Source: Deuterostichococcus epilithicus
Lineage: Eukaryota > Chlorophyta > Trebouxiophyceae > Prasiolales > Stichococcaceae
Direction: 5' to 3'
Assembly (NCBI GenBank): GCA_033439295.1
Contig: JAVTLE010000016.1
Span: 496,001-560,000, forward strand
Length of the DNA stretch: 64,000 nucleotides
Shown here: piece after piece, positions 1 through 64,000 of the stretch
Position numbering within the stretch: the first letter of the stretch is position 1
Layout of the letters: each line of letters starts with the position of its first letter
Program-made: the position numbers and the translations under genes
Notes under the pieces: model-generated
What the model was told of the DNA's origin: nothing
Seen by the model: the letters and a program-made list of their open reading frames with translations, nothing else
Database searches by the model: none

Positions 1-3000
1 CGCACCTGGTCAGCGCAGGAGAAAACGCTTGGATCGGGCCACCCGGGTGGGTTGTCCTGACATGCTGCTGCACAATCGTAGGGGAATGGCGACGCTGCGC
101 CCTGTGCCTGTCGAAGGAAGACAAGCAAGCAATCATGGATAGGTCTAGCAAGTGCTAAAAGCTTGCGCAGTACACTTTATCCACTTTATCCACCCGGATC
201 ACTACAGCATATTGTGATGCATGCAGGCAGCAGTCATGTCTCGTGAGGGTACAGCCGGAGCACCTTGAAAGCAGGTTGGGACCCAACATATGTGCTCCAG
301 GGCAGAAAGCAATTTCCGTTCAATGTGAGAGCAGATCGTCCTCACCCGCTGGAGCGAATATGCCAACTGCGTCAGCATGGTCGGACCGCCCGCCTGCCGC
401 GGAAAGGAGGATCATCAGATCTCAGTAACCTGCTCATGGTCAGTCGGGGATGCTGAGCGTTTCCAGGTTTCAGGAATGGACGCAGACGCCTTTCCAGGTT
501 TCGACGCAATCCCTCGTCTGCCAGCAGTTTCAGGCGTAGAGTTCTGCCCAAGCAGCATTGCAGCGGAATGTTGAAGCACCTGGGTGGAGCTAAAGCTGGT
601 GTACACGTTTTCAGCCTCCGAAACTTGTGTACGAAATTCCCAGACCAAAGATCCGGGCAGGCCATATGCATTTGCTGCCGACAAGATGCTGCAGGGCACA
701 CAGGTGTCGGTCATTAAGGGCACCCCACAGCTACAGATGTCCTCAGCCTTTGTATGCGCAGGTCTGAGAAGACCGGTATCGGCTGGCCATCCTTTTAGGG
801 TTTGCTGAGCGAGCGAGCACAGCATTAGCAAGCATGAGTGTACGGAGGCACGCACGCCTTAAATGTCTCCAACAGGCAGCATGGCAGCGCCTCGAACTGT
901 AAAATAGCATCTCCCCCCCNTCTCNTCGGGCAAAACCATGGAGTATGGCAAGGTCCTAAAATGTGCTGCAGCCGCCACCGAGATCACCTCTGGAACACGG
1001 TGTCGCGCGGCACGAGGTAGTCGCGATCTGCACCAAACTCCTCCAGCAGCAGCGGCTTGTTGGCGCTCCTGGCGAGTGCCTGCCTGTCGCCTGCAGGCCA
1101 GCAATCGCAGCAGCTCCGGTCAGAGAAACCCTTGCACAAGTCTGAAGTCGAATCGATAGCTGCAGACAGGCTGACTCAGACTGCAGTCGATGACAGCAAC
1201 ATTCCAGCGGGACATGGCGGGAGGCGCACCAATGAAGAAGTCGTTCACCCATCCGACCGTGGTGTTCGGGACTCCAAAGCTGGATGGGTACACGTGTATG
1301 GTGGCGAAGTCAAGCGTCGTGATGTACAAGTTGCGGTTGAAGTCTTCGCCTGAGAATGGAGCGGTGGGAACCTCAGCAGAAGCTGCATGTGAACGAGTTT
1401 CCCGCAAGGCGGGCAATGGTTTGCAGTTGCTATCGGCCGCCATGACATCACAGGCCGAACACAGAGCAGGCATGCCTCGTTTCGGCATGGCAGTGCAGCA
1501 GTCGACGTTGAAAGCATACAGACAGAGTCTCTCGATCCGTGTTCCGCCACTCACCTTTTAGACCCGTGTTTGCCCTGCGACCGCGAGTGCAACAAAGACG
1601 TCACGGCAGCCAGACCAAGCAGCTGCTCACCACACCCATCTTCACAAGTGTTCTTGCCAGCTAAGAAACAGTCGTGCAGCTAGAGATGCAGTGCAGTCGT
1701 AGCACACCGGAGATTGTGGGCAGCCCAGGGTGCGCAGCAGCACTGAGGCTTTTCATCTCAATTCCGACTTGTCCCTACACAGATGCTTACATCCTGAGGC
1801 ACGCACCATTGCAGATAGGGGTAGCTGACGCTGGCGTAAGGGTCGTAGGTGCCCTGTACACGATACCCCTCGTTGCCGTTGCTCACCATGCTGCGGACCT
1901 TGATCTCGTTCTTCAAAAACGCCGAGAACTCCACCTGCGGCGTCAGCACAGCATGCAGCCACGACCGCTGCTCCAAGCGAGTCCGCCGCTGAGTGTGCCA
2001 GTGCACAGAAGCCAACATGCTTGGAAAAGCCTGATGCCAGAGCGCAGGAAGGAACTGGCATCCACACACACATGCATGGCGGGCCATCTCAGAGCGTCAA
2101 GACGGATCAATCGCACCTGCCAGTTGTACAGGAGTTGTCCCGGGTACAGATTCTGCAAGTGCTCATAGTTGTCGTTCGTGCTGCAGAAGCAAGGGCAGAC
2201 CATGTGTCAGCCTGGAAGTGGCACAAGCAACCGGGATTGACACTGAGAGCGCCAGCTGAAGCTTGGTGCGGAGGCAGCGCGGAATCGGTCGTGTTAAGTG
2301 CTGGAGACTCACTGGCACTCGTTGCACAACTCCCAGCTGAAGATCGTGGGGTCGTCCCTGTAAATACGCCCGTTGACCGTGTTGACGCGGTTGGTGATGG
2401 TCCTCAGCTGCAGCAGTGCGACACGAGCCTGATGACAACTCTGAATTGCAACGAAGTCAGACACCCAATGCGTGCGTTCGCATAATTGCTCTGTTCAGAC
2501 AGCGGGTGCATCGCGTTTGGCCGCTGGTATCGGGAGCATGCACACACGGTGAAGCGCTGCGGGTGGCAAGCTGCGCCGCAAGCTGCAGCTGAGCAGTCTG
2601 CTGGCATCAACGGTAGGAAGAAAAGCCGCTCAGACACACACCCAGTCGCGGTATAGGGCACGCGGGCGTGCGTCACTGTAGAAGAGCTCCTTGGGCTGCC
2701 CCTCTGCTATCGTGGTGTTCACATACCTGCACAGGCACAGCAGATGAGCCCTTGTACAACGGCCACATGACATGGATACCCCACTGTGCAAGGAGGGTTG
2801 TTGCAGGCATGCCATCGCAACAGGCAGGCGCACCACTGAATGCCGCCAATGTCATCCCAGTAGTTGACCATGGTGAGGATCACACGAATGCCCACCTGCG
2901 AGCGAGCAGGCGGTTTCTTTGATATGTCGGCTGATTAGCACTCGTGCATTTGCAGATGGTCAAAGAGCAGCATTACACTGGCGACTGGGTCCTCTGAACT

Positions 3001-6000
3001 TGTGTGCAATGATGGTGACAAGGGTAGGCACCATGTGAGAAGAAGTAGGAGAGGTTTGGGCGGCACAACAGTGCTCACCCTGGCCAGGAGATCCATTACA
3101 AAATCGAATCGCTGCAGTGCCACCTCCGAGTACACATAAGGCGCAGGCTGGATGGGGACAGGCTTCCAGCTCCCAGCGCTGAAGCCCCATGTCCGGAAGA
3201 GCTGCGAGTCACAGGAGCGTTGCAATTTGGACCGTGCGCAAATTCGAGCGCCACAGCAGCACGTTCCACGCAATGCTGTGCTGGGGGCTCTCAATGATGG
3301 CGCCATGAGCAGGCAATGTCATGCCGCGCAGGTCACTCGCCCGACCCGGCACCAAGCCTGCCGGCGGAAAACCCTGGCACATACTGCAGACGCAGTGCTC
3401 GTGTGGCAGTGCAGCACAAAGTCTCTGCATGCGTGTGACGTACCCGCACGCCATTCTGCCATTGCGCCTCCACAATCTGGGTGATCTCGGCCGGGGTGTA
3501 GTCCGTCACAATAATGGCATTGTACCTGTGACACGCAAACCGAAGGTGGCCATCGTCAGGCCCGCAGAGCATCAGGCAGGGTGCCTCGCGTAATGTGCTC
3601 AGGCAGCAGGAATGGGCGACCTGGAGCAATCTGCAGTCACATGGAAAAGAGCAGCATAGTCCGATGCAGGTAGAATGCACGCAGCTGCGGCTTTTGCGGC
3701 ATGAGTGCAATGCCCATGCGGCGAGATGTATGTGGACGCCTCTGTCTGACAAATTTGACCTCTTCCAACGAGCGCCACTTGCAGTGCGCAGGTACGCAGG
3801 AGGCGCAGACCCGCACCAGTTTGTCCCCGAAGGATAGAGGACTTGGCCATCGAGCATGAAGTTGGTGCCAGAGGCGGTCACGAAAGGCGCATTGGCAGCG
3901 ATGGGCGCCAGCGGAATGGCCTGCACCCGGCTGCTTGAGGACGGCTCTGCGGTGCAGAGTAATATACTCCAACTGCTGGAAAGACTTGCCAAGCGAAGAT
4001 GTCAGCAGGCAGGTCTACAGTCGCAACAATGCGCAATGCCCCAGCGATGCGAAAAGGCGGAAGAATGCTGCAGCCAAGAGCATATACCCGACAGCACCAT
4101 GCCAGACCAGTTTGTATTGGAACCTGTGCCATGGCGGAGGGCAAAAGTGCCAGATGGCAGGCAGCAGTGCATGCTTAGGGCGCGCCCTCACTTGACGGCT
4201 TTTCATGGGTGACCTCCGACCGGTACTTGAGCGTATCGTCGTCACTTGCAGGCGCCGCAAAAGGCACCTGCTGCCCTACTTCCGGATGTTCTGCAAGGTA
4301 TGCAGAGTTTATAGGCGCGTCCGCCGCCAGAGCCTGCTGCAGCCCGGTGGTCCCAGCGGAACGGGCACTCGACCCGGATCCTGCGGCCAGCGCAATGCGC
4401 CGCACATCCGCCGCAGTGAGCGGCTTTGTCGTAGCTGCTGCCGCATGCAGCGACGGCGGCAGGTAGCACAGTAGCAGCAGTGCCGTCTTCGCCACTGCAA
4501 ATCTTGCAGCCGCCTGCATGCGCAGATGGTTGCCGGTGAGTTGCGCAAATCTCAGGGTGGTGGCTGCCATGTTGAAGCGCACTCGGAGCTGTCCCTGCTG
4601 GTTCACGAGTCCAGCAGAGACTGCTGATTGCCGCAGGGTGAGCAGCTGGGGTGGCGGTGGCACAGCACAGCGCGTGCTCCCTCGATCCACAGGCATGCGT
4701 GGTGTATCGCTGTTCCCAAGTGCCAATCTAGCATCGAACCAGAGGTGGCTGGTGCAAAAGCTGTCCTCTGGATCGCAGGAAAAGTTGCATGCTGCCCGCA
4801 CGAGGCGCAGCGAGGCTGATTGAGTTGGCCGCATGATCAATTCACTTGACTTGCAGTCACACTATGGTGCTGTAGCCCATTGCTGTCTGTACGGCGCCCT
4901 TTGCGAGCTCGCACTACCGGACTGCACAAGCGCACGAGAAGCTGCACACCTGACGTCGCGCCATTGGCACCGCAAGGTTGTGCGTTGAAGATACTGAGAT
5001 GTTTGTGCCGCTGGCGAGGATGGATCGCCGCCGTGGCTCACGCGGCAAACCGCAGCCGCGTCGTACCAGCAAACAACACGCAGCCCCCAGCCTTCAGGGC
5101 CTGCACGTACACTACGGATCGTGGCTCTTCACTCTAAGCAATCTGTCCCGGCGAGCTAACCCGTGGCAGCATCGCGATTCATGGCAGCATCCGATTGTGC
5201 CACTGCACGAAACACTATCGCTACAGCCGGCGGACGGCGACACACCAGGGCGATGCGCCTGACGTGCACTTGCAGCGGTCAGGACCGAATACAGCTCTCG
5301 ATTTATCCGGTGCTGAAGCGTGCGTAGTTCACGTTGGGGGAGCAGCGCCAGGCAACGGCAGGGGGGAAAGGGGACACGCACCGCGAGGCCTCTCTACATC
5401 TACGACGCCAACCCTACCCACGGTCTGAACCGTCCCCAAGCGAGCTTATAGCTCAAAGTCTGAATCCGCAAACTTGCATGTTTAGCATTGGGCCGCGGTC
5501 TGTGCCCAATCGGTAACGTCATGGCATCTTTCTTTTCTTTTGCACAGCATTACATCCCTTGGCTCAGCGGGGCATGAGCAACTAGTAGGGGGTTGGCTGT
5601 AGGAGCGGAAACCGCAGCGAAGCTGGACGAACGAAAGCAGACCACTGGGGCACAACAAAGCCCAGGGCAGTAGCGGTCTTGGGGCGGTAAGGCGGTCACA
5701 CCATGTGTCTGGTCCGGCATGAGCGAAGGCCCTTTTGGGCGTCATAACTCATAAGACATAACCTTACAGCACACCGCTAACAGCCCAAACACCCTATAGA
5801 GAAGGCGGCTGCCCTACACAGTGTCGTATCGAAGTGCTGTCTGCTGTCGTGGGCCAGTGTTTCACCCATGTCATGGCATCTCGACTTCGTGGTGTGACTA
5901 AAACCCTCGACATTCAACTGGCGGCAGAACTGGCGGTCACAAAGCTACACTCAGCTCCCCTAAGTTCCCGGCAGCGATGGATAGTGTACCAAAACGCCGG

Positions 6001-6703
6001 CGGGCAGATTGTACTTGAAGAGGGACTGGTCAACCTTGAAAGCCCTTTTTAATGAAAAAAGAAAAGAAAAGAAATGATGGAACACGGCTGGGACATGTGG
6101 GGAGGATAAATGTTGGAACGCCTTTAGGTCACGTGCATGCTGTCCCTTCAGTTCCCGGCAGCGACGGAAAGCTGGCAGGCAGAATGCATCCAAGGGTTGA
6201 CCAGGTATGAACACAATCATTTGAAGAAGAGGATCGAAGCAGGATTGGATGTGACAGCGAGAAGGCGGGCAATGTGCCAAAGGTTCGCACAGTGTTCGGC
6301 TCACAGAAAGCAAAACCCATCGTCAGGGGTCATCGAGTCGAACTCCTTCAGGCGGTAACCCTCAATGGCAGCAAATGCTGGATGGGCTGGGTGACTGGTA
6401 GTCTGCGAGACATGAATCTATTGTTGCTACAGCGCTCCTCTATCTAGGTCAGCTGCGGCAATAAGCAAACTATGTTTCAAACAGACAAGTCACCATCGAC
6501 GATAGATCGCTCAATGATCGCCGATCATGTGCTCACACTTCTTCCCACTCACTCTCGCGCGCTGAGGACTGCAGCCACGATGTATCAACGGCAAACTTTC
6601 ATTCACCACCAGCGGCGTGCGCGAGTTGGCCGAGAACGTTCTCGGCCTCATACATGTTCAAAGACGGATGTCCGTCCTGTGCTGAATGCCGCTGCGCTAT
6701 GCC
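1..6703. repeat. Tandem segmental duplication, unit A (truncated by window edge)
   Basis: Unit A contains mannan-hydrolase copy A and its upstream region and aligns to unit B at 7343-14491. Identity is uneven by eye. It is nearly complete over exon 2/intron 2 (3595-3992) and over much of the upstream flank (about 5000-6450), but clearly lower across many introns and exons 4-5. The match ends at base 6703, after which the two units carry unrelated sequence. The left end lies outside the window. Confidence 0.9.
415..4519 (-). CDS. GH5 endo-1,4-beta-mannanase, copy A (13 exons)
   Basis: Secreted glycoside hydrolase family 5 enzyme that cleaves beta-1,4-mannan, probably of the algal cell wall. 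Exons (minus strand, in order): 4519-4192, 3946-3817, 3525-3444, 3201-3079, 2895-2834, 2726-2642, 2407-2313, 2180-2117, 1934-1807, 1574-1555, 1349-1230, 1090-988, 688-415. All phases agree and give 537 aa. Seen: a signal peptide from residue 1 ([20 protein letters not shown]...), a pre-catalytic linker, then GH5 landmarks [41 protein letters not shown] (acid/base Glu about residue 300), [15 protein letters not shown] and KPLLLEEFG (nucleophile Glu about 430). ATG 4519 was chosen because it starts the signal peptide; an in-frame ATG lies at 4570. Exon 10 is only 20 nt. The C-terminus runs about 43 residues past the stop position of copy B. The joins 1-2 and 12-13 are the least certain. Confidence 0.85.
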
Positions 6704-7188
6704 CGTTTGGTGGGCCGCTTTACGGTGGGCCGACGCTTTGTGGGCCGACGCTTTGTGGGCCGTCTTTTAGTGGGCCTCTTGTTTGTTGGCCGCCGTTTGG
6801 CGGGCTTCTGTTTGGTAGGCTTCCTCGAACTAATAGAGATTGTGGGCGTCTTTGTCGGCGCCTTGGTCGGCCGCCGAGGCGGACTGGGTGTCAGTGGCGG
6901 TGGCGGCGACGGGGGCGGGAGCGCGAGCGCGCTCAACTGGGCTGTGGCCGTGGGGCAGGCATCGAATGCAGACCCGTTGCACCTAAGGAGAAGCGCAATG
7001 CCAGATGGAATATGATTCTGCAGCTGTGGTGCAGAAAGACAGACCGTATTGCTCAATACTCCGACAAGTGGAAGCAAATCAACGACTTCGGTTGCTGGCT
7101 GTGCTACCATGTCATGTGACAACAGATCCGGGTAGGTGCTGGTGTCAACCGGCAGCATGAAAAGTCGGCGCACCCGCATCGATTGCAA
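6697..7188 (-). other. Proline-rich and KRRPT-repeat open frame between the units
   Basis: A continuous minus-strand frame includes PPPSPPPPLTPSPP followed by PTKAPTKTPT and several copies of a (K/R)RPTK repeat, encoded by a roughly 15-bp GGGCCGACGCTTTGT-like tandem repeat at 6716-6800. Pro-rich SPPPP tracts are typical of algal hydroxyproline-rich extracellular proteins, so this could be a leftover exon of a wall-protein or linker. No start, signal peptide or clean splice partners were found, and it lies exactly where the two duplication units diverge. It may simply be simple-sequence DNA. Confidence 0.3.
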
Positions 7189-7659
7189 GTCGCCAAGCAG
7201 AAGCCTCGGGTGTTACTTGGATTACCAGACTGAATGAAACTCTCGCAGCACTTGCCGAACCCTTTCTGCGACAGCAAGCAAAACAGATGGTTGAGATCGA
7301 GCTCGTGAAACCGAGAGACATGCTCGCTACCGTGATGGCTTGCGCACCTGCTCAGCGCAGGTGTAAATGCCGGGCTTGGGTGAGCCCGGTGCATTGTCCT
7401 GACACGCTGCTGCACAATTGTAGGGGAATGGCGACGCTGCGCCTTGTGCCTGTCGAAAAGATGCAACCAAGCAATCGTGGATAGGTCTAGCAAGTGCTAG
7501 AAGCTAGCGCAGCACTCATGCACGACAGACCATTACAGCAAATTGCGATGGAAAGAGGCGGCAGTCGTATGTTGTGAGGGTACGGACAGACCCTCTGTAA
7601 GCAAACTGGAACCCGAATCAAGCATAGCTCCTCCAGGCCAGGAAACAAGTTCAATAATA

Positions 7660-7664
7660 TTACA
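7660..7664 (-). terminator. Possible TGTAA polyadenylation signal for mannanase copy B
   Basis: TGTAA on the minus strand, about 230 nt past the copy B stop codon. TGTAA is the usual poly(A) signal in chlorophyte algae. Assignment is by position only. Confidence 0.3.
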
Positions 7665-7892
7665 ATTTGAGAGCAATTTGTCATCACGCACCCGCTGGAG
7701 CGAATATGCAAACTGAGTCAGCATGGTTGGTCCGCCCGCCTGCCGCAGCATGAGAACTATCAATGCTGCTCAGTGAACTGTTCATGATCAGTCAGAGGAG
7801 CTGAGCGTTTCCAGCTTTCGGGAAAGAACGCGGGGACGCCCCTGCAGGTGTATGATGCATATCCCCCTGTTACCCTGTACCCCCCAATATAT

Positions 7893-10800
7893 TCAGGCAG
7901 AGAGCAGCATCACAACGGGAAGTTGAAGCACCTGGGTGTAGCTGAAATCGGTCGTAGAGTCATCCTCCGGGACCTGTGGATGAGATTCCCAGACCAACGC
8001 TCCGGGCAGGCCATATGCATTTGCCGCCGATAAAATGCTGCAAGGCACACGGTTGTCGGTCATCATGCAGGGCGTCCCACAGCTGCAGATGTCCTCTCAG
8101 CTTTGTATGCTCACGTTCAGAAGCACATATCGGCTATCCGTATGTCAATGCGAATGCTGAACATGCAAGCCCAGCCTTGAATCAGGAAGCATGAGTGTTG
8201 GCCTCAGGTGTCTCGGACAAGCAGCATGGTCCTCTGACACAACAGTTAACCCCCGACCCCCCCCGGCGGCCTCTTCTCCTCCGGCGCAGGACCGGCCAGC
8301 AGGGCTGGAATGCTGCAGCAGGCCGCCACCGAGCTCACCTCTGAAAGACGACATCGCGCGGCACAAGGTAGTCGCGATCTGCACCAAACTCCTCCAGTAG
8401 CAGCGGCTTGTTGGCGCTTCTAGCGAGGGCCTGCCTGTCGCCTGCAGGCCATGTAACACAGCAGCTGCGGTCAGAGATATCCTTGCACACGCCAAAAGCG
8501 AATCAGTGCTTGCAGACAGGCTGACTCAGACTGCGGTTGATGACAGCAGCATTTTAGCGGTATAGGGCGGGATGAGGCGCACCAACGAAGAAGTCATTCA
8601 CCCATCCGACCGTGGTGTTCGGGACTCCAAAGTTGGATGGGTACACGTGTATGGTGGCGAAGTCAAGCGTCGTGATGTACAAGTTGCGGTTGAAGTCTTC
8701 GCCTGAGAATGGAGCGATGAGAACCTCAGCGAAGCTGCGTGTGGACGAGGTCTCCCACAAGGCGGCCAATGGTGTGCGCTTGCGATGGGCCGTCATGACG
8801 TTACAGGCCGAATGCAAGCCAATAATGCCTTGTTTCTGCATGGCCGTGCAACAGTCGACATTGAGGGCGTACAGACAGAGTCCCTCGATTCGTGTCTTGC
8901 GCACTCACCTTTCAGACCCGTGTTTGCCCTGCGACCACGAGTGCAACGGAGATGTCAGGCAGCCAGACCATGCAGCTGCTTACCATATTTCATCTTCACA
9001 AGTTTTGATCCAGCCGGGAAATTTGTCGTGCATTTACAGATGCAGCGCAGCCGTAGCACACTGGATGTTGTGGGCAGCCCAGTACTCGTAGCGGCACTAC
9101 TGGGGGTTTACACAGATGCCTTACATCCTGCGGCACGCACCACTGCAGATAGGGGTAGCTGACGCTGGCGTAAGGGTCGTAGGTGCCCTGTACACGATAC
9201 CCCTCGTTGCCGTTGCTCACCATGCTGCGGACCTTGATCTCGTTCTTCAAAAACGCCGAGAACTCCACCTGCGGCGTCAGCACAGCATGCAGCCACGACC
9301 GCTGCTCCAAGCGAGTCCGCGGCTGGTTTGTCGATGCACAGACCCTACATGCTTGGAAAAGCCTGATGCCAGAGCGCAGGAAGGAACTGGCATCCACACA
9401 CACACATGCATGGCAGGCCATCTCAGTGCATCAAGACGAATTGGGCGCACCTGCCAGTTGTACAGGAGTTGTCCCGGGTACAGATTCCGCAAGTGCTCAT
9501 AGTTGTCGGTCGTGCTGCAGAAGCAAGGGCAGACCATGTGTCAGCCTGGAAGTGGCACAAGCATCCGGGATTGACACTGAGAGCGCCAGCTGAAGCTTGG
9601 TGCGGAGGCAGCGCAAAATCAGTCGTGTTAACCGCTGGAGACTCACTGGCACTCGTTGCACAACTCCCAGCTAAAGATCGTGGGGTCGTCCCTGTAAATA
9701 CGCCCGTTGACCGTGTTGACGCGGTTGGTGATGGTCCTCAGCTGCAGCAGTGCGACACGAGCCGGATGACAACTCTGAATTGCAACGAAGTCAGACACCC
9801 AATGCTTGCGTGCGCATAATTGCTCTGGTCAGACAGCGGGTGCATCGCGTTTGGCCGCTGGTGTCGGGAGCATGCACACACGATGAAGCGCTGCAGGTGG
9901 CAAGCTGCGCCGCAAAGCTGCAGCGGAGCATTCTGCTGGCATCAATGGTAGGAAGGAAAGCCGCTCAGACACACACCCAGTCGCGGTACAGGGCGCGCGG
10001 GCGTGCGTCACTGTAGAAGAGCTCCCTGGGCTGCCCCTCTGCTATCGTGTTGTTCACATACCTGCACAGGCACAGCAGATGAACACTCGTTTTGGACATA
10101 TGAGATGGATAACCCACTGTGCAAGGAGGGTTGTTATAGGCATGCCATCGCAACAGGCAGGCGCACCACTGAATGACGCTGTAGTGGTTGGTCATGACAA
10201 GGATCACACGAATGCCCACCTGCGAGCGAACAGAACTTTCCTTTAATTAATTGGCTGGCCAGTGCTCGTACATTAGCAGAAGAAGCACAAGCAGGATTAC
10301 ACAAGCGATCAGATGCCTCTGCCCCTGTTGGCATTGATGAGTGGTGGAAAGGGTGGGCATCATGGCGAACCATGCGTGAAGAAGTGGGAGAGGTTTGGCG
10401 GTGCTCACCTTGGCAAGGGCATCCATGACATAATCGAATCGCTGCAGTGCCACCTCCGAGTACACATAAGGCGCAGGCTGGATGGGGATAGACACGCCCC
10501 CGACATTCACGCCACCAGCGCTGAAGCCGAATATCCGGAAGAGCTGCGATTCATAACAGCATTGCGATCAGGACCGTGCGCGCACTCGAGCGACACGGCG
10601 GCACGCTCCATATAATGTCGTGCTGAGGGCTCTGATGATGGCGCCGTGAGCAGGCAATGTCATGCTGCGCAGTTCACTCACCAAACCCTTCACCAAGCCT
10701 GCCGGCAGCAACCCTGGCACGCATTTCAGACGTGGTGCTCGTGTGGCAGTCCAACACAAAGTCTCTCTGCATGCGTGTGACGTACCCGCACGCCATTCTG

Positions 10801-11861
10801 CCATTGCGCCTCCACAATCTGGGTGATCTCGGCCGGTGTGTAGTCCGTCACAATAATGGCATTGTACCTGGGGCACGCAAACCGAAGGTGGCCGTCGTCA
10901 GGCCCGCGAGCATCAGGCAGGGTGCCTCGCGTAACGTGCTCAGGCAGCAGGAATGGGCGACCTGGAGCAATCTGCAGTCACATGGAAAAGAGCAGCATAG
11001 TCCGATGCAGGTAGAATGCACGCAGCTGCGGCTTTTGCGGCATGAGTGCAATGCCCATGCGGCGAGATGTATGTGGACGCCTCTGTCTGACAAATTTGAC
11101 CTCTTCCAACGAGCGCCACTTGCAGTGCGCAGGTACGCAGGAGGCGCAGACCCGCACCAGTTTGTCCCCGAAGGATAGAGGACTTGGCCATCGAGCATGA
11201 AGTTGGTGCCAGAGGCGGTCACGAAAGGCGCATTGGCAGCGATGGGCGCCAGCGGAATGGCCTGCACCCGGCTGCTTGAGGACGGCTCTGCGGTGCAGAG
11301 TAATATACTCCAACTGCTGGAAAGACTTGCCAAGCGAAGATGTCAGCAGGCAGGTCTACAGTCGCAACAATGCGCAATGCCCCAGCGATGCGAAAAGGCG
11401 GAAGAACGCTGCAGCCAAGAGCATATGCCCGACAGCACCATGCCAGACCAGTTTGTATCGGAACCTGTGCCATGGCGGAGGGCAAAAGTGCCAGATGGCA
11501 GGTAGCAGTTGCATGCTTAGGACGCGCCCTCACTTGACGGCTTTTCATGGGTGACCTCCGACCGGTACTTGAGCGTATCGTCGTCACTTGCAGGCGCCGT
11601 GAAAGGCACCTGCTGCCCTACTTCCGGATGTTCTGCAAGGTATGCAGCGTTTATAGGCGCGTCCGCCGCCAGAGCCTGCTGCAGCCCGGTGGTCCCAGCG
11701 GAACGGGCACTCGACCCGGATCCTGCGGCCAGCGCAATGCGCCGCACATCCGCCGCAGTGAGCGGCTTTGTCGTAGCTGCTGCCGCATGCAGCGACGGCG
11801 GCAGGTAGCACAGTAGCAGCAGTGCCATCTTCGCCACTGCATGTCTTGCAGCCACCTGCAT
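7893..11861 (-). CDS. GH5 endo-1,4-beta-mannanase, copy B (13 exons)
   Basis: Tandem paralogue of the gene at 415-4519 with the same exon structure. Exons: 11861-11534, 11287-11158, 10867-10786, 10543-10409, 10219-10167, 10061-9977, 9741-9647, 9514-9451, 9268-9141, 8928-8909, 8702-8583, 8441-8339, 8037-7893. Phases agree and give 495 aa. It keeps the signal peptide, WELCNE (Glu about 301), GNEGYR and KPLLLEEFG (Glu about 431), so both catalytic carboxylates are present. Differences from copy A: four extra residues after RIFGFSAG; exon 5 is 9 nt shorter (NHYSVIQW instead of [11 protein letters not shown]); and it ends soon after a VWE motif with the sequence MLLSA and a stop. The open frame of both copies suggests both are functional. 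Family assignment is strong; the exact mannan substrate is inferred. Confidence 0.85.
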
Positions 11862-14504
11862 GCGCAGATGGTTGCCGGTGAGTTGCGCAAATCTCAGGGT
11901 GGTGGCTGCCATGTTGAAGCGCACTCGGAGCTGTCCCTGCTGGTTCACGAGTCCAGCAGAGACTGCTGGTTGCCGCAGGGTGAGCAGCTGGGGTGGCGGT
12001 GGCACAGCACAGCGCGTGCTCCCTCGATCCACAAGCATGCGTGGGGTACCGCTGTTCCCAAGTGCCAATCTAGCATCGGACCAGGGGTGGCTGGTGCAAA
12101 AGCTGAGCGCGGTCTGCCCCGGACCGTCCTCTGGATCGCAGCAAAAGTTGCATGCTGCCCGCACGAGACGCAGCGAGGCTGATTGAGTTGGCCGCATGAT
12201 CAATTCAGTTGACTTGCAGTCACACGATGGTGCTGTAGCCCATTGCTGTCTGTACGGCGCCCTTTGCAAGCTCGCTCTACCGGGCTGCACAAGCGCACGA
12301 GAGGCTGCACACCTGGCGTCGCGCCATTGTCACCGCAAGGTTGTGCGTTGAAGATACTGAGATGTTCGTGCCGCTGGCGAGGATGGATCGCCGCCGTGGC
12401 TCACGCGGCAAACCGCAGCCGCGTCGTACCAGCAAACAACACGCGGCCCCCAGCCTTCAGGGCCTGCACGCACACTACGGATCGTGGCTCTTCACTCTAA
12501 GCAATCTGTCCTGGCGAGCTGACCCGTGGCAGCATCGCGATTCATGGCAGCATCCGATTGTGCCACTGCACGAAACACTATCGCTACAGCCGGCGGAAGG
12601 CGACGCACCAGGGCGATGCGCCTGACGTGCACTTGCAGCGGTCAGGACCGAATACAGCTCTCGATTTATCCGGTGCTGAAGCGTGCGTAGTTCACGTTGG
12701 GGGAGCAGCGCCAGGCAACGGCAGGGGGGAAAGGGGACACGCACCGCGAGGCCTCTCCACATCTACGACAACGCCAACCCTACCCACGGTCTGAACCGTC
12801 CCCAAGCGAGCTTATAGCTCAAAGTCTGAATCCGCAAACTTGCATGTTTAGCATTGGGCCGCGGTCTGTGCCCAATCGGTAACGTCATGGCATCTTTCTT
12901 TTCTTTTGCACAGCATTACATCCCTTGGCTCAGCGGGGCATGAGCAACTAGTAGGGGGTTGGCTGTAGGAGCGGAAACCGCAGCGAAGCTGGACGAACGA
13001 AAGCAGACCACTGGGGCACAACAAAGCCCAGGGCAGTAGCGGTCTCGGGGCGGTAAGGCGGTCACACCATGTGTCTGGTCCGGCATGAGCGAAGGCCCTT
13101 TTGGCCGTCACAACTCATAAGTCATCAGGGTTCGGCCAAACGGCTAACGCGTCTGAACGTGAGCGCGTTTGGAACGCGTTTGAACGTTTTTGTCTCAACG
13201 CACCCAAACGCCAAACGCGTTGCAAACGGCACTGATGACTGTCGTCAGACAAGTCCGACAGACAGTCAGGCGACAAGCTGCTGCTAGGAAAGATATCCCT
13301 TTGTGCAGATTCAAACGCAAGCATGCTTGGAAAGCTCTGTTGAGCCTCCCAGGCATCCGTATAGCCTGCCTCAATACTCCAGCAGCGCCTGCAGCACCTG
13401 CCTAGTCAGGATTACCTCAGCACCTCTACGCTAACTAAGGCTTGCCGTTTGCACAGGCGTTTCAGACGCGTTTGCCGTTCAAACGCGTTTCGAACGCGTT
13501 CAACGGCAGCCCCAAATGCCCAAACGCGCGTTTGGCCGAACCCTGTAAGTCATAACCTTATAGCACACCACCAACAGCCCAAACACCCTATAGAGAAGGC
13601 GGCTGCCCTACACAGTGTCGTATCGAAGTGCTGTCTGCTGTCGTGGGCCAGTGTTTCACCCATGTCATGGCATCTCGACTTCGTGGTGTGACTAAAAACC
13701 TCGACATTCAACTGGCGGCAGAACTGGCGGTCACAAAGCTACACTCAGCTCCCCTAAGTTCCCGGCAGCGATGGATAGTGTACCAAAACGCCGGCGGGCA
13801 GATTGTACTTGAAGAGGGACTGGTCAACCTTGAAAGCCCTTTTTAATGAAAAAAGAAAAGAAAAGAAATGATGGAACACGGCTGGGACATGTGGGGAGGA
13901 TAAATGTTGGAACGCCTTTAGGTCACGTGCATGCTTTCCCTTCAGTTCCCGGCAGCGACGGAAAGCTGGCAGGCAGAATGCACCCAAGGGTCGACCAGGT
14001 ATGAACACAATCAACTGAAGCAGAGGATTGAAGCAGGTTTATTTGTGACAGCGAGAAGGCGGGCAATGTGCCAAAGGTTCGCACAGTGTTCGGCTCACAG
14101 AAAGCGAAACCCATCGTCAGGGGTCATCGAGTCGAACTCCTTCAGGCGGTAAACCCCAATGGCAGCAAATGCTGGATTGGGCTGGGTGACTGGTAGTCTG
14201 CGAGACATGAATCTATTGTTGCTACAGCGCTCCTCTATCTAGGTCAGCTGCGGCAATAAGCAAACTATGTTTCACACAGACAAGTCACCACCGACGATAG
14301 ATCGCTCAGTGATCGCCGATCATGTGCTCACACTTCTTCCCACTCACTCTCTCGCGCTGCAGCCACGATGTATCAACGGCAAACTTTCATTCACCACCAG
14401 CGGCGTGCGCGAGTTGGCCGAGAACGGTCTCGCCCTCATACATGTTCAAAGACGGATGTCCGTCCTGTGCTGAATGCCGCTGCGCTATGCCGCCGTCGCC
14501 GCTG
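11862..14504. other. Upstream flank of mannanase copy B
   Basis: No convincing gene. The sequence is a near-copy of 4520-6703 apart from the hAT-type element at 13126-13545. Near-identity includes non-coding tracts such as TTTCTTTTCTTTTGCAC (about 12895), so the short frames here carry no coding evidence. Confidence 0.6.
13126..13545. mobile_element. Non-autonomous hAT-type MITE
   Basis: A 420-bp insertion with perfect 17-bp terminal inverted repeats (CAGGGTTCGGCCAAACG) flanked by an 8-bp direct repeat TAAGTCAT (13118-13125 and 13546-13553). CAGGG-type ends and an 8-bp target duplication are hallmarks of the hAT superfamily. Short AAACGCGTT/GAACGCGTT-like motifs recur just inside both ends, as expected for subterminal transposase-binding repeats. 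There is no transposase frame, so it must be mobilised in trans. The homologous unoccupied site, with one mismatch, is present in unit A near 5745-5765. Confidence 0.9.
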
Positions 14505-15590
14505 CCAGACGTGCAGCCGCCTGCATGCGCAGATGGTTGCTGGTGAGTTGCGCAAATCTCAGCGTGGTGGCTGCCACGTTGAAGTGCACTCGGAGCTGTC
14601 CCTGCTGCTTCGCCTGTCCACCAGGGAGGACGACTACTGCTTGATCGCCGTCATGGCGAGCAGCTGGCGTGGCGGTGGCATATGTGCTATATAGCACATC
14701 GCGCGGTTGCTCCCTTCATCCATACAAGCATGCGTGGCATTGCACTGTTCCCGGAATGCGGTCTCGTATCGGACAAGGGGTGGCTTGTGCAGATGCCATG
14801 CGTGGTCTGTCAAGACCGGCTCGCAGCAGAAGTTGCAGGCTGCCCACATGAGGCGCAGCAAGGCTGATCGTGTTGGCCGATGATCAACACAATAAATTGC
14901 GGTTGCAGGTGGTGCTGTAGCCCATTGCTGCCTTCCCGGAGCCTTTCTCAAGCCCGCACTGCCAGGCCGCTGCACATGCGCACGAGAGGCGGCCCGGCCC
15001 ACCTTGATGTGTCGCGCCATTGGCACCGCGAGATTCTGCGTGAACGATGATGGATCGTCTCGTGGCTGAAGAATCGCGCATCCCTGCCGCTGCAGCTGCA
15101 GCGCAGGCGCTGTCGTACCGCTGCACAGCAAACGGACGGCGATGCGCCGGCGCGATGCGCCTGACGTCCAGCTGCAGACGTCAGGACCGAATACAACTCT
15201 CTATCCAATTAGGGCTAAACCGTGCGTAGGGGAAGCAATGTCAGGTGTACGGCACTCGACGGGAGGCAGACGTGTACTGCACCAAACCTGCGCCACGGCC
15301 TGACTTGTCCGTAAGCGAGCCAACAGTTCAGTATCTGAGTTGCAATTTGGATGCACGTCGACTGTCGTGTAGGATCAGGGGCACGTTCTTTGGTCGACCT
15401 AGAAGTTGTATCACGTCATGACATCTCGACTTCGTGGGGGGTTGGAGGATGTCTCGACGATTCAAAGGCGGTCATAGTCAGCTGCCCGGTACCGCTTTCA
15501 ATGCTGGGCTGAGCTGGCGATTGGCTGGCAAGTCATGAACTCATTACAGTGCTCTGGGTCAGCTGCGGCAAGCAATAGGTGTTAAAACTG
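14505..15590 (-). pseudogene. Decayed third 5' fragment of the mannanase unit
   Basis: Reads on the minus strand like the start of the two mannanase genes: the HLRMQAAAR signal-peptide start is still visible near 14525, and upstream flank homologous to 11900-12690 follows. Further out (15405-15590) there are weaker matches to the 13660-14260 flank. The coding part stops after about 13 codons at the junction with unit B, so no catalytic domain remains. It is more diverged than A is from B, which suggests an older duplication truncated when unit B was laid down. Confidence 0.7.
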
Positions 15591-16175
15591 AGGTGGGACA
15601 AGCGCATTGACACGGCACAGAACCTGCAATTTGCATTGATACATATTCAGAGGCTTTCGCCCGGTCTGCCTCCCTGTTTCACTCTTGTCATCGTCCCCCA
15701 GGCGGTTTGCAACCGCACACCACGGGCCGCTCTGCAGCGCTGCTGCTGTCAAGATGACGCTGCGTATGCAATGTCCTCTCCCCGCTCTGTGGCTCTGCTC
15801 TGGCGTGACGGCCATGAAAGACCATCCCAGTCAAAATCGGAACAACCTCTGTCATTGATGACAGCTCCAGCTGGATGCTGCAATGCAGCCTTGCTTCCCA
15901 TAATTGTAAGGCGCCCCAGATGCGCTGGTGTGCGGCAGCGGCCGTTGATCCGAGTCCTCACCTTGCTGAAACTCCCGCGCCGCCGCAAGACGCTGCGCTC
16001 CTCGTCGTCGGCTCGCCGGCGCTGCGGCACTAGTCATCCATCCCTCCCGAGCTGATGGCTCCCTCACACCTCACATATGTGCAGCATCACTCACGTCCCT
16101 CACGGGGCGTGCTGCGCCAGTCGCATAGTGCCGCCCCAGCCGCGCCGCGCAGCCGCCGGTTGCCAGCGGTGCGCC
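15591..16175. other. 3' flank of the TCP11-like gene, with a possible extra terminal exon
   Basis: Mostly featureless. On the minus strand a CAG acceptor followed by a short open stretch (about 16024-15965, residues RRRADDEERSVLRRRGSFSK) ends at a good donor GTGAGG. It resembles an extra exon with a basophilic kinase motif. If used, the TCP11-like protein would splice out of its last annotated exon at the CAT|GTGAGG overlapping the stop, but the phases do not fit cleanly. Confidence 0.35.
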
Positions 16176-19100
16176 TCACATGGGGCGCGCGCTGTCGTCA
16201 TAGGAGTGGCGGCGCGGCCGCTCGCCGCCGCCAGGCGGGGCCTCCGCGGCACGCCGCCGCGCGTCCGCCGCCGCCCGCCGCGCCAGGTCGATGGACTTGC
16301 GGGGGCGCGACTGCGGCTGCGGCGCCTGCAGGTCGCGGGTCTGAACCGTCATGTTGAGATAGCGGTCTCACTTCAGCTGACAGATCGCCGACCATGCTCG
16401 CGAGGACTGCTGGCACAGCCTGCTCACATTGTCATCTGGTTGACTTTGCAGGCTGGATTGCGCCTCCTGCAAAGAGAGACTGCAAAGCAGAGAATATCTT
16501 ATGGAAGATGCCCAGAAACACCGCACCTCGGCTGCGGCGGCAGCGACCATGGCATCGTAGTAGGGACGGCAGACCTGCACATTAAGGCCCACCAGGGCCT
16601 CCAGGCCCGCGGCCAATTCTCCCGTATCATCCGCGACGAGCTCCGCACCAATGGAGCGCAGCACCGCTGTCGCCTCCGCCGGGCTCTGCGGGAGGGAACA
16701 CAGAGGGCTCAACCTGACACGGGGTCATTGGCTTGCTCGCCTCTGCAGGGAGCAGCCTCCGGGCCGACGGAGTGCAGCACTTTTGTCGAACCCGCCTGGC
16801 TCTACTGGGGGAAACACAGATGGACGTGGCGTCATTGACATGCCATGCTTTGCAGGGAGCAGCCTCCGCGCGCCGATGGAGCACAATGAATGGCACAGGC
16901 CTTCATCATCAGCAGCCCACCGCGCCGCTGTGCAATGGGGACGGACACTGGGTGTGATGAGGAGTACAGGCATTGAGTAAAGCAACGTTTAGCTTCTCCA
17001 GCAGCAGCAGGCGCAGAGCAGCGTTCAAATCGCGCTGCACCTTCCGGTACACCGAGCGGGAGACCACATGAAGCGAAAGGACACGAACAGATGCACACCT
17101 TCTCCAGCAGCAGCAGGCGCAGGGCGGCAACCACGCCGCGCTGCACCTTCTGGTACACCGGGTCGTCGGTGCTGAAGATGCGCGCCAGCAGCCGGCCCAC
17201 CAGCTCCCGGTCGCCGCCGCCGCCGCCGGGGCCGCCCGGCAACGCCGTTGTTGCCGCGCAGCGTGCCTGCGTGTGGACACAGCCACGTTCGTTCGGCCGG
17301 CAAGGGGTGGGAATGCAGGCTGGCTGCCGCTGCCAGAGCCGCCCTGGCTGTCTTCGCCGCTGCCGTTGCCGCTCAGCACGTCTGCGGCGGGGGCAGCGTT
17401 TTCGGGGTTTAGGGTTGGGTTGTCCAGGTACCATGATCTGGTTGTTGGGGCTCGGAGCGTCTGCCAAGGCACGCCCGGCAGAATGAACGTTGTTGATTGA
17501 TGAGAGCAGGTGGCCAGTCTCCGAGACACAGAACATGTTCAACGAGCGGGTTGCTCTCTGCAGCACGGCCCCATCACCGCACTGACCTTGGGCCGGCGGG
17601 TCAGCAACCGCATCTAAAGCCAGAGCATCTCGAAAGCCCAGAGCTGTCAAATGTGCCAATGCAGCATGGCAGTACCGCTAAACCAGCAAGAAGTACCGGA
17701 CCAGCGAGGACCCGCGAGATCTGAAGACCGCACCTGCAGCAGGGCGTCGAGCTCGGCGACAAGGACGGGCATGCTGACGTCCGGCTCCGCCAGCAGCGCA
17801 CTGAAGCGGTCCCGCACTGCGCCATAGAACCTGGTGCAAGGAATCCGACAGCAGTTCAACATCTTGGCACACATCCTGGGGCAGAGCGCCGGGTGCCTTG
17901 CGGTTGGCATACAGAAAATACGGTCTTCGGCTCCGCGGCCCTGGCAGCCCCACGACTGGGTGCGCCGAACGTTACTGGCGTTGACAATGTGGGCACATGC
18001 GGCATCATGCTTGGCTGCGATCCTCCAAAGAGCTTGTGCCCGGAGGCGGGTGCTTCACAGCCAGCAAACGTGCAACTTGCATGCGAGCAGCGTACCCAAG
18101 AGACCTTGCAAGGTGGGCCTGATGTGACACAGAGGTCCCCCCCACCTGCGGTTTTCCGGCGAGCTGGTCCCCGGCGGCAGGCGCTTCATGGCCAGCAGCT
18201 GCGCGGCGATCAGCAGCGCCGCGGCCACCAGGCTCAGCCGCTGCAGCTCGTTCTGCGCCGCCACCAGGCGCCCCCGATCCAGCAGCAGAGTCTCGGGGCA
18301 CTCTGCCTCGCCCACTGCCACCGGCAACTGCGGTTTTGTGCCACAGCAGTGTTTGATCATTTGCATGATCTGCGTGAAACCCGGTGTAGGTGTGGAAGAT
18401 TTTGTTGCTGAGCGCCGCCGCCAAGGCGGCCCCCGTCCATCAGCAGTGTCTGCGGGCCTCGACCACCGCCACCAGCAGCTGTGCATTCCGTGCCAAGTAA
18501 GCTCATTTTCAAGGCTCAGAGACATTCCATCTGCTCGAGGCACTTCTGCCTGTGGGTCGATCTGTTTCCAATCCATCCGTCGACGTTTTGCTGGAGGAGG
18601 CTCCTGACTGTAAACAAAATGTGCGGCGCATGCTCACCTGCAGGAGCTGTAGCACGCCTTCGACGACCGCATCGAACACGATCTGCGCGCCGCTGCAGTG
18701 CTCCAGCAGCACATCCTCCTGCGAAGGGGTGCCACCATTTTATGAGTCAGCATCGGTGTCTGCAGCACCAGCACGAGGGTTGCGATGATGCCATTGTCGT
18801 GATAGCCGCGCCACTCATTCAGCTCTGTTTGTACACCAGCTGCCGCAGGCTGCCAAATGCGGCATGCGGCAGCCTCAGAACGGTGTTGGATGCTTGCTGA
18901 TGCTGGAGTGCGAGTCGGCAGGCCATGCAGCTGGAGAAGCGAGTTGACGTGGCGGCATGGCCGCCACAGTTGCAGGCCCTCTGTTCAGGGGGGGCACCGT
19001 CTGGAACACGTTGCGCATCCAGGCGGCGGTTTTGGGCAGCGCCGCCAGGGGATCGGACCCCGGGGGGATGGCACGCTCGAAGCGCCGCCGCTCGTACTGC

Positions 19101-22100
19101 ACCCCAGAGCGGCTGCCCTGCAGCAGGTCTGCAGGGAGCAACAAGCGCCTTCAACCATCTATACACCTTCAACCACACACACACCGGAGCTCGCTCTGCA
19201 TCTCCTGATGAGCAGGTTTAGGGTTTAGGTTCAGGGACTGCGCCCGGATGGGCGGCTCTGCCGGCCAGTACTGCCATCTGCAAGGGAGCAGGTGGCTCAC
19301 TGCGCAGCATCTCGAGGCGCGCGGCGGCCATGTCCTCCTTCAGCCGGCCGATGCGGTCGAAGACGAACCGCGCGGCGCCGACGACGGCCGCCACCAGCTC
19401 GGGCACCAGCGCCTGGCTGGCGGACGCCGCGCNGCCGCCGCCGAGGTTGTTGCCGCTGCCGCCGGCGTCGCGGCCCCGGCCGCTCTGCGCGGAAGTGAGG
19501 CAGATGTTCACCCGCAGTCGGTCAGCATGTTTCGGTCAGCATGTTGGGCCTCAGGCTGTGGACCCTCAGGCCGACCGGCCTGCAGGGCCTGGCGAGGCCG
19601 GATGACGCACCGCCAGCCGGGCATGCCGTTCTATTCGGCACCCATGTATTGACGGGTCTTCCATGACATGCGGACCCAGGCCGTGAAGTCTGCCAACAGG
19701 ACATCTGCGCGCACCTTGTTCCCCTTTGTGCATGCATGCCCGAGCCAACTGCTTGTTCGAGCCGATGCGTGGCACCTGCACGAGGCCGGGGCTGCCGAGG
19801 CGCGGCGGGGGCGAGCGCGGGCGCCCAGGGTAGGCGCCGCCGCTGCCAGGCGCGGCGCCGGCGGCCGCGGCGACAGACGCCACCGACATCATGTTGTTGC
19901 TGTCCAGGCGCGGCGGCGCCGTCGCAAAGGTGCTGAGCGCCTGCGGAGGAGGCACGGCGACGCCGCATGAGGGACGGCATGTGGCGCAAAGCTGCTGTTT
20001 TAGGACCTCTTGGGAATGCACAATTGCATGAGACGCGGACCGGATGTATCAACTGTGACGATGTGCCCTGCCAGCTGCTGGTGTGGCAGGGATGGCCAGC
20101 CGACACCGCGAACAGCATCACAATGAGGCAGGACCATGCTGATGGGTGTACCGAGCAGACCATCAGCAATATGCCTCCCGTCCTCGTGTTGTTGTCCTTG
20201 CAAGTCCTGAGCGTGTGCAGTGGCATGAATGCTTGCGGGCGGGCCCAGGGTGATTTTGTACACAATCCAGAGCTAACTTTCCGGTGATGCCAAACCCTTG
20301 CAAAACCCTATTGTGAAGAGGCCTCAGATGCCATGCCCTTATCGATCATATCCTCGGCTTTGCCTCACAGCGGTGCCAGGAGCACCATGTGGGGCAACTG
20401 AGAAAATGCGCTCTCTTTGACTCTGCATGATGACAAAGCTCTCTTCTGTGCCAAACAGCCTCTGCACGCCCAAGACACATGGCAGGCCAGCACCAGGAGG
20501 CACTGCCTTCGCGCAACTCTGAGACCATCCTTATGGCTGTGCTCCAACCTGCACAACTGGAAGGTAAAAGGAGGTGCACTGCGGAAACCAGTCTTGCGTG
20601 CCTTGCAAGAGCAGCTGCCCAGGTGAAGGCCCAATGCGCACCGAGGCTGCGTGGGCAACCGCGGACGCGGCCGCGCTCGACGTGATGCTGCGGCTGCTGC
20701 CGGCGACCGAGTGGCTGCCCTTAGTCGCGGCGCCGCTGTCTGTGCCCGGCGGCGTGTCGGGCCGGCTGGCGGCCTGCTGCTGGCTCTTCTGGACCGGCGA
20801 CGATGGCAGCGCGCCGGCTGCTGCCTCTGCGGGGCTGCCTGCAGTGGCGGTGACGGCGGCGGCGGCGGCGCCAGTGGCGACCTCCAGCTGCAGGTCGACG
20901 TGCTCCTCGACCGGCGCGCCTGGAGTTCAGCAGCTTCCGCAGCTCGGGGTCTGTCCACCTTCTGTGCTGGCTCGATGGGTGCGGCCCGTAGATGAGCAGC
21001 AACAGTCTCAGCCCGCACTGGGACGAACTCGAGGGTCAGGTGATTCCGCCTGCTGCACCAGCACCACACTGCCAGATGGGTTTGGCAAGGGCTTCAAGAG
21101 CACAGGATCAACCCCTGAATGCAGCAGGGCCTGTGGCGAGGCAGAATAGGGGGTGGGCATGCCCCCTGCACCCCGCAGCCGGTCACGAGCACCGGTGCAC
21201 AGTTTCAGCAAGCACACACCCGCGCCGTCGGCAACATCATTCGGGCCGCTGCCGCCCTCGCCGTTCCGCATCTCGTCCGGCCCCTGCGCTTCGTGCGCCC
21301 GCAGCTGCACCTTCACTATCGGCTGCTCTGGAGGCGAGGCTGCCTCAGCGCCGCGCCTGGCCTGCGGCGTGCCCGGCCGCGAGGGCGGCCTGCGGTGCAG
21401 CGAGTCGTGACACGAGCAGTGGATTGAAAGTTGTCCTTCTCCTTGTGGCCGACACCTTGCGCATGCCAGCCAAGAGTGTCCCTGTGCAACGACACCAAGC
21501 ACAAATTGGGCCACATGCACCCATAGTATCCCCTGATGGAAGGAGGCTGCGGAGCCAGGGTCCCACGGAAGCGGCGAAGGGTAGGAGCCAGCACATTGCA
21601 CACGCACCGAGGAGGCACCCTCTTGGTTTTGCCTTTGTAGGAAGCATCTGGTTTCAGCCCCCCCTAATGGCATCTAGATCTCCAACTACTATTGCTTTTA
21701 TCACCTGGACATGTCTGTGCCGGAGGGACAGGGCGACGGCCCGGCGGCCGCCTTGGCGCGCAGCAGCGCCGCATTATGCGCAGCGACCGCCGCCGAGAAG
21801 TGCTGCTTGATGGCGGCGTACCCCTGCAGCACGAGCGGGTGCCGCTGCTTACAGGTCTCCGACTCTCAGGTGACCTCACGCCAACACCGCACTGGCGCCA
21901 CAACGAATGGAAAGGGTTTGACGGCTGACCGGTCAAGGCGCCTAGCAACCCTGAACTCCCCGTCCCCCGAGGAGGGGGGGNGGGGGTCTTAATACACACA
22001 GCGGTGCAAAGTAGTTGGATTGTTGGATCTCGGACAACCAATCACCTTGCAGGCGGTCCAGTCGGCACCTGACGGCAAATCAGCACCTGACGGGTGGCTT

Positions 22101-25100
22101 CGGAGCGGGCGGGCGCCTCAAGGCTGGCCACCACGTGCGTCAGGAAGTCGAACAGCTGGCGCAGGTACGCCGGGTCGTACCCCGCTTCCAGCCGCTGCGC
22201 CACGTAGCTCTGCGGTGGCGGGTCCACACCGGCTTGAGACCTGGAGTCGGGCCGCTCGAAGCATGCACACCAGTAAGCTGCACCGCCCGGGAGAAGATCC
22301 CTGGTGCACTGCCAACATGATCAGGCAGCGCAGAAACGAACCCAAAGACCTTTCAAGGGAACGCTAAAACCCGAGACCTCATGCCCACCGTCTCCAGCTT
22401 GTTGTGCAGCTCGATGCGCAGCGCATGCGCCACAGGGTGGCGCCTGGCGGCATTCCTTTCGTGAAAAAAGTGACTAAAACTGCGGACACTAACCGTCTCC
22501 AGCTTGTCGTGCAGCTCGATGCGCAGCGCAGCTGCCGCGGGGCTGGCGGCCGGCGGTACCAGCTCCGCGAGCTGCTCCCGGGCGTCGGTGACCAGCGCCG
22601 CTAGCCGCCGCCAGACGGGGGGCGCCTCCGAAAGGCCCTCCGACAGCACGTCCCAGAACGCACGCTCCGCCACCGCGCGCAGCTGCGCACGCGAGCGCCC
22701 AGGGGTTAGGTTAGAGTGTGAACATGCATTGCGCCGACTGTTGCGACCACTCTTGCATCGCTGTGTGGCGCTCCGCCGCGCGGCAGCCACGCCGCTGCAG
22801 GTCCGGCAGAGGATGCGGCAGGGGACGATGTGTGCTTTTTACCACCCTGCCAAAAGGTCGAGCCTTTTCAAGGTTGAGAGCAACAGCGTTTAGAGCTTAG
22901 AGCACCGCGCACCTCCGCCAGCGGGTGGCCGTCGGGTGGGCCGTGCACCTTGGTGCTGGCCCCCTCCGTGCCGCCCGCCTGCCCTGCGGGCACAGCCTCG
23001 TCGCCGCCGTCGCGCAGGTCGGACGCCCTGATGGGCTCCTTGCCTGCGGGGCCAGCAGCCGGAGTTAGGGGTGTGACTGCGGCGGGCCCTCCCGGCTCAG
23101 CAGGGCATCACCAGGCCTCAGAGGCTGCAGGAGCTGTGGCAGGCCACGTGAGAGCCAAGAATCTGGGCCGGGCCGCTCATGTATGCCATGCGCGGCCTTG
23201 TGCCGGCGTCAAGCACGACATCGACGACCAGTCATCAGGTCACGCATGCATCACATTCGGGCAAGCGCTCATTGGAGGGCATTGACCTCCGCAAGGAGAG
23301 AAACGCACTCTGCAGCAGCAGCTCGTGCACCACGTAGTCGCGCTCGTCTATCTCGTACAGGGTGGCCGTGCCGCCAGGCGTCTTGGGCTTCTGGCCCTTG
23401 CCGTTGCTGCGCCGGGAGCGCTCTGTGTCCGCAGAGCTGCGCCGCCCCGCCTCGGCCCACGGCAGCGCGTCGACAGCCGCNGCGGCCGCCGCGGCCGCCT
23501 GGACAAGAGCGAAGGGCAGCCTCGTCGCATGCTCGGCGCTTGGTAAAGCATGCCCGCAACGGTCGTGTCGCACGTCACTCGCCAGATCTTGCGGATGCGA
23601 GTCTGGCCAACCTGCGGCACCTGGCTGTTGCGTCCGGCTCACCGGAGCATGCCTGTCCTTTTCAACACCATGCTTCTCGGGACAGGGCCCGAGTTCGGTG
23701 CACAGCAGCGAGGAAGGTTTGCCATCATTTGTGGTTCACACCTCGGTCGATGTGCGGTCCGCGGCAAGGTCCTCAGACTGACGCTCCTCAAGCCCTGCCG
23801 ACACCCACGCCGCTGTGTCCGAATCGCGCGCCGTCTTTGGCGCCGCCGGCACCTCCCGCTCGCTCCTGCAACACAGCTTTTGCAGTATTCAGGAGAACTG
23901 CGCACCGGCGCAAGCACTGCGACGCTGCTCACGGCCGGCCCGCACGGGGTTCTGGAGAAGTGCGAACATCCAGGGCAATGCCGCTGGACCAGAAGTGACG
24001 GCCAGCCCAGCGCAGACTCGCCTGTCGCTGTCGCGGCTGATGCGCTGCATGGCGGCCTCAGAGCCGTCAGTGCTCCGCCGTCGCGCCGCCGAGCGCACGG
24101 AGCCGCCGCCGCTGCCTGGACCGCCGCCGCCGCCGCCGCTGGCATGCTGAAACTGTTCCCGCCCTGCAGCTTCTGCCTTCGCGGCCTCCGAGGCTGTCCG
24201 CGGCAGCGTGGCGCCGCCAGTGGACAGCCACCCATAACTGGACAGCTGTGCGACCTCGCCGCGCCGGTGCTCGTCGCTCGTCTGACGCTGGTGCGCCGTC
24301 GCGCCGCTCGCGGGATCCGCCAGCGCGGCAAATGCCTCGGCTGCGCTGCGTTCGGCGGAGCGGTCCAGCCGCTGCGCGGGCACTTTGGCCCCCACAGGCT
24401 TCGGCGCCACAGCCTGTGCGTCCCAGCCCCACTCCTGCCGCTGCGGCGGCGGCGGCGGCGGCGGCTGCTGCAGCTGGGCTCCGGAGCCCTGCCTGTGCAG
24501 CGCTGCGTCGCTGCAGGGCGGCCGCCGCTCCGACACCGACGGTAGCGAGCCCGGCTGCTGTGGAAACTGCGTCGACATGCGGTGGCTGATCTGCGACAGC
24601 ACCTCCTCCGTGGAGTTTGCCGCATGCGCCGTGCTGGGCACCCCGAGGCTCTCCGCCAGGCTGCTAGCGCTGGACAGCATGCTGCCCTCCTGGCCGCCGG
24701 TTCGTGCCGGCATATCGCTGCCTGTGGAAGGGATCCGGTCGTGCGTGCCGGCGCGCGCCAGCGGGAGCGGGTCAGAGACGGAACCGCCACTGCCGCCGCC
24801 AGGCTGGCTGTCAGCTGCCACGGAAGTCGCAGGCGCCGCCGACCCTGCTTCATCGTCCGCCGCTAGAGCCGGCTGCGAATGCAGCGGCCTGGGGTCCAGC
24901 CCTGGGTCGCCGTCTGGGTCTGCTGCGTCCGCACCCGACACCGCCGGCTGTGGGATGGCTCCCTGTGGCACGCGCTCGAAGAGCTGCTCGGCATCGCTGC
25001 AATCGTCGGTAAGGGCCTGCGGCGCAGTACGACAAGCTGGTTGCTGCCCACGTTGACACGGAGTGCACAGATGCAGAGCCACTGAAGACGTGCAGTGAGC

Positions 25101-25249
25101 AGACCGGATAAGGTCGCGGTCTTTGGCCGCTGCCACATCCGTGGCACCTGGGCGGAGGTCTCAGAGTCGTTGTTGGTCAGTTTCCGGCTGCGCCACCTCG
25201 TCAGACCCGCCGCGCCGAGAAGGCTCGCACCAGCCAACCACGCGACCAT
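16176..25249 (-). CDS. TCP11 (T-complex 11) domain protein, 20 exons
   Basis: Exons (minus): 25249-25148, 25016-24022, 23538-23309, 23043-22913, 22682-22494, 22209-22087, 21823-21705, 21389-21220, 20919-20642, 19940-19776, 19484-19301, 19128-18998, 18849-18769, 18718-18638, 18327-18146, 17830-17734, 17460-17287, 17266-17099, 16685-16527, 16325-16176. Phases close on 1302 aa. The first ~480 residues are low-complexity Ser/Ala/Pro/Gln sequence with a poly-Pro run. From about residue 487 TCP11-family features appear in order: AERAFWDVLSEGL, WRRLAALVTDAREQL, LEAPARSEATRQ, FVFDRIGRLKEDMAAARL, GVQYERRRFERAI, CPETLLLDRGRLVAAQNEL and VYQKVQRGVVAALRLLLLEK. The last exon is Arg/Ala-rich and ends SYDDSARPM. 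TCP11 proteins have been linked to sperm/flagellar function in animals and signalling in plants; the role here is unknown. Exon 2 uses a GC donor. The stop could be bypassed (see 15591-16175). Confidence 0.75.
16640..17130 (-). repeat. Exon-edge copies between TCP11-gene exons 17266-17099 and 16685-16527
   Basis: A translated copy VYRKVQRDLNAALRLLLLEKL (about 17058-16990) duplicates the end of the upstream exon. Two AG-preceded copies of the next exon's start (about 16930 and 16801) precede the real one at 16685. Both exon edges are duplicated inside one 413-bp intron. Confidence 0.75.
18005..18480 (-). repeat. Copies of both ends of TCP11-gene exon 18327-18146
   Basis: Upstream (minus sense) a CAG-preceded copy at 18478 aligns with the real start at 18327 through CTGCTGGATCGGGGGCGCCT-like sequence. 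Downstream, translated LLAVKHPPPGTSSLEDR near 18075-18015 mirrors the real exon end LLAMKRLPPGTSSPENR. Offsets about 151 and 131 bp. Confidence 0.8.
22383..22540 (-). repeat. Duplicated exon end and donor in the TCP11-like gene
   Basis: The real exon end reads ALRIELHDKLET before GTTAGT (donor 22493). About 105 bp further the same stretch recurs as ALRIELHNKLET before GTGGGC (22388). Near-identity suggests a fairly recent event. Confidence 0.8.
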
Positions 25250-25836
25250 TGTGTGATCTCGCAGGACGCTCCCGGGGTCAAAATCAAATAAATGGTCCGA
25301 CGATATGAGCTCGACTAGTGTGCTTCATCTGGAAATCGCACGATTGGCGCCGAGCGTGCTGAACTGCCGAGGCCGCCTATCTGAGGCTGACAGACTTCCC
25401 GGAGAAACTGACGGGGTGTCGGGGCACTCTTGCACGTGCAGAGGCTGATCACTGTCGAGTCCCACTGATCGAGGCACAATAGCGCATCGTTTGCAGTTTG
25501 CAGCCTTGAGATCACCCCTCAGTTTAATTATGCCGAGTGCGCTCAACGAATTTTGCTACTTACTCATGCCCGAATGCGCCCGCGCTGCTGAGGCAGCCAA
25601 TTGAAAGCTGCAGCCAGAGTCGCAGCTGACTCTGAGGCACATGTGGACGATGACCAGACCACAGACCGCTTCAAGTCAAACGGGCCCACATGTCTCTCGG
25701 CGCAAAAGGGATTAGTCGTTGCCACGTGGCAGCCATGCCTTTGGAGCAACTGCAGCGCGCAGATCGGATGCACGGCCTGATAGCATCACTGCATTAGGTT
25801 GTCGGACCACCAGTCAGAGCTCGCGGCCGCGCCAGC
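25250..25836. promoter_or_regulatory. Bidirectional promoter region
   Basis: 587 bp between the start codons of the divergent TCP11-like (minus) and NusG-like (plus) genes. It is locally less GC-rich than the flanking exons. No TATA box or named motif stands out; the promoter role is inferred only from the head-to-head arrangement. Confidence 0.5.
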
Positions 25837-28800
25837 ATGGCCGCGACCACGACGGCCGCAGTTTTGCCGCAGTTCCGACACCCCTGGCGGCGAGTCATGT
25901 CCTTTACCACCCGTGGCGGCGACCCCACCACGCGGTTGGCATGCGGCTGCCGCGTTCGCCGGCCAGCACTGCCAGCCGGCATCGTCAGGGCTGCAGCCGC
26001 GGAAACAGACGCCGGCAACAGCACCCTGGTGGGCGACTCGGCAGCAGGTGCAGCGGGTGAGGATGAGGCCCCGAAACGCAGGGGCCGCCCCAAGAAGGCG
26101 GACACCGCATCAACTGCCGATGAAGATGGCCAGACCGCCGCGCCGAAGACGCGGGGCCGCAAGAAGCAGGAGCCCGTTGCTGAGGCGGATGACGGCGGCG
26201 CGGAGGCGACACCCAAGCAGAAAGGCCGCAAGAAGAAGGTCAAGGAGGCTGAAGCGGGCGGCATCAACAACCTGAAGCTGGCCTTTGACAAGGAGCAGCC
26301 CAAGGAGCAGATGGTGAGCTGCTACCCCTGGCGACAAGTTCTTGCGCTGCCCCACTGCGCTGAAGAGACCTGGCTTCTGGAGGGTTTACGTCCGAGCTCG
26401 GATCGCTGTTGGAGGCGCAGGTTTCCTGAAGCTTTCTACAGGAGCTCTCCTAAGAGCGCATCCAGCAGAATCGCGTCATGACATCGGGTTGCCATCAAAA
26501 GTATCCGCTCTGACTAGAGCCATCTGGAACCCGCAGGAGGAACTGGAATTGTACGAGGCGGAGCGGGAGGCCGAGCGCGTCAGCCGCTCTGCACAAGCGG
26601 CGGCAGGCCGGCGGACACGCGGCCCCAGCGGCGCAGTCCCCATCGACAGCGCCGTCGCGCACCGCCTGGCCGAGCGGAAGCGCATGGAATCAGCCTGCCT
26701 GCCTGTTGATGAGGACGGGTGCGCTGCCCTGCCTCGCGGCTCGGCACTGGGCCATCTCACACTGACTTGAGGTCGTAGCTTTACATCAGCATCCGCTGAG
26801 AAGCTCCCATTGGCGAACGGGGGTTCGGACGATGGAGTGCTTGCCTGCAGGGTGGAGACGGTTGAGCGGGGTGCGCTGGGCGACGGCAAGATGCGCTGGT
26901 ATGCCCTCAGGGTGAGTTGCCGATCCCTTTGGAACTGCCTGTTTGACATGGCAGCCTCATACAGGCTCTCATGACAAGCGCTCAGTCACAGCTGCAAGGC
27001 TGCATGACCCCAAACGACGAGCCGGTGTGAGCCTGCACTGCGCAATCGAACCAGCAGCCCGCATTTGCAAGACATGGTTTGTTACGAGTTCCTTGAGCCT
27101 TGAAGCCATCAGGCTGGAGTGGGCTATGGAGGTCATGTCACCACCATCGGTGTATGGCGGCTTAAAAAAATGCGCGCTGGCCTGTGTGATGAAGTCGGCG
27201 TTCTGACAGCCCTCAGAAACTCATATCCAGCAACCCTGCTCCAGCCTCAATTCGGCACCGAACTCTCCCTCAGGTCAACCACAACAAGGAGGCAAAGACG
27301 GGGTTGGAGGTGGAGGCATCAATCGCGAAGCTTCCGTCGCTGCCGGACCCTGTGACCGGGGAGCTGCGGCCGCGCGCTGTCGAGACGTGGGCGCCGTCCA
27401 AGCGCATCCGGACCTTCAGCATGAGGTGCACCCCTGTCTCCCACAGCTGTGTCGAAACGGTGGCTGCACAATGGGTGTAATGTGACTGCCGCTCCTGCTC
27501 CCGCAGCCTTGCTGTGCCTCAGCGTGACCTCGCCTCCCAGTGGCGTGTCCGGTGCCATACTGGTCATGCTTAGGCGCACTAGCAGACGCCAGAATTATGT
27601 GGCGGGACCACGAAGACGGTTCGCTGGGTCGTGGTCGGCATGCAGCTGCTGCCGCTGCTGCCGCTGCACCGTTGTGACTTACTTCGATCCACCTGTCGCC
27701 ACGTCATTCCAGGACCAAGAATTAGGCTGCCCGAACGGTGCGCTGGAGCGGCGGCGGCAAGCTGCTGCTGTGCTGCGAATCTCATTCTCCCAACCGCATC
27801 TTGTTTACCATGCAACCACAGGACCAAGAAGATGGGGTCCAAGACGGTGCGCTGGCGCGACGGCGGCCAGCTGCTGCTGCGCTGCGTCATGGACGAGGAG
27901 GTTTTCAACCTCCTCACGGAGCAGGTGTACAACGTGCGCAGCTTCGTCGACAGCCTGACGCTCGACGCCCGCGATGGCGCCAAGGTCGGTTCCGCTGCCG
28001 CACTCGACATCGCTCGTGCACAGCGTCAAGGGCGTGCGCCGGTGCTCCTGAAGTTGAGGACCCATGCGACCAGCTTTGTTGGAACCCGTGTCCATGCGAG
28101 CTGAGACTACTGCAGGCCCAGGGTCGGCAGCGATGTGGCCTGGCAATCCAACTCGCGTGTGGCTTTTTGACAACAGGAGCAGTTTCCCATGCCGGTGGAC
28201 GATGATGTTATCGCGGGCGTGCACGACTGGCTGGCGCTCAACGAGGACGAGGTGCGATTCCTAATGTCTCACAAAATAAAAAATATTTCTGGAAGTTTGA
28301 GCCACATGGAGTGCAGATACAACTGCACATCCGGACCGACTCACAGCGGCGCCGCCACTGAAATGCGCGTGCGCTGGTGGAAAGCATGCCGCATGCTGCA
28401 TGGGCGCAGACGGCTGTCTAGGGCTGCCGGCTGGCCGTGCCGCACGCTTCCTGCGGCACCCTGATTGCCACGATGCGCAATCGAACAAAGTCCTTCACGG
28501 CCCTGAGCATGATGTGACGAGCTCTCGATAAGCTCTCCGGCTCCCAACAACGCAGACTGAGCGGGATGTGCGACTGGACCTGGAGGGACCCGACGGGCCG
28601 AGCGCCGCCCCGGTGCGCTTTTCAGATCAAGGTTCAAGAATGCTCATTTGCTGCCGCCTCCTCCTGCTGCTGGTGCATTGCTCGCCTGGCAGCACGCAAT
28701 CTTCTCTGGGCGCCGTGGCTGCTGGGCGCTGTGGTGTCTCACAAGCGCAGCAGCGCTGGTGCGGCGGGCTCCAGGCAGCTGCACGAGGGCGCCAGCCGGA

Positions 28801-31800
28801 TGCGCGTGTGTGTGCACACGCGTGCCTCAACGGCATGTGCAGCTCGCCGCCTAGCGCACGCATAGCGCTGAGGACTCTTGATCCTGAGCGGCTGACTAGG
28901 GGTGCCAGCCAGCGACCGCCTGCAATTGCGTGTTGTCAACCCTCAACCCTATTCAACCCTAAGCCCCATGCAGGCGCCCGTGGATGAGGAGGTGTACCGG
29001 CGCGGCAAGCAGGGGCGGCAGCCTGGCGGCTACGAGGCAGACGACCTCATGTGAGGGTCCTTGTCTGAAGTTTGTCTGAATCCCTGTCGTTGCGCGTTGT
29101 GCGCGGTGCACACCCAGCGCTCGCCGGACTTCCCGGCATGCAAGCCGCTGCACCCACCCGTCCCTGAGCGCTTGCTGTGCAATCCTCATGCTGCTGCAGT
29201 CGCCTCTGACATGGACATGACTCCTGGACATGATCACTGCCCTTTGAGCGCTTCTGACTCATCAGCACTCCACGATGCCGCAGGGGCACATTTGAGAACC
29301 CCAGCGGCTGGTATGAGCCGGGTGGGTCCGGCGCCAGTGGCGCACAGCCGGCGGCCGCCGCCGCGCCCGCTGCCGCGCCGGCGGCCGCCGCCGGCCCCTG
29401 GGGCGGCTGGGCGCCAGCGGCAGCGNTGCCGATCAGCAGGGCCCCGCCGCCGCGGCCGCCGCCGGCGATCAGGCGGCCTCCGCCACAGACGCGGCGCCAG
29501 CGGTGCAGTTTTCGGACGAGGCAGCGGACGGCGCGCTGTTCTTGAACGCCAAGGGCTCATGGTCCGGCAAAGGGGAGTTGCCGGACGGCGCACTCGCAGC
29601 TGCCGGTGCGGAGGCGGGCGGTGGCGAGGCGGCAGAGGAAGGCGAGGAAGGTGGGGAAGGAGAGGACCTGGAGGAGGCCCTGGAGCCGCTGGCCGTCGAG
29701 GGGGACCTTATCCAGGACGACCCAGACGAGGACGATTACAGCATACTATTGCAGGTAAGTGCGGTCATAGGACCACAGGTCAGCTGCACCACAAACGACC
29801 TCAATCTTTCAACGTCGGAGTCAAACGGCTGGGCGGAGTCGAGCCGCAGCCCTGGGCCTGCGAATGGGCGATGGCAGACGCAAAAATTCTCCACACGCAG
29901 GCGGCGCTCAACCTGCAGCTCGCCACTGTCAGTGTGATGGCACACTGTCAGTGTGGGAGCCGGTTGGATGTTGCCGTCAACAACTGCTGGTCGTTTAAAT
30001 CCCCTCTGAATTCTCTCCCTGCAGGAGGAGGGCGACCTCGCAGATGACCATGACGGCGGCAGCCTGCCGAAGGGCCGCATCCAGCACCTGCCCCGCAACC
30101 CGCGTGTGGTGGACCCCTTCGAAGTCAGGCAGGCCCCTGCAGAGGCTGTGCTTCTTGCTGGCCATCCCTTGTTGCTGTGCTGCCCGCCAACATGTGCACC
30201 GGCTGTGACGAGCAAACCCCTGATGTGGATGAATGAAGTGGGTATCCAGGAGCGAAGGGGGGCCAATCGAGGCTGGGTCGAGCCAGCCCCGCTGAGGCCG
30301 CCCTCCCTACGCTGTGTGCAGGCGCCGGCGCGACGATGACGGCGGCCGCGGCGGCGGCCGCGGCCGCGGCCGTGGGCGCGGTGGCCACGGCGGCGACGAG
30401 GAGCTGAGCATCTTCGAACGGGGGCGGCGGGCGGCGGGGACGCGGCCCGTCTATGGCACCTTCTCCATGGGCGAGATGGTGGACTGGAGCTCCGACAAGT
30501 CCCGCAGGTAGGCAGTGCCTCTCTCCGAGGAGTGCATCAGCACTTTCATGGAAACAACGCGGCGATTCAGTTGCGCAACCAATCCTGTGAAAGCATTGCA
30601 CCTTCTGAGCTGACGAGGCTGAGGACTGCAGCCCTGACAAGTCTGTAGGTGGGCAGAACAGCTCTTCAGCGCTGCCAATCACGGCTCGATTAACAGCAAT
30701 TGCCGGACCACTGACGCATGCTGTACCTGCGCAGCCTCGCGCAGCGCATGGTTGCCGAGCAGGACGCGCTCGCCAGCCAGGCGTTGAATGCGTCCGTGTC
30801 TGGAGCCTCCTTCCCTGCGGCCGCCGACTTTTCCGCTGAACAGCCGTACCAGCCGCCGTCGCCGCAGCCGGAGTGGAACACCGCCGGCGCCGGCGGCGCC
30901 TGGAAAACTGCCGGGAGCGGCAGCGGCGGCGGCAGGCGCGGCGACCGCGGCGACAGCGGCGACAGCCGAGGATACGGCGGTGGTCGCGGCGACAGCCGAG
31001 GACGCAGAAGCGACCTCGGTTGGGACACCGCCGGAAGCGGCAGCAGCTACGGCGGCAGGGGCGGCGACCGCGGCGGCCGCGGCGGGCAGCGGGACCGCGC
31101 GCAGCGCGTCGGCAGCGGCGGTGGGTATTTTTCCACTGAACTGGCGGACCGGGCGGCCGGCGGCTGGGATGAGGTGCAGGGATGGGGCGCCGCGCCCGCC
31201 GGCGCCGGCCGCGGCGAGGCCAGCCAGTCGTGGGAGGAGCAGCCCAAGTGGGGCTGGGGCGACCAGCAGCGGTCCCTGGACTCTGGCGGCGGCGACCGCC
31301 GCGGCGGCGACCGTTTTGGCGATGATCACGGCAGCAGCCGAGGAAATGGCAACAACCGCGGCGGCAGGGGCTTCGATAGCGGCGGGCGCGGTGGGCGCGA
31401 CGGCCGCCGCTTCAGCGACGGCTTCGGCAACCGGCAGCAGCAGCGNGGCGGCCGCGGGCGGCCGCGGGACGACGACGCAGATTTCACCGCCTCGGAGCGA
31501 CCCAACGACTGGTTCGAGCCGGGCAGGAGCAGCAGCGACGGTGGCGGCACCGCCTGGGACGCCGCCCCTGATGCCGGCGCCGGCAGCGGATTGCCGCCTG
31601 CCCAGCCATCCTCCGGCAGCGGCAGCGCTTGGGGCGACGCCGGGGACGTCGCCTCCGGCTGGGGCGGTTTTGGCGGCGCGGAGCTGCAGCAGGAGGGCCG
31701 CCGCGGCGGCGGTCTGAGCGGCACCTTCGGTTGGTTTGCCGACCCGGCGCTGCCCGATGCCAGCGGCGTCGCATCAGCGGCGCCAGCAACCCCGCAGCCG

Positions 31801-32369
31801 CCGCGGCAGGACGACGGGCTGACCAGCTTCAATGCTCCCAGCCCGCAGCCAGGCGGCGGGCAGCAGGATGCCGACTTCGGTGACTTCGCCGGCGGCCGGG
31901 GGCGGCGCGGCGCCAGCCCTGAAGGGGTACGCAACCACCGCGTCAGCAACACCGTGCCCGTCCTTGCATCTCCTGAAGCTGATCGGTGTTGAGCATTTTG
32001 CCTGTGGCCCGACTAGTGTCGTGATCCCAGCCGTGAGTGCCACAGCTGTATTGCAAACCGCAGTTCGTCGGCAGCCGGGGGCAGTACGAGGACCGCGGCA
32101 GCCGCGGCGGGCGGTCCTATGGTCGCAGTGATGGCGGCGGCCTCGGCCGCGGCATGGCTCGGGGCGGCAGGCAGGCTGGCGGTCGCGGCAGGGGCTGGGA
32201 CAGGGACTCTGGCGGCAGGGGCGGTCGTGGCGACCGCGGGCAGCGGTCGCCGCGCCGTGATGGCGGCGGCGACGACCGACAGCCGCGGCAGCCGCGGGAC
32301 AACCCGCGCATCAGCTCTCTGGCGGATGATGTCAGTGCTAACTGGGATTCGTGGAAGGAGGACTCCTGA
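25837..32369 (+). CDS. Plastid NusG-like (NGN-domain) protein with Gly/Arg-rich tail, pTAC13-like
   Basis: Exons: 25837-26313, 26537-26718, 26851-26911, 27274-27425, 27822-27984, 28183-28251, 28556-28612, 28974-29050, 29284-29754, 30025-30128, 30322-30507, 30735-31926, 32064-32369; about 1165 aa. The N-terminus (MAATTTAAVLPQF..., rich in Ala/Arg, few acids) looks like a chloroplast transit peptide and is followed by basic stretches including KRRGRPKK. Around residues 234-345, MRWYALRVNHNKE, WAPSKRI, GGQLLLRCVMDEEVFNLL, NVRSFVD and PVDDDVIAGVHDWL match the NusG N-terminal fold pattern, as in plastid pTAC13. An acidic block follows, then a C-terminal third dominated by GGRG/RGG repeats with SANWDSWKEDS at the end, suggesting nucleic-acid binding. 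Exon 9 needs one extra base at N 29426 to stay in frame. Exon 10 probably uses a GC donor. Domain call is moderate; the plastid transcription/translation role is inference. Confidence 0.55.
27605..27890 (+). repeat. Three-copy exon-edge array upstream of exon 27822
   Basis: Copies begin near 27605, 27713 and 27822 (real), each starting ACCACGAAG/ACCAAGAA and running through a GGTGCGCTGG..GGCAAGCTGCTGCTG block. The 27713 and 27822 copies follow CAG. Spacings 108 and 109 bp. Lies in the NusG-like gene. Confidence 0.85.
29426..29426. other. Assembly gap (N) causing a reading-frame break
   Basis: Upstream of the N the Ala-rich frame (TFENPSGWYEPGG...) is open; downstream the frame ADQQGPAAA...VQFSDEAADG is open and leads to the GTAAGT donor at 29755. 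The two differ by one base, so one (or 3n+1) missing bases at the N would restore one exon. Confidence 0.75.
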
Positions 32370-32503
32370 ACTCCTTGCGTTGACACCTACTGGGCCGTTG
32401 ATTGCTGCAAATCTTCACGAATGCAACGTGCATGGTTGGCTGTATCTTGCTTTTATCAAGGCCGCCAGGTTCAACAAGCAGTTGTGTAGGTGCCCCGTTC
32501 AGC

Positions 32504-32508
32504 TGTAA
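32504..32508 (+). terminator. TGTAA polyadenylation signal of the NusG-like gene
   Basis: TGTAA 135 nt after the stop codon at 32369, the expected place for a chlorophyte poly(A) signal. There is no competing copy closer to the stop. Confidence 0.5.
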
Positions 32509-32970
32509 AGGACACCCCTTTTGCAAGACCCAGAAGGGCACAACCGCCAGAAGTTAAGACCTGACCCCGGAAGTTCAAGCTCGGCAAAACGCTAGGTGCG
32601 GCCAGCAGACGACGCCCCATCATGCGTTGCCACTTGCAGATTGTAATTTAGAACGTTCCCTGCGATCTTCGCCGTTTAGCAGCGGCAATCTGCCGCGCCG
32701 ACTTGCGTACAAGACCCCGACCTGCAACGTACCCGCAGCCCGTTCTTTGGGTTTATCGGCCAGGTGTACGGCGCTTCGCATGCGATGATCAAGGCTGTCA
32801 TTAGTTGACTTCTAATGGTGCGCCCTCTGATCCCAAGGTCTATTGCGAGGAGGTACAGCAATCGTTCAGCAGGCTGATGCACTCCACGCACCAGTCGCCT
32901 GTTTGTGAGAGCCGTCCTGCTTTGGAGACTGTTCCCCCCACCCGAAATTGTGCAATATCGATTTGTGCAG
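32509..32970. other. Intergenic; no gene recognised
   Basis: Lower coding bias in all frames. It may contain the 5' end of the coding exon that follows (an ATG at about 32816 precedes a GTACAG donor-like site), but the phase does not fit and no start could be fixed. Confidence 0.4.
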
Positions 32971-33351
32971 CCGAAGCGTCGCAAGGCAGCGTCGGACGAC
33001 GACGGCGATGGCATCAAACTGACGTACTTCAACGATGCGACCAGCGAGTGGGAATCGTACGAGCTGCACAGCACAACAGTCCGCGCTGCCACACAGCCTC
33101 GGGATCACGAGACTGATGCAGCAGCTGCCGCAGCCCAGCCGCAGCAGCAGCAGGCGGCAGCCACCGATGCGCCTGCACCGGATGCAGACTCCGGCGGCAG
33201 CGGCAGTGACAGCGACAGCGACAGCGATGGCTACGTCAGCGACAGCAGCAGCGACGCAGGAGGCTACGCCGGCGGAGAACTCGCTGCCGAGCTCGCAGCC
33301 CTGCGAGGCGCTGACACGCCGCTGCTTGCTGTTGATGCCGAATGGCGGCAG
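32971..33351 (+). CDS. Orphan coding exon, acidic protein of unknown family (partial)
   Basis: Between a CAG acceptor and a CAG|GTGTGT donor lies a clearly coding frame: basic start PKRRKAASDDD, then LTYFNDATSEWESYEL, a Gln/Ala-rich stretch, a Ser/Asp repeat (GSGSDSDSDSDGYVSDSSSD) and the end DTPLLAVDAEWRQ. The last motif resembles the start of a DnaQ/RNase D-like 3'-5' exonuclease domain (hydrophobic-D-x-E-W), but nothing downstream in the window continues such a fold. It may be a real first exon of the F-box-like gene downstream, a separate small gene, or a truncated remnant. Neither a start nor a stop was identified. Confidence 0.45.
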
Positions 33352-34022
33352 GTGTGTTCCTGCTGCGGCACCGGCGGCGCGGAAAGTGCAAGTGGCGGTT
33401 CGCCTTCCTGCCGACCATGCTGGCGGCCCGGCCCCTTGTCGCAGTTATGGGCGCAGGTGGCTTAGATGTGCAGCCGATGAGCTGAGGACGAGACGAGCTG
33501 GGGCAACCCCTCACAACGTCGCCGCTTTCAGCCGCCTTTTAAAATTGCAGCAGCGAAAGGGAGTTCGGCAAAACAGCGGCCGTTACTACAGTGTAAGCTG
33601 GTGTTGTTGCTGCCGCGCGACACGTCGGCAACGCTAAGAACACGCAAGCGGCTTACAAATGAGGTCCGCCATGTTCGAGGAGTGCTCCCATACAATAGTT
33701 ACTGATGAAGTAGCACGCCGCTGCCCCACTACCACATCGAGTGCAGCAGTGCACCCATTCATGCTATGCATGCTGCGGTGGAACATGTATAAGGGGCATA
33801 TGTACCCAATAGGCGAGGTCTCGCACAAGGTGACCTCCCATGCTTCTGGTCTTCACAGCATGCTCCCACATGTGTGCCAAGACTCTCATATCGATGCACA
33901 TCGTGCAGTAGCAGCCTCTCTTTTCTGGCGGTCAGCCGGCATACAACCCGGTCGCGCACCAAAACGTTGCAGACTGGATCTCCGGAAGCTCAGCCTCCTT
34001 GTAGAATTTGCTTCGGCGCTGC
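33352..34022. other. Non-coding stretch before the F-box-like gene
   Basis: Intron or intergenic DNA; codon bias is lost and no repeat or RNA gene was recognised. It probably includes the promoter of the gene starting at 34023 unless the upstream exon belongs to the same gene. Confidence 0.4.
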
Positions 34023-35687
34023 ATGTTAATGGACCTCGAAAAAGTATCTTCCGCAGCTCTTGTTTGCGACGGGTATGTACCGGAGCTGCCAGACGCGATC
34101 TGGGACGTGATCATCTCCGTCGCCGCAGCGCCGCTGCAGGAGCCCGGCATCGCTGCCGACATCGGCCGCGGGGACACACACAATCGTCAGCAAGTGTCTT
34201 CATGGCTTAACCTCACCCTTGTCTGCAAACGGTGCGGCTCGGCGATGTAGCATGACCTGGTTGGCGTCATTGTCCGCTCTTGAACGTGCGAACCCTGGCT
34301 CGTGCAATCTCAAGGTTCCATGTTTGTGCCTGAGTCTCCGCATGATACTCTCTTCAAGGTGGCGCCAAGCAATGCTGGAGCAGCCAGTGTCGCTCTTCTT
34401 TCACATGGAGGGCTATGGCAGCGGCGGCAGCGACGGCGCCGTGTGCACTGAGCAGCAAGCGCTGACAGCACTGGACCGGCTGGCGGCCGGATGCCTGCCC
34501 GTGTGCACGCTGCATGTGCACGCTGGTATTCGCTTCATGGGGGCGGCCTCCCAGACGAGGAGGGACGCTTTTGACGCGGCATTCAAGACACTGCTGCAGG
34601 CGAGCTCCTGATCATGTCCAATTGCCGCCGCCGTTACTTCCAGTGTCGGAAAATCCCGCCTGGCAGCAATCTTTGGCACGCCGTACAGTTGCACCTCCAA
34701 GCTTGGTGTCGCAGGCCTCTGGCATCGCCACGTTCATGACATCGCCGCAGTCAAGCAGCACCGCCATCGCCGTTTGCATGGGCAAGGCTAACGGATTGCT
34801 GCCGCCATGTTGCTGCTGCCGCAGTCTCCCCAGTTCGCCAAGACCTCGGGGCAGCACCTGAACGTGATCGTCTGCCGGTCAGGCTTCCACTACTGCGCCC
34901 CGGAGGGAGCGTTTCCGGCGCTGCGGCGGCTGAGCGCAGTGCGCACGCGTGTGCCCTTCGGCTTGCCGCAAGACCTGCAGCTGCTGCACCTGAAGGTGGG
35001 CGTGCAGTTCGCGTGTTGAAGCAGTCGATTGCTCGGAGACGCACTGATATAGACCTGTTCCAAGTGTCAATCAAAGATCCTCGTGCACCATCCCTTGCCA
35101 GTGCAGCCTAGATGCGCATGCACACCTGCAGATGAGCACAGCATCCAATGCCTTTATCCATGTCGAAAGCAGCAGTGCACTTTGCTATAGGGCTTCTTGG
35201 AGATTAGCTTCGGCTCGGGATTCATCTCGGCATCGGAGATTGGCGGTCGCGGTGACGATGTGGTGCCGCACCTGAGGCGCCTGTCGCAGCTGTCCAGCCT
35301 CGCTGTCGACAGGTGCTCACCAACGAATTTCCAGATCTGCTGGCATCCCCTCCCGCCATTGGTGCTGCAGGTCGATCCTGCGGGATCGGGTTGCCATGGC
35401 AGGCTCTTGGCAGTGCCTCATGGCCTGCGTGGTCAAGTCAATGCCCACTGACCCTCGACAATCGGATGTCCGGCAGGTGCCGCGTCAGCAACGAGTTCCT
35501 GGCAGCCCTGCCGCCGACGCTCACGCGCCTGACTTTTCTCAAGTGCCAGATGGCGGCCGACGACGAAGGCAGCATGCCACGGCAGCTGCGCTCAGTGTGG
35601 CACCAGCGGGACCATGTTGGGCTGTACTCTGCGGAATTTGAGCTGGCGGGGTCGGCGATACATGAGCAGGGTAGGCAGCTCGCGTGA
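34023..35687 (+). CDS. F-box / leucine-rich-repeat-like protein (5 exons)
   Basis: Exons: 34023-34231, 34359-34599, 34825-34995, 35191-35312, 35477-35687; phases close on 317 aa. The N-terminus has ELPDAIWDVIISVA followed by SWLNLTLVCKRW, the LPxxxW...VCKRW pattern of an F-box. The rest contains short leucine-rich segments (FPALRRLSAVRT, LPQDLQLLHLK, VPHLRRLSQLSSLAV, LPPTLTRLTFLKC), consistent with LRRs that present substrates to an SCF ubiquitin ligase. Exon 2 ends at a GC donor (CAG|GCGAGC). The model ends at TGA 35685. The protein is short for the family, and the middle join (34599 to 34825) is the weakest. Ubiquitin-ligase adaptor role is inferred from family only. Confidence 0.55.
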
Positions 35688-36321
35688 ACGTGTCCAGGTG
35701 CCTTCGACGAGCAGCGGCCGCGTGCTGCCGTGTTCTCGCACAGGTTTCTGGCTTTGATAAAGGAGGACGTACAAATGGGACAATCTCTCTTCTGGTTTCG
35801 TCTCGCGTGTATTATGTCGTCTGAAAGCTTGGCGTGTTGCATGCTGTTGGAGTTGCTTGGCGCTACTGCTGGTAGCTGACGCTGCATGAAATCAAGTCCG
35901 TCTGGAATGCAACACGCCCAAAAAGTGTTACGACCCAAAAATTGCAACCAATATTTAGGGCCTTGGCTTGCGATCCTGTCATCATTGTCAGCTAGCTATG
36001 CCTAAATCGCGCATTGCTGCTCATATAAGCAGTCCCCTGCGAACAGCCACTTCGTCTTCTCCAGAAGCATTCACCGAGAAACGAGACAGAATCTGCACAC
36101 GAGTTTGACCGCGCACACTTCAGGTCCTTTGATAATTGGTTGAGGTTGCACGGACCGCCGCAGCAAGCGGAGAACCTGCTGGTGTGCAGCGTCTCGATTA
36201 AAACCGAACACCATTGCGGTGCAGGGCAGGATCTTCAGCACTGCCTACGTGTTTTCTCTGCTTCCTCGCTTGTGGCGGGCATGGCGTCAAGGCGACGGTC
36301 CACCGGTCTACTGAGCGCCTG
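35688..36321. other. Convergent intergenic region
   Basis: 3' flanks of the plus-strand F-box-like gene and minus-strand ctpA. An ATATAAG TATA-like string occurs near 36024 on the plus strand, but no gene follows it before ctpA ends. Nothing else seen. Confidence 0.5.
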
Positions 36322-39300
36322 CTACTTGAAAAGCGCTGGCGCGTCCGGCAGGCTGATGGCTTTACAGAAGCTGTCGCCGCCGGGCGGCGGCAGCGCGCCG
36401 TCTGCAATCTCGATGTCCGGCTGGATGCCCTTTTTGTTGATGTCTACCCCTGCCGGCGTCTGGTATCGCGACACCGTCACCGCCACTGCTGAGCCTGCAA
36501 GCAAGAATTTTTTTATCGCGTATCAAGGTCGCCACACGCTTGCGTGTCAAGGTGCGTCATCACACGGCCGATGGCATGCCTTGTGCCGCCGCCACCAGCT
36601 GGCTTAATGTGACAGCCGCCGCGGCACTGGCGCAGAGGCACAAGGTGTCGGTGCGCGCAGCGGGCGTGCGGCTGTGACGTCGGTGCACGCGGGAGGAGGC
36701 TTCTGGGACAAGAAGTGTGCCCACCATCCGACAGCTCTACGAGGGTCTGGATGAGGCCCTTGCCAAAGGTGCGCTCGCCAGCGACGGTGGCCCGTTTGTT
36801 GTCCTGCAGCGCCCCCGCCAGAACCTGCGCATGTGCAGGAAGCAAGGCAGTGCGTGTGTGCCTGCAAGGGCTTCCCCAGCTGCTGGAGAACTGGACGAGC
36901 AGCTGCAGAGCAGGGAGAGCTGAGCCGCCAGGGCTTGGGGTTGTGCGGATGGACGCCCTCAGTGAGGATGATGAACTGGTCGATGGCGTGACTGACAGGT
37001 TGGTGCCTGTAGGGTGTGTATTTGCAGCGGCAAACAAACAGCAAATTCAAATGCAGACGCAGATAACTGTGCATTCCTGATCAAAGCAGTCCCTGGCGTC
37101 TCACCTCTGAGGCGCTGGCTGTGCCGCGGTTGACGAGCACCGCCAGCGGCGCCGACGGCTCCAGCGCCGTGCCGTCTGCCTCGTAGGCGTCCCTGCGCGC
37201 CATTGCTGGGACGAGTTGCTCGTGCAGGAGGGCCAGTCAGGGCGCCATCAACGCCATCTGCCGGGCATCGTCTCAGGGATGCTGTGCAGGAGTGTGTGTC
37301 TGCAAAGCATCTGACTGCAGTCGGCCTGCAGCCGAGAGGGGACATGGGCACTCCGCTGCTTTTATTCCCGCTGTGCCGTGAAAGGGCTCGAACACAAACC
37401 AGGTGCAAACGAGACACAAGACCAAAGGCAGCCGCGGGCCACGCCGGCAGCTGGCCGAGGCCCTGCCGGCAGGCGCACCTGACGCCGCCGCTGTCGGCAA
37501 CGAGCACGATGTCGCCGTCGTTGAGCCACATCTTGGCAACCGCCACGCCCGCCGGGAAGGAGCCGCCGCCGTTGTTGCGCACGTCCAGCACATACCGCGC
37601 GGCGCCCTGCTTCTGCAGGGGTTGAATAGAAAAGATAAACTTTCAGAGCAGTGCTGCCTGCCAGACGTGTCGTCCGCCGCTGGTGCGCGCATCGAGCACG
37701 CACCGCGCGGCGCCCTGCTTCTGCGGGTGAACTCAAAACGTGCTACAGAAGTGCCTGCCAGACGTGTCGTCTGCCGTTGTTGCGCATGTCCAGCATGTTC
37801 AGCATGCACAGTGCCCTGTTTCTGCAGACGTTGATGAGTAGACGGTTCATGTCACCTTTAACTGCCAACAACATCCTGTGCAGCATCCTGCTCCTAGAGT
37901 TCCAAAGCCACAGCTCTGCCAGCCGTTGCTGAGGTGGATAGACCGTTTCAAGCGCCAAGCATCGCAGTACCTTCAGGGACTTGATGGCGTCCCGCACGCC
38001 CTCCGGCGTCTGTTTGCTGAAGGTGGCCACCCGCACGTAGCCGAGCGGACCGCTACCGCCGCCGCCGCCGCAGAGTTCAGAGGTGACAGGGTTGAACTTT
38101 ATGGGCTGCCGCGTGAGCGTAACGTCCCGCTGCCCGCCGCCCCGCGCCTGCTGCAGCGTGAGGGTGACCTGCCCCCGCCAAGCACCAGATCACATGAGGA
38201 CGCCTGAGGACTGCAGGCAGATGTTGCAGCCCGAGTGTGCAGTCGGACAACTGATTTTTCTGGTAGCATGCCTGCAAGCTTTCAAGTTCCCATTGTCAAC
38301 TGCACAACGCCATCCTTGTGGCATGTCGCGAGCCTCGGCACAGCTCGCAGACGCAGCTACCTGCAGCCCCGCCACAACATCCACGGCAAACGCAAGCTGC
38401 GCTTCTTATCGAAAAGAGGCACAAGAAAGAACCCACCTGGGAATCCTTGGGTCCCTGCAGCAGCGACCCGACCTCGTACAGGCTGACCTCCTCCATCGAC
38501 CTGCCGTCGATGGCCAGGATGCGGTCCAGCGGCGCGACGCCGCCCTTCTCTGCCGGCCCGCCTGCCGACGGCGTCACCACCTGCGGCGCCGGAGAGCTCG
38601 CACTGGAGCCGTGCGCTAGCTGCAGCCCTCCTGATCGCAGCACCCAAGGTGGCAAGGGGGTTCCGGCGGCGGAGGCTCCTGCAGCAGAGCCTCCACAATG
38701 GCCTGCCACGAGGCTCACACCCGGGTGGTCCTTCACCCATTGCTGAGCATCTCAGCATCTGCTGCGCACTCCTGCAGGCTGCCGTGAAGGACACCTTGCT
38801 GTATCTGCGCTTTTGCGCTGTCACAAGCGAATACGTTCCTGCCGTATGTATCACAGCCGATGGCCGAAGACAGCCGCCTGCCGCGCCGCTTGAGGTTCCG
38901 CAGGCCTGGCACACGCAGCGCCAGCCGCAAACGATGGGGGTACACAAACTCACCACGAGGCCCTTCCCGTCCGGCCCAGAGCCGACCTCCAGCCCCACGC
39001 CCGTGAGCGCGCCCTTGTTGCCGTCCTTCAGCGCTGCGTACCGCGCCGGCTCCAGCAGCCGCGTGAAGGGGTCGTCCAGCAGTGCCAGGGTCCGCCGGAT
39101 GGCGGCGTACGTCTCGTCACGGCTGCCCAGCTGCTCCTTTTTGAGTGCCCGCTCCCGCTCCTGCACGTTTCTTTGCAAATTCTCAGCGAGTGCACACGAT
39201 TTTGTACATGAACAAGACATCGGCACGGCGCATCCGCTTCAGCAAGTTCAATCCGCACATCTGGCTGCAAGCTTCCCGTCGCGGCACACTGTGTGCGCTG

Positions 39301-40038
39301 CAGCGATGGTCTGACGTGCCATGGCAGGGGATGTGCACCGCCACTGCGCTGTACAATCCGAGAATCCACGAAGGATCCAGCGCGGGGTGTCAACAGCATG
39401 CCTGACGCGTGCGCTTAACATTTGCAATGCGCCGCCCACCTTGAACCAGGAGGTGCCGTTGAAGGTTTTGTCGACATACGCACGGTCCACGGCGCGCCAC
39501 GCCTCAAGGTAGAGCAGCTGCTCGTTGGTGATGGCGGCCGCGGGCGGCGGCGGCAGCGCGCCCAGCAGCAAGCTGGCGCCTGCCGCGGCCGCCGCGGCTG
39601 TTACGCCAGCCTGCTTGAGGCGCATGTGCATGAGCCGGCTACGAAGCTCTTGAAGCCTCGAGTCTGTGAGCTTTATGCATCGGAGGAAGTCAAGGTTGCC
39701 AGCAGCACCGGCAGGGCCTCGCACCCATGTGAGGAAGTCGGTGAGGCTGGTGGGCGCGCAGGCTGTGCTGCCGCAGCCCGGCTGTCTGGAAGCGCATGCT
39801 GGGTGTTTCCTGTTTTGCCTGCAAGGAGGCAGCAGCATTTACGTCGTGACTTTAGGCGCAGCACCTCTTGCATCATGCATGGTGCTCCATGCAAGGTGCC
39901 ATTGATGTTGCTGAACATGGACCAGGACCTGATGGATCTGCACCGCGACGACGTGAAGGGCACCAGGCAGTCGCAGCGGGGGACCAGAAACGCAGAGCGC
40001 CCGTGTATGATGCCTGAGTGCGCGCCCGGCTGGCGCAT
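36322..40038 (-). CDS. ctpA: Carboxyl-terminal processing protease (D1 processing), S41 family
   Basis: Serine/lysine protease that trims the C-terminal extension of the photosystem II D1 precursor in the thylakoid lumen. Certain exons (minus): about 39663-39440, 39160-38954, 38580-38437, 38168-37971, 37612-37479, 37192-37105, 36824-36725, 36494-36322. From Met 39631 these give 411 aa in frame. Order: lumen-targeting stretch ([22 protein letters not shown]), [44 protein letters not shown] ([10 protein letters not shown]...[10 protein letters not shown]), [17 protein letters not shown], then catalytic Ser in [11 protein letters not shown] and Lys in [10 protein letters not shown], and [19 protein letters not shown] near the end. 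A 5' exon starting at ATG 40038 ([20 protein letters not shown]...) is a good chloroplast transit peptide candidate, but its join is unresolved. Intron 37613-37970 holds two decayed copies of the next exon's start. Confidence 0.92.
37560..37830 (-). repeat. Three-copy exon-edge array in ctpA
   Basis: On the minus strand, CAG-preceded copies begin at 37821, 37720 and 37612 (real), each starting AA(A/G)CAGGGC and running to a CGCAACAACGGCGGC-like block. The decayed copies then share CGACACGTCTGGCAGGCA intron sequence. Spacings 101 and 108 bp. The real exon encodes the conserved LDVRNNGGG of the protease. Confidence 0.85.
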
Positions 40039-40817
40039 TGCAACTTTGCGAAACCCCGCGATCACGGCACGCGCGCCCAGTTGCAATTCAGATCAGCCTG
40101 CAGATTTGTCTCGATGTTGCAATTTGCAAACGGGATTATCGCCTCATGCAAGCAGTGGTCATGTCGTGAATGTGTCGGAGGGATGTCGAGGGGAGTCATC
40201 CGCTTGGAGCTTCAAATGCGCGCCAGAACACGGCAAACGTGTGCAAACGCGTTTGGATTGTACAGCACTGCGATCGGAATCAACTTAGTGGCATTCGATT
40301 GCGCCGTTCGAACCACTCAGAGTCAGAGCAGAACACTTCCGTGAAGCGTGAGGAGCCTCGTTTGCATCCAAGTGAGACCGCAAATGTGATCGATGCTCTC
40401 GTCTTGAAGAATCGCGCATTGCAGCAGCTGCTACGAGGCCAAGAACACCACTGACATTTGCCTCGGACCATCAAAACGCTCAGCCACCTGGTGTCGGAGG
40501 CCCATAAGATGTGAGCTCATTCGTCGATACTAAGCAGACAACGTCCTTAATGCACAGGGATTCCCTATTGCGAGATGACTCGTTGCCACAGAGATGTATA
40601 ACTTCATTGCTGTACCGCTGTGGTGCTCCATGAATGGCATGCATGCTGTGGCTTCGTCCTCATCTTTGCAGCAGGGCTGCAGCCAGAGTAGTCCTGAGGC
40701 AATGCCGGAGGCGGTAGCGTGCTGCAGGGACGATCCGGTGAAGCGTTGCGGCGCTATGGCAGCTGGCGGAAACCCCGGCAGCAACAGCGGCATGCCTGGC
40801 AATGTCCCGGCACAGCC
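40039..40817. promoter_or_regulatory. Divergent promoter region, ctpA and BEACH-family gene
   Basis: 779 bp between the candidate ctpA start (minus) and the ATG of the giant plus-strand gene. AT content is higher than in the flanking exons. No defined box was recognised; role inferred from gene orientation. Confidence 0.45.
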
Positions 40818-43800
40818 ATGAGCTTCGTGCGCAATGTCTTCAGCGGCCTGCTGGGCCGGCCGGCAAACGAGGCCGCGCCGGAGCCCCCTCCCGCAGCACC
40901 ACCGCCGCCGCACCAGCCGCTGCCCATCGTGTTCGAGTGCGCGCTGCATGATCAGGCCATGTGCCCACGAAGTAGGGCCTCACGCAGCTTACTCAGCTGC
41001 TGCACAAGGCAGCCCTGAGAACGCAGTCACCGCAGGGCCGGCTGCCATCGACCCGTGCGCTCACGACTCCGCGCAGTGAGCATGACCGAGCAGAGGCGCG
41101 GCTCGCACGGCGGTGGCGAGACTGCCAGGCCGCTGCCGGCTGCGGGCAGGTGAGAGCTGTGAGCCTCGCGACCCATTATCATTATTAAGACCAGCTGTGC
41201 TTCGTGCAGCTTGTCGTGCACTGCGCACTCCTGACAAGATGAGTGATGGGCGCGGAAGTGTGGCCGTGCAGAAACGGATGTAAGACTTGGAAGTGTCATA
41301 TGTACAGGGCGGCAAGAACGCGGTGGACCAGTTCTTCGAGGCCTTCAACGAAACGTTTGCAGACTGGCAGCCAAGGGCGCCGCCGCCGCCGCCATCACCA
41401 AAGTCGCCATCGGGCGCGCTCGCCGACGCATGCCTGCCCGCAGTTTCGAGATCCAGCATCCACCAGCAGTGTCATGCAAGCACCCTGCCTAACTGGGAAA
41501 GCCAGCACCTGCGATTGCGGCGTCTGCAGCCCGATTCCATCATGCGTCAATTTGTCCTAGGTGGTCTGTATCCAATTTTTTAGCTTGTGTTTCTGGCCAG
41601 GGAGGCTCCGATTGGCGTGGCAGAACGTCGGGCCCTCGCCGCTGCCTTTTGGCAGCCAGGGCGCGGCGGGCATTCATGCCGCGACGCCGCCTGGTGGCCG
41701 CCCCCGCAAGCTAGTTGGCTGCGGCATCGGCCACCCGCACGATGTGCTGGCAGCGCTGGTTGCGGCCCTGCGAGGAATCCCCCAGGACTTCAGTCAAGGT
41801 GAGCGCACGCTACTTTTCTCTGAATATTTTGCCTGGTCACTCAATGTCGCTTCAATGAAATTGAAAGCTCCTGGGCTCGCCAAGCTCTGCAATTCCTGGC
41901 CTCCCAGAGTAGACCTGATTCAGAGTATGCAAAGCATCATAATAGTGCTGGAATGTCGTGCTGCCGTCATCGGATGCTGGAGTCCAAGCCAAAAGCGGAT
42001 TGGTGGGCATTGCGCCGCTGCTTTGCGCTTCATTTCAGCGCTCGATCATGGCAGCAAGGCACACATGCATGCAAAGCATTGTCAGGTCATACATGCGACT
42101 CGAGGGTGTTGTCGTCGGGTCCTCACACGCTTTCGTTGCCTGGCTCAGTCCAGTGGCTTCGATGAGAATGAGTAATCCTGATTGAACATCTCACCCCTAG
42201 CTGCCGGCGTCACACCGTGCCCTGCCTGACAATGCTGAACAATCCTCTGGCACGCTCCATGTGCGCGCAGCCATCCGGCGGGAGCAGGCGGCGCCAGCAG
42301 CCATGGAGGCGGCGGTCGGCCTTGCCCCTCTCGACGCGCTGGGCCTGGCGGCACGCTCGGGCCCAAATCGCGCGACGCTGGTCGCCGCCGGCGCGCTGCC
42401 GGCACTGGCGGCAATCCTGGACGCCGCCGTCAGCCGCCTGAACACGCTCGCCGCCATCCTTGGTGTGTACATGTGTTTTGCGGCAAGTTGCATGACACTA
42501 GGCGGCGCCATGGTTGTTGCCACCAATGCTGGCTGTCGAGCGGAATGTTCAGAGCCTGTTCGGAGCCTGTTCAGAGCCTGCGACTGTTGCCGCAATGGTC
42601 GCGGTCAAAACTTCTGGATTCTGCTCTACATCCTGCATAGGGAGGTAGTTTGATCGGGCCCATAACAAAGCTTCAGCCTCACTCTGTCTGCTGTGACGCG
42701 CACCATGAGGCGAAGTTGGGGCTTGTCTCAGGGGCTTCTGATGGCGATGAGGCCTAAATTCCTGAGATCGCACACATGGAGTTTTGCAATTCCTAGTTGG
42801 CTATCAGCAGCCCCTCCCGACTTCGCCTCATGTTGCGTCAGAGCAGACTGAGTGAGGCTGTGAGAAATCTTGTCTGTTCAGCCAAACCTGAAATCCACTC
42901 AATCAGTCTGGTCGAGCCGCAGCAATGCATCGTTTGGGGGCGTTGCTCACCTGCCCTTCACCACTGGGCGACCAGGCCATTATTCAACCAGGCATGAATC
43001 AATGCGGATGGGCCTGCCATGTTGCAGGCGTCCAGGACACGCCGGGCAGCATGAGCGCGCAGCTCGCATTCGTGCACTCCATCGTGCGGCGTGCCGCGGC
43101 GGCGCTGGCTGCATTCCTGTCGGCTAATCTTCGAGCGGTCGCATCCCTGGCGGCCGAGCAGCCGCCGCAGCCGATGGTCGGCCCCTACATTGAGGGGCGC
43201 CCGGCCTTCTGCAGCGCCGCAGCCGTTGAGCCAGGTGCGGCGCCGTCAGCGGCGCCGTCTGCATGCTGCCGCTCTATATTGCGGTTGGGGATTCAAGAAT
43301 GGGGCAGGCTGCAGAGCATGCAACGCTGGCACCCGCCTCTGCGTGGCTCTGGACCGTGCACTGCCCCGTGGCATCAGGATGACTCCCTGACTCATAGCTA
43401 AGCTCTGGTGCCGTAGGCGGGGCAGCACAAGCGGCAGCCATGGACGCCGCTGCAGAGCCTTTTCTGGCAGCCGGCCTTCTGCGTCGATTGCTGGAGGTGC
43501 GACAGACAGCTGCAGCTGCCCAGGAACGCAGTGCCTGCTGCGTGCAAGCAGCATAGATCCTTCCATGTGCAGCACACTGAGCGGGAATGCAAGCTGAGGA
43601 GCCTGGGGCGCATCAGATGCTGGGTCTGCTGCATATGTCGACAAAAAAAACGCAGCTGGCAGCTGACGCTTTTCTGCTCCCGCCGCAGGTGGCGCGCCTG
43701 CTGGCGCTGGTGCGGCGGCGGGGCGCCCCCGGCGGCGCCGCGCTGGCAGCGGTGCTGGAGGCCGTCGCGGTGGCTGCCGCCGGCAGCGCTGCCGCGCGCG

Positions 43801-46800
43801 CGGCGGTCACCGCCGCTGTCGAGGGCCGGCCCAGCAGCCTGCAGGCGAGTGCTCTCGACACAATCATGTCTCGTAGACTAGCAACTTGCACGGCATGGCT
43901 GCTCACTCCACAGGAGTCCTGGCCGGTCGATGGTAGATCAAGGGGCATGCTGCCTGCTTTCCCACAGAAAAGGGATGACGAGGACTTTTCAGAGGTTGAA
44001 GACCTTTGTGCGTGCGTCATGTGTTCATTGGCAGACTCCAGGTTTTGAGTATCAGCATGAGATGTGCAGTCATTCCGAAGATGATTCAAAATTCCAAACC
44101 TTTCGAAGGCACCTTGTCACGGACTGTTCGCTGTGTCTGCTCCAGGAGCTCGTGGAAGGTCTGGGATGGCCGCCGCAGCCTCCCCTGACAAAGGAGGCGG
44201 GTGGAAGCGGGGCCTCCGCCACTGCCACCGCCGCCGCCGCTGCAGACGGCTCCACAGCAGCGGCCGCTGCGGCGCCCGGCTCGCCCGAGGAGGAGCTCAG
44301 GGTGCAGCTCATCACGCTGCAAGTGGTGAGGTTCCCTGCAAACCGCTCACGCTCACTGGCAGGCACATGTCTGCCCCGTACAGGCAGCGCGGAAGGGTGC
44401 TTGGGCAACATCGCAGATCGTCTTGTCATCCAACACAGGCTTGCACTTCGCACGGCAGCAACGAGGCGTTGGCATGTGGCACCTGCACATGGAGGAACGT
44501 TTTCTAGTGAGTTGCACGTCAACCTGGAGGATACTGTGTCGATTTGTGAGTGCAGGTGGGCGCGACAATCCGGCGGGACCTAGGGTCGCTGCATGCCTTC
44601 ATGCACGCTGGCGGTTTCGCGCGCCTCACGCAGCTGCTGCAGTGGGCCGCACTGACCTTTGGAGCGCCGGAAAGCTGCGACGCCTCTGCCAGAGGCAACA
44701 CCGCCAGCGGCGGCGCTGCGCGCAGCAGCCCCGACGAGAGCGCCAACGCGCTCAGCAGCGAGGTGGCGGCTGCCATCGCGGCGGCAGCCGCTGGCAGCCA
44801 GGGACGCACCAACAGCGCCGATGGCGACGCCGTCGCGGCGTCTGTTGCCGAGGCGGGTCCCAGCAGGTCTGCACCGCCCCTGAGGCGGCCGCCGCAGCCG
44901 CGGGCATCGTCCCCTGGGCCGGCGCCGCTGCGACGTGCGGGCAGCGCGGGAGCGCCGGCGTCGCCGCCAGCGCCCGGCTGCGGCGACGTGCCGCCGGGCT
45001 CGCCGCTAGCCCATCCGTCACCCGGGAGCCTGCAGCGGCTGGACAGTGCACGGGTGCGGCGCCCACCCTTGATCCATTGCGAACAATGCAGCCTGGCTGC
45101 ACACCAGTCGCTGCCATTGCTGTCCACCTTGCAAGCAACCCCGCCATGCATGTGACCCCCAGGCCGTGTCCTGGCAGTGGCCGTCCGTTCAGGACGCAGC
45201 ATTGACCACACCTTGGAAGACGATCGGCAGCTGTCAGCCTCCGCCGAGCCCTCGCATGCCGAGCAGTCAAAGACCCCCCAGGACTGAGGGGCGACCGGCT
45301 GGCCTGCCTGTCTCCGCGCAGCCGGCCGACGCGGCGCTGCCGCTGCCGCCGCAGCGGCCCCTGGCGGAGCTGTTTGGCGTGCTGGCCGCAACGCTGCAGC
45401 TCGCCGGCAGCGGCGCGCACTCCGCCACCTGGGACTGGTGAGCACTCTTCTCGGTAACTCGTAGATTTTACAAGCTCCTCGCAGCTCCGCCAAATAGAAC
45501 TGGTAGAAGCTGCTTCGTTGTTCGATTTGTGTTTAGCCTTGCTACAGTCGCCAGATCATGCTGCAGTTGGTGGTCAAGTGGCAGCCACTGAAAGCATCAG
45601 GGGATCATCAATGAGTGCAAGGCAGGTCCCCAGAGGTCCTGGCCTCATGCAAGCAAAGCCGCGCACGACAACTTGGAATTGGTGCCAGGCAGCTCACACG
45701 CTGCCCTTTTGAGCCATGTTTGGCAAGCGCGCTTTCAATTGCACTCGTCGCCAGAGCAGCATGTCCTGAGCCTCAGCTGGCCATCTCATTCCTCATGCGC
45801 CGGCAATGAACCCTGTGAAAGATTCCCCTGCCAAAGGCCTCCAGATTTTGCTCCCGGCTCGACCCGAGCCAGTAGCGGCTCTTTCTGCAGCCTGCCGTAG
45901 CTTGGCATTCCTTGACCCCCTTGACCAACCAGACGGAAACAGGGTGAACAGCCACTGGAAACATCGGGGGAGAGCGCTGACCACCTGAGCAAGCATGTTC
46001 GTCTTGACTCGAAGATTGGGTCCACCACATTTCGAAACATGAGTATTGCTGCGCTGCAGGCTGGTGCGATGCATGGTGGGCGCCGTGCTGGACGCCTTCC
46101 GGCCTCCGTCTGCCGCTTCCGCTGCTTCTACCGCATCCACGCCTTCTGCCGCTGCCCGCCCTGTCGGCGGAGCCGCCTGCGCTGCCGATGCCCCCGCTGC
46201 TGCCGCCGCCAAAGCCGCGGCGTTCTTCCGGTTGCGCTCGACGGCGATGCAGCACCACGCGCTGGCGCTGCTGGGCCGGGTGCTGCACGTGGACCCGACG
46301 GCGATCCACGCGATGCGCGGCGCGGCGCTGTGGGAGCTGGCCTACGGGCCCGCCTTCTTCTTCTTCGGCCAGGTGCGCCCTTACGAGTCCTTGACCTACT
46401 GAATAGAAATATCCTAGTTGAAATTGGCTGCATATCGATCAGGCTCATGGGTGGTCTGGCACGGTGAGTCCTTGCACTGCCGCCGCCACCTGCCTGGGGG
46501 TGCGTGTCAGGGCAAGCGGCGCCAGGGCGAGGGTCAATCTCGTCGCAATGCTGAGCAGCCGTTGGCATCGTCTCCACCGGCCACAAGGATGTCTTCAGAC
46601 AGACATTACTGTGACGGGTGCGCGACGCCGCCACCGGCTGCCGCAATCGTAGCGTGCAGCCACTGCTGTGCCGCAGCTTGCAGCCGGGCGTGCACAAGAG
46701 CTGGGGCGCTTGCCTTACCCGTTCAGCAATTCATCATAGTAGTCAGGATGTGCTGCGACCGTCCAGCCAGCGGGGCAGTCGCTGATTAAATGGTTTGCGC

Positions 46801-49800
46801 TGATGTTTCGATGGGTGTCACCTGTCGGACATCAGGTCAGTCACAAATCAGGATGCTGAGGGCAACACCAGTACAGATTCGGCACCCCGCCAAATGGCGT
46901 GTTGGCACTTCTTACTGCTGCATATCGCATCACTCATAGTCAGGCCAACACGCAGGCTTGCCTTCAATTTCCTGGTGGGCAATACGTCCACAGAGTGGTA
47001 CCACTAGCCCTCTGAACCTCAGCACCTCAGCGAATCGATACCATTGCTTGATCATATATTCTCACCCACAGGACATGCAGGCGCCATTGCTGCGGGCGCC
47101 TGAAGCCGGCGACAGCCTGTCGGGCCTGGCAGCTGCCGAGCGGCAGGCGGCCGCCGCGCCGTCTGCAGCTGTGTCAGCTGCGGGCGCGGAGCCGCCCCAC
47201 GACCGCTGCAGGGTGGCCCTGACAGTGAATGAAGCTCGGCAGTGGGTGAGTCTGGCAGTCGTCAACATGAAACCTGGCCGTCTGCCCGGTCGGTCCCGTG
47301 AATTGTTATCTGTGCAGCGGGCATGTTCTGTAATTCGTCAGAGGTCAGGCAGGGCGCGCTCAGGATTCCTGCATACGAGGGAGCTGCACGTCGATGGCAC
47401 CAGGGGAGGTATCGTGCTTCTCATGCCTGTATCTTCGCGAGACGCGCCCACACACTGCGGGGTTGCAGGTGTCTGTGACGATCGTGCCGGCGGAGGCGGC
47501 GGCTGCGAGGGCCGGCCGGGCGACCGCGGCAGAGGAAGCAGAGGAAGCAGAGGAAGCAGAGGAGGCAGCGGACCCGCACGCGAAGGCGCGGGCGGCGCTG
47601 CGGGCTCGGGTGGTGGCGCTGACACGCGCCGCGGCAGCAACAGGCCCCGAGACCAATGAGGTCGAGTGCGGCAAGGTGATGGAGATCTAACACCCGAGCT
47701 GCGCTGAAAGGTTGGGCCATATGGCGCCATATGACTTGTCGCTCTTGGAGCAGGGAGGATCAGGTCGATCTGGCTGACACCGGCATTGCCGTCGGTGGCA
47801 AGTATGCGGCCACCACAACTGGGTGCTGCGGCTCGTGCTGCAGCTCGGAAGCAGGTTTTGCAGCTCGGAACTCCAGCTACTGGCCTGCTGGGTGCCTGGG
47901 TGGGCTACCTGAATGTGGGGCTAGTCTCGGCGCCATCGCTGCAGAGTGCCGAAAACTCTGCTCCACGCCACTCGCGCCAATTCAAGAGCGTTGTCCAGGG
48001 ACCCACCAGGTCAAGAAGCTGCTGATAGTAGCAAGTGCATGCCCCAGCTAACCTGCAGTGTCCTCTGATGTGCGTCCGGCGCTGGCCTTGGCAGCGACGT
48101 CTTGCACAGCCGCAGGCGGCAGAAATGGCCGCCGTCTGCTGCATTGCCCGCTAGCCACTCACCCCGTGAGCGGCTGAACGGTCGCCATGATACCTGGAAT
48201 TTGAATGTGCTTCTGAGGACTTCTATACAACTATCAAAAACAGTTTTTTGCTGCTAGAAGGTGTCGTGACATTCTCCGCCGTCCAAACTCCGAAAAGGCA
48301 GTATCACTCGCAGCTGCTGGAGCAGATTGGCGTGCGCCTGGGCGGGCAATATGGGCACGATGACATCAGAACAGATTCGTGATGCTCCATCTGTGTTTCC
48401 TCGCAAAAGTATAGTAATTCATCTCTTGTTGAGTCTTTCATTCGTGTCATATTTGCAGCTATCTGAGCTTGCTGGGAAACGAACAGGCGATGCGGGCGCG
48501 GTGCTGCTGGCAACTCAGCATGATGAGAATGTTTACGCTTCAGCTTATTGAGCTTGGAAACCGCACCCCAATCATGCAAAGCTGCTGGACCTCGTGGGCG
48601 CCTGAGCGGGAGTACCAGATGTGGTGCCGCTGGCGGCGCTAGCATCAATATGCAATCAGCTGGTTGCTCCTTTGCCAGAGCTGTAATTGTCTGCTCAACG
48701 ACCCTCCCGCAGCTGCTGGACCTGGTGGGCGCCTGGGCGGGCGACGCAGAGGTGGTGCTGCTGGCGGCGCCGGCGCTGCAGGCCATTCTCGCGACGTCGC
48801 CCTTCCTGACCGTGGCCACCTTCGCCAAGTTCGACGTGCTGGCGGTGCTGGCAGCGGCCGCTCTCAAGCAGGCCGAGACGTCACCCGCGCAGGCGAGGCA
48901 ACCGTCAGTTTGCAGAAACCTAAAATTTCTGAGGCTTTTGGAGCCATTCCCTAATGCTGATGTGGCCACGAGACGCCGCAGCGATATGTGATGTTCACAA
49001 GACCGACCCGCGGCCGTCCTGGGGCCTGCAAGCGCGCAGCTCTGCCATACGAACAGCTCTGAAAGCAGATATCCGCCGCGATGGACGAAAAGTCTCGGTC
49101 CCAGCATCGGAAAAGACTCTCCTGGTGCACCGCAGGCCGAGGCGGACGTGGGGTCCCCGCGGTGGCAAGCGCGCGCGGCAGTGCTGCACCTCATCGCAGC
49201 GTACCTGGGCCAGGCGCCGGCGGCGGCGCGCGGCGGGCTGTGCCACCGGCCGCTGCTGCTGGTGCTGGTCGGCCTACTGCGGGAGGCGCTGCCGCGGCCG
49301 CTGGCGCTGCACTCGGTGCGTGGGTCCCGGCGCGAGCTTGGTCGTGCGGCTGCTTTGATCTGTCTTGTTGGCGTCATTCCATCCCCCGGCAGCCTTGCGC
49401 TGCTGTTGGCGGCCTGTCACGGGGTGGCGCCGCCGCGCGCTGGCGCTGCGGTGCGTCCCCCGACACCTGTGTGTTTGAGGAGGGTCTGTAGAGTGCTTCT
49501 ACTGCGCGCCGGCGCTGCAGGCGGCATTGTAGAAGCTGGCGCGGGAATGTCCAGACTTGGATTGGACATGGCCGGCGCCCTTCTCCTTGTCTGGGTCGGC
49601 GCCGGTCACTTTCATGTCCATTTCGGACTCCTCCGTCGATTTCTGTAACCGCCTGCACCGGCGGAAAGCAAACATTGAGATCACTGCAGTCGGGAAGACC
49701 AATACTTACACGGTGCGACAGCCCACCGCTTGCGCAAACTGACAGGCGCCAGCGGCCGGCAGCAACATTACATTGGGTAACAGCCGCCCAGTATCGCAGC

Positions 49801-52800
49801 AGTGCCCTGGCAACGTCCTGGCATGCCACTGGCGCTGTGTCGCTCACTGAGCCAGCCGGCCGATCTCATTGCTCAGCTGACGACAACACACGAATTTGCT
49901 GTTGTAGGCCGCAGGGTGTTGACAGACAGCGTGCTGACAAATCGGCCTTGTGTCATGTGGAAACCAATCTCATGTGGAAGCCAATCTCATGTGGAAACCA
50001 ACCCCATGTGGGTTCAACGAAGCTTCTCACGCCCAGCAGCCGACTCCCATCAGGTGCGCAGACGCCCTGTCCGAGGCCGGGCGGAACGGGCACGCAAAAG
50101 AGCTGGTCGGCCAATTGGTGGATCAGCTACCTCGTCCGCCAAGTCACAAGCTTGTTTGGTGGTGACTGTGCTCTGTGCCGCGCAGCTGACCACCATCATG
50201 GGGGCTGAGCCACTGTCGGAGGCCGAGCGCGCCGCAAAAGCCGCGCTGTTCGGCCAGCTCGTGGAGCAGCTGCCCGCGCTGCTGGTGCTGCGGGGAAGCC
50301 GGGGCCTGGGCCCGGTGGCGGACGCGCTCGCAGCGGTTCGCCGGCTGGCGGCAGGGCGCCGCGCGACGCACCAGAACCTGTTCAGGTGGGCCGTCGAGCG
50401 TTTCCAAGTTTCTGTCGATAAAATGTCTCATATGATGTGAAAACAGAGCACGACCTGCCTCTTTGGGCGCGCTGCTGCGCCAGCTGCAAGCTGCAAGCTG
50501 CAGGCACGCTGCCACGAGAATTGGCGCCCATGCACTGCTGTCTGTGCACGCTGCATCAAAAATAACGCAGTCACTGAGCCTGGGACGCGATGCCAGCGCA
50601 CCAGCAGGGTTTCAAGTCGCCTCATATGTCAGACGATACAGATACGAGCGACCTTGTCGTCAGATTCTGGTCACAACCTCGTGCTGCTCTGGGCGTTTGA
50701 AAGCTTCGCCTGCTCTGCCGCCGCAGGCGCGCCGGCGCGCTGGTGCAGGTGGTCAACCTGCTGAACGACGAGTTTGGGCCGGAGGAGGGGGCCGAACTGG
50801 CATGCAGCGTGCTGCTCACCCTGGCAGCGCTGCTGGCGGGCAATGACTCTGCCCGCAAGTGCCTGGCGCACGACGTCGGTGCGTCCGTCTGCTTTGCGCC
50901 AAAACGCTGTCGATGTGTCCTTGCAAAGCTGAGGCGGCACCAGCAGCTCAAGTACGTGCTCAGGAGGTGTGCAGTCGGGAAGCTATCATTTCATGACCTG
51001 CTGTGCCTCGCTACTGGCGGGAAATGACTCCGCGCACAAGCGTCCGGCGCACCTCCTTGGTGCGTCCATGGAACAGCGAATCTTTGCGGTCCAGCAAACC
51101 CTCCTTTCTGAGGGCAGTGATAATGTTCAGGGGCGCCTCGAGTCGCTGTCCGCTTGCTGCATGCCACTTCCAGCGGCAACCGCATGCTGGGTCGCAACCA
51201 ATCCAAAACAGTCAATGTGATCATGACGGCGTCAGGCTGCATGCGGCACCTCACGGCAACTCTCAAGCTTCCCGCTCGGTGCAGGCGCCGACACGCTGCT
51301 GGCGCTGGTGCTGCGGCTGTCGCCCGGTGGGCACCCTGGGCGGCCGCTGCTCACCGCCATCCTTGCGCTAGCGCTGGAGGTGGGCGCTCATCACTCTCAG
51401 CGTGTCAGGGTGTCAAAGCTGGGGACGCTTCCGACCTGCAAACGACTTCCAGCAGACTGGGAGCTGCGACAGGGTCGACAGCCTCGCACATGGCTTGCGG
51501 CGCAGGCGCAGGGCACTCTGTTGGAGCTTGATGCGCTGCAAATGCAGCCACGGGTGCTAGTCGGCGAATGTGACCCTCACCATCAATTGCTTATTGTGTA
51601 CATTGAGAATGTTCACGATGATCTAGAGTCGGCAGCGGGTTGGCCGGACAGAAGTCGACATCATACGAGGCTGGTGCCAGCGCTCCTTACTGGCTGCTCC
51701 AAAGCGGTTCAGCAGATGATGTGAACCACTCGCCTCATGTTGCGGTCGGACTCCCAGCTGGTCAGCCCTGCGACAGCCGCCTTGCTGAGATGTGACTGGC
51801 CATGTGCTCGCCGGTATGACCGCAGCTGTCACCTGATTATCAAGACCAGAAAGAACAATAAATATCCCAGGTCTGGAACCCGTTGCGCCCAAGGGTTCAG
51901 TACACTCGTGTCGGCAGGAGGAGCACGACCCAGACGCGGAGCCGCCGCAGTCGGTGGCCAATGCCGACGCGGTGCCGCTGTTCCTGGCGGCGCTGCGCGC
52001 GGCGGCCGCGGCAGAGCGGCGGTGGGGCCTGGCGCTGTGGGCGCGCCTGCTGAGGGGCAGCATGGTCAACCTGTCTGCCTGCGAGCGGTGCTTTTCTTTC
52101 TTTCTGAGTACATGCAGGCTCTGACTCTTGTGGCGCTGCCGCGTCTCTCCTTGCTGCCTGACATGCATGCCTGGCTGGGGCCGCAACTTGAGCTCAACTT
52201 GCAGCCGAGCTAGCTGCACCGCGAAGGAAGCGCCTTCCGAGGTCTTGACCCACTCACTCGATCCACAGAGTCAATTGTGTCAGTGGATTTGCTTTGCAGG
52301 TCAGGCGTCAACGGGCTGCTTATCGACTGGTTCGCTGGCTCCGCTGACGATCCGGCCCTGCAGGCGCAGATCGCCGAGCTGCTGCAGGTGTGCACGACTG
52401 CAGCTTCTTAGCATTTGCAACCAGGATGACCACGACAGGCGCATGCCTGGATCGCAGGACATGTCGTGCAGACAGGTTCGCACCCTGCAGCGGGACTGCG
52501 GGCTGCCAGCATGTGAAGGGCACTGCTTGTACCTTTCGGGGCTTTCCAGCCGGAGGCTGGTGCATGTTCTCTGCCTTCGATTTCATGCTCTATGCTCGGC
52601 ACCTGGTGATATACCTGCCTCAAGTCGAGACTTGAAAATCGGACAGCACCAGATGCCAATCACAGAGAACGACGACCAAGGCCGAGCGCAGCTGCCATCT
52701 CGTGCCCCGCACACGGCCACTAAAATGAACCAGGCATCGACGCTCGTGCACCTTTTGGCAGGTCACCGGCGCGTACAGCATCGCTGGCCGGGACCTGAGA

Positions 52801-53554
52801 GCGCTGCTGGCGCTGCTGAAGCCGGTCGACGGCGCCGCCGCGGCGCCAGCGCACTCGGCGCTGCTGCTGCGCGCTCTGAGCGCAATGGCGGCGCACTCCG
52901 GCCCCGGCGCATTCTTCGACTTTGGCGACGACGGCGCAGGCATCATGCGCAGCCTGCCGCTGCGGTGCGCACCCCTCTGCCGGGCCAGTCGGCTCCCCTG
53001 TATGCTGCGCGGGATGTGCCAGCGTGCGGGACGGACATGATTGGCATGACTTGAGGAAGCCAACGCTGGGTGTAAGGGTCAGATGCAGCATTACCTGGCA
53101 CACGCATACCGAGGCAGCACCTGCTACAAAGCAGTTGCGGAGGATCCGACGACTGCCGGGCGGCTCAGACGATGTAGCCATTGTGAGCGTCTGCATGAGA
53201 AGCCTGCTTGCTGGCTGGTGTGGGCTGCGAGGCCTGGGTAGGCAAGCGCCAGCCTGTGGTCGTTGATCAGTCACACCATCCATACCCGGGCACGTCATGC
53301 ATGCGCTCTTCGAATGCATGGACGCGATCGCTGTCACCAGCGGTCATGTGATGGCACCAGGCTGATCGTCCAGGCTTCACTGGCTGCTGCACGGACGGGA
53401 AACCCCTGACACCCTCATCACGTTACACCCTGGAAATGGACCCACCGAAGCTGCTGATCGTCATGACACGCTGTAAGACTACTTTTCGCAGCATGCCGAC
53501 CAAGGGCTACTCCTTCGCGACCTGGCTGCGCATCGAGGAGGCGACGCGACTGGC

Positions 53555-53593
<39 letters not shown>

Positions 53594-56500
53594 CGCCTTG
53601 GAGCACGACCGGGCGCTGTACACGCTGCTGATGCGAGGGCCCGCCGGCGCCAAGGGCGTCTCCGCTGCGCTCCGAGGTACAGCATTGTTGATCGGAGGAT
53701 GAGTTCTCACCGAAATATGTGGACGTGACGCTGGCATAGCATGACACGGCATGGCATGGCATGCATTGCCATGCCATGCCACGCCATGCCAGCTTGCAAG
53801 TCTCGTCCGTGGCGCCGCAGGCAGCCAGTTGGTGATGCGGACGCTGGGCGGCGGCAAGGGCCCGGCCGTGTCGGAGGTCGCGCTGCCGTTCGACTTCGCG
53901 CCGCGGCGGTGGTACCATGTGGTGGCAGCGCACGCGCCGGGCGGGCCACTGTCGGCGCCCGTCGCGACGCTCTTTGTGGACGGGGCGCTGGCGGCGGTCG
54001 TGGAGCGGCTGCGCTATCCAAAGGTCAGCACTACCTGTCATCGACACTGCTTGTCGTGAACAAGAGCGGCCTGTATAACAGCACTTGAGATCACAGGATT
54101 GTTCTGAAGGAAGCATGCGACTATTGCACACCCCAATGACAGCTGGACGCACCAGAACAGTGATGCTGGCTGTGTGCCAACTACAGCTCTGCCACAGCAT
54201 ATGCCAGCAAGTGTTCTGCAGACTGGCGCGGCGCGTTGAGTGCATTGTCTGTCAGCAACTTGCAACACTGGGGCTCAACATCTTCAATTCCTATGCGCTA
54301 TTGGCACGGTGCAGCCTGGCCTCACCTGCAGCCAGCTGTAAATGCTGGTGCATGGACTTTGTGCAACCTTCGTCAGGCGCAGGACCACATTTCGCACAGT
54401 CACTGTGTGGCCCCCTGCAGTACTGCTGCGGGCTGTTGTGCAGCATGCGGGTGCCAGGGTCGCGCGATTGTCTTCTGTGTGCCGCCTGTGCATGGAGGGT
54501 GGAAGTGGCATCTTGTCTCCGGTCCCTCTTCGGCCTAGGCTCAGGAGAAATATGGACAGAACTAAGGAGGCCATGCTCGACGTCCAATGTCGTGATGCAG
54601 CCTCACAGGGTATCAGAGGGGCAGGCATTCGGCAGGCTGATAACAATAGGAATGTTTGCCTCAACGAACCAGCTGCCTAGCCAAACCCGACTGTGTTTCT
54701 CTGTTGAAGGTGCCGGAGGGGCTCAACGCGTGCAGCTTTGCGGCGGCGCTGAGCCGCGACGAGGCGGGCGGAGGCGCGCCCCTGGCTGCCTTCCGCGGGC
54801 AGATGGCGGCAATCTACCTCTTTGACACCGCCCTGACACCAGGCGAGTGCCCCGGACTTCGACCGATGTCGGTACCGAGCAAACATCGCAGCAGATGTTC
54901 GTTTGCCAAAGTGTCTGGCGGCACAGATGGCAGCCATCTACCTGTTCAGCACCGCGCTAATGCTGGGCAAGTCCCTCCGACATGGCCTGCAGTCAACATC
55001 GAGCAAAAGGCGTCCAAAGTACATGACGCACCATGAATCGTCCGGGATGCTTGCCAAGCTCTGCAGAATGCGGCAGGGCTCTCGCTCATGTGAGGCAACC
55101 TCCGCCTGGCTGTGTTGCAATGCATCGCAGTTCGTGTCACAAGATGCAGAGCAAGCTGCCGCGCTGCTCAGCCGTGGGACCGGACTACCAGTCCACCTTC
55201 TTTGCTGCGAAGTCCCACCTGAGCGCCTACCGAATAGTGGCAAACAAGCTCGCTTGTGTTGCCTTTCTCTTGAAGAGCAAGCGGCGGCGCTGCACGCTCT
55301 GGGGCCGGACTACCAGTCCACCTTTTCGGTGGCGGAGTCGTCGGCGGTGCTGGAGCAGGCCGGTGGCGCGGCGGCTGTGGTCATGGAAGGCCGTGAGGCG
55401 CTGGGGCCCCGCCTGCTGGCCGCCTACAATGCGCAGGCGAGTGGCCGTCAACGGCAGGCCTCGTGAGCGCTGGTCAACCCTGCCAGCCACAACAGATGCT
55501 GCTGGGCTGTACCTGCCTACACCTGGTCAGCCACTGCTGGATGGCGTGTTCAGTTCATCTGGAGCTCCGCGCAAGCACAGCCTCAGGATCTGACCTGCCA
55601 GGTCCGATCGCAAGTTGCGGCGATGCTTTGTCAACACCAGTGGCGTGTCGATGCGCAGGCCGCAGCGGGGCGGGCGCTGTACGACACGGCTGCCATGGAC
55701 CAGTCGGCCGTAGCCGGCGGCGATGCCGGCGGCAGCGCCGGAGCTGCCCTGCTGGAGCACACCCAGGTGCCCTGATGGGAGCTGTAGGACTCTTGACGCC
55801 TCCACGCATGCATGTGGGTCTCGCGATGAAACCGGCCACCCACTGGGCACGCATGCGGGTAGCAAAGACACATGCAAGGCAGCTGCCCGCAGACTGACCA
55901 CAGTACACAACCATGTTTTGCTTTGCACGTGGCAGCCTGCTTGCATGCAGATCCTCCGACGCTGTACGGCAATTTGAAACGGTTCCTGTCTGCGCAGCTA
56001 TGCCACGCGGTGGCGCTGCGCGCGCTGCTGCCGTGCCTTGGCGGCGTGCGTGCGCTGCTGCCTCTGGCGGCGCAGCTGGACCTGCCTGTTGCCGGGTGCC
56101 CCCCGAGCTCGCATATGTCCTGCATGAGCTTCAGCAGGACCTGAAATACGGAACGTACACGTGCATCTGGCTGGCTGCGGGCCGGCTGTGCTTGGCGATG
56201 CCAGCTTGCTGAAACGGGCGCTGCGACCACCAGGCTCGCGCACAATCCCAAGAATTTCTCTGCCGTGCACAGTGTCGGCCGGCCGGCCAGCTCGAGCTCG
56301 CAATTCCTGGCGACACCACTGTGTTTCGCTGTACCGCAAGACGACCCGGCCATGAGGGTGATGCCTATCATGCGCTCCTGGTGACCTGCTAGGCAGACGA
56401 ATGGCGGTGACGAGTCAAGGGCGCCGGCGGTGGTGGCGCTGCTGGCGGCGGTGCTGGAGGGTTCACCCACCAACCGCCAGACCTTTATGCAGCTCCAGGG

Positions 56501-59500
56501 TGCGGCCTTTGTTGCAACACGGACGGTTCTCGGCACAAGCGTGGCATGTTGCTCACTGGAGACAGATCCAAGATTGATGGTTGCAAGCGTCGGAACAAAA
56601 AACGGTAGATCTTGCATGTCATCCTCGGAGCAGAGAACAATAGAGCTTGCATGTCAGTGGAGTGTAGTCTTGCGCTCAAGAGCCGGAGCACTTGGAAGTG
56701 AAGCTCCCCGTCACAGAGTCGGGGGAAGTGTGCAGCATGCTTATGAACTCTGCGCTGCAGGCTCGGCCATGCGGAGGTGCTGCTGCAGTGCCATATGTTA
56801 GACCACAGATCTGCTAAGGCGACAATTGACGGTTGTGAAACTCCAAACGATGGCTGTGCCGCAGGCCAGGCGCTGTTGGGGTGGCTGCTGCAGCAGCGAC
56901 AGCAGCAGTAGCAGCTTCGCTGCCCGACAGTGGAGCTGCTCCACTTGCTAGTGTGACAGTGCCAAGTCTTCAATGACATACCCGCAGGTCCAGCGATGCT
57001 TGAACGGCCGCTGCGTAACGACTACCGCCACCACCTGACCACGGAGCCGCTCAGGGCTGGGCCGCCAAAACATCGCACCTCATGCTTGGTGACATCTCCG
57101 TGCAGGTCCAGCGATGCTGGGGTGGCTGCTACAGCAGCGGCAGGCGCGCCACCTGACCATGGAGCTGCTCAAGGCTGTGGAGGGTTTGCTGCGCGCCACC
57201 GCCGCCGATCCTACCCTGCAGCGAGAGGTGCGTCACGATGCACCTCCCATGCATTTCGATGCTGGCAAGCCGTTGTGTTCATGGAACTTCAACATTGCCA
57301 GGTAGACTATCTGCTGCATTTCACCGCCACTGGCCCCGCCTGCAGCGGAAGGTGCGCAATGAAACCTTCAGCTGGGTGCACTGTGCCGCCAGGCCGCCAG
57401 AAATACTGCAAAGGCGGTCTTCCAGGCTCGAGGGCTGCAGGGCCAATAACAGTAGGCTGGGATTTGCTCGACCTCTGAAGTGTTGCAGACGTCCTGAAGA
57501 AATTCGGGCCTTTCATTGCAATGGGTTCTCGGTGAAGCCGCAAGCGATAGTGCTCCATTCTGTGCGGCAGGTGCTGACGACGCTGCTGCTGGATGTGCGG
57601 CTGTGGGCGGCAGCGCCTGTGGCGGTGCAGCACAACTTGTTCGCCCTGTGCCTCAAGCTGGCCCAGGTGAGCCCAAGGGTTTGACTGCCAATGCACAGGC
57701 CCGAATTCAGTACTCCGAATATCATGTGAGAACACAGCGAGGATCCAGACCAACGGCATGCATAGTACGAGCATGCATCCTGGCAGATGTGGCCGACGTC
57801 CATCACCATGGACTGTGGGTGTCGGGCACCGAGTGCCCCCCACAAAGAATGGTGTAGTGTCGCGACGATGGCGAGGATGCATGAGCTAGTCTTCTCGTGT
57901 CCCATTCAAACGCCAGATCGATGCTCTTTCGCAAAGTTGAACTGGTTCAAAGGCGCAGGGGGAGCCGCCGCTGATGCAGCAGCTATGGCATGTTGCGCAA
58001 ACCGGATCTGTATGGGCACGCACAATGCATCCGCAAGCCCAGCTACCAAGGCGCTGCTTGTCCTGATGCGCAGCGGAAGCCGCAGCTGATACATCAGCTC
58101 TTTGGCGTGGCCATGCAGTCCCAATGTATCCGGTTGCTGCCGTGGCCTAGCCAAGACTTTGGTGTGCAGGGCGAGCCGGAGCTTATGCAGCAGCTGTTTG
58201 GCGTGCCACGGGTGCTGGACGCACTGAGGGCGCACTTTGGCGCCGAGGCATCGCCCGACGCTGTGTCACCTGCGGCAGGTGCGCCGGTTGTCTGCTACTG
58301 CGGTCCTCTCATGCTGGTCACAGCACACTACCTGTTGTCCGACGTCAAGCGCACACCCCTACAGCTTGATCCATGCTGCAGGCTCGTTGATATGCTGGCT
58401 TGCAGCCTCCAAAGGAGCTGATTTGGAAGCAGCTGGCATTGCTGTTTCCGACTGCTCAAATCGTACTCGTTATGATGTGCAGGACTACTGGGTGGTTCCT
58501 CAAAGATTCCCTACTTTCATTCTACGATGGATATTTCTTTCCTATTTTTCATCGCGTGCAGGACTACAGGGATGTTTTCTCAGAATTTCCCGCCGTGATG
58601 CTGAGAATGATACCTGGCGTCTGCCATCTGCCACAGTAGTCCTGCAATACCCCCGGGGATGCACCGAGAACGCCCCCGGGGTCATAGGGGCCGACACAAG
58701 TCCGTGGTGGGGGCGTTAGCCTGCTCTGCTGTGCACCAATGCCCTGCCGTGAACCTGGCAGTAATCGGACACTTGTCCGAATCGATTGCGTGTTCCTACA
58801 GGCGGCAGGCGATGTCAAGATATCTGCGGGAGCTGCGCTTCAGGCTGCTAAGCCATCATTTCCATCGTGTCAACTCTGGAGAACTAGGAACGCTTTGTTG
58901 CAGGCGGCAAGGCGACGCCAGACGAGCTGGGAAGCACACCGTCCGACCCAAGCAGAATTGTACATGGTCCATCTGGTCTGCACGTCGTCATTGAGGGTGT
59001 TGTCCCGTGTCGCAGGTGGCAAGGCGACGCCGGAGGAGCTGCGAAGCACACTGTCCGACCCATGCTGACTGCTACTTTTTCATGTATCATTCGGTCTACA
59101 TGTTGTCACTGACTTGTTGTTCCATGTTGCAGGCGGCAAGGCAAAACCGGAGGAGCTGCGGGAGCTGCGTTTCGACCTGCTGGAGGCGGCGGCGGCGCTG
59201 GTGCACGCCGCTGCGGCGCCGCCGCCGCACACGGCATCAGGAGACGGCGGTGAGGACGGCTCCCGGGGCCGTGCCGCGGCACACCACCTCACCGCGGCCG
59301 TGCAGGTGTGTTCCATATTTACAACAAGATACCAAAAATAACCAAGGAAGAGTATTTGCTGCCCGGCCTGCGTCTCGCAGCATCACACTGCTGAAACGTA
59401 TGATTCCCACAGAGCGCTGTCTTGGTCTGCGCCACCAGCCCTGGTGGGTGCCGCATGTCATCGGAGCTTCGAACGGCATGGCTCCACAGCCCATCCATTT

Positions 59501-62500
59501 AACGAACAGATCCCCTACTCCTGCTGCCTCGAGGCCAAGCATCCCATACTATGTGGTGGCGTCAGCTGCAGCTGAGGTGGCTGACGCACTACTGCCACAG
59601 CATTGTAATGGCTGAAATCGGCACGGGTCAGCAGGCTGGCATTGATCGTCGGCCTGAAATCTTGACGTGTGGAATGTGTCCCCACGATCGAAAGCACTTG
59701 ATGTGTGTGCCGCAAACCAGCCCTGGCACTGGCATCGCTCATCGCAGCCTGCCCCGACGCCTTGCCCGCCAGCGTCGCCGCCGCCGGCTGCCACTTCTTC
59801 CGGCCCATCCCTGCAGCTCTCCACATGCGAGGCTGTCAGCACTGAGCATGATGCGCCTTTCATGCCTTTCATGCCTTTCATGCCTTTCTTGCATTTCATG
59901 CCATTTTTGCCTTTCATGCCTTTCTTGCCTTTCTTGCCTTCCAGGCACTCGCGTCCTTCGTCGAGGACTGCCCGGACGCTTTGCTAACGGAGGACGCCGT
60001 CGCCTGCCTAGCGGGCCTGCTGCCGCCGGCGGAGGCCGCGTCCCGGCCGGTCANGNGCGCGCTCGCACGGCTGGGGGGCTGGGCCTCGTGTCGCCGCTGC
60101 TGCGGCGGCCGCGGCAGGCGCTGCGCGTCGCCGGCCTGCGCATCCTGGCGGCGCTGCTGCCGCTTGTGCGCGACGCGCAAGGTGGGCGAGGGTCGCGCGC
60201 CACTACAGCGCATTTCCAAATTCGTGCGGAGGCCTGGGCATCATCCAAATTACATGGCATCATGTGCCAGATTCAGCATCGGGTGGCAGCAGAGCAGTCG
60301 GGCAGTGGCACACCGCAAGCAGATGTACCTGCTGCTCCAAGGTAGGGCAAGAAAGTACCTCCTGTGACGCCGCAGCGCCGGGGGGCGGTAGGGCGGGGCG
60401 CAGGCGAGGCGCTGCTGCCGGTCCCGCTGTCGGAGCCGCGTGCTCTGTGCCCTGACCTGCAAGCATGCTATAAAGGTGCAGTACATGACGTGCTCCCCGT
60501 GCCGCCGCAGAGCTGGAGGGTTTCTGGGCGGAGGCCAGCGAGGCGCTGCTGCTATTCCCACTAACGGAGCCGGTGCGACGTGCGCTGCTGCAGCTCATGC
60601 ACACGACGTCACCAGCAAGCCATGGCCCGGTGCGTCACATGCAAGGACGGAGCTTCACCTCCGTCAGCTGGTGGCCGGCTGCAGAGTCTCGCTCGTGTGG
60701 ACTGGTACACTCGGTCTTCAATAAGCCTCACGGTCGTCCCAGCAGCCGCAGCCTCTGGCGGCGGTGCTGCCACTGCACATGCTGCGCCGAGCGCCCATCA
60801 GCATTTGGCATGGTCAAATCGCTGGCCGAGCTCACGGCCAGCGCGCTCAAAGGAGGGCCCGATGTCACTATGTATATCAGTCTAGCCTGAGCAGCTGTCT
60901 TGCATCCCGTCCCTCGGCCTCTCCAGGGGCGGCATGCCGAAGTGTTGCCAAACGACATGGGCCCCTCGACGAATTGGGCCGCTCTGACAAGGGCCAAACG
61001 TCGTGACGCAGGTCAGCTGCTCAACGCTGGCCCGCTTTATGCACATAGTGACATTTGGCCCCCCTGCCAGTGCGCTGTCCGTAAGCTCGGCCAGCCACTT
61101 GGTCATGCCGAATCCTGAGGAGAGCTCGTCAGCACCGGGCGCCGCTGCCATGGCGAAGGCCTGCACAAGGATGACACAACGGCTGAACCCCCGCAGTCGG
61201 CTGAATGAAGGCGCCGGAGCAGGCGTGACTCAGTAACCAGGATACCACGGGGTCTTCATCCCATTCATGTTCCAGCACTCGCTCCTCTGCAAGCTCAGCT
61301 GTCCGTGCTCACGCTTCCACGGCCGCGCCTGCGCAGGCCGCAGCCCCCGGCGGCGGCGCCCACGCCGCGGCGCTGCTGCTGCAGCTGCTGCGCGGCTGCG
61401 AGGACGCGGGCGAGCGGGCCGCGGCGCTGCAGGGGCTGGTGGCCGGCCTGGTGGAGGGGCCGCGGCCCGCGCGGGCGGCCTTTGCGGCGCTGCCTGGCTG
61501 GGAGGAGCTGCTGCTGGGGCTGCTGCTCGATGGCACGCCCGGCGTCGGCCTGCAGCCGCAGGTGCGGGCTGCTTCTAGCTGCCACGCAGATGGATGTTGC
61601 AAGCACATGCGGCGGTGCCAAGCTGCGGGGAGTATCAAAGGGTCGTGCGCCGGTGTGCCGCTGCAGGCAGTGCATACACCGATCTTGCAGCTGCTGACTT
61701 CTGCACGCCAAGCTGTCGAGGGGCGTGGCAGTTCTCAAGGCGGCGCAGTCTGCCACATGACACGCAATTACAGTATGCGAGTGTCTTCCTGGCACGTATC
61801 TGGGAAGCAGAAGCTGCCACGCCGCCAGCTGCAGTCGCAGAGCGTTTCAGCGCCTTGACAGCTCGGCGTGAATGCGTCAATGGTTTCCAAATACATGCAT
61901 GATAGGGTCGCACCTGCTCTGCTGCGCTTTACAAGCCAGGCTTTTGGCTCTTGGTTTGCTGGAAGTCGCAATGCGCCTGCACGCCTGTACACTCGAGACC
62001 CAGATTGGGTAGAACCATATGCCGTCCGTGAGGGAAACCGCAATCTAAGGTGCCATAATGCATGCGACACCGGGAGATCCCGCACTGCAGCCAGGAGCAC
62101 ACTGCAGTACTGCGGTCTCAGGCGCCCTACAGTGCACACCCTGCACAATGCTGCCGTGCAGTCCGTGCTTGCTTGACAAGAATGTCATTTACCACGTTCA
62201 GCCTTGGGCCTCATCAAAGCTGTTCCTTGGGAGCTTGCTGCTCGGCTTGCTTGGCAGAATTTCCACAGTTCGCTCAAGGTTCCAGAAACACAGCTTTCAC
62301 GTCTGCAGATTGAGGCGGCGAAGGGTTGTCAAACGTGGCGGGGGGCCCAGCGATGGTCTTAAACATGCAGCACCACGGCTGCTGCGTGTAGCGGCGGTGC
62401 ACTGCATCCTTTATAGGCGTGAGACTGAGCTGCGGGCTCTCCTGGTCACAGACCGAGGCCTCGGAGGCCGGCTGGGCGTGGCGGGGCCCGGAGATGGGCG

Positions 62501-64000
62501 CGGCGCGGCGGCTGCTGCGCTGCATGGCGGTGCACTGCCTGCGCTGTGTCCCCGGGGGCACCTCCTGCCTGCGGCGCCTGGCGTGCGCCGCACGAGCGGC
62601 CTCCGCCCGCGGCGTGCTGAACGGGTGCGCGCTTCGAGTGACCTGCTCAGATGTCGCAGATTCCCTCAGTCCCCCGCGGAAGTGCGACCTTCACTGCGAT
62701 GCATGCTGACCTTCGCACGAGGCCCGAAGATCAGCATGTTGAGCTCAGGCTCAACATCATCATGGCCCCTTGTATAATCCAGTGGCTCTGTCTGCGGGTG
62801 CACGCATCAAAGTGCGTTTCCTTCTCATGTCGCAGGGGCCTGCCATGCCGCAGGCTGGCAAGCTTGGCAAACCCAATTGCAGAGGTCGTGGAGGCGCCTC
62901 TTGGTACATGGGCAGGCAGGTCCAGTTTCTTGGTCGGGTCACGTCAATAGCTTTAATTTGTGGCGGAGTGGAGGGGAAAGGCAGGTGTAAAGCGGTGTCT
63001 GCTCCCCGTAGGTGGGCGCTCATGCACGAGGTGGTGGCGGACGTTGTGGAGGAGCTGCTGGGCGCGGCGGGCGCCGGCGGCGCCNNCGCCGGGCCGGCGG
63101 CTGCGGCTGCTGCGTCGCCAATGTCGGAGGGCGCGGCCGCAGCAGACGCGTGGCTGCTGGTGTCGGAGCTGGGGGCGCAGCCCTACCGTGACAACTCCGC
63201 CGGTGCGCCGCCATTGCTGATCGTGTCCGTGGGACGTGTGTCTGCCTCTGTAGGCTGCAGCGCTTTGAGCCCAATGTGCCTGTTCAGTTCTTTGGGCTCA
63301 ATGTCATGAGCGCAGTCGTGTCACAACAACGTCGGTGCGCTAATCAACAGCGCCACGAACTGCGTCCTGGCGCTCTTTGCATTGCCCAAAGGTCGACATA
63401 CCCAATTACCACTTGACCCTCGAATGAAGAGGTCGGAAGGACTTAAAATTGCTCTGCGGCTGCCTGTGGCAAGGCTGACCGTGGCACAGGAGCTGTCGAT
63501 ATCGGGCCAAGCCTCTGAGCCTTGTTCATCAGCACGATGTTGTGCCGCTGGTGCAGACCTCCTCAAGGTGATCGACGAGCTGACGGCGGGCACGCTCATC
63601 GAGCCGCCCGGGGCAGCCCTTGCGCCGGATGCTGCCGCCGGCGCTTGGGCCGCCGGCGCCGCTGACGCGCAGCAGCAGCAGCAGCAGCAGCAGGCCTTCC
63701 GCCGCGCGAGCGCTGATGACGCCGCGGCCGCCGCCGCCGAGGACGGCAGCAAGATCCATCTGCCGGGCGAGGTGTGGGCGGTGCTCGGGGTGTGGAGCGT
63801 CGACCCCAGGGAGCCGTCGCCGCGCGCCCAGCTGCTGCTGCCAGGTCAGGGGTTTAGTAAAGCTTCAACCCAAACTTGTCAGGGAGTCGAGGAAAGGGGT
63901 TTAGTGTTTGCTGCCGCAAGGGAACCTGCCGCAGCTGCGTCCAAGTGCCGACAAGGCGCCGGCGTGGGCAGGGTCACTGCCTGGTTGACCTGCCGAAACT
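40818..64000 (+). CDS. Giant BEACH-family protein (WDFY3/SPIRRIG-like), 5' part, continues past window
   Basis: Exons with matching phase: 40818-40936, 41077-41149, 41308-41560, 41601-41798, 42271-42462, 43028-43234, 43417-43496, 43689-43844, 44146-44325, 44556-45053, 45163-45437, 46060-46372, 47072-47245, 47469-47675, 48713-48892, 49136-49315, 50186-50385, 50727-50878, 51285-51379, 51918-52087, 52300-52387, 52762-52964, 53492-53676, 53821-54023, 54710-54842, 55276-55436, 55659-55766, 55998-56095, 56397-56499, 57106-57227, 57571-57666, 58170-58278, 59133-59305, 59945-60181, 60511-60629, 61337-61561, 62452-62624, 63012-63202, 63557-63844. That is about 2300 aa so far. The first half is Leu/Ala-rich helical armadillo-like sequence (FMHAGGFARLTQLLQWAALTFG; AFFDFGDDGAGI). 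A LamG-like domain follows. These features in this order are typical of large BEACH proteins that act in membrane trafficking and autophagy; the BEACH and WD40 parts are not in the window. Joins around 56095-56397 and 60629-61337 are uncertain. Confidence 0.75.
42673..42862. repeat. Intronic inverted repeat (~50-bp arms)
   Basis: CAGCCTCACTCTGTCTGCTG..CATGAGGCGAAGT (from 42673) is mirrored by ACTTCGCCTCATG..CAGACTGAGTGAGGCTG (to 42862), with a few mismatches and about 80 bp between the arms, inside the intron 42463-43027. Confidence 0.7.
48314..48770 (+). repeat. Four-copy exon-edge array upstream of exon 48713
   Basis: AG-preceded copies at 48314, 48459, 48582 and 48713 (real) align over about 50 nt (CTGCTGGACCTGGTGGGCGC... 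to GTGCTGCTGGC). Copy 3 has a TGA where the real exon reads TGG. Spacings 145, 123 and 131 bp. Confidence 0.8.
49954..50012 (+). repeat. 17-bp tandem repeat
   Basis: CATGTGGAAACCAATCT in three nearly identical copies followed by a partial fourth, in the intron 49316-50185. It is part of the intron's otherwise featureless sequence. Confidence 0.85.
50820..51070 (+). repeat. Duplicated exon end and donor of exon 50727-50878
   Basis: CTGGCGGGCAATGACTCTGC..GTCG|GTGCGTCC at the exon end recurs as CTGGCGGGAAATGACTCCGC..CTTG|GTGCGTCC at about 51014-51067, giving a second donor-like site 181 bp downstream. Confidence 0.75.
53748..53780. repeat. Perfect hairpin in a BEACH-gene intron
   Basis: Arms of 14 bp (GGCATGGCATGGCA and its reverse complement) around a 5-nt loop, built from a GGCAT repeat, 40 bp before the acceptor of exon 53821. 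Confidence 0.8.
54793..55320 (+). repeat. Exon-end and exon-start copies inside the intron 54843-55275
   Basis: The end of exon 54710-54842 (CAGATGGCGGCAATCTACCT...) recurs 124 bp downstream, with a GCAAGT donor-like site at 54967. The start of exon 55276 (GAGCAAGCGGCGGCGCTG..GGACTACCAGTCCACC) recurs at 55150 behind its own CAG, 126 bp upstream. One intron thus carries a decayed copy of each neighbouring exon edge. Confidence 0.85.
56865..57352 (+). repeat. Exon-edge array around exon 57106-57227, both ends
   Basis: Copies of the exon start follow CAG at 56865, 56988 and 57106 (real), sharing GCGATGCTGGGGTGGCTGCT-like and CACCTGACCATGGAGCTGCT-like blocks. The exon end is copied too: CTGCAGCGAGAG|GTGCGT at 57228 (real) and CTGCAGCGGAAG|GTGCGC at 57352. 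Spacings 123, 118 and 124 bp. Confidence 0.8.
57959..58200 (+). repeat. Exon-edge array upstream of exon 58170
   Basis: CAG-preceded copies at 57959, 58074 and 58170 (real) share the block CTGATGCAGCAGCTGTTTGGCGT with substitutions. Spacings 115 and 96 bp. The two upstream copies soon lose the open frame. Confidence 0.8.
58802..59160 (+). repeat. Four-copy exon-edge array upstream of exon 59133
   Basis: CAG-preceded copies begin at 58802, 58904, 59015 and 59133. Each starts like GCGGCAAGGCGACGCCGGAG and continues toward GAGCTGCG. Only the last opens into the real exon (GGKAKPEELRELRFDLL). Spacings are 102, 111 and 118 bp. The intron DNA before each CAG is also related between copies 3 and 4, so the duplicated unit spans intron plus exon start. 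Confidence 0.85.
59852..59944 (+). repeat. 9-bp minisatellite forming a splice-acceptor pyrimidine tract
   Basis: About nine copies of CCTTTCATG/CCTTTCTTG run directly into the CAG acceptor of exon 59945, so the polypyrimidine tract of this intron is itself a tandem repeat. Confidence 0.8.
60054..60056. other. Assembly gap (two Ns) with frame change in a BEACH-gene exon
   Basis: Before the Ns the frame reads ALASFVEDCPDALLTEDAV...; after them the Leu-rich frame GLVSPLLRRPRQALRVAGL is open and leads to the AAG|GTGGGC donor at 60182. The two frames differ, so bases are missing or wrong here. Confidence 0.65.
60376..60560 (+). repeat. Exon-edge copy upstream of exon 60511
   Basis: A CAG-preceded stretch at 60376 shares GGCGAGGCGCTGCTG..CCGCTGTCGGAGCCG-like sequence with the real exon start at 60511 (GCGAGGCGCTGCTGCTATTC..ACGGAGCCG). 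Offset 135 bp. Confidence 0.7.
60800..61113. repeat. Inverted repeat of an exon-like sequence in the BEACH-family gene
   Basis: The plus strand at about 60800-60895 reads (frame) FGMVKSLAELTASALKGGPDVTMYI. The minus strand at about 61113-61015 reads FGMTKWLAELTDSALAGGPNVTMCI. The two arms are roughly 100 bp and head to head around a ~120 bp spacer. One arm may be a genuine exon missing from the model between 60629 and 61337. Confidence 0.7.

Follow-up and report, generated by a model that had tools for sequence, protein, structure and literature searches.

In rice, tandem duplications make up a declining share of insertions longer than 125 bp, down to 5% at 200 bp. The same study (PMC7971508) ascribes short tandem duplications in plants to repair rather than slippage, citing work on patch-mediated or adjacent-nick repair (Vaughn and Bennetzen 2014; Schiml et al. 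2016). In human and mouse cells, fill-in at 3' overhangs by CST-guided Pol alpha-primase yields small tandem duplications (PMC8355091). In Daphnia and Drosophila, imprecise repair of breaks has been suggested as a source of direct repeats at splice sites (PMC2809761).

In the green alga Deuterostichococcus epilithicus, many introns hold worn copies of the edge of a neighbouring exon, both in a 64,000-nt stretch of the genome (the window) and in 16 other loci. Like the plant duplications (PMC7971508), these are direct tandem copies, placed head to tail at short offset, and they have an upper size limit near 125–200 bp. In contrast to the plant case, they cluster at ~80–160 bp with few shorter ones, are of old date, and are recognised by their mark at splice junctions. 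Mutations of this class are known; here their sizes span a narrow range and splicing bears their mark. An earlier account of the window (the sequence-only reading) had matched the pattern to no described system, which was overstated, as PMC7971508 already describes short tandem duplication in rice.

The CST/Pol alpha-primase system resembles the present case as a worked-out route to small tandem duplications at breaks, and differs in that it operates in human and mouse cells (PMC8355091). Tandem duplication within genes, including a case in potato, is alike in that splice signals descend from the exon-intron structure of the parent; for potato, an 83-bp tandem duplication within an intron is reported as well. 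It differs in that existing introns grow here, and new introns were not detected. The Daphnia and Drosophila repeats flank new introns, unlike those described here, and for the six additional cases in Drosophila the stated repeat length is 8 bp or more (PMC2809761). The available sections of the Auxenochlorella genome paper (PMC12636532) are silent on such copies. No described case of decayed exon-edge arrays in introns was found among titles and abstract openings, in a coverage that leaves out most subscription journals.

Exon-edge copies in the window and in other loci

Gene models were made with a home-made gene finder in the window and in the 16 other loci. Their exons are predictions, and some tiny modelled exons inside arrays are probably wrong; modelled introns of at least 90 nt were counted. 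The edge scan compared 50-nt exon edges with the adjacent intron only, without a limit on distance, and a functional exon at one end of each array is built into this design.

At a score of at least 13.5, 14 of the 111 modelled introns in the window contained a copied edge of a neighbouring exon (15 edges in all; Table 1). The same was found for 21 of 274 modelled introns in the other loci. The copies that the sequence-only reading had reported in four genes are therefore real, and the pattern extends beyond the genes it named. In total, 37 edges were copied in 35 of 385 introns, which provides a readable fossil record of intron lengthening in about one in eleven modelled introns.

At a score of at least 14, 11 of 358 donor edges and 22 of 354 acceptor edges matched their own adjacent intron. 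In contrast, the same edges matched randomly drawn introns, which were cut or repeated to equal length and could include the own intron, in 0 of 2148 donor and 1 of 2124 acceptor comparisons (together 1 of 4272). At the opposite edges of these exons there were no matches (0 of 262 donors and 0 of 270 acceptors). Comparison of the window with itself (score of at least 16, offsets 20–599, simple repeats counted in) yielded 46 ungapped near-repeats, versus 0 in each of five local shuffles. Chance and base composition were ruled out as the source of the copies by the shuffles, the far offsets and the mismatched introns. An assembly artefact, with duplicated identical sequence, is unlikely because the copies were mostly 10–35% diverged.

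Most gene names proposed earlier were upheld by Pfam matches: Tcp11 for the TCP11-like gene, S41/PDZ for ctpA, and a single Neurobeachin-region match for the BEACH-family gene. The piece called NusG-like, however, had no Pfam match. Exons for a BEACH domain occur on the strand of the BEACH-family gene, 8.5–11.7 kb beyond the window end, and may belong to this gene. The ctpA exon start listed in Table 1 sits in a stretch that aligns unbroken to the photosystem II D1 protease 1fc6, and the model aligns poorly to 1fc6 at about query 330–375.

Table 1. Introns of the window with copies of adjoining exon edges (window coordinates; offsets in bp).
Feature	Intron	Strand	Copies and offsets
TCP11-like intron, both edges copied	16686..17098	-	donor copy about 16993-17054, offset 106; acceptor copy about 16704-16881, offset about 110-116
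Donor-edge copy	17831..18145	-	copy 18015-18057 of exon end 18146-18188, offset 131
Acceptor-edge copy	18328..18637	-	copy 18412-18495, offset about 151-154
Donor-edge copy, among best kept	22210..22493	-	copy 22387-22450 of 22492-22556, offset 105
Two acceptor-side copies	27426..27821	+	near 27613-27652 (offset 228), 27735-27777 (offset 109)
Donor-edge copy	30508..30734	+	copy 30614-30665, offset about 142
ctpA intron, two acceptor-edge copies; exon start protein-supported	37613..37970	-	offsets about 108 and 205
Acceptor-edge copy	47676..48712	+	copy 48580-48639 of 48711-48770, offset 131
Acceptor-edge copy	49451..50185	+	copy 50031-50125, offset about 145
Donor-edge copy, donor GTGCGTCC kept	50879..51284	+	copy 51009-51067 of 50828-50886, offset 181
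Donor-edge copy, GC donor kept	54843..55171	+	copy 54936-55007, offset 124
Two acceptor-edge copies	56500..57105	+	56861-56902 (offset about 241), 56974-57059 (offset about 117)
Two acceptor-edge copies	57667..58169	+	near 57942-57984 (offset about 211), 58064-58113 (offset about 96)
Acceptor-edge copies before exon 59133	58279..59132	+	near 58801 (by eye), 58896-58956, 59008-59043

Spacing of the copies

The copied edges of the window had offsets of 96, 105, 106, 108, 109, 116, 117, 124, 131, 131, 142, 146, 151, 181 and 241 bp. The range of 96–151 bp given in the sequence-only reading thus holds for 13 of the 15 edges and fails for those at 181 and 241 bp. Across all loci, 33 of 37 edges were found at 82–159 bp, in support of its suggestion of a repeated process, with a unit near 115 bp. 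The remaining edges were at 181, 223, 235 and 241 bp, the last three corresponding to about two units, and none was nearer. In a first scan, 10 of the 16 other loci had a pair at 80–159 bp. An independent, masked scan of 264 kb (score of at least 25) gave 5, 9, 19, 10, 6 and 0 pairs in successive 20-bp bins covering offsets of 60–180 bp, with 0–2 pairs per bin at offsets from 400 bp up, counts that include five satellite-like array pairs in locus L027 and two intergenic pairs in locus L022.

The offset had a mean of 116 bp and an s.d. of 19 (38 pairs), versus an s.d. of 23 for spacer length, and the exon share ranged from 21 to 113 nt. Exon share was correlated with offset (0.36, p = 0.025, 38 pairs) and negatively with spacer length (−0.63). 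The steadier offset would be consistent with units of fixed size placed at varying positions across the junction. Offsets were evenly distributed modulo 3 (11, 13 and 13 of the 37 edges, counted by hand), and hence there is no frame filter.

The arrays are probably the remains of ordinary tandem duplications of ~115 bp that straddled splice junctions. About 115 bp (mostly 80–160 bp) would be duplicated in direct orientation, at positions unselected for splice sites. Where the duplication straddled a donor or acceptor, the outermost site would be spliced, and the duplication would be tolerated because the mRNA stayed as before. The exon fragment left inside would, together with its splice site, turn intronic and then drift, and later duplications within arrays would add further copies. 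Exon edges would stand out because selection holds one of the two copies, the functional exon, which changes slowly; the copied intron part and intron-internal duplications would fade sooner than the copied edge. We infer that the whole unit was duplicated in the two-copy cases. The repair step may be, for example, a staggered break from two nearby nicks that is filled in and joined, as proposed for plants. That the sizes span so narrow a range suggests a single repair route in which breaks have a defined geometry; meiotic double cuts as the origin of the unit size are a thought only. Duplication across splice junctions, decay of the redundant part, stepwise growth of introns and leftover splice sites had all been proposed before and are supported by our results, so that the earlier interpretation stands in part.

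Intron part of the duplicated units

Spacer homology was clear in two arrays (58896–59160 in the window and 8951–9249 in locus L018; z about 8) and reached z 3.0–3.4 in four further arrays of the 37. In intron 58279..59132, one copy-to-copy unit was homologous along its full length. In 24 of the 37 arrays, homology on the intron side did not exceed z 1.5, and in 17 of the 27 edge pairs scoring at least 25 the alignment covered less than 0.8 of the offset. Among 13 pairs with an exon-part identity of at least 0.8, intron-side similarity extended over at most 12 nt in 10 pairs, two of which sit within the exon, short of the junction. Simulations of plain duplication, which rest on assumed rates, predicted a share of such pairs of 13% at equal rates, 34–54% at spacer rates 1.8–2.5 times higher, and 68% at 3.5 times. 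Similarity thus ends at the junction more sharply than the simulations expect.

Both the brief intron-side similarity of these well-kept pairs and the 24 arrays lacking homology there would be expected if a junction-tied process inserted 35–75 nt of exon edge plus splice site into the intron, without an intron part. Such exon-edge-specific copying would also agree with pairs of copies that are both intronic, where the exon-like side was better kept in 6 of 8 (mean excess over shuffles 0.12 versus 0.018). However, the offset varies less than the spacer, the spacer shrinks with a larger exon share, and spacer homology exceeds z 3 in six arrays, all of which make this process unlikely. It is also disfavoured in that no mechanism known to us recognises splice sites at the DNA level. 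About as unlikely is a splicing- or exon-linked process that copies edges up to the junction in ~115-bp steps, without the intron part, whereby splice architecture would guide intron growth. As far as examined, the earlier suggestion that exon edges are specially copied was unsupported, the offset being the steadier quantity.

There was little to indicate a cDNA source: a spliced junction was crossed in 4 of 2126 comparisons, by stretches of at most 15 nt before the junction that contain CAG or AG.

Intron-internal pairs numbered 2, versus 22 coding-to-intron pairs. The predicted ratio was 0.18 with faster intron decay and 0.51 at equal rates, and the scarcity of intron-internal pairs is below, yet compatible with, the former. 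Intron sites of a paralogous gene pair differed at 12.7% in surroundings of 40–50% GC and at 6.7% in 60–70% GC, whereas the lowest GC bin ran contrary (3.9%, 51 sites); this rate difference comes from one pair with mosaic divergence.

Introner-like mobile elements and intron birth by tandem duplication both predict duplicated sequence at splice sites, but are extremely unlikely here. When the 37 spacers were compared with the 264-kb sample, they matched themselves and, weakly, about a dozen other stretches, the best of these with 70.8% identity over 72 nt (E 2e-4), and no sequence shared by many introns was found. The signature of intron birth occurred in 0 of 123 introns of 50–200 nt (60% identity over 32 nt, at which old births would escape).

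Decay of the copies and surviving splice sites

Identity inside the matches was 89.1, 88.4 and 80.0% at codon positions 1, 2 and 3, respectively, and these values gave no sign of coding constraint on the copies (37 pairs). The greater change at position 3 is consistent with drift of the copy and constraint on the exon next to it, and the copies look neutrally decayed. Recent copies were nearly missing, with one pair of at least 0.93 identity over at least 28 nt at offsets of 40–400. Between the two copies of a duplicated gene at 1–13 kb, gaps of at least 15 bp included none of 60–160 bp in well-aligned sequence; one 81-bp gap was found in a poorly aligned end.

Mismatches were patchy (mean z 1.7, s.e. 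0.5, 35 pairs), which gene conversion could cause. The arrays would then be old tandem duplications in which short conversion tracts from the functional exon refreshed the exon-edge copies, giving exon parts a younger appearance than spacers. Copy 16993–17054, for example, is identical at 24 of 24 nt beside the junction, followed by a poor stretch and then 23 of 24. Yet patchiness may be inflated by alignment ends, the codon-position pattern agrees with simple drift, and two copies in intron 58279..59132 share differences from the exon, which renders this explanation distinctly improbable.

Several observations count against short tandem duplication as the origin: the sharp edges at junctions, the lack of intron-side homology above z 1.5 in 24 of 37 arrays, the better-kept exon-like side in pairs of intronic copies, the near absence of recent copies and the patchy mismatches. 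The same applies to the rate evidence from one pair with a contrary GC bin and to the weak correlation (0.36) of offset with exon share.

Splice dinucleotides were retained at 22 of the 37 copies, comprising AG at 17 of 25 acceptor copies and GT or GC at 5 of 12 donor copies, and lost at 15. In the window, the sequence-only reading that copies nearly always keep a splice site was correct for acceptors (AG in 9 of 9) and less so for donors (GT or GC in 3 of 6). Predicted decoy sites survive: 40% of acceptor and 50% of donor copies scored above the 10th percentile of real sites, versus 6.4 and 5% of random intron positions. Scores in the real range would suit copies that act as alternative exon edges or regulatory decoys under selection. 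In contrast, the lost dinucleotides, the nearly equal decay of codon positions 1 and 2 with less than twofold more at position 3, and the lack of preference for offsets in multiples of 3 make such functions very unlikely. Tandem duplications across junctions can leave spare splice sites, and introns of this kind may mislead gene predictors into calling false exons.

Presence and spacing of exon-edge copies

Exon and intron models were computed from sequence alone, using a gene finder built for this analysis and applied to the window and to 16 sample loci (L009-L024) at fixed positions on 16 contigs. The genome comprises 46.8 Mb in 21 contigs, of which 264 kb were scanned for repeats, and the GC content of the window is ~62%. 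The modelled genes are intron-dense, with a median intron of 243 nt and a median exon of 128 nt. GC-AG introns were common, with a GC start in 47 of the 406 introns of the window and the 16 loci. Residues 34-426 of the predicted ctpA product align to the photosystem II D1 protease 1fc6, which makes a photosynthetic lifestyle probable. All simulations were run with assumed rates.

The sequence-only reading had described decayed copies of adjoining exon edges in introns of four genes, and these copies were recovered. Comparing the window with itself yielded 46 near-repeats with offsets of no more than 599 bp, against none in each of five shuffles. For the 385 introns that were 90 nt or longer, 33 of 712 50-nt exon edges matched the adjacent intron at a score of at least 14, versus 1 of 4272 for randomly drawn introns and 0 of 532 for the far edges of the same exons. 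At a score of at least 13.5, matches occurred in 35 of the 385 introns, comprising 14 of the 111 window introns and 21 of the 274 from other loci. Because these 21 introns came from 9 of the 16 other loci, the pattern is not peculiar to the four named genes. Four later loci (L025-L028) contributed none of the 38 edge pairs.

With distance unrestricted in the search, 33 of 37 edge copies lay at 82-159 bp from the real edge, four at 181-241 bp, and none closer than 82 bp. In a separate masked scan covering 264 kb, pairs scoring at least 25 were most numerous at 100-120 bp (19 pairs). The 20-bp bins starting at 60, 80, 120 and 140 bp held 5, 9, 10 and 6 pairs, the 160-180 bp bin none, the following three 2, 1 and 5, and bins from 400 bp upward 0-2. 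Intergenic sequence accounted for seven pairs between 60 and 160 bp, of which five came from a single satellite-like array in L027. In simulations with fast spacers, detection was 0.10 for offsets of 20-40 bp and climbed to 0.41 for 160-180 bp. Hence, poor detection does not explain the drop beyond 160 bp; it may partly explain the scarcity of pairs at 20-60 bp.

Features of the window and of sample loci (positions without a locus name refer to the window)
Location	Feature	Details
58896-59160	array	spacer and exon part clearly homologous, z 8.4
L018 8951-9249	array	spacer and exon part clearly homologous, z 8.0
16594-16881	alignment longer than full unit	spacer z 3.1
37587-37825	alignment longer than full unit	spacer z 2.3
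L019 7219-7439	alignment longer than full unit	spacer z 1.0
L018 ~6936-6963	perfect 11-bp inverted repeat, 6-nt loop	at border of exon-edge copy and spacer; seen by eye
L027 8295-8936	satellite-like tandem array	period ~74 bp; modelled as intergenic
49953-50011	minisatellite in modelled intron	17-bp units
59855-59940	minisatellite in modelled intron	9-bp units; stops a few bases short of modelled acceptor
960-5759 and 8309-13125	tandemly duplicated gene	minus strand; copies 91% identical
~13118-13546	428-bp insertion	in one copy only of the duplicated gene

Extent of the probable duplication

The simplest reading is plain tandem duplication followed by unequal decay of the exon part and the spacer, i.e. 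the intron part between copy and real edge. Both parts were clearly homologous in two arrays, and three alignments exceeded the full unit at just 0.67-0.74 identity (see table). Spacer homology reached z 3.0-3.4 in four further arrays of 37 and remained below 1.5 in 24. In most two-copy arrays, similarity ended near the junction. Of 27 edge pairs with a score of at least 25, 17 aligned over less than 0.8 of their offset; the 10th percentile of this fraction in simulated plain duplications was 0.72. Among the 13 pairs with an exon-part identity of at least 0.8 and an exon part below 0.75 of the offset, 10 had an intron-side similarity of at most 12 nt, two of them with the match inside the exon. 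By our own count, this applied to 18 of 38 pairs overall. The corresponding share in simulated plain duplications was 0.13 at equal rates; it was 0.34-0.45, 0.54 and 0.68 when spacers changed 1.8, 2.5 and 3.5 times faster, respectively.

Copying bounded by the splice junction, without the intron part, would be the alternative. It is favoured by the copy-to-copy pairs, where the exon-like side was better kept in six of eight though both copies are intronic; beside the arrays with clearly homologous spacers, we consider it unlikely. For plain duplication, faster spacer decay through a GC-linked rate difference has some support from the duplicated gene, where intron sites differed by 12.7% in surroundings of 40-50% GC and by 6.7% at 60-70% GC, with a contrary bin of 3.9% at 30-40% GC (51 sites).

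Position, fate and age of the copies

Units landing at random would frequently strike splice junctions. One copy of the exon share of a junction-straddling unit would stay under selection, and both copies of an intron-internal duplication would drift. Use of the outermost splice site would restore the mRNA; since the mRNA must be kept, the functional exon would form the end of the array. In simulation, interior pairs were 0.51 times as frequent as edge pairs at equal rates, and 0.18 times when spacers evolved fast. Pairs scoring at least 25 comprised 2 non-coding intron-internal versus 22 coding-to-intron pairs, besides 13 mixed, 7 intergenic and 2 coding-coding pairs.

Identity within matches was 89.1, 88.4 and 80.0% at codon positions 1, 2 and 3 (37 pairs), as would be expected if the copy drifts freely and the exon next to it changes mainly at third positions. 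Of 25 acceptor copies, 17 retained AG; of 12 donor copies, 5 retained GT or GC. Taking the best of five registers throughout, 40% of acceptor and 50% of donor copies scored in the range of real sites, versus 6.4% and 5% of random intron positions. Offsets modulo 3, counted by hand for 37 edges, split 11, 13 and 13. Given this codon pattern, site retention and modulo-3 split, the copies look like leftovers carrying latent splice sites.

An intron-birth signature was found in 0 of 123 introns of 50-200 nt, a shared spacer family was absent from the 264-kb sample, where spacers had roughly a dozen weak matches, and 2126 comparisons revealed no spliced-junction copy requiring a cDNA source. Exon-part identity reached at most 0.90 in the 38 pairs, and a single pair overall reached 0.93 over at least 28 nt. 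Across the window and L009-L028, recent tandem duplicates were almost absent at offsets of 40-400 bp and decayed ones common. A steady process should yield younger copies, because simulation with uniform ages and equal rates gave 433 of 2457 detected edge pairs with an exon-part identity of at least 0.9. A slowdown of the process or the removal of young copies could account for their scarcity.

Known tandem duplications and the duplicated gene

In rice, more insertions stem from tandem duplication than from any other source; such duplications are overrepresented at 50-200 bp, and the fraction of insertions they make up drops past 125 bp, reaching 5% by 200 bp (PMC7971508). Small tandem duplications also arise when CST and Pol alpha-primase fill in 3' overhangs (PMC8355091). 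Intron gain via tandem duplication is known as well, one example being a potato gene with an additional 83-bp duplication within an intron (PMC4974935). The D. epilithicus arrays belong with this class of mutation. No counterpart of their narrow size, density and splice-junction imprint came up among the titles and abstracts searched.

Matches of the duplicated gene to glycosyl hydrolase families 5 and 42 fall short of the curated cut-offs. Its intron divergence is 4.5-26% before ~3.4 kb and then abruptly 1.4-2.4%, as if part had been converted or duplicated later. The 428-bp insertion may be a small mobile element.
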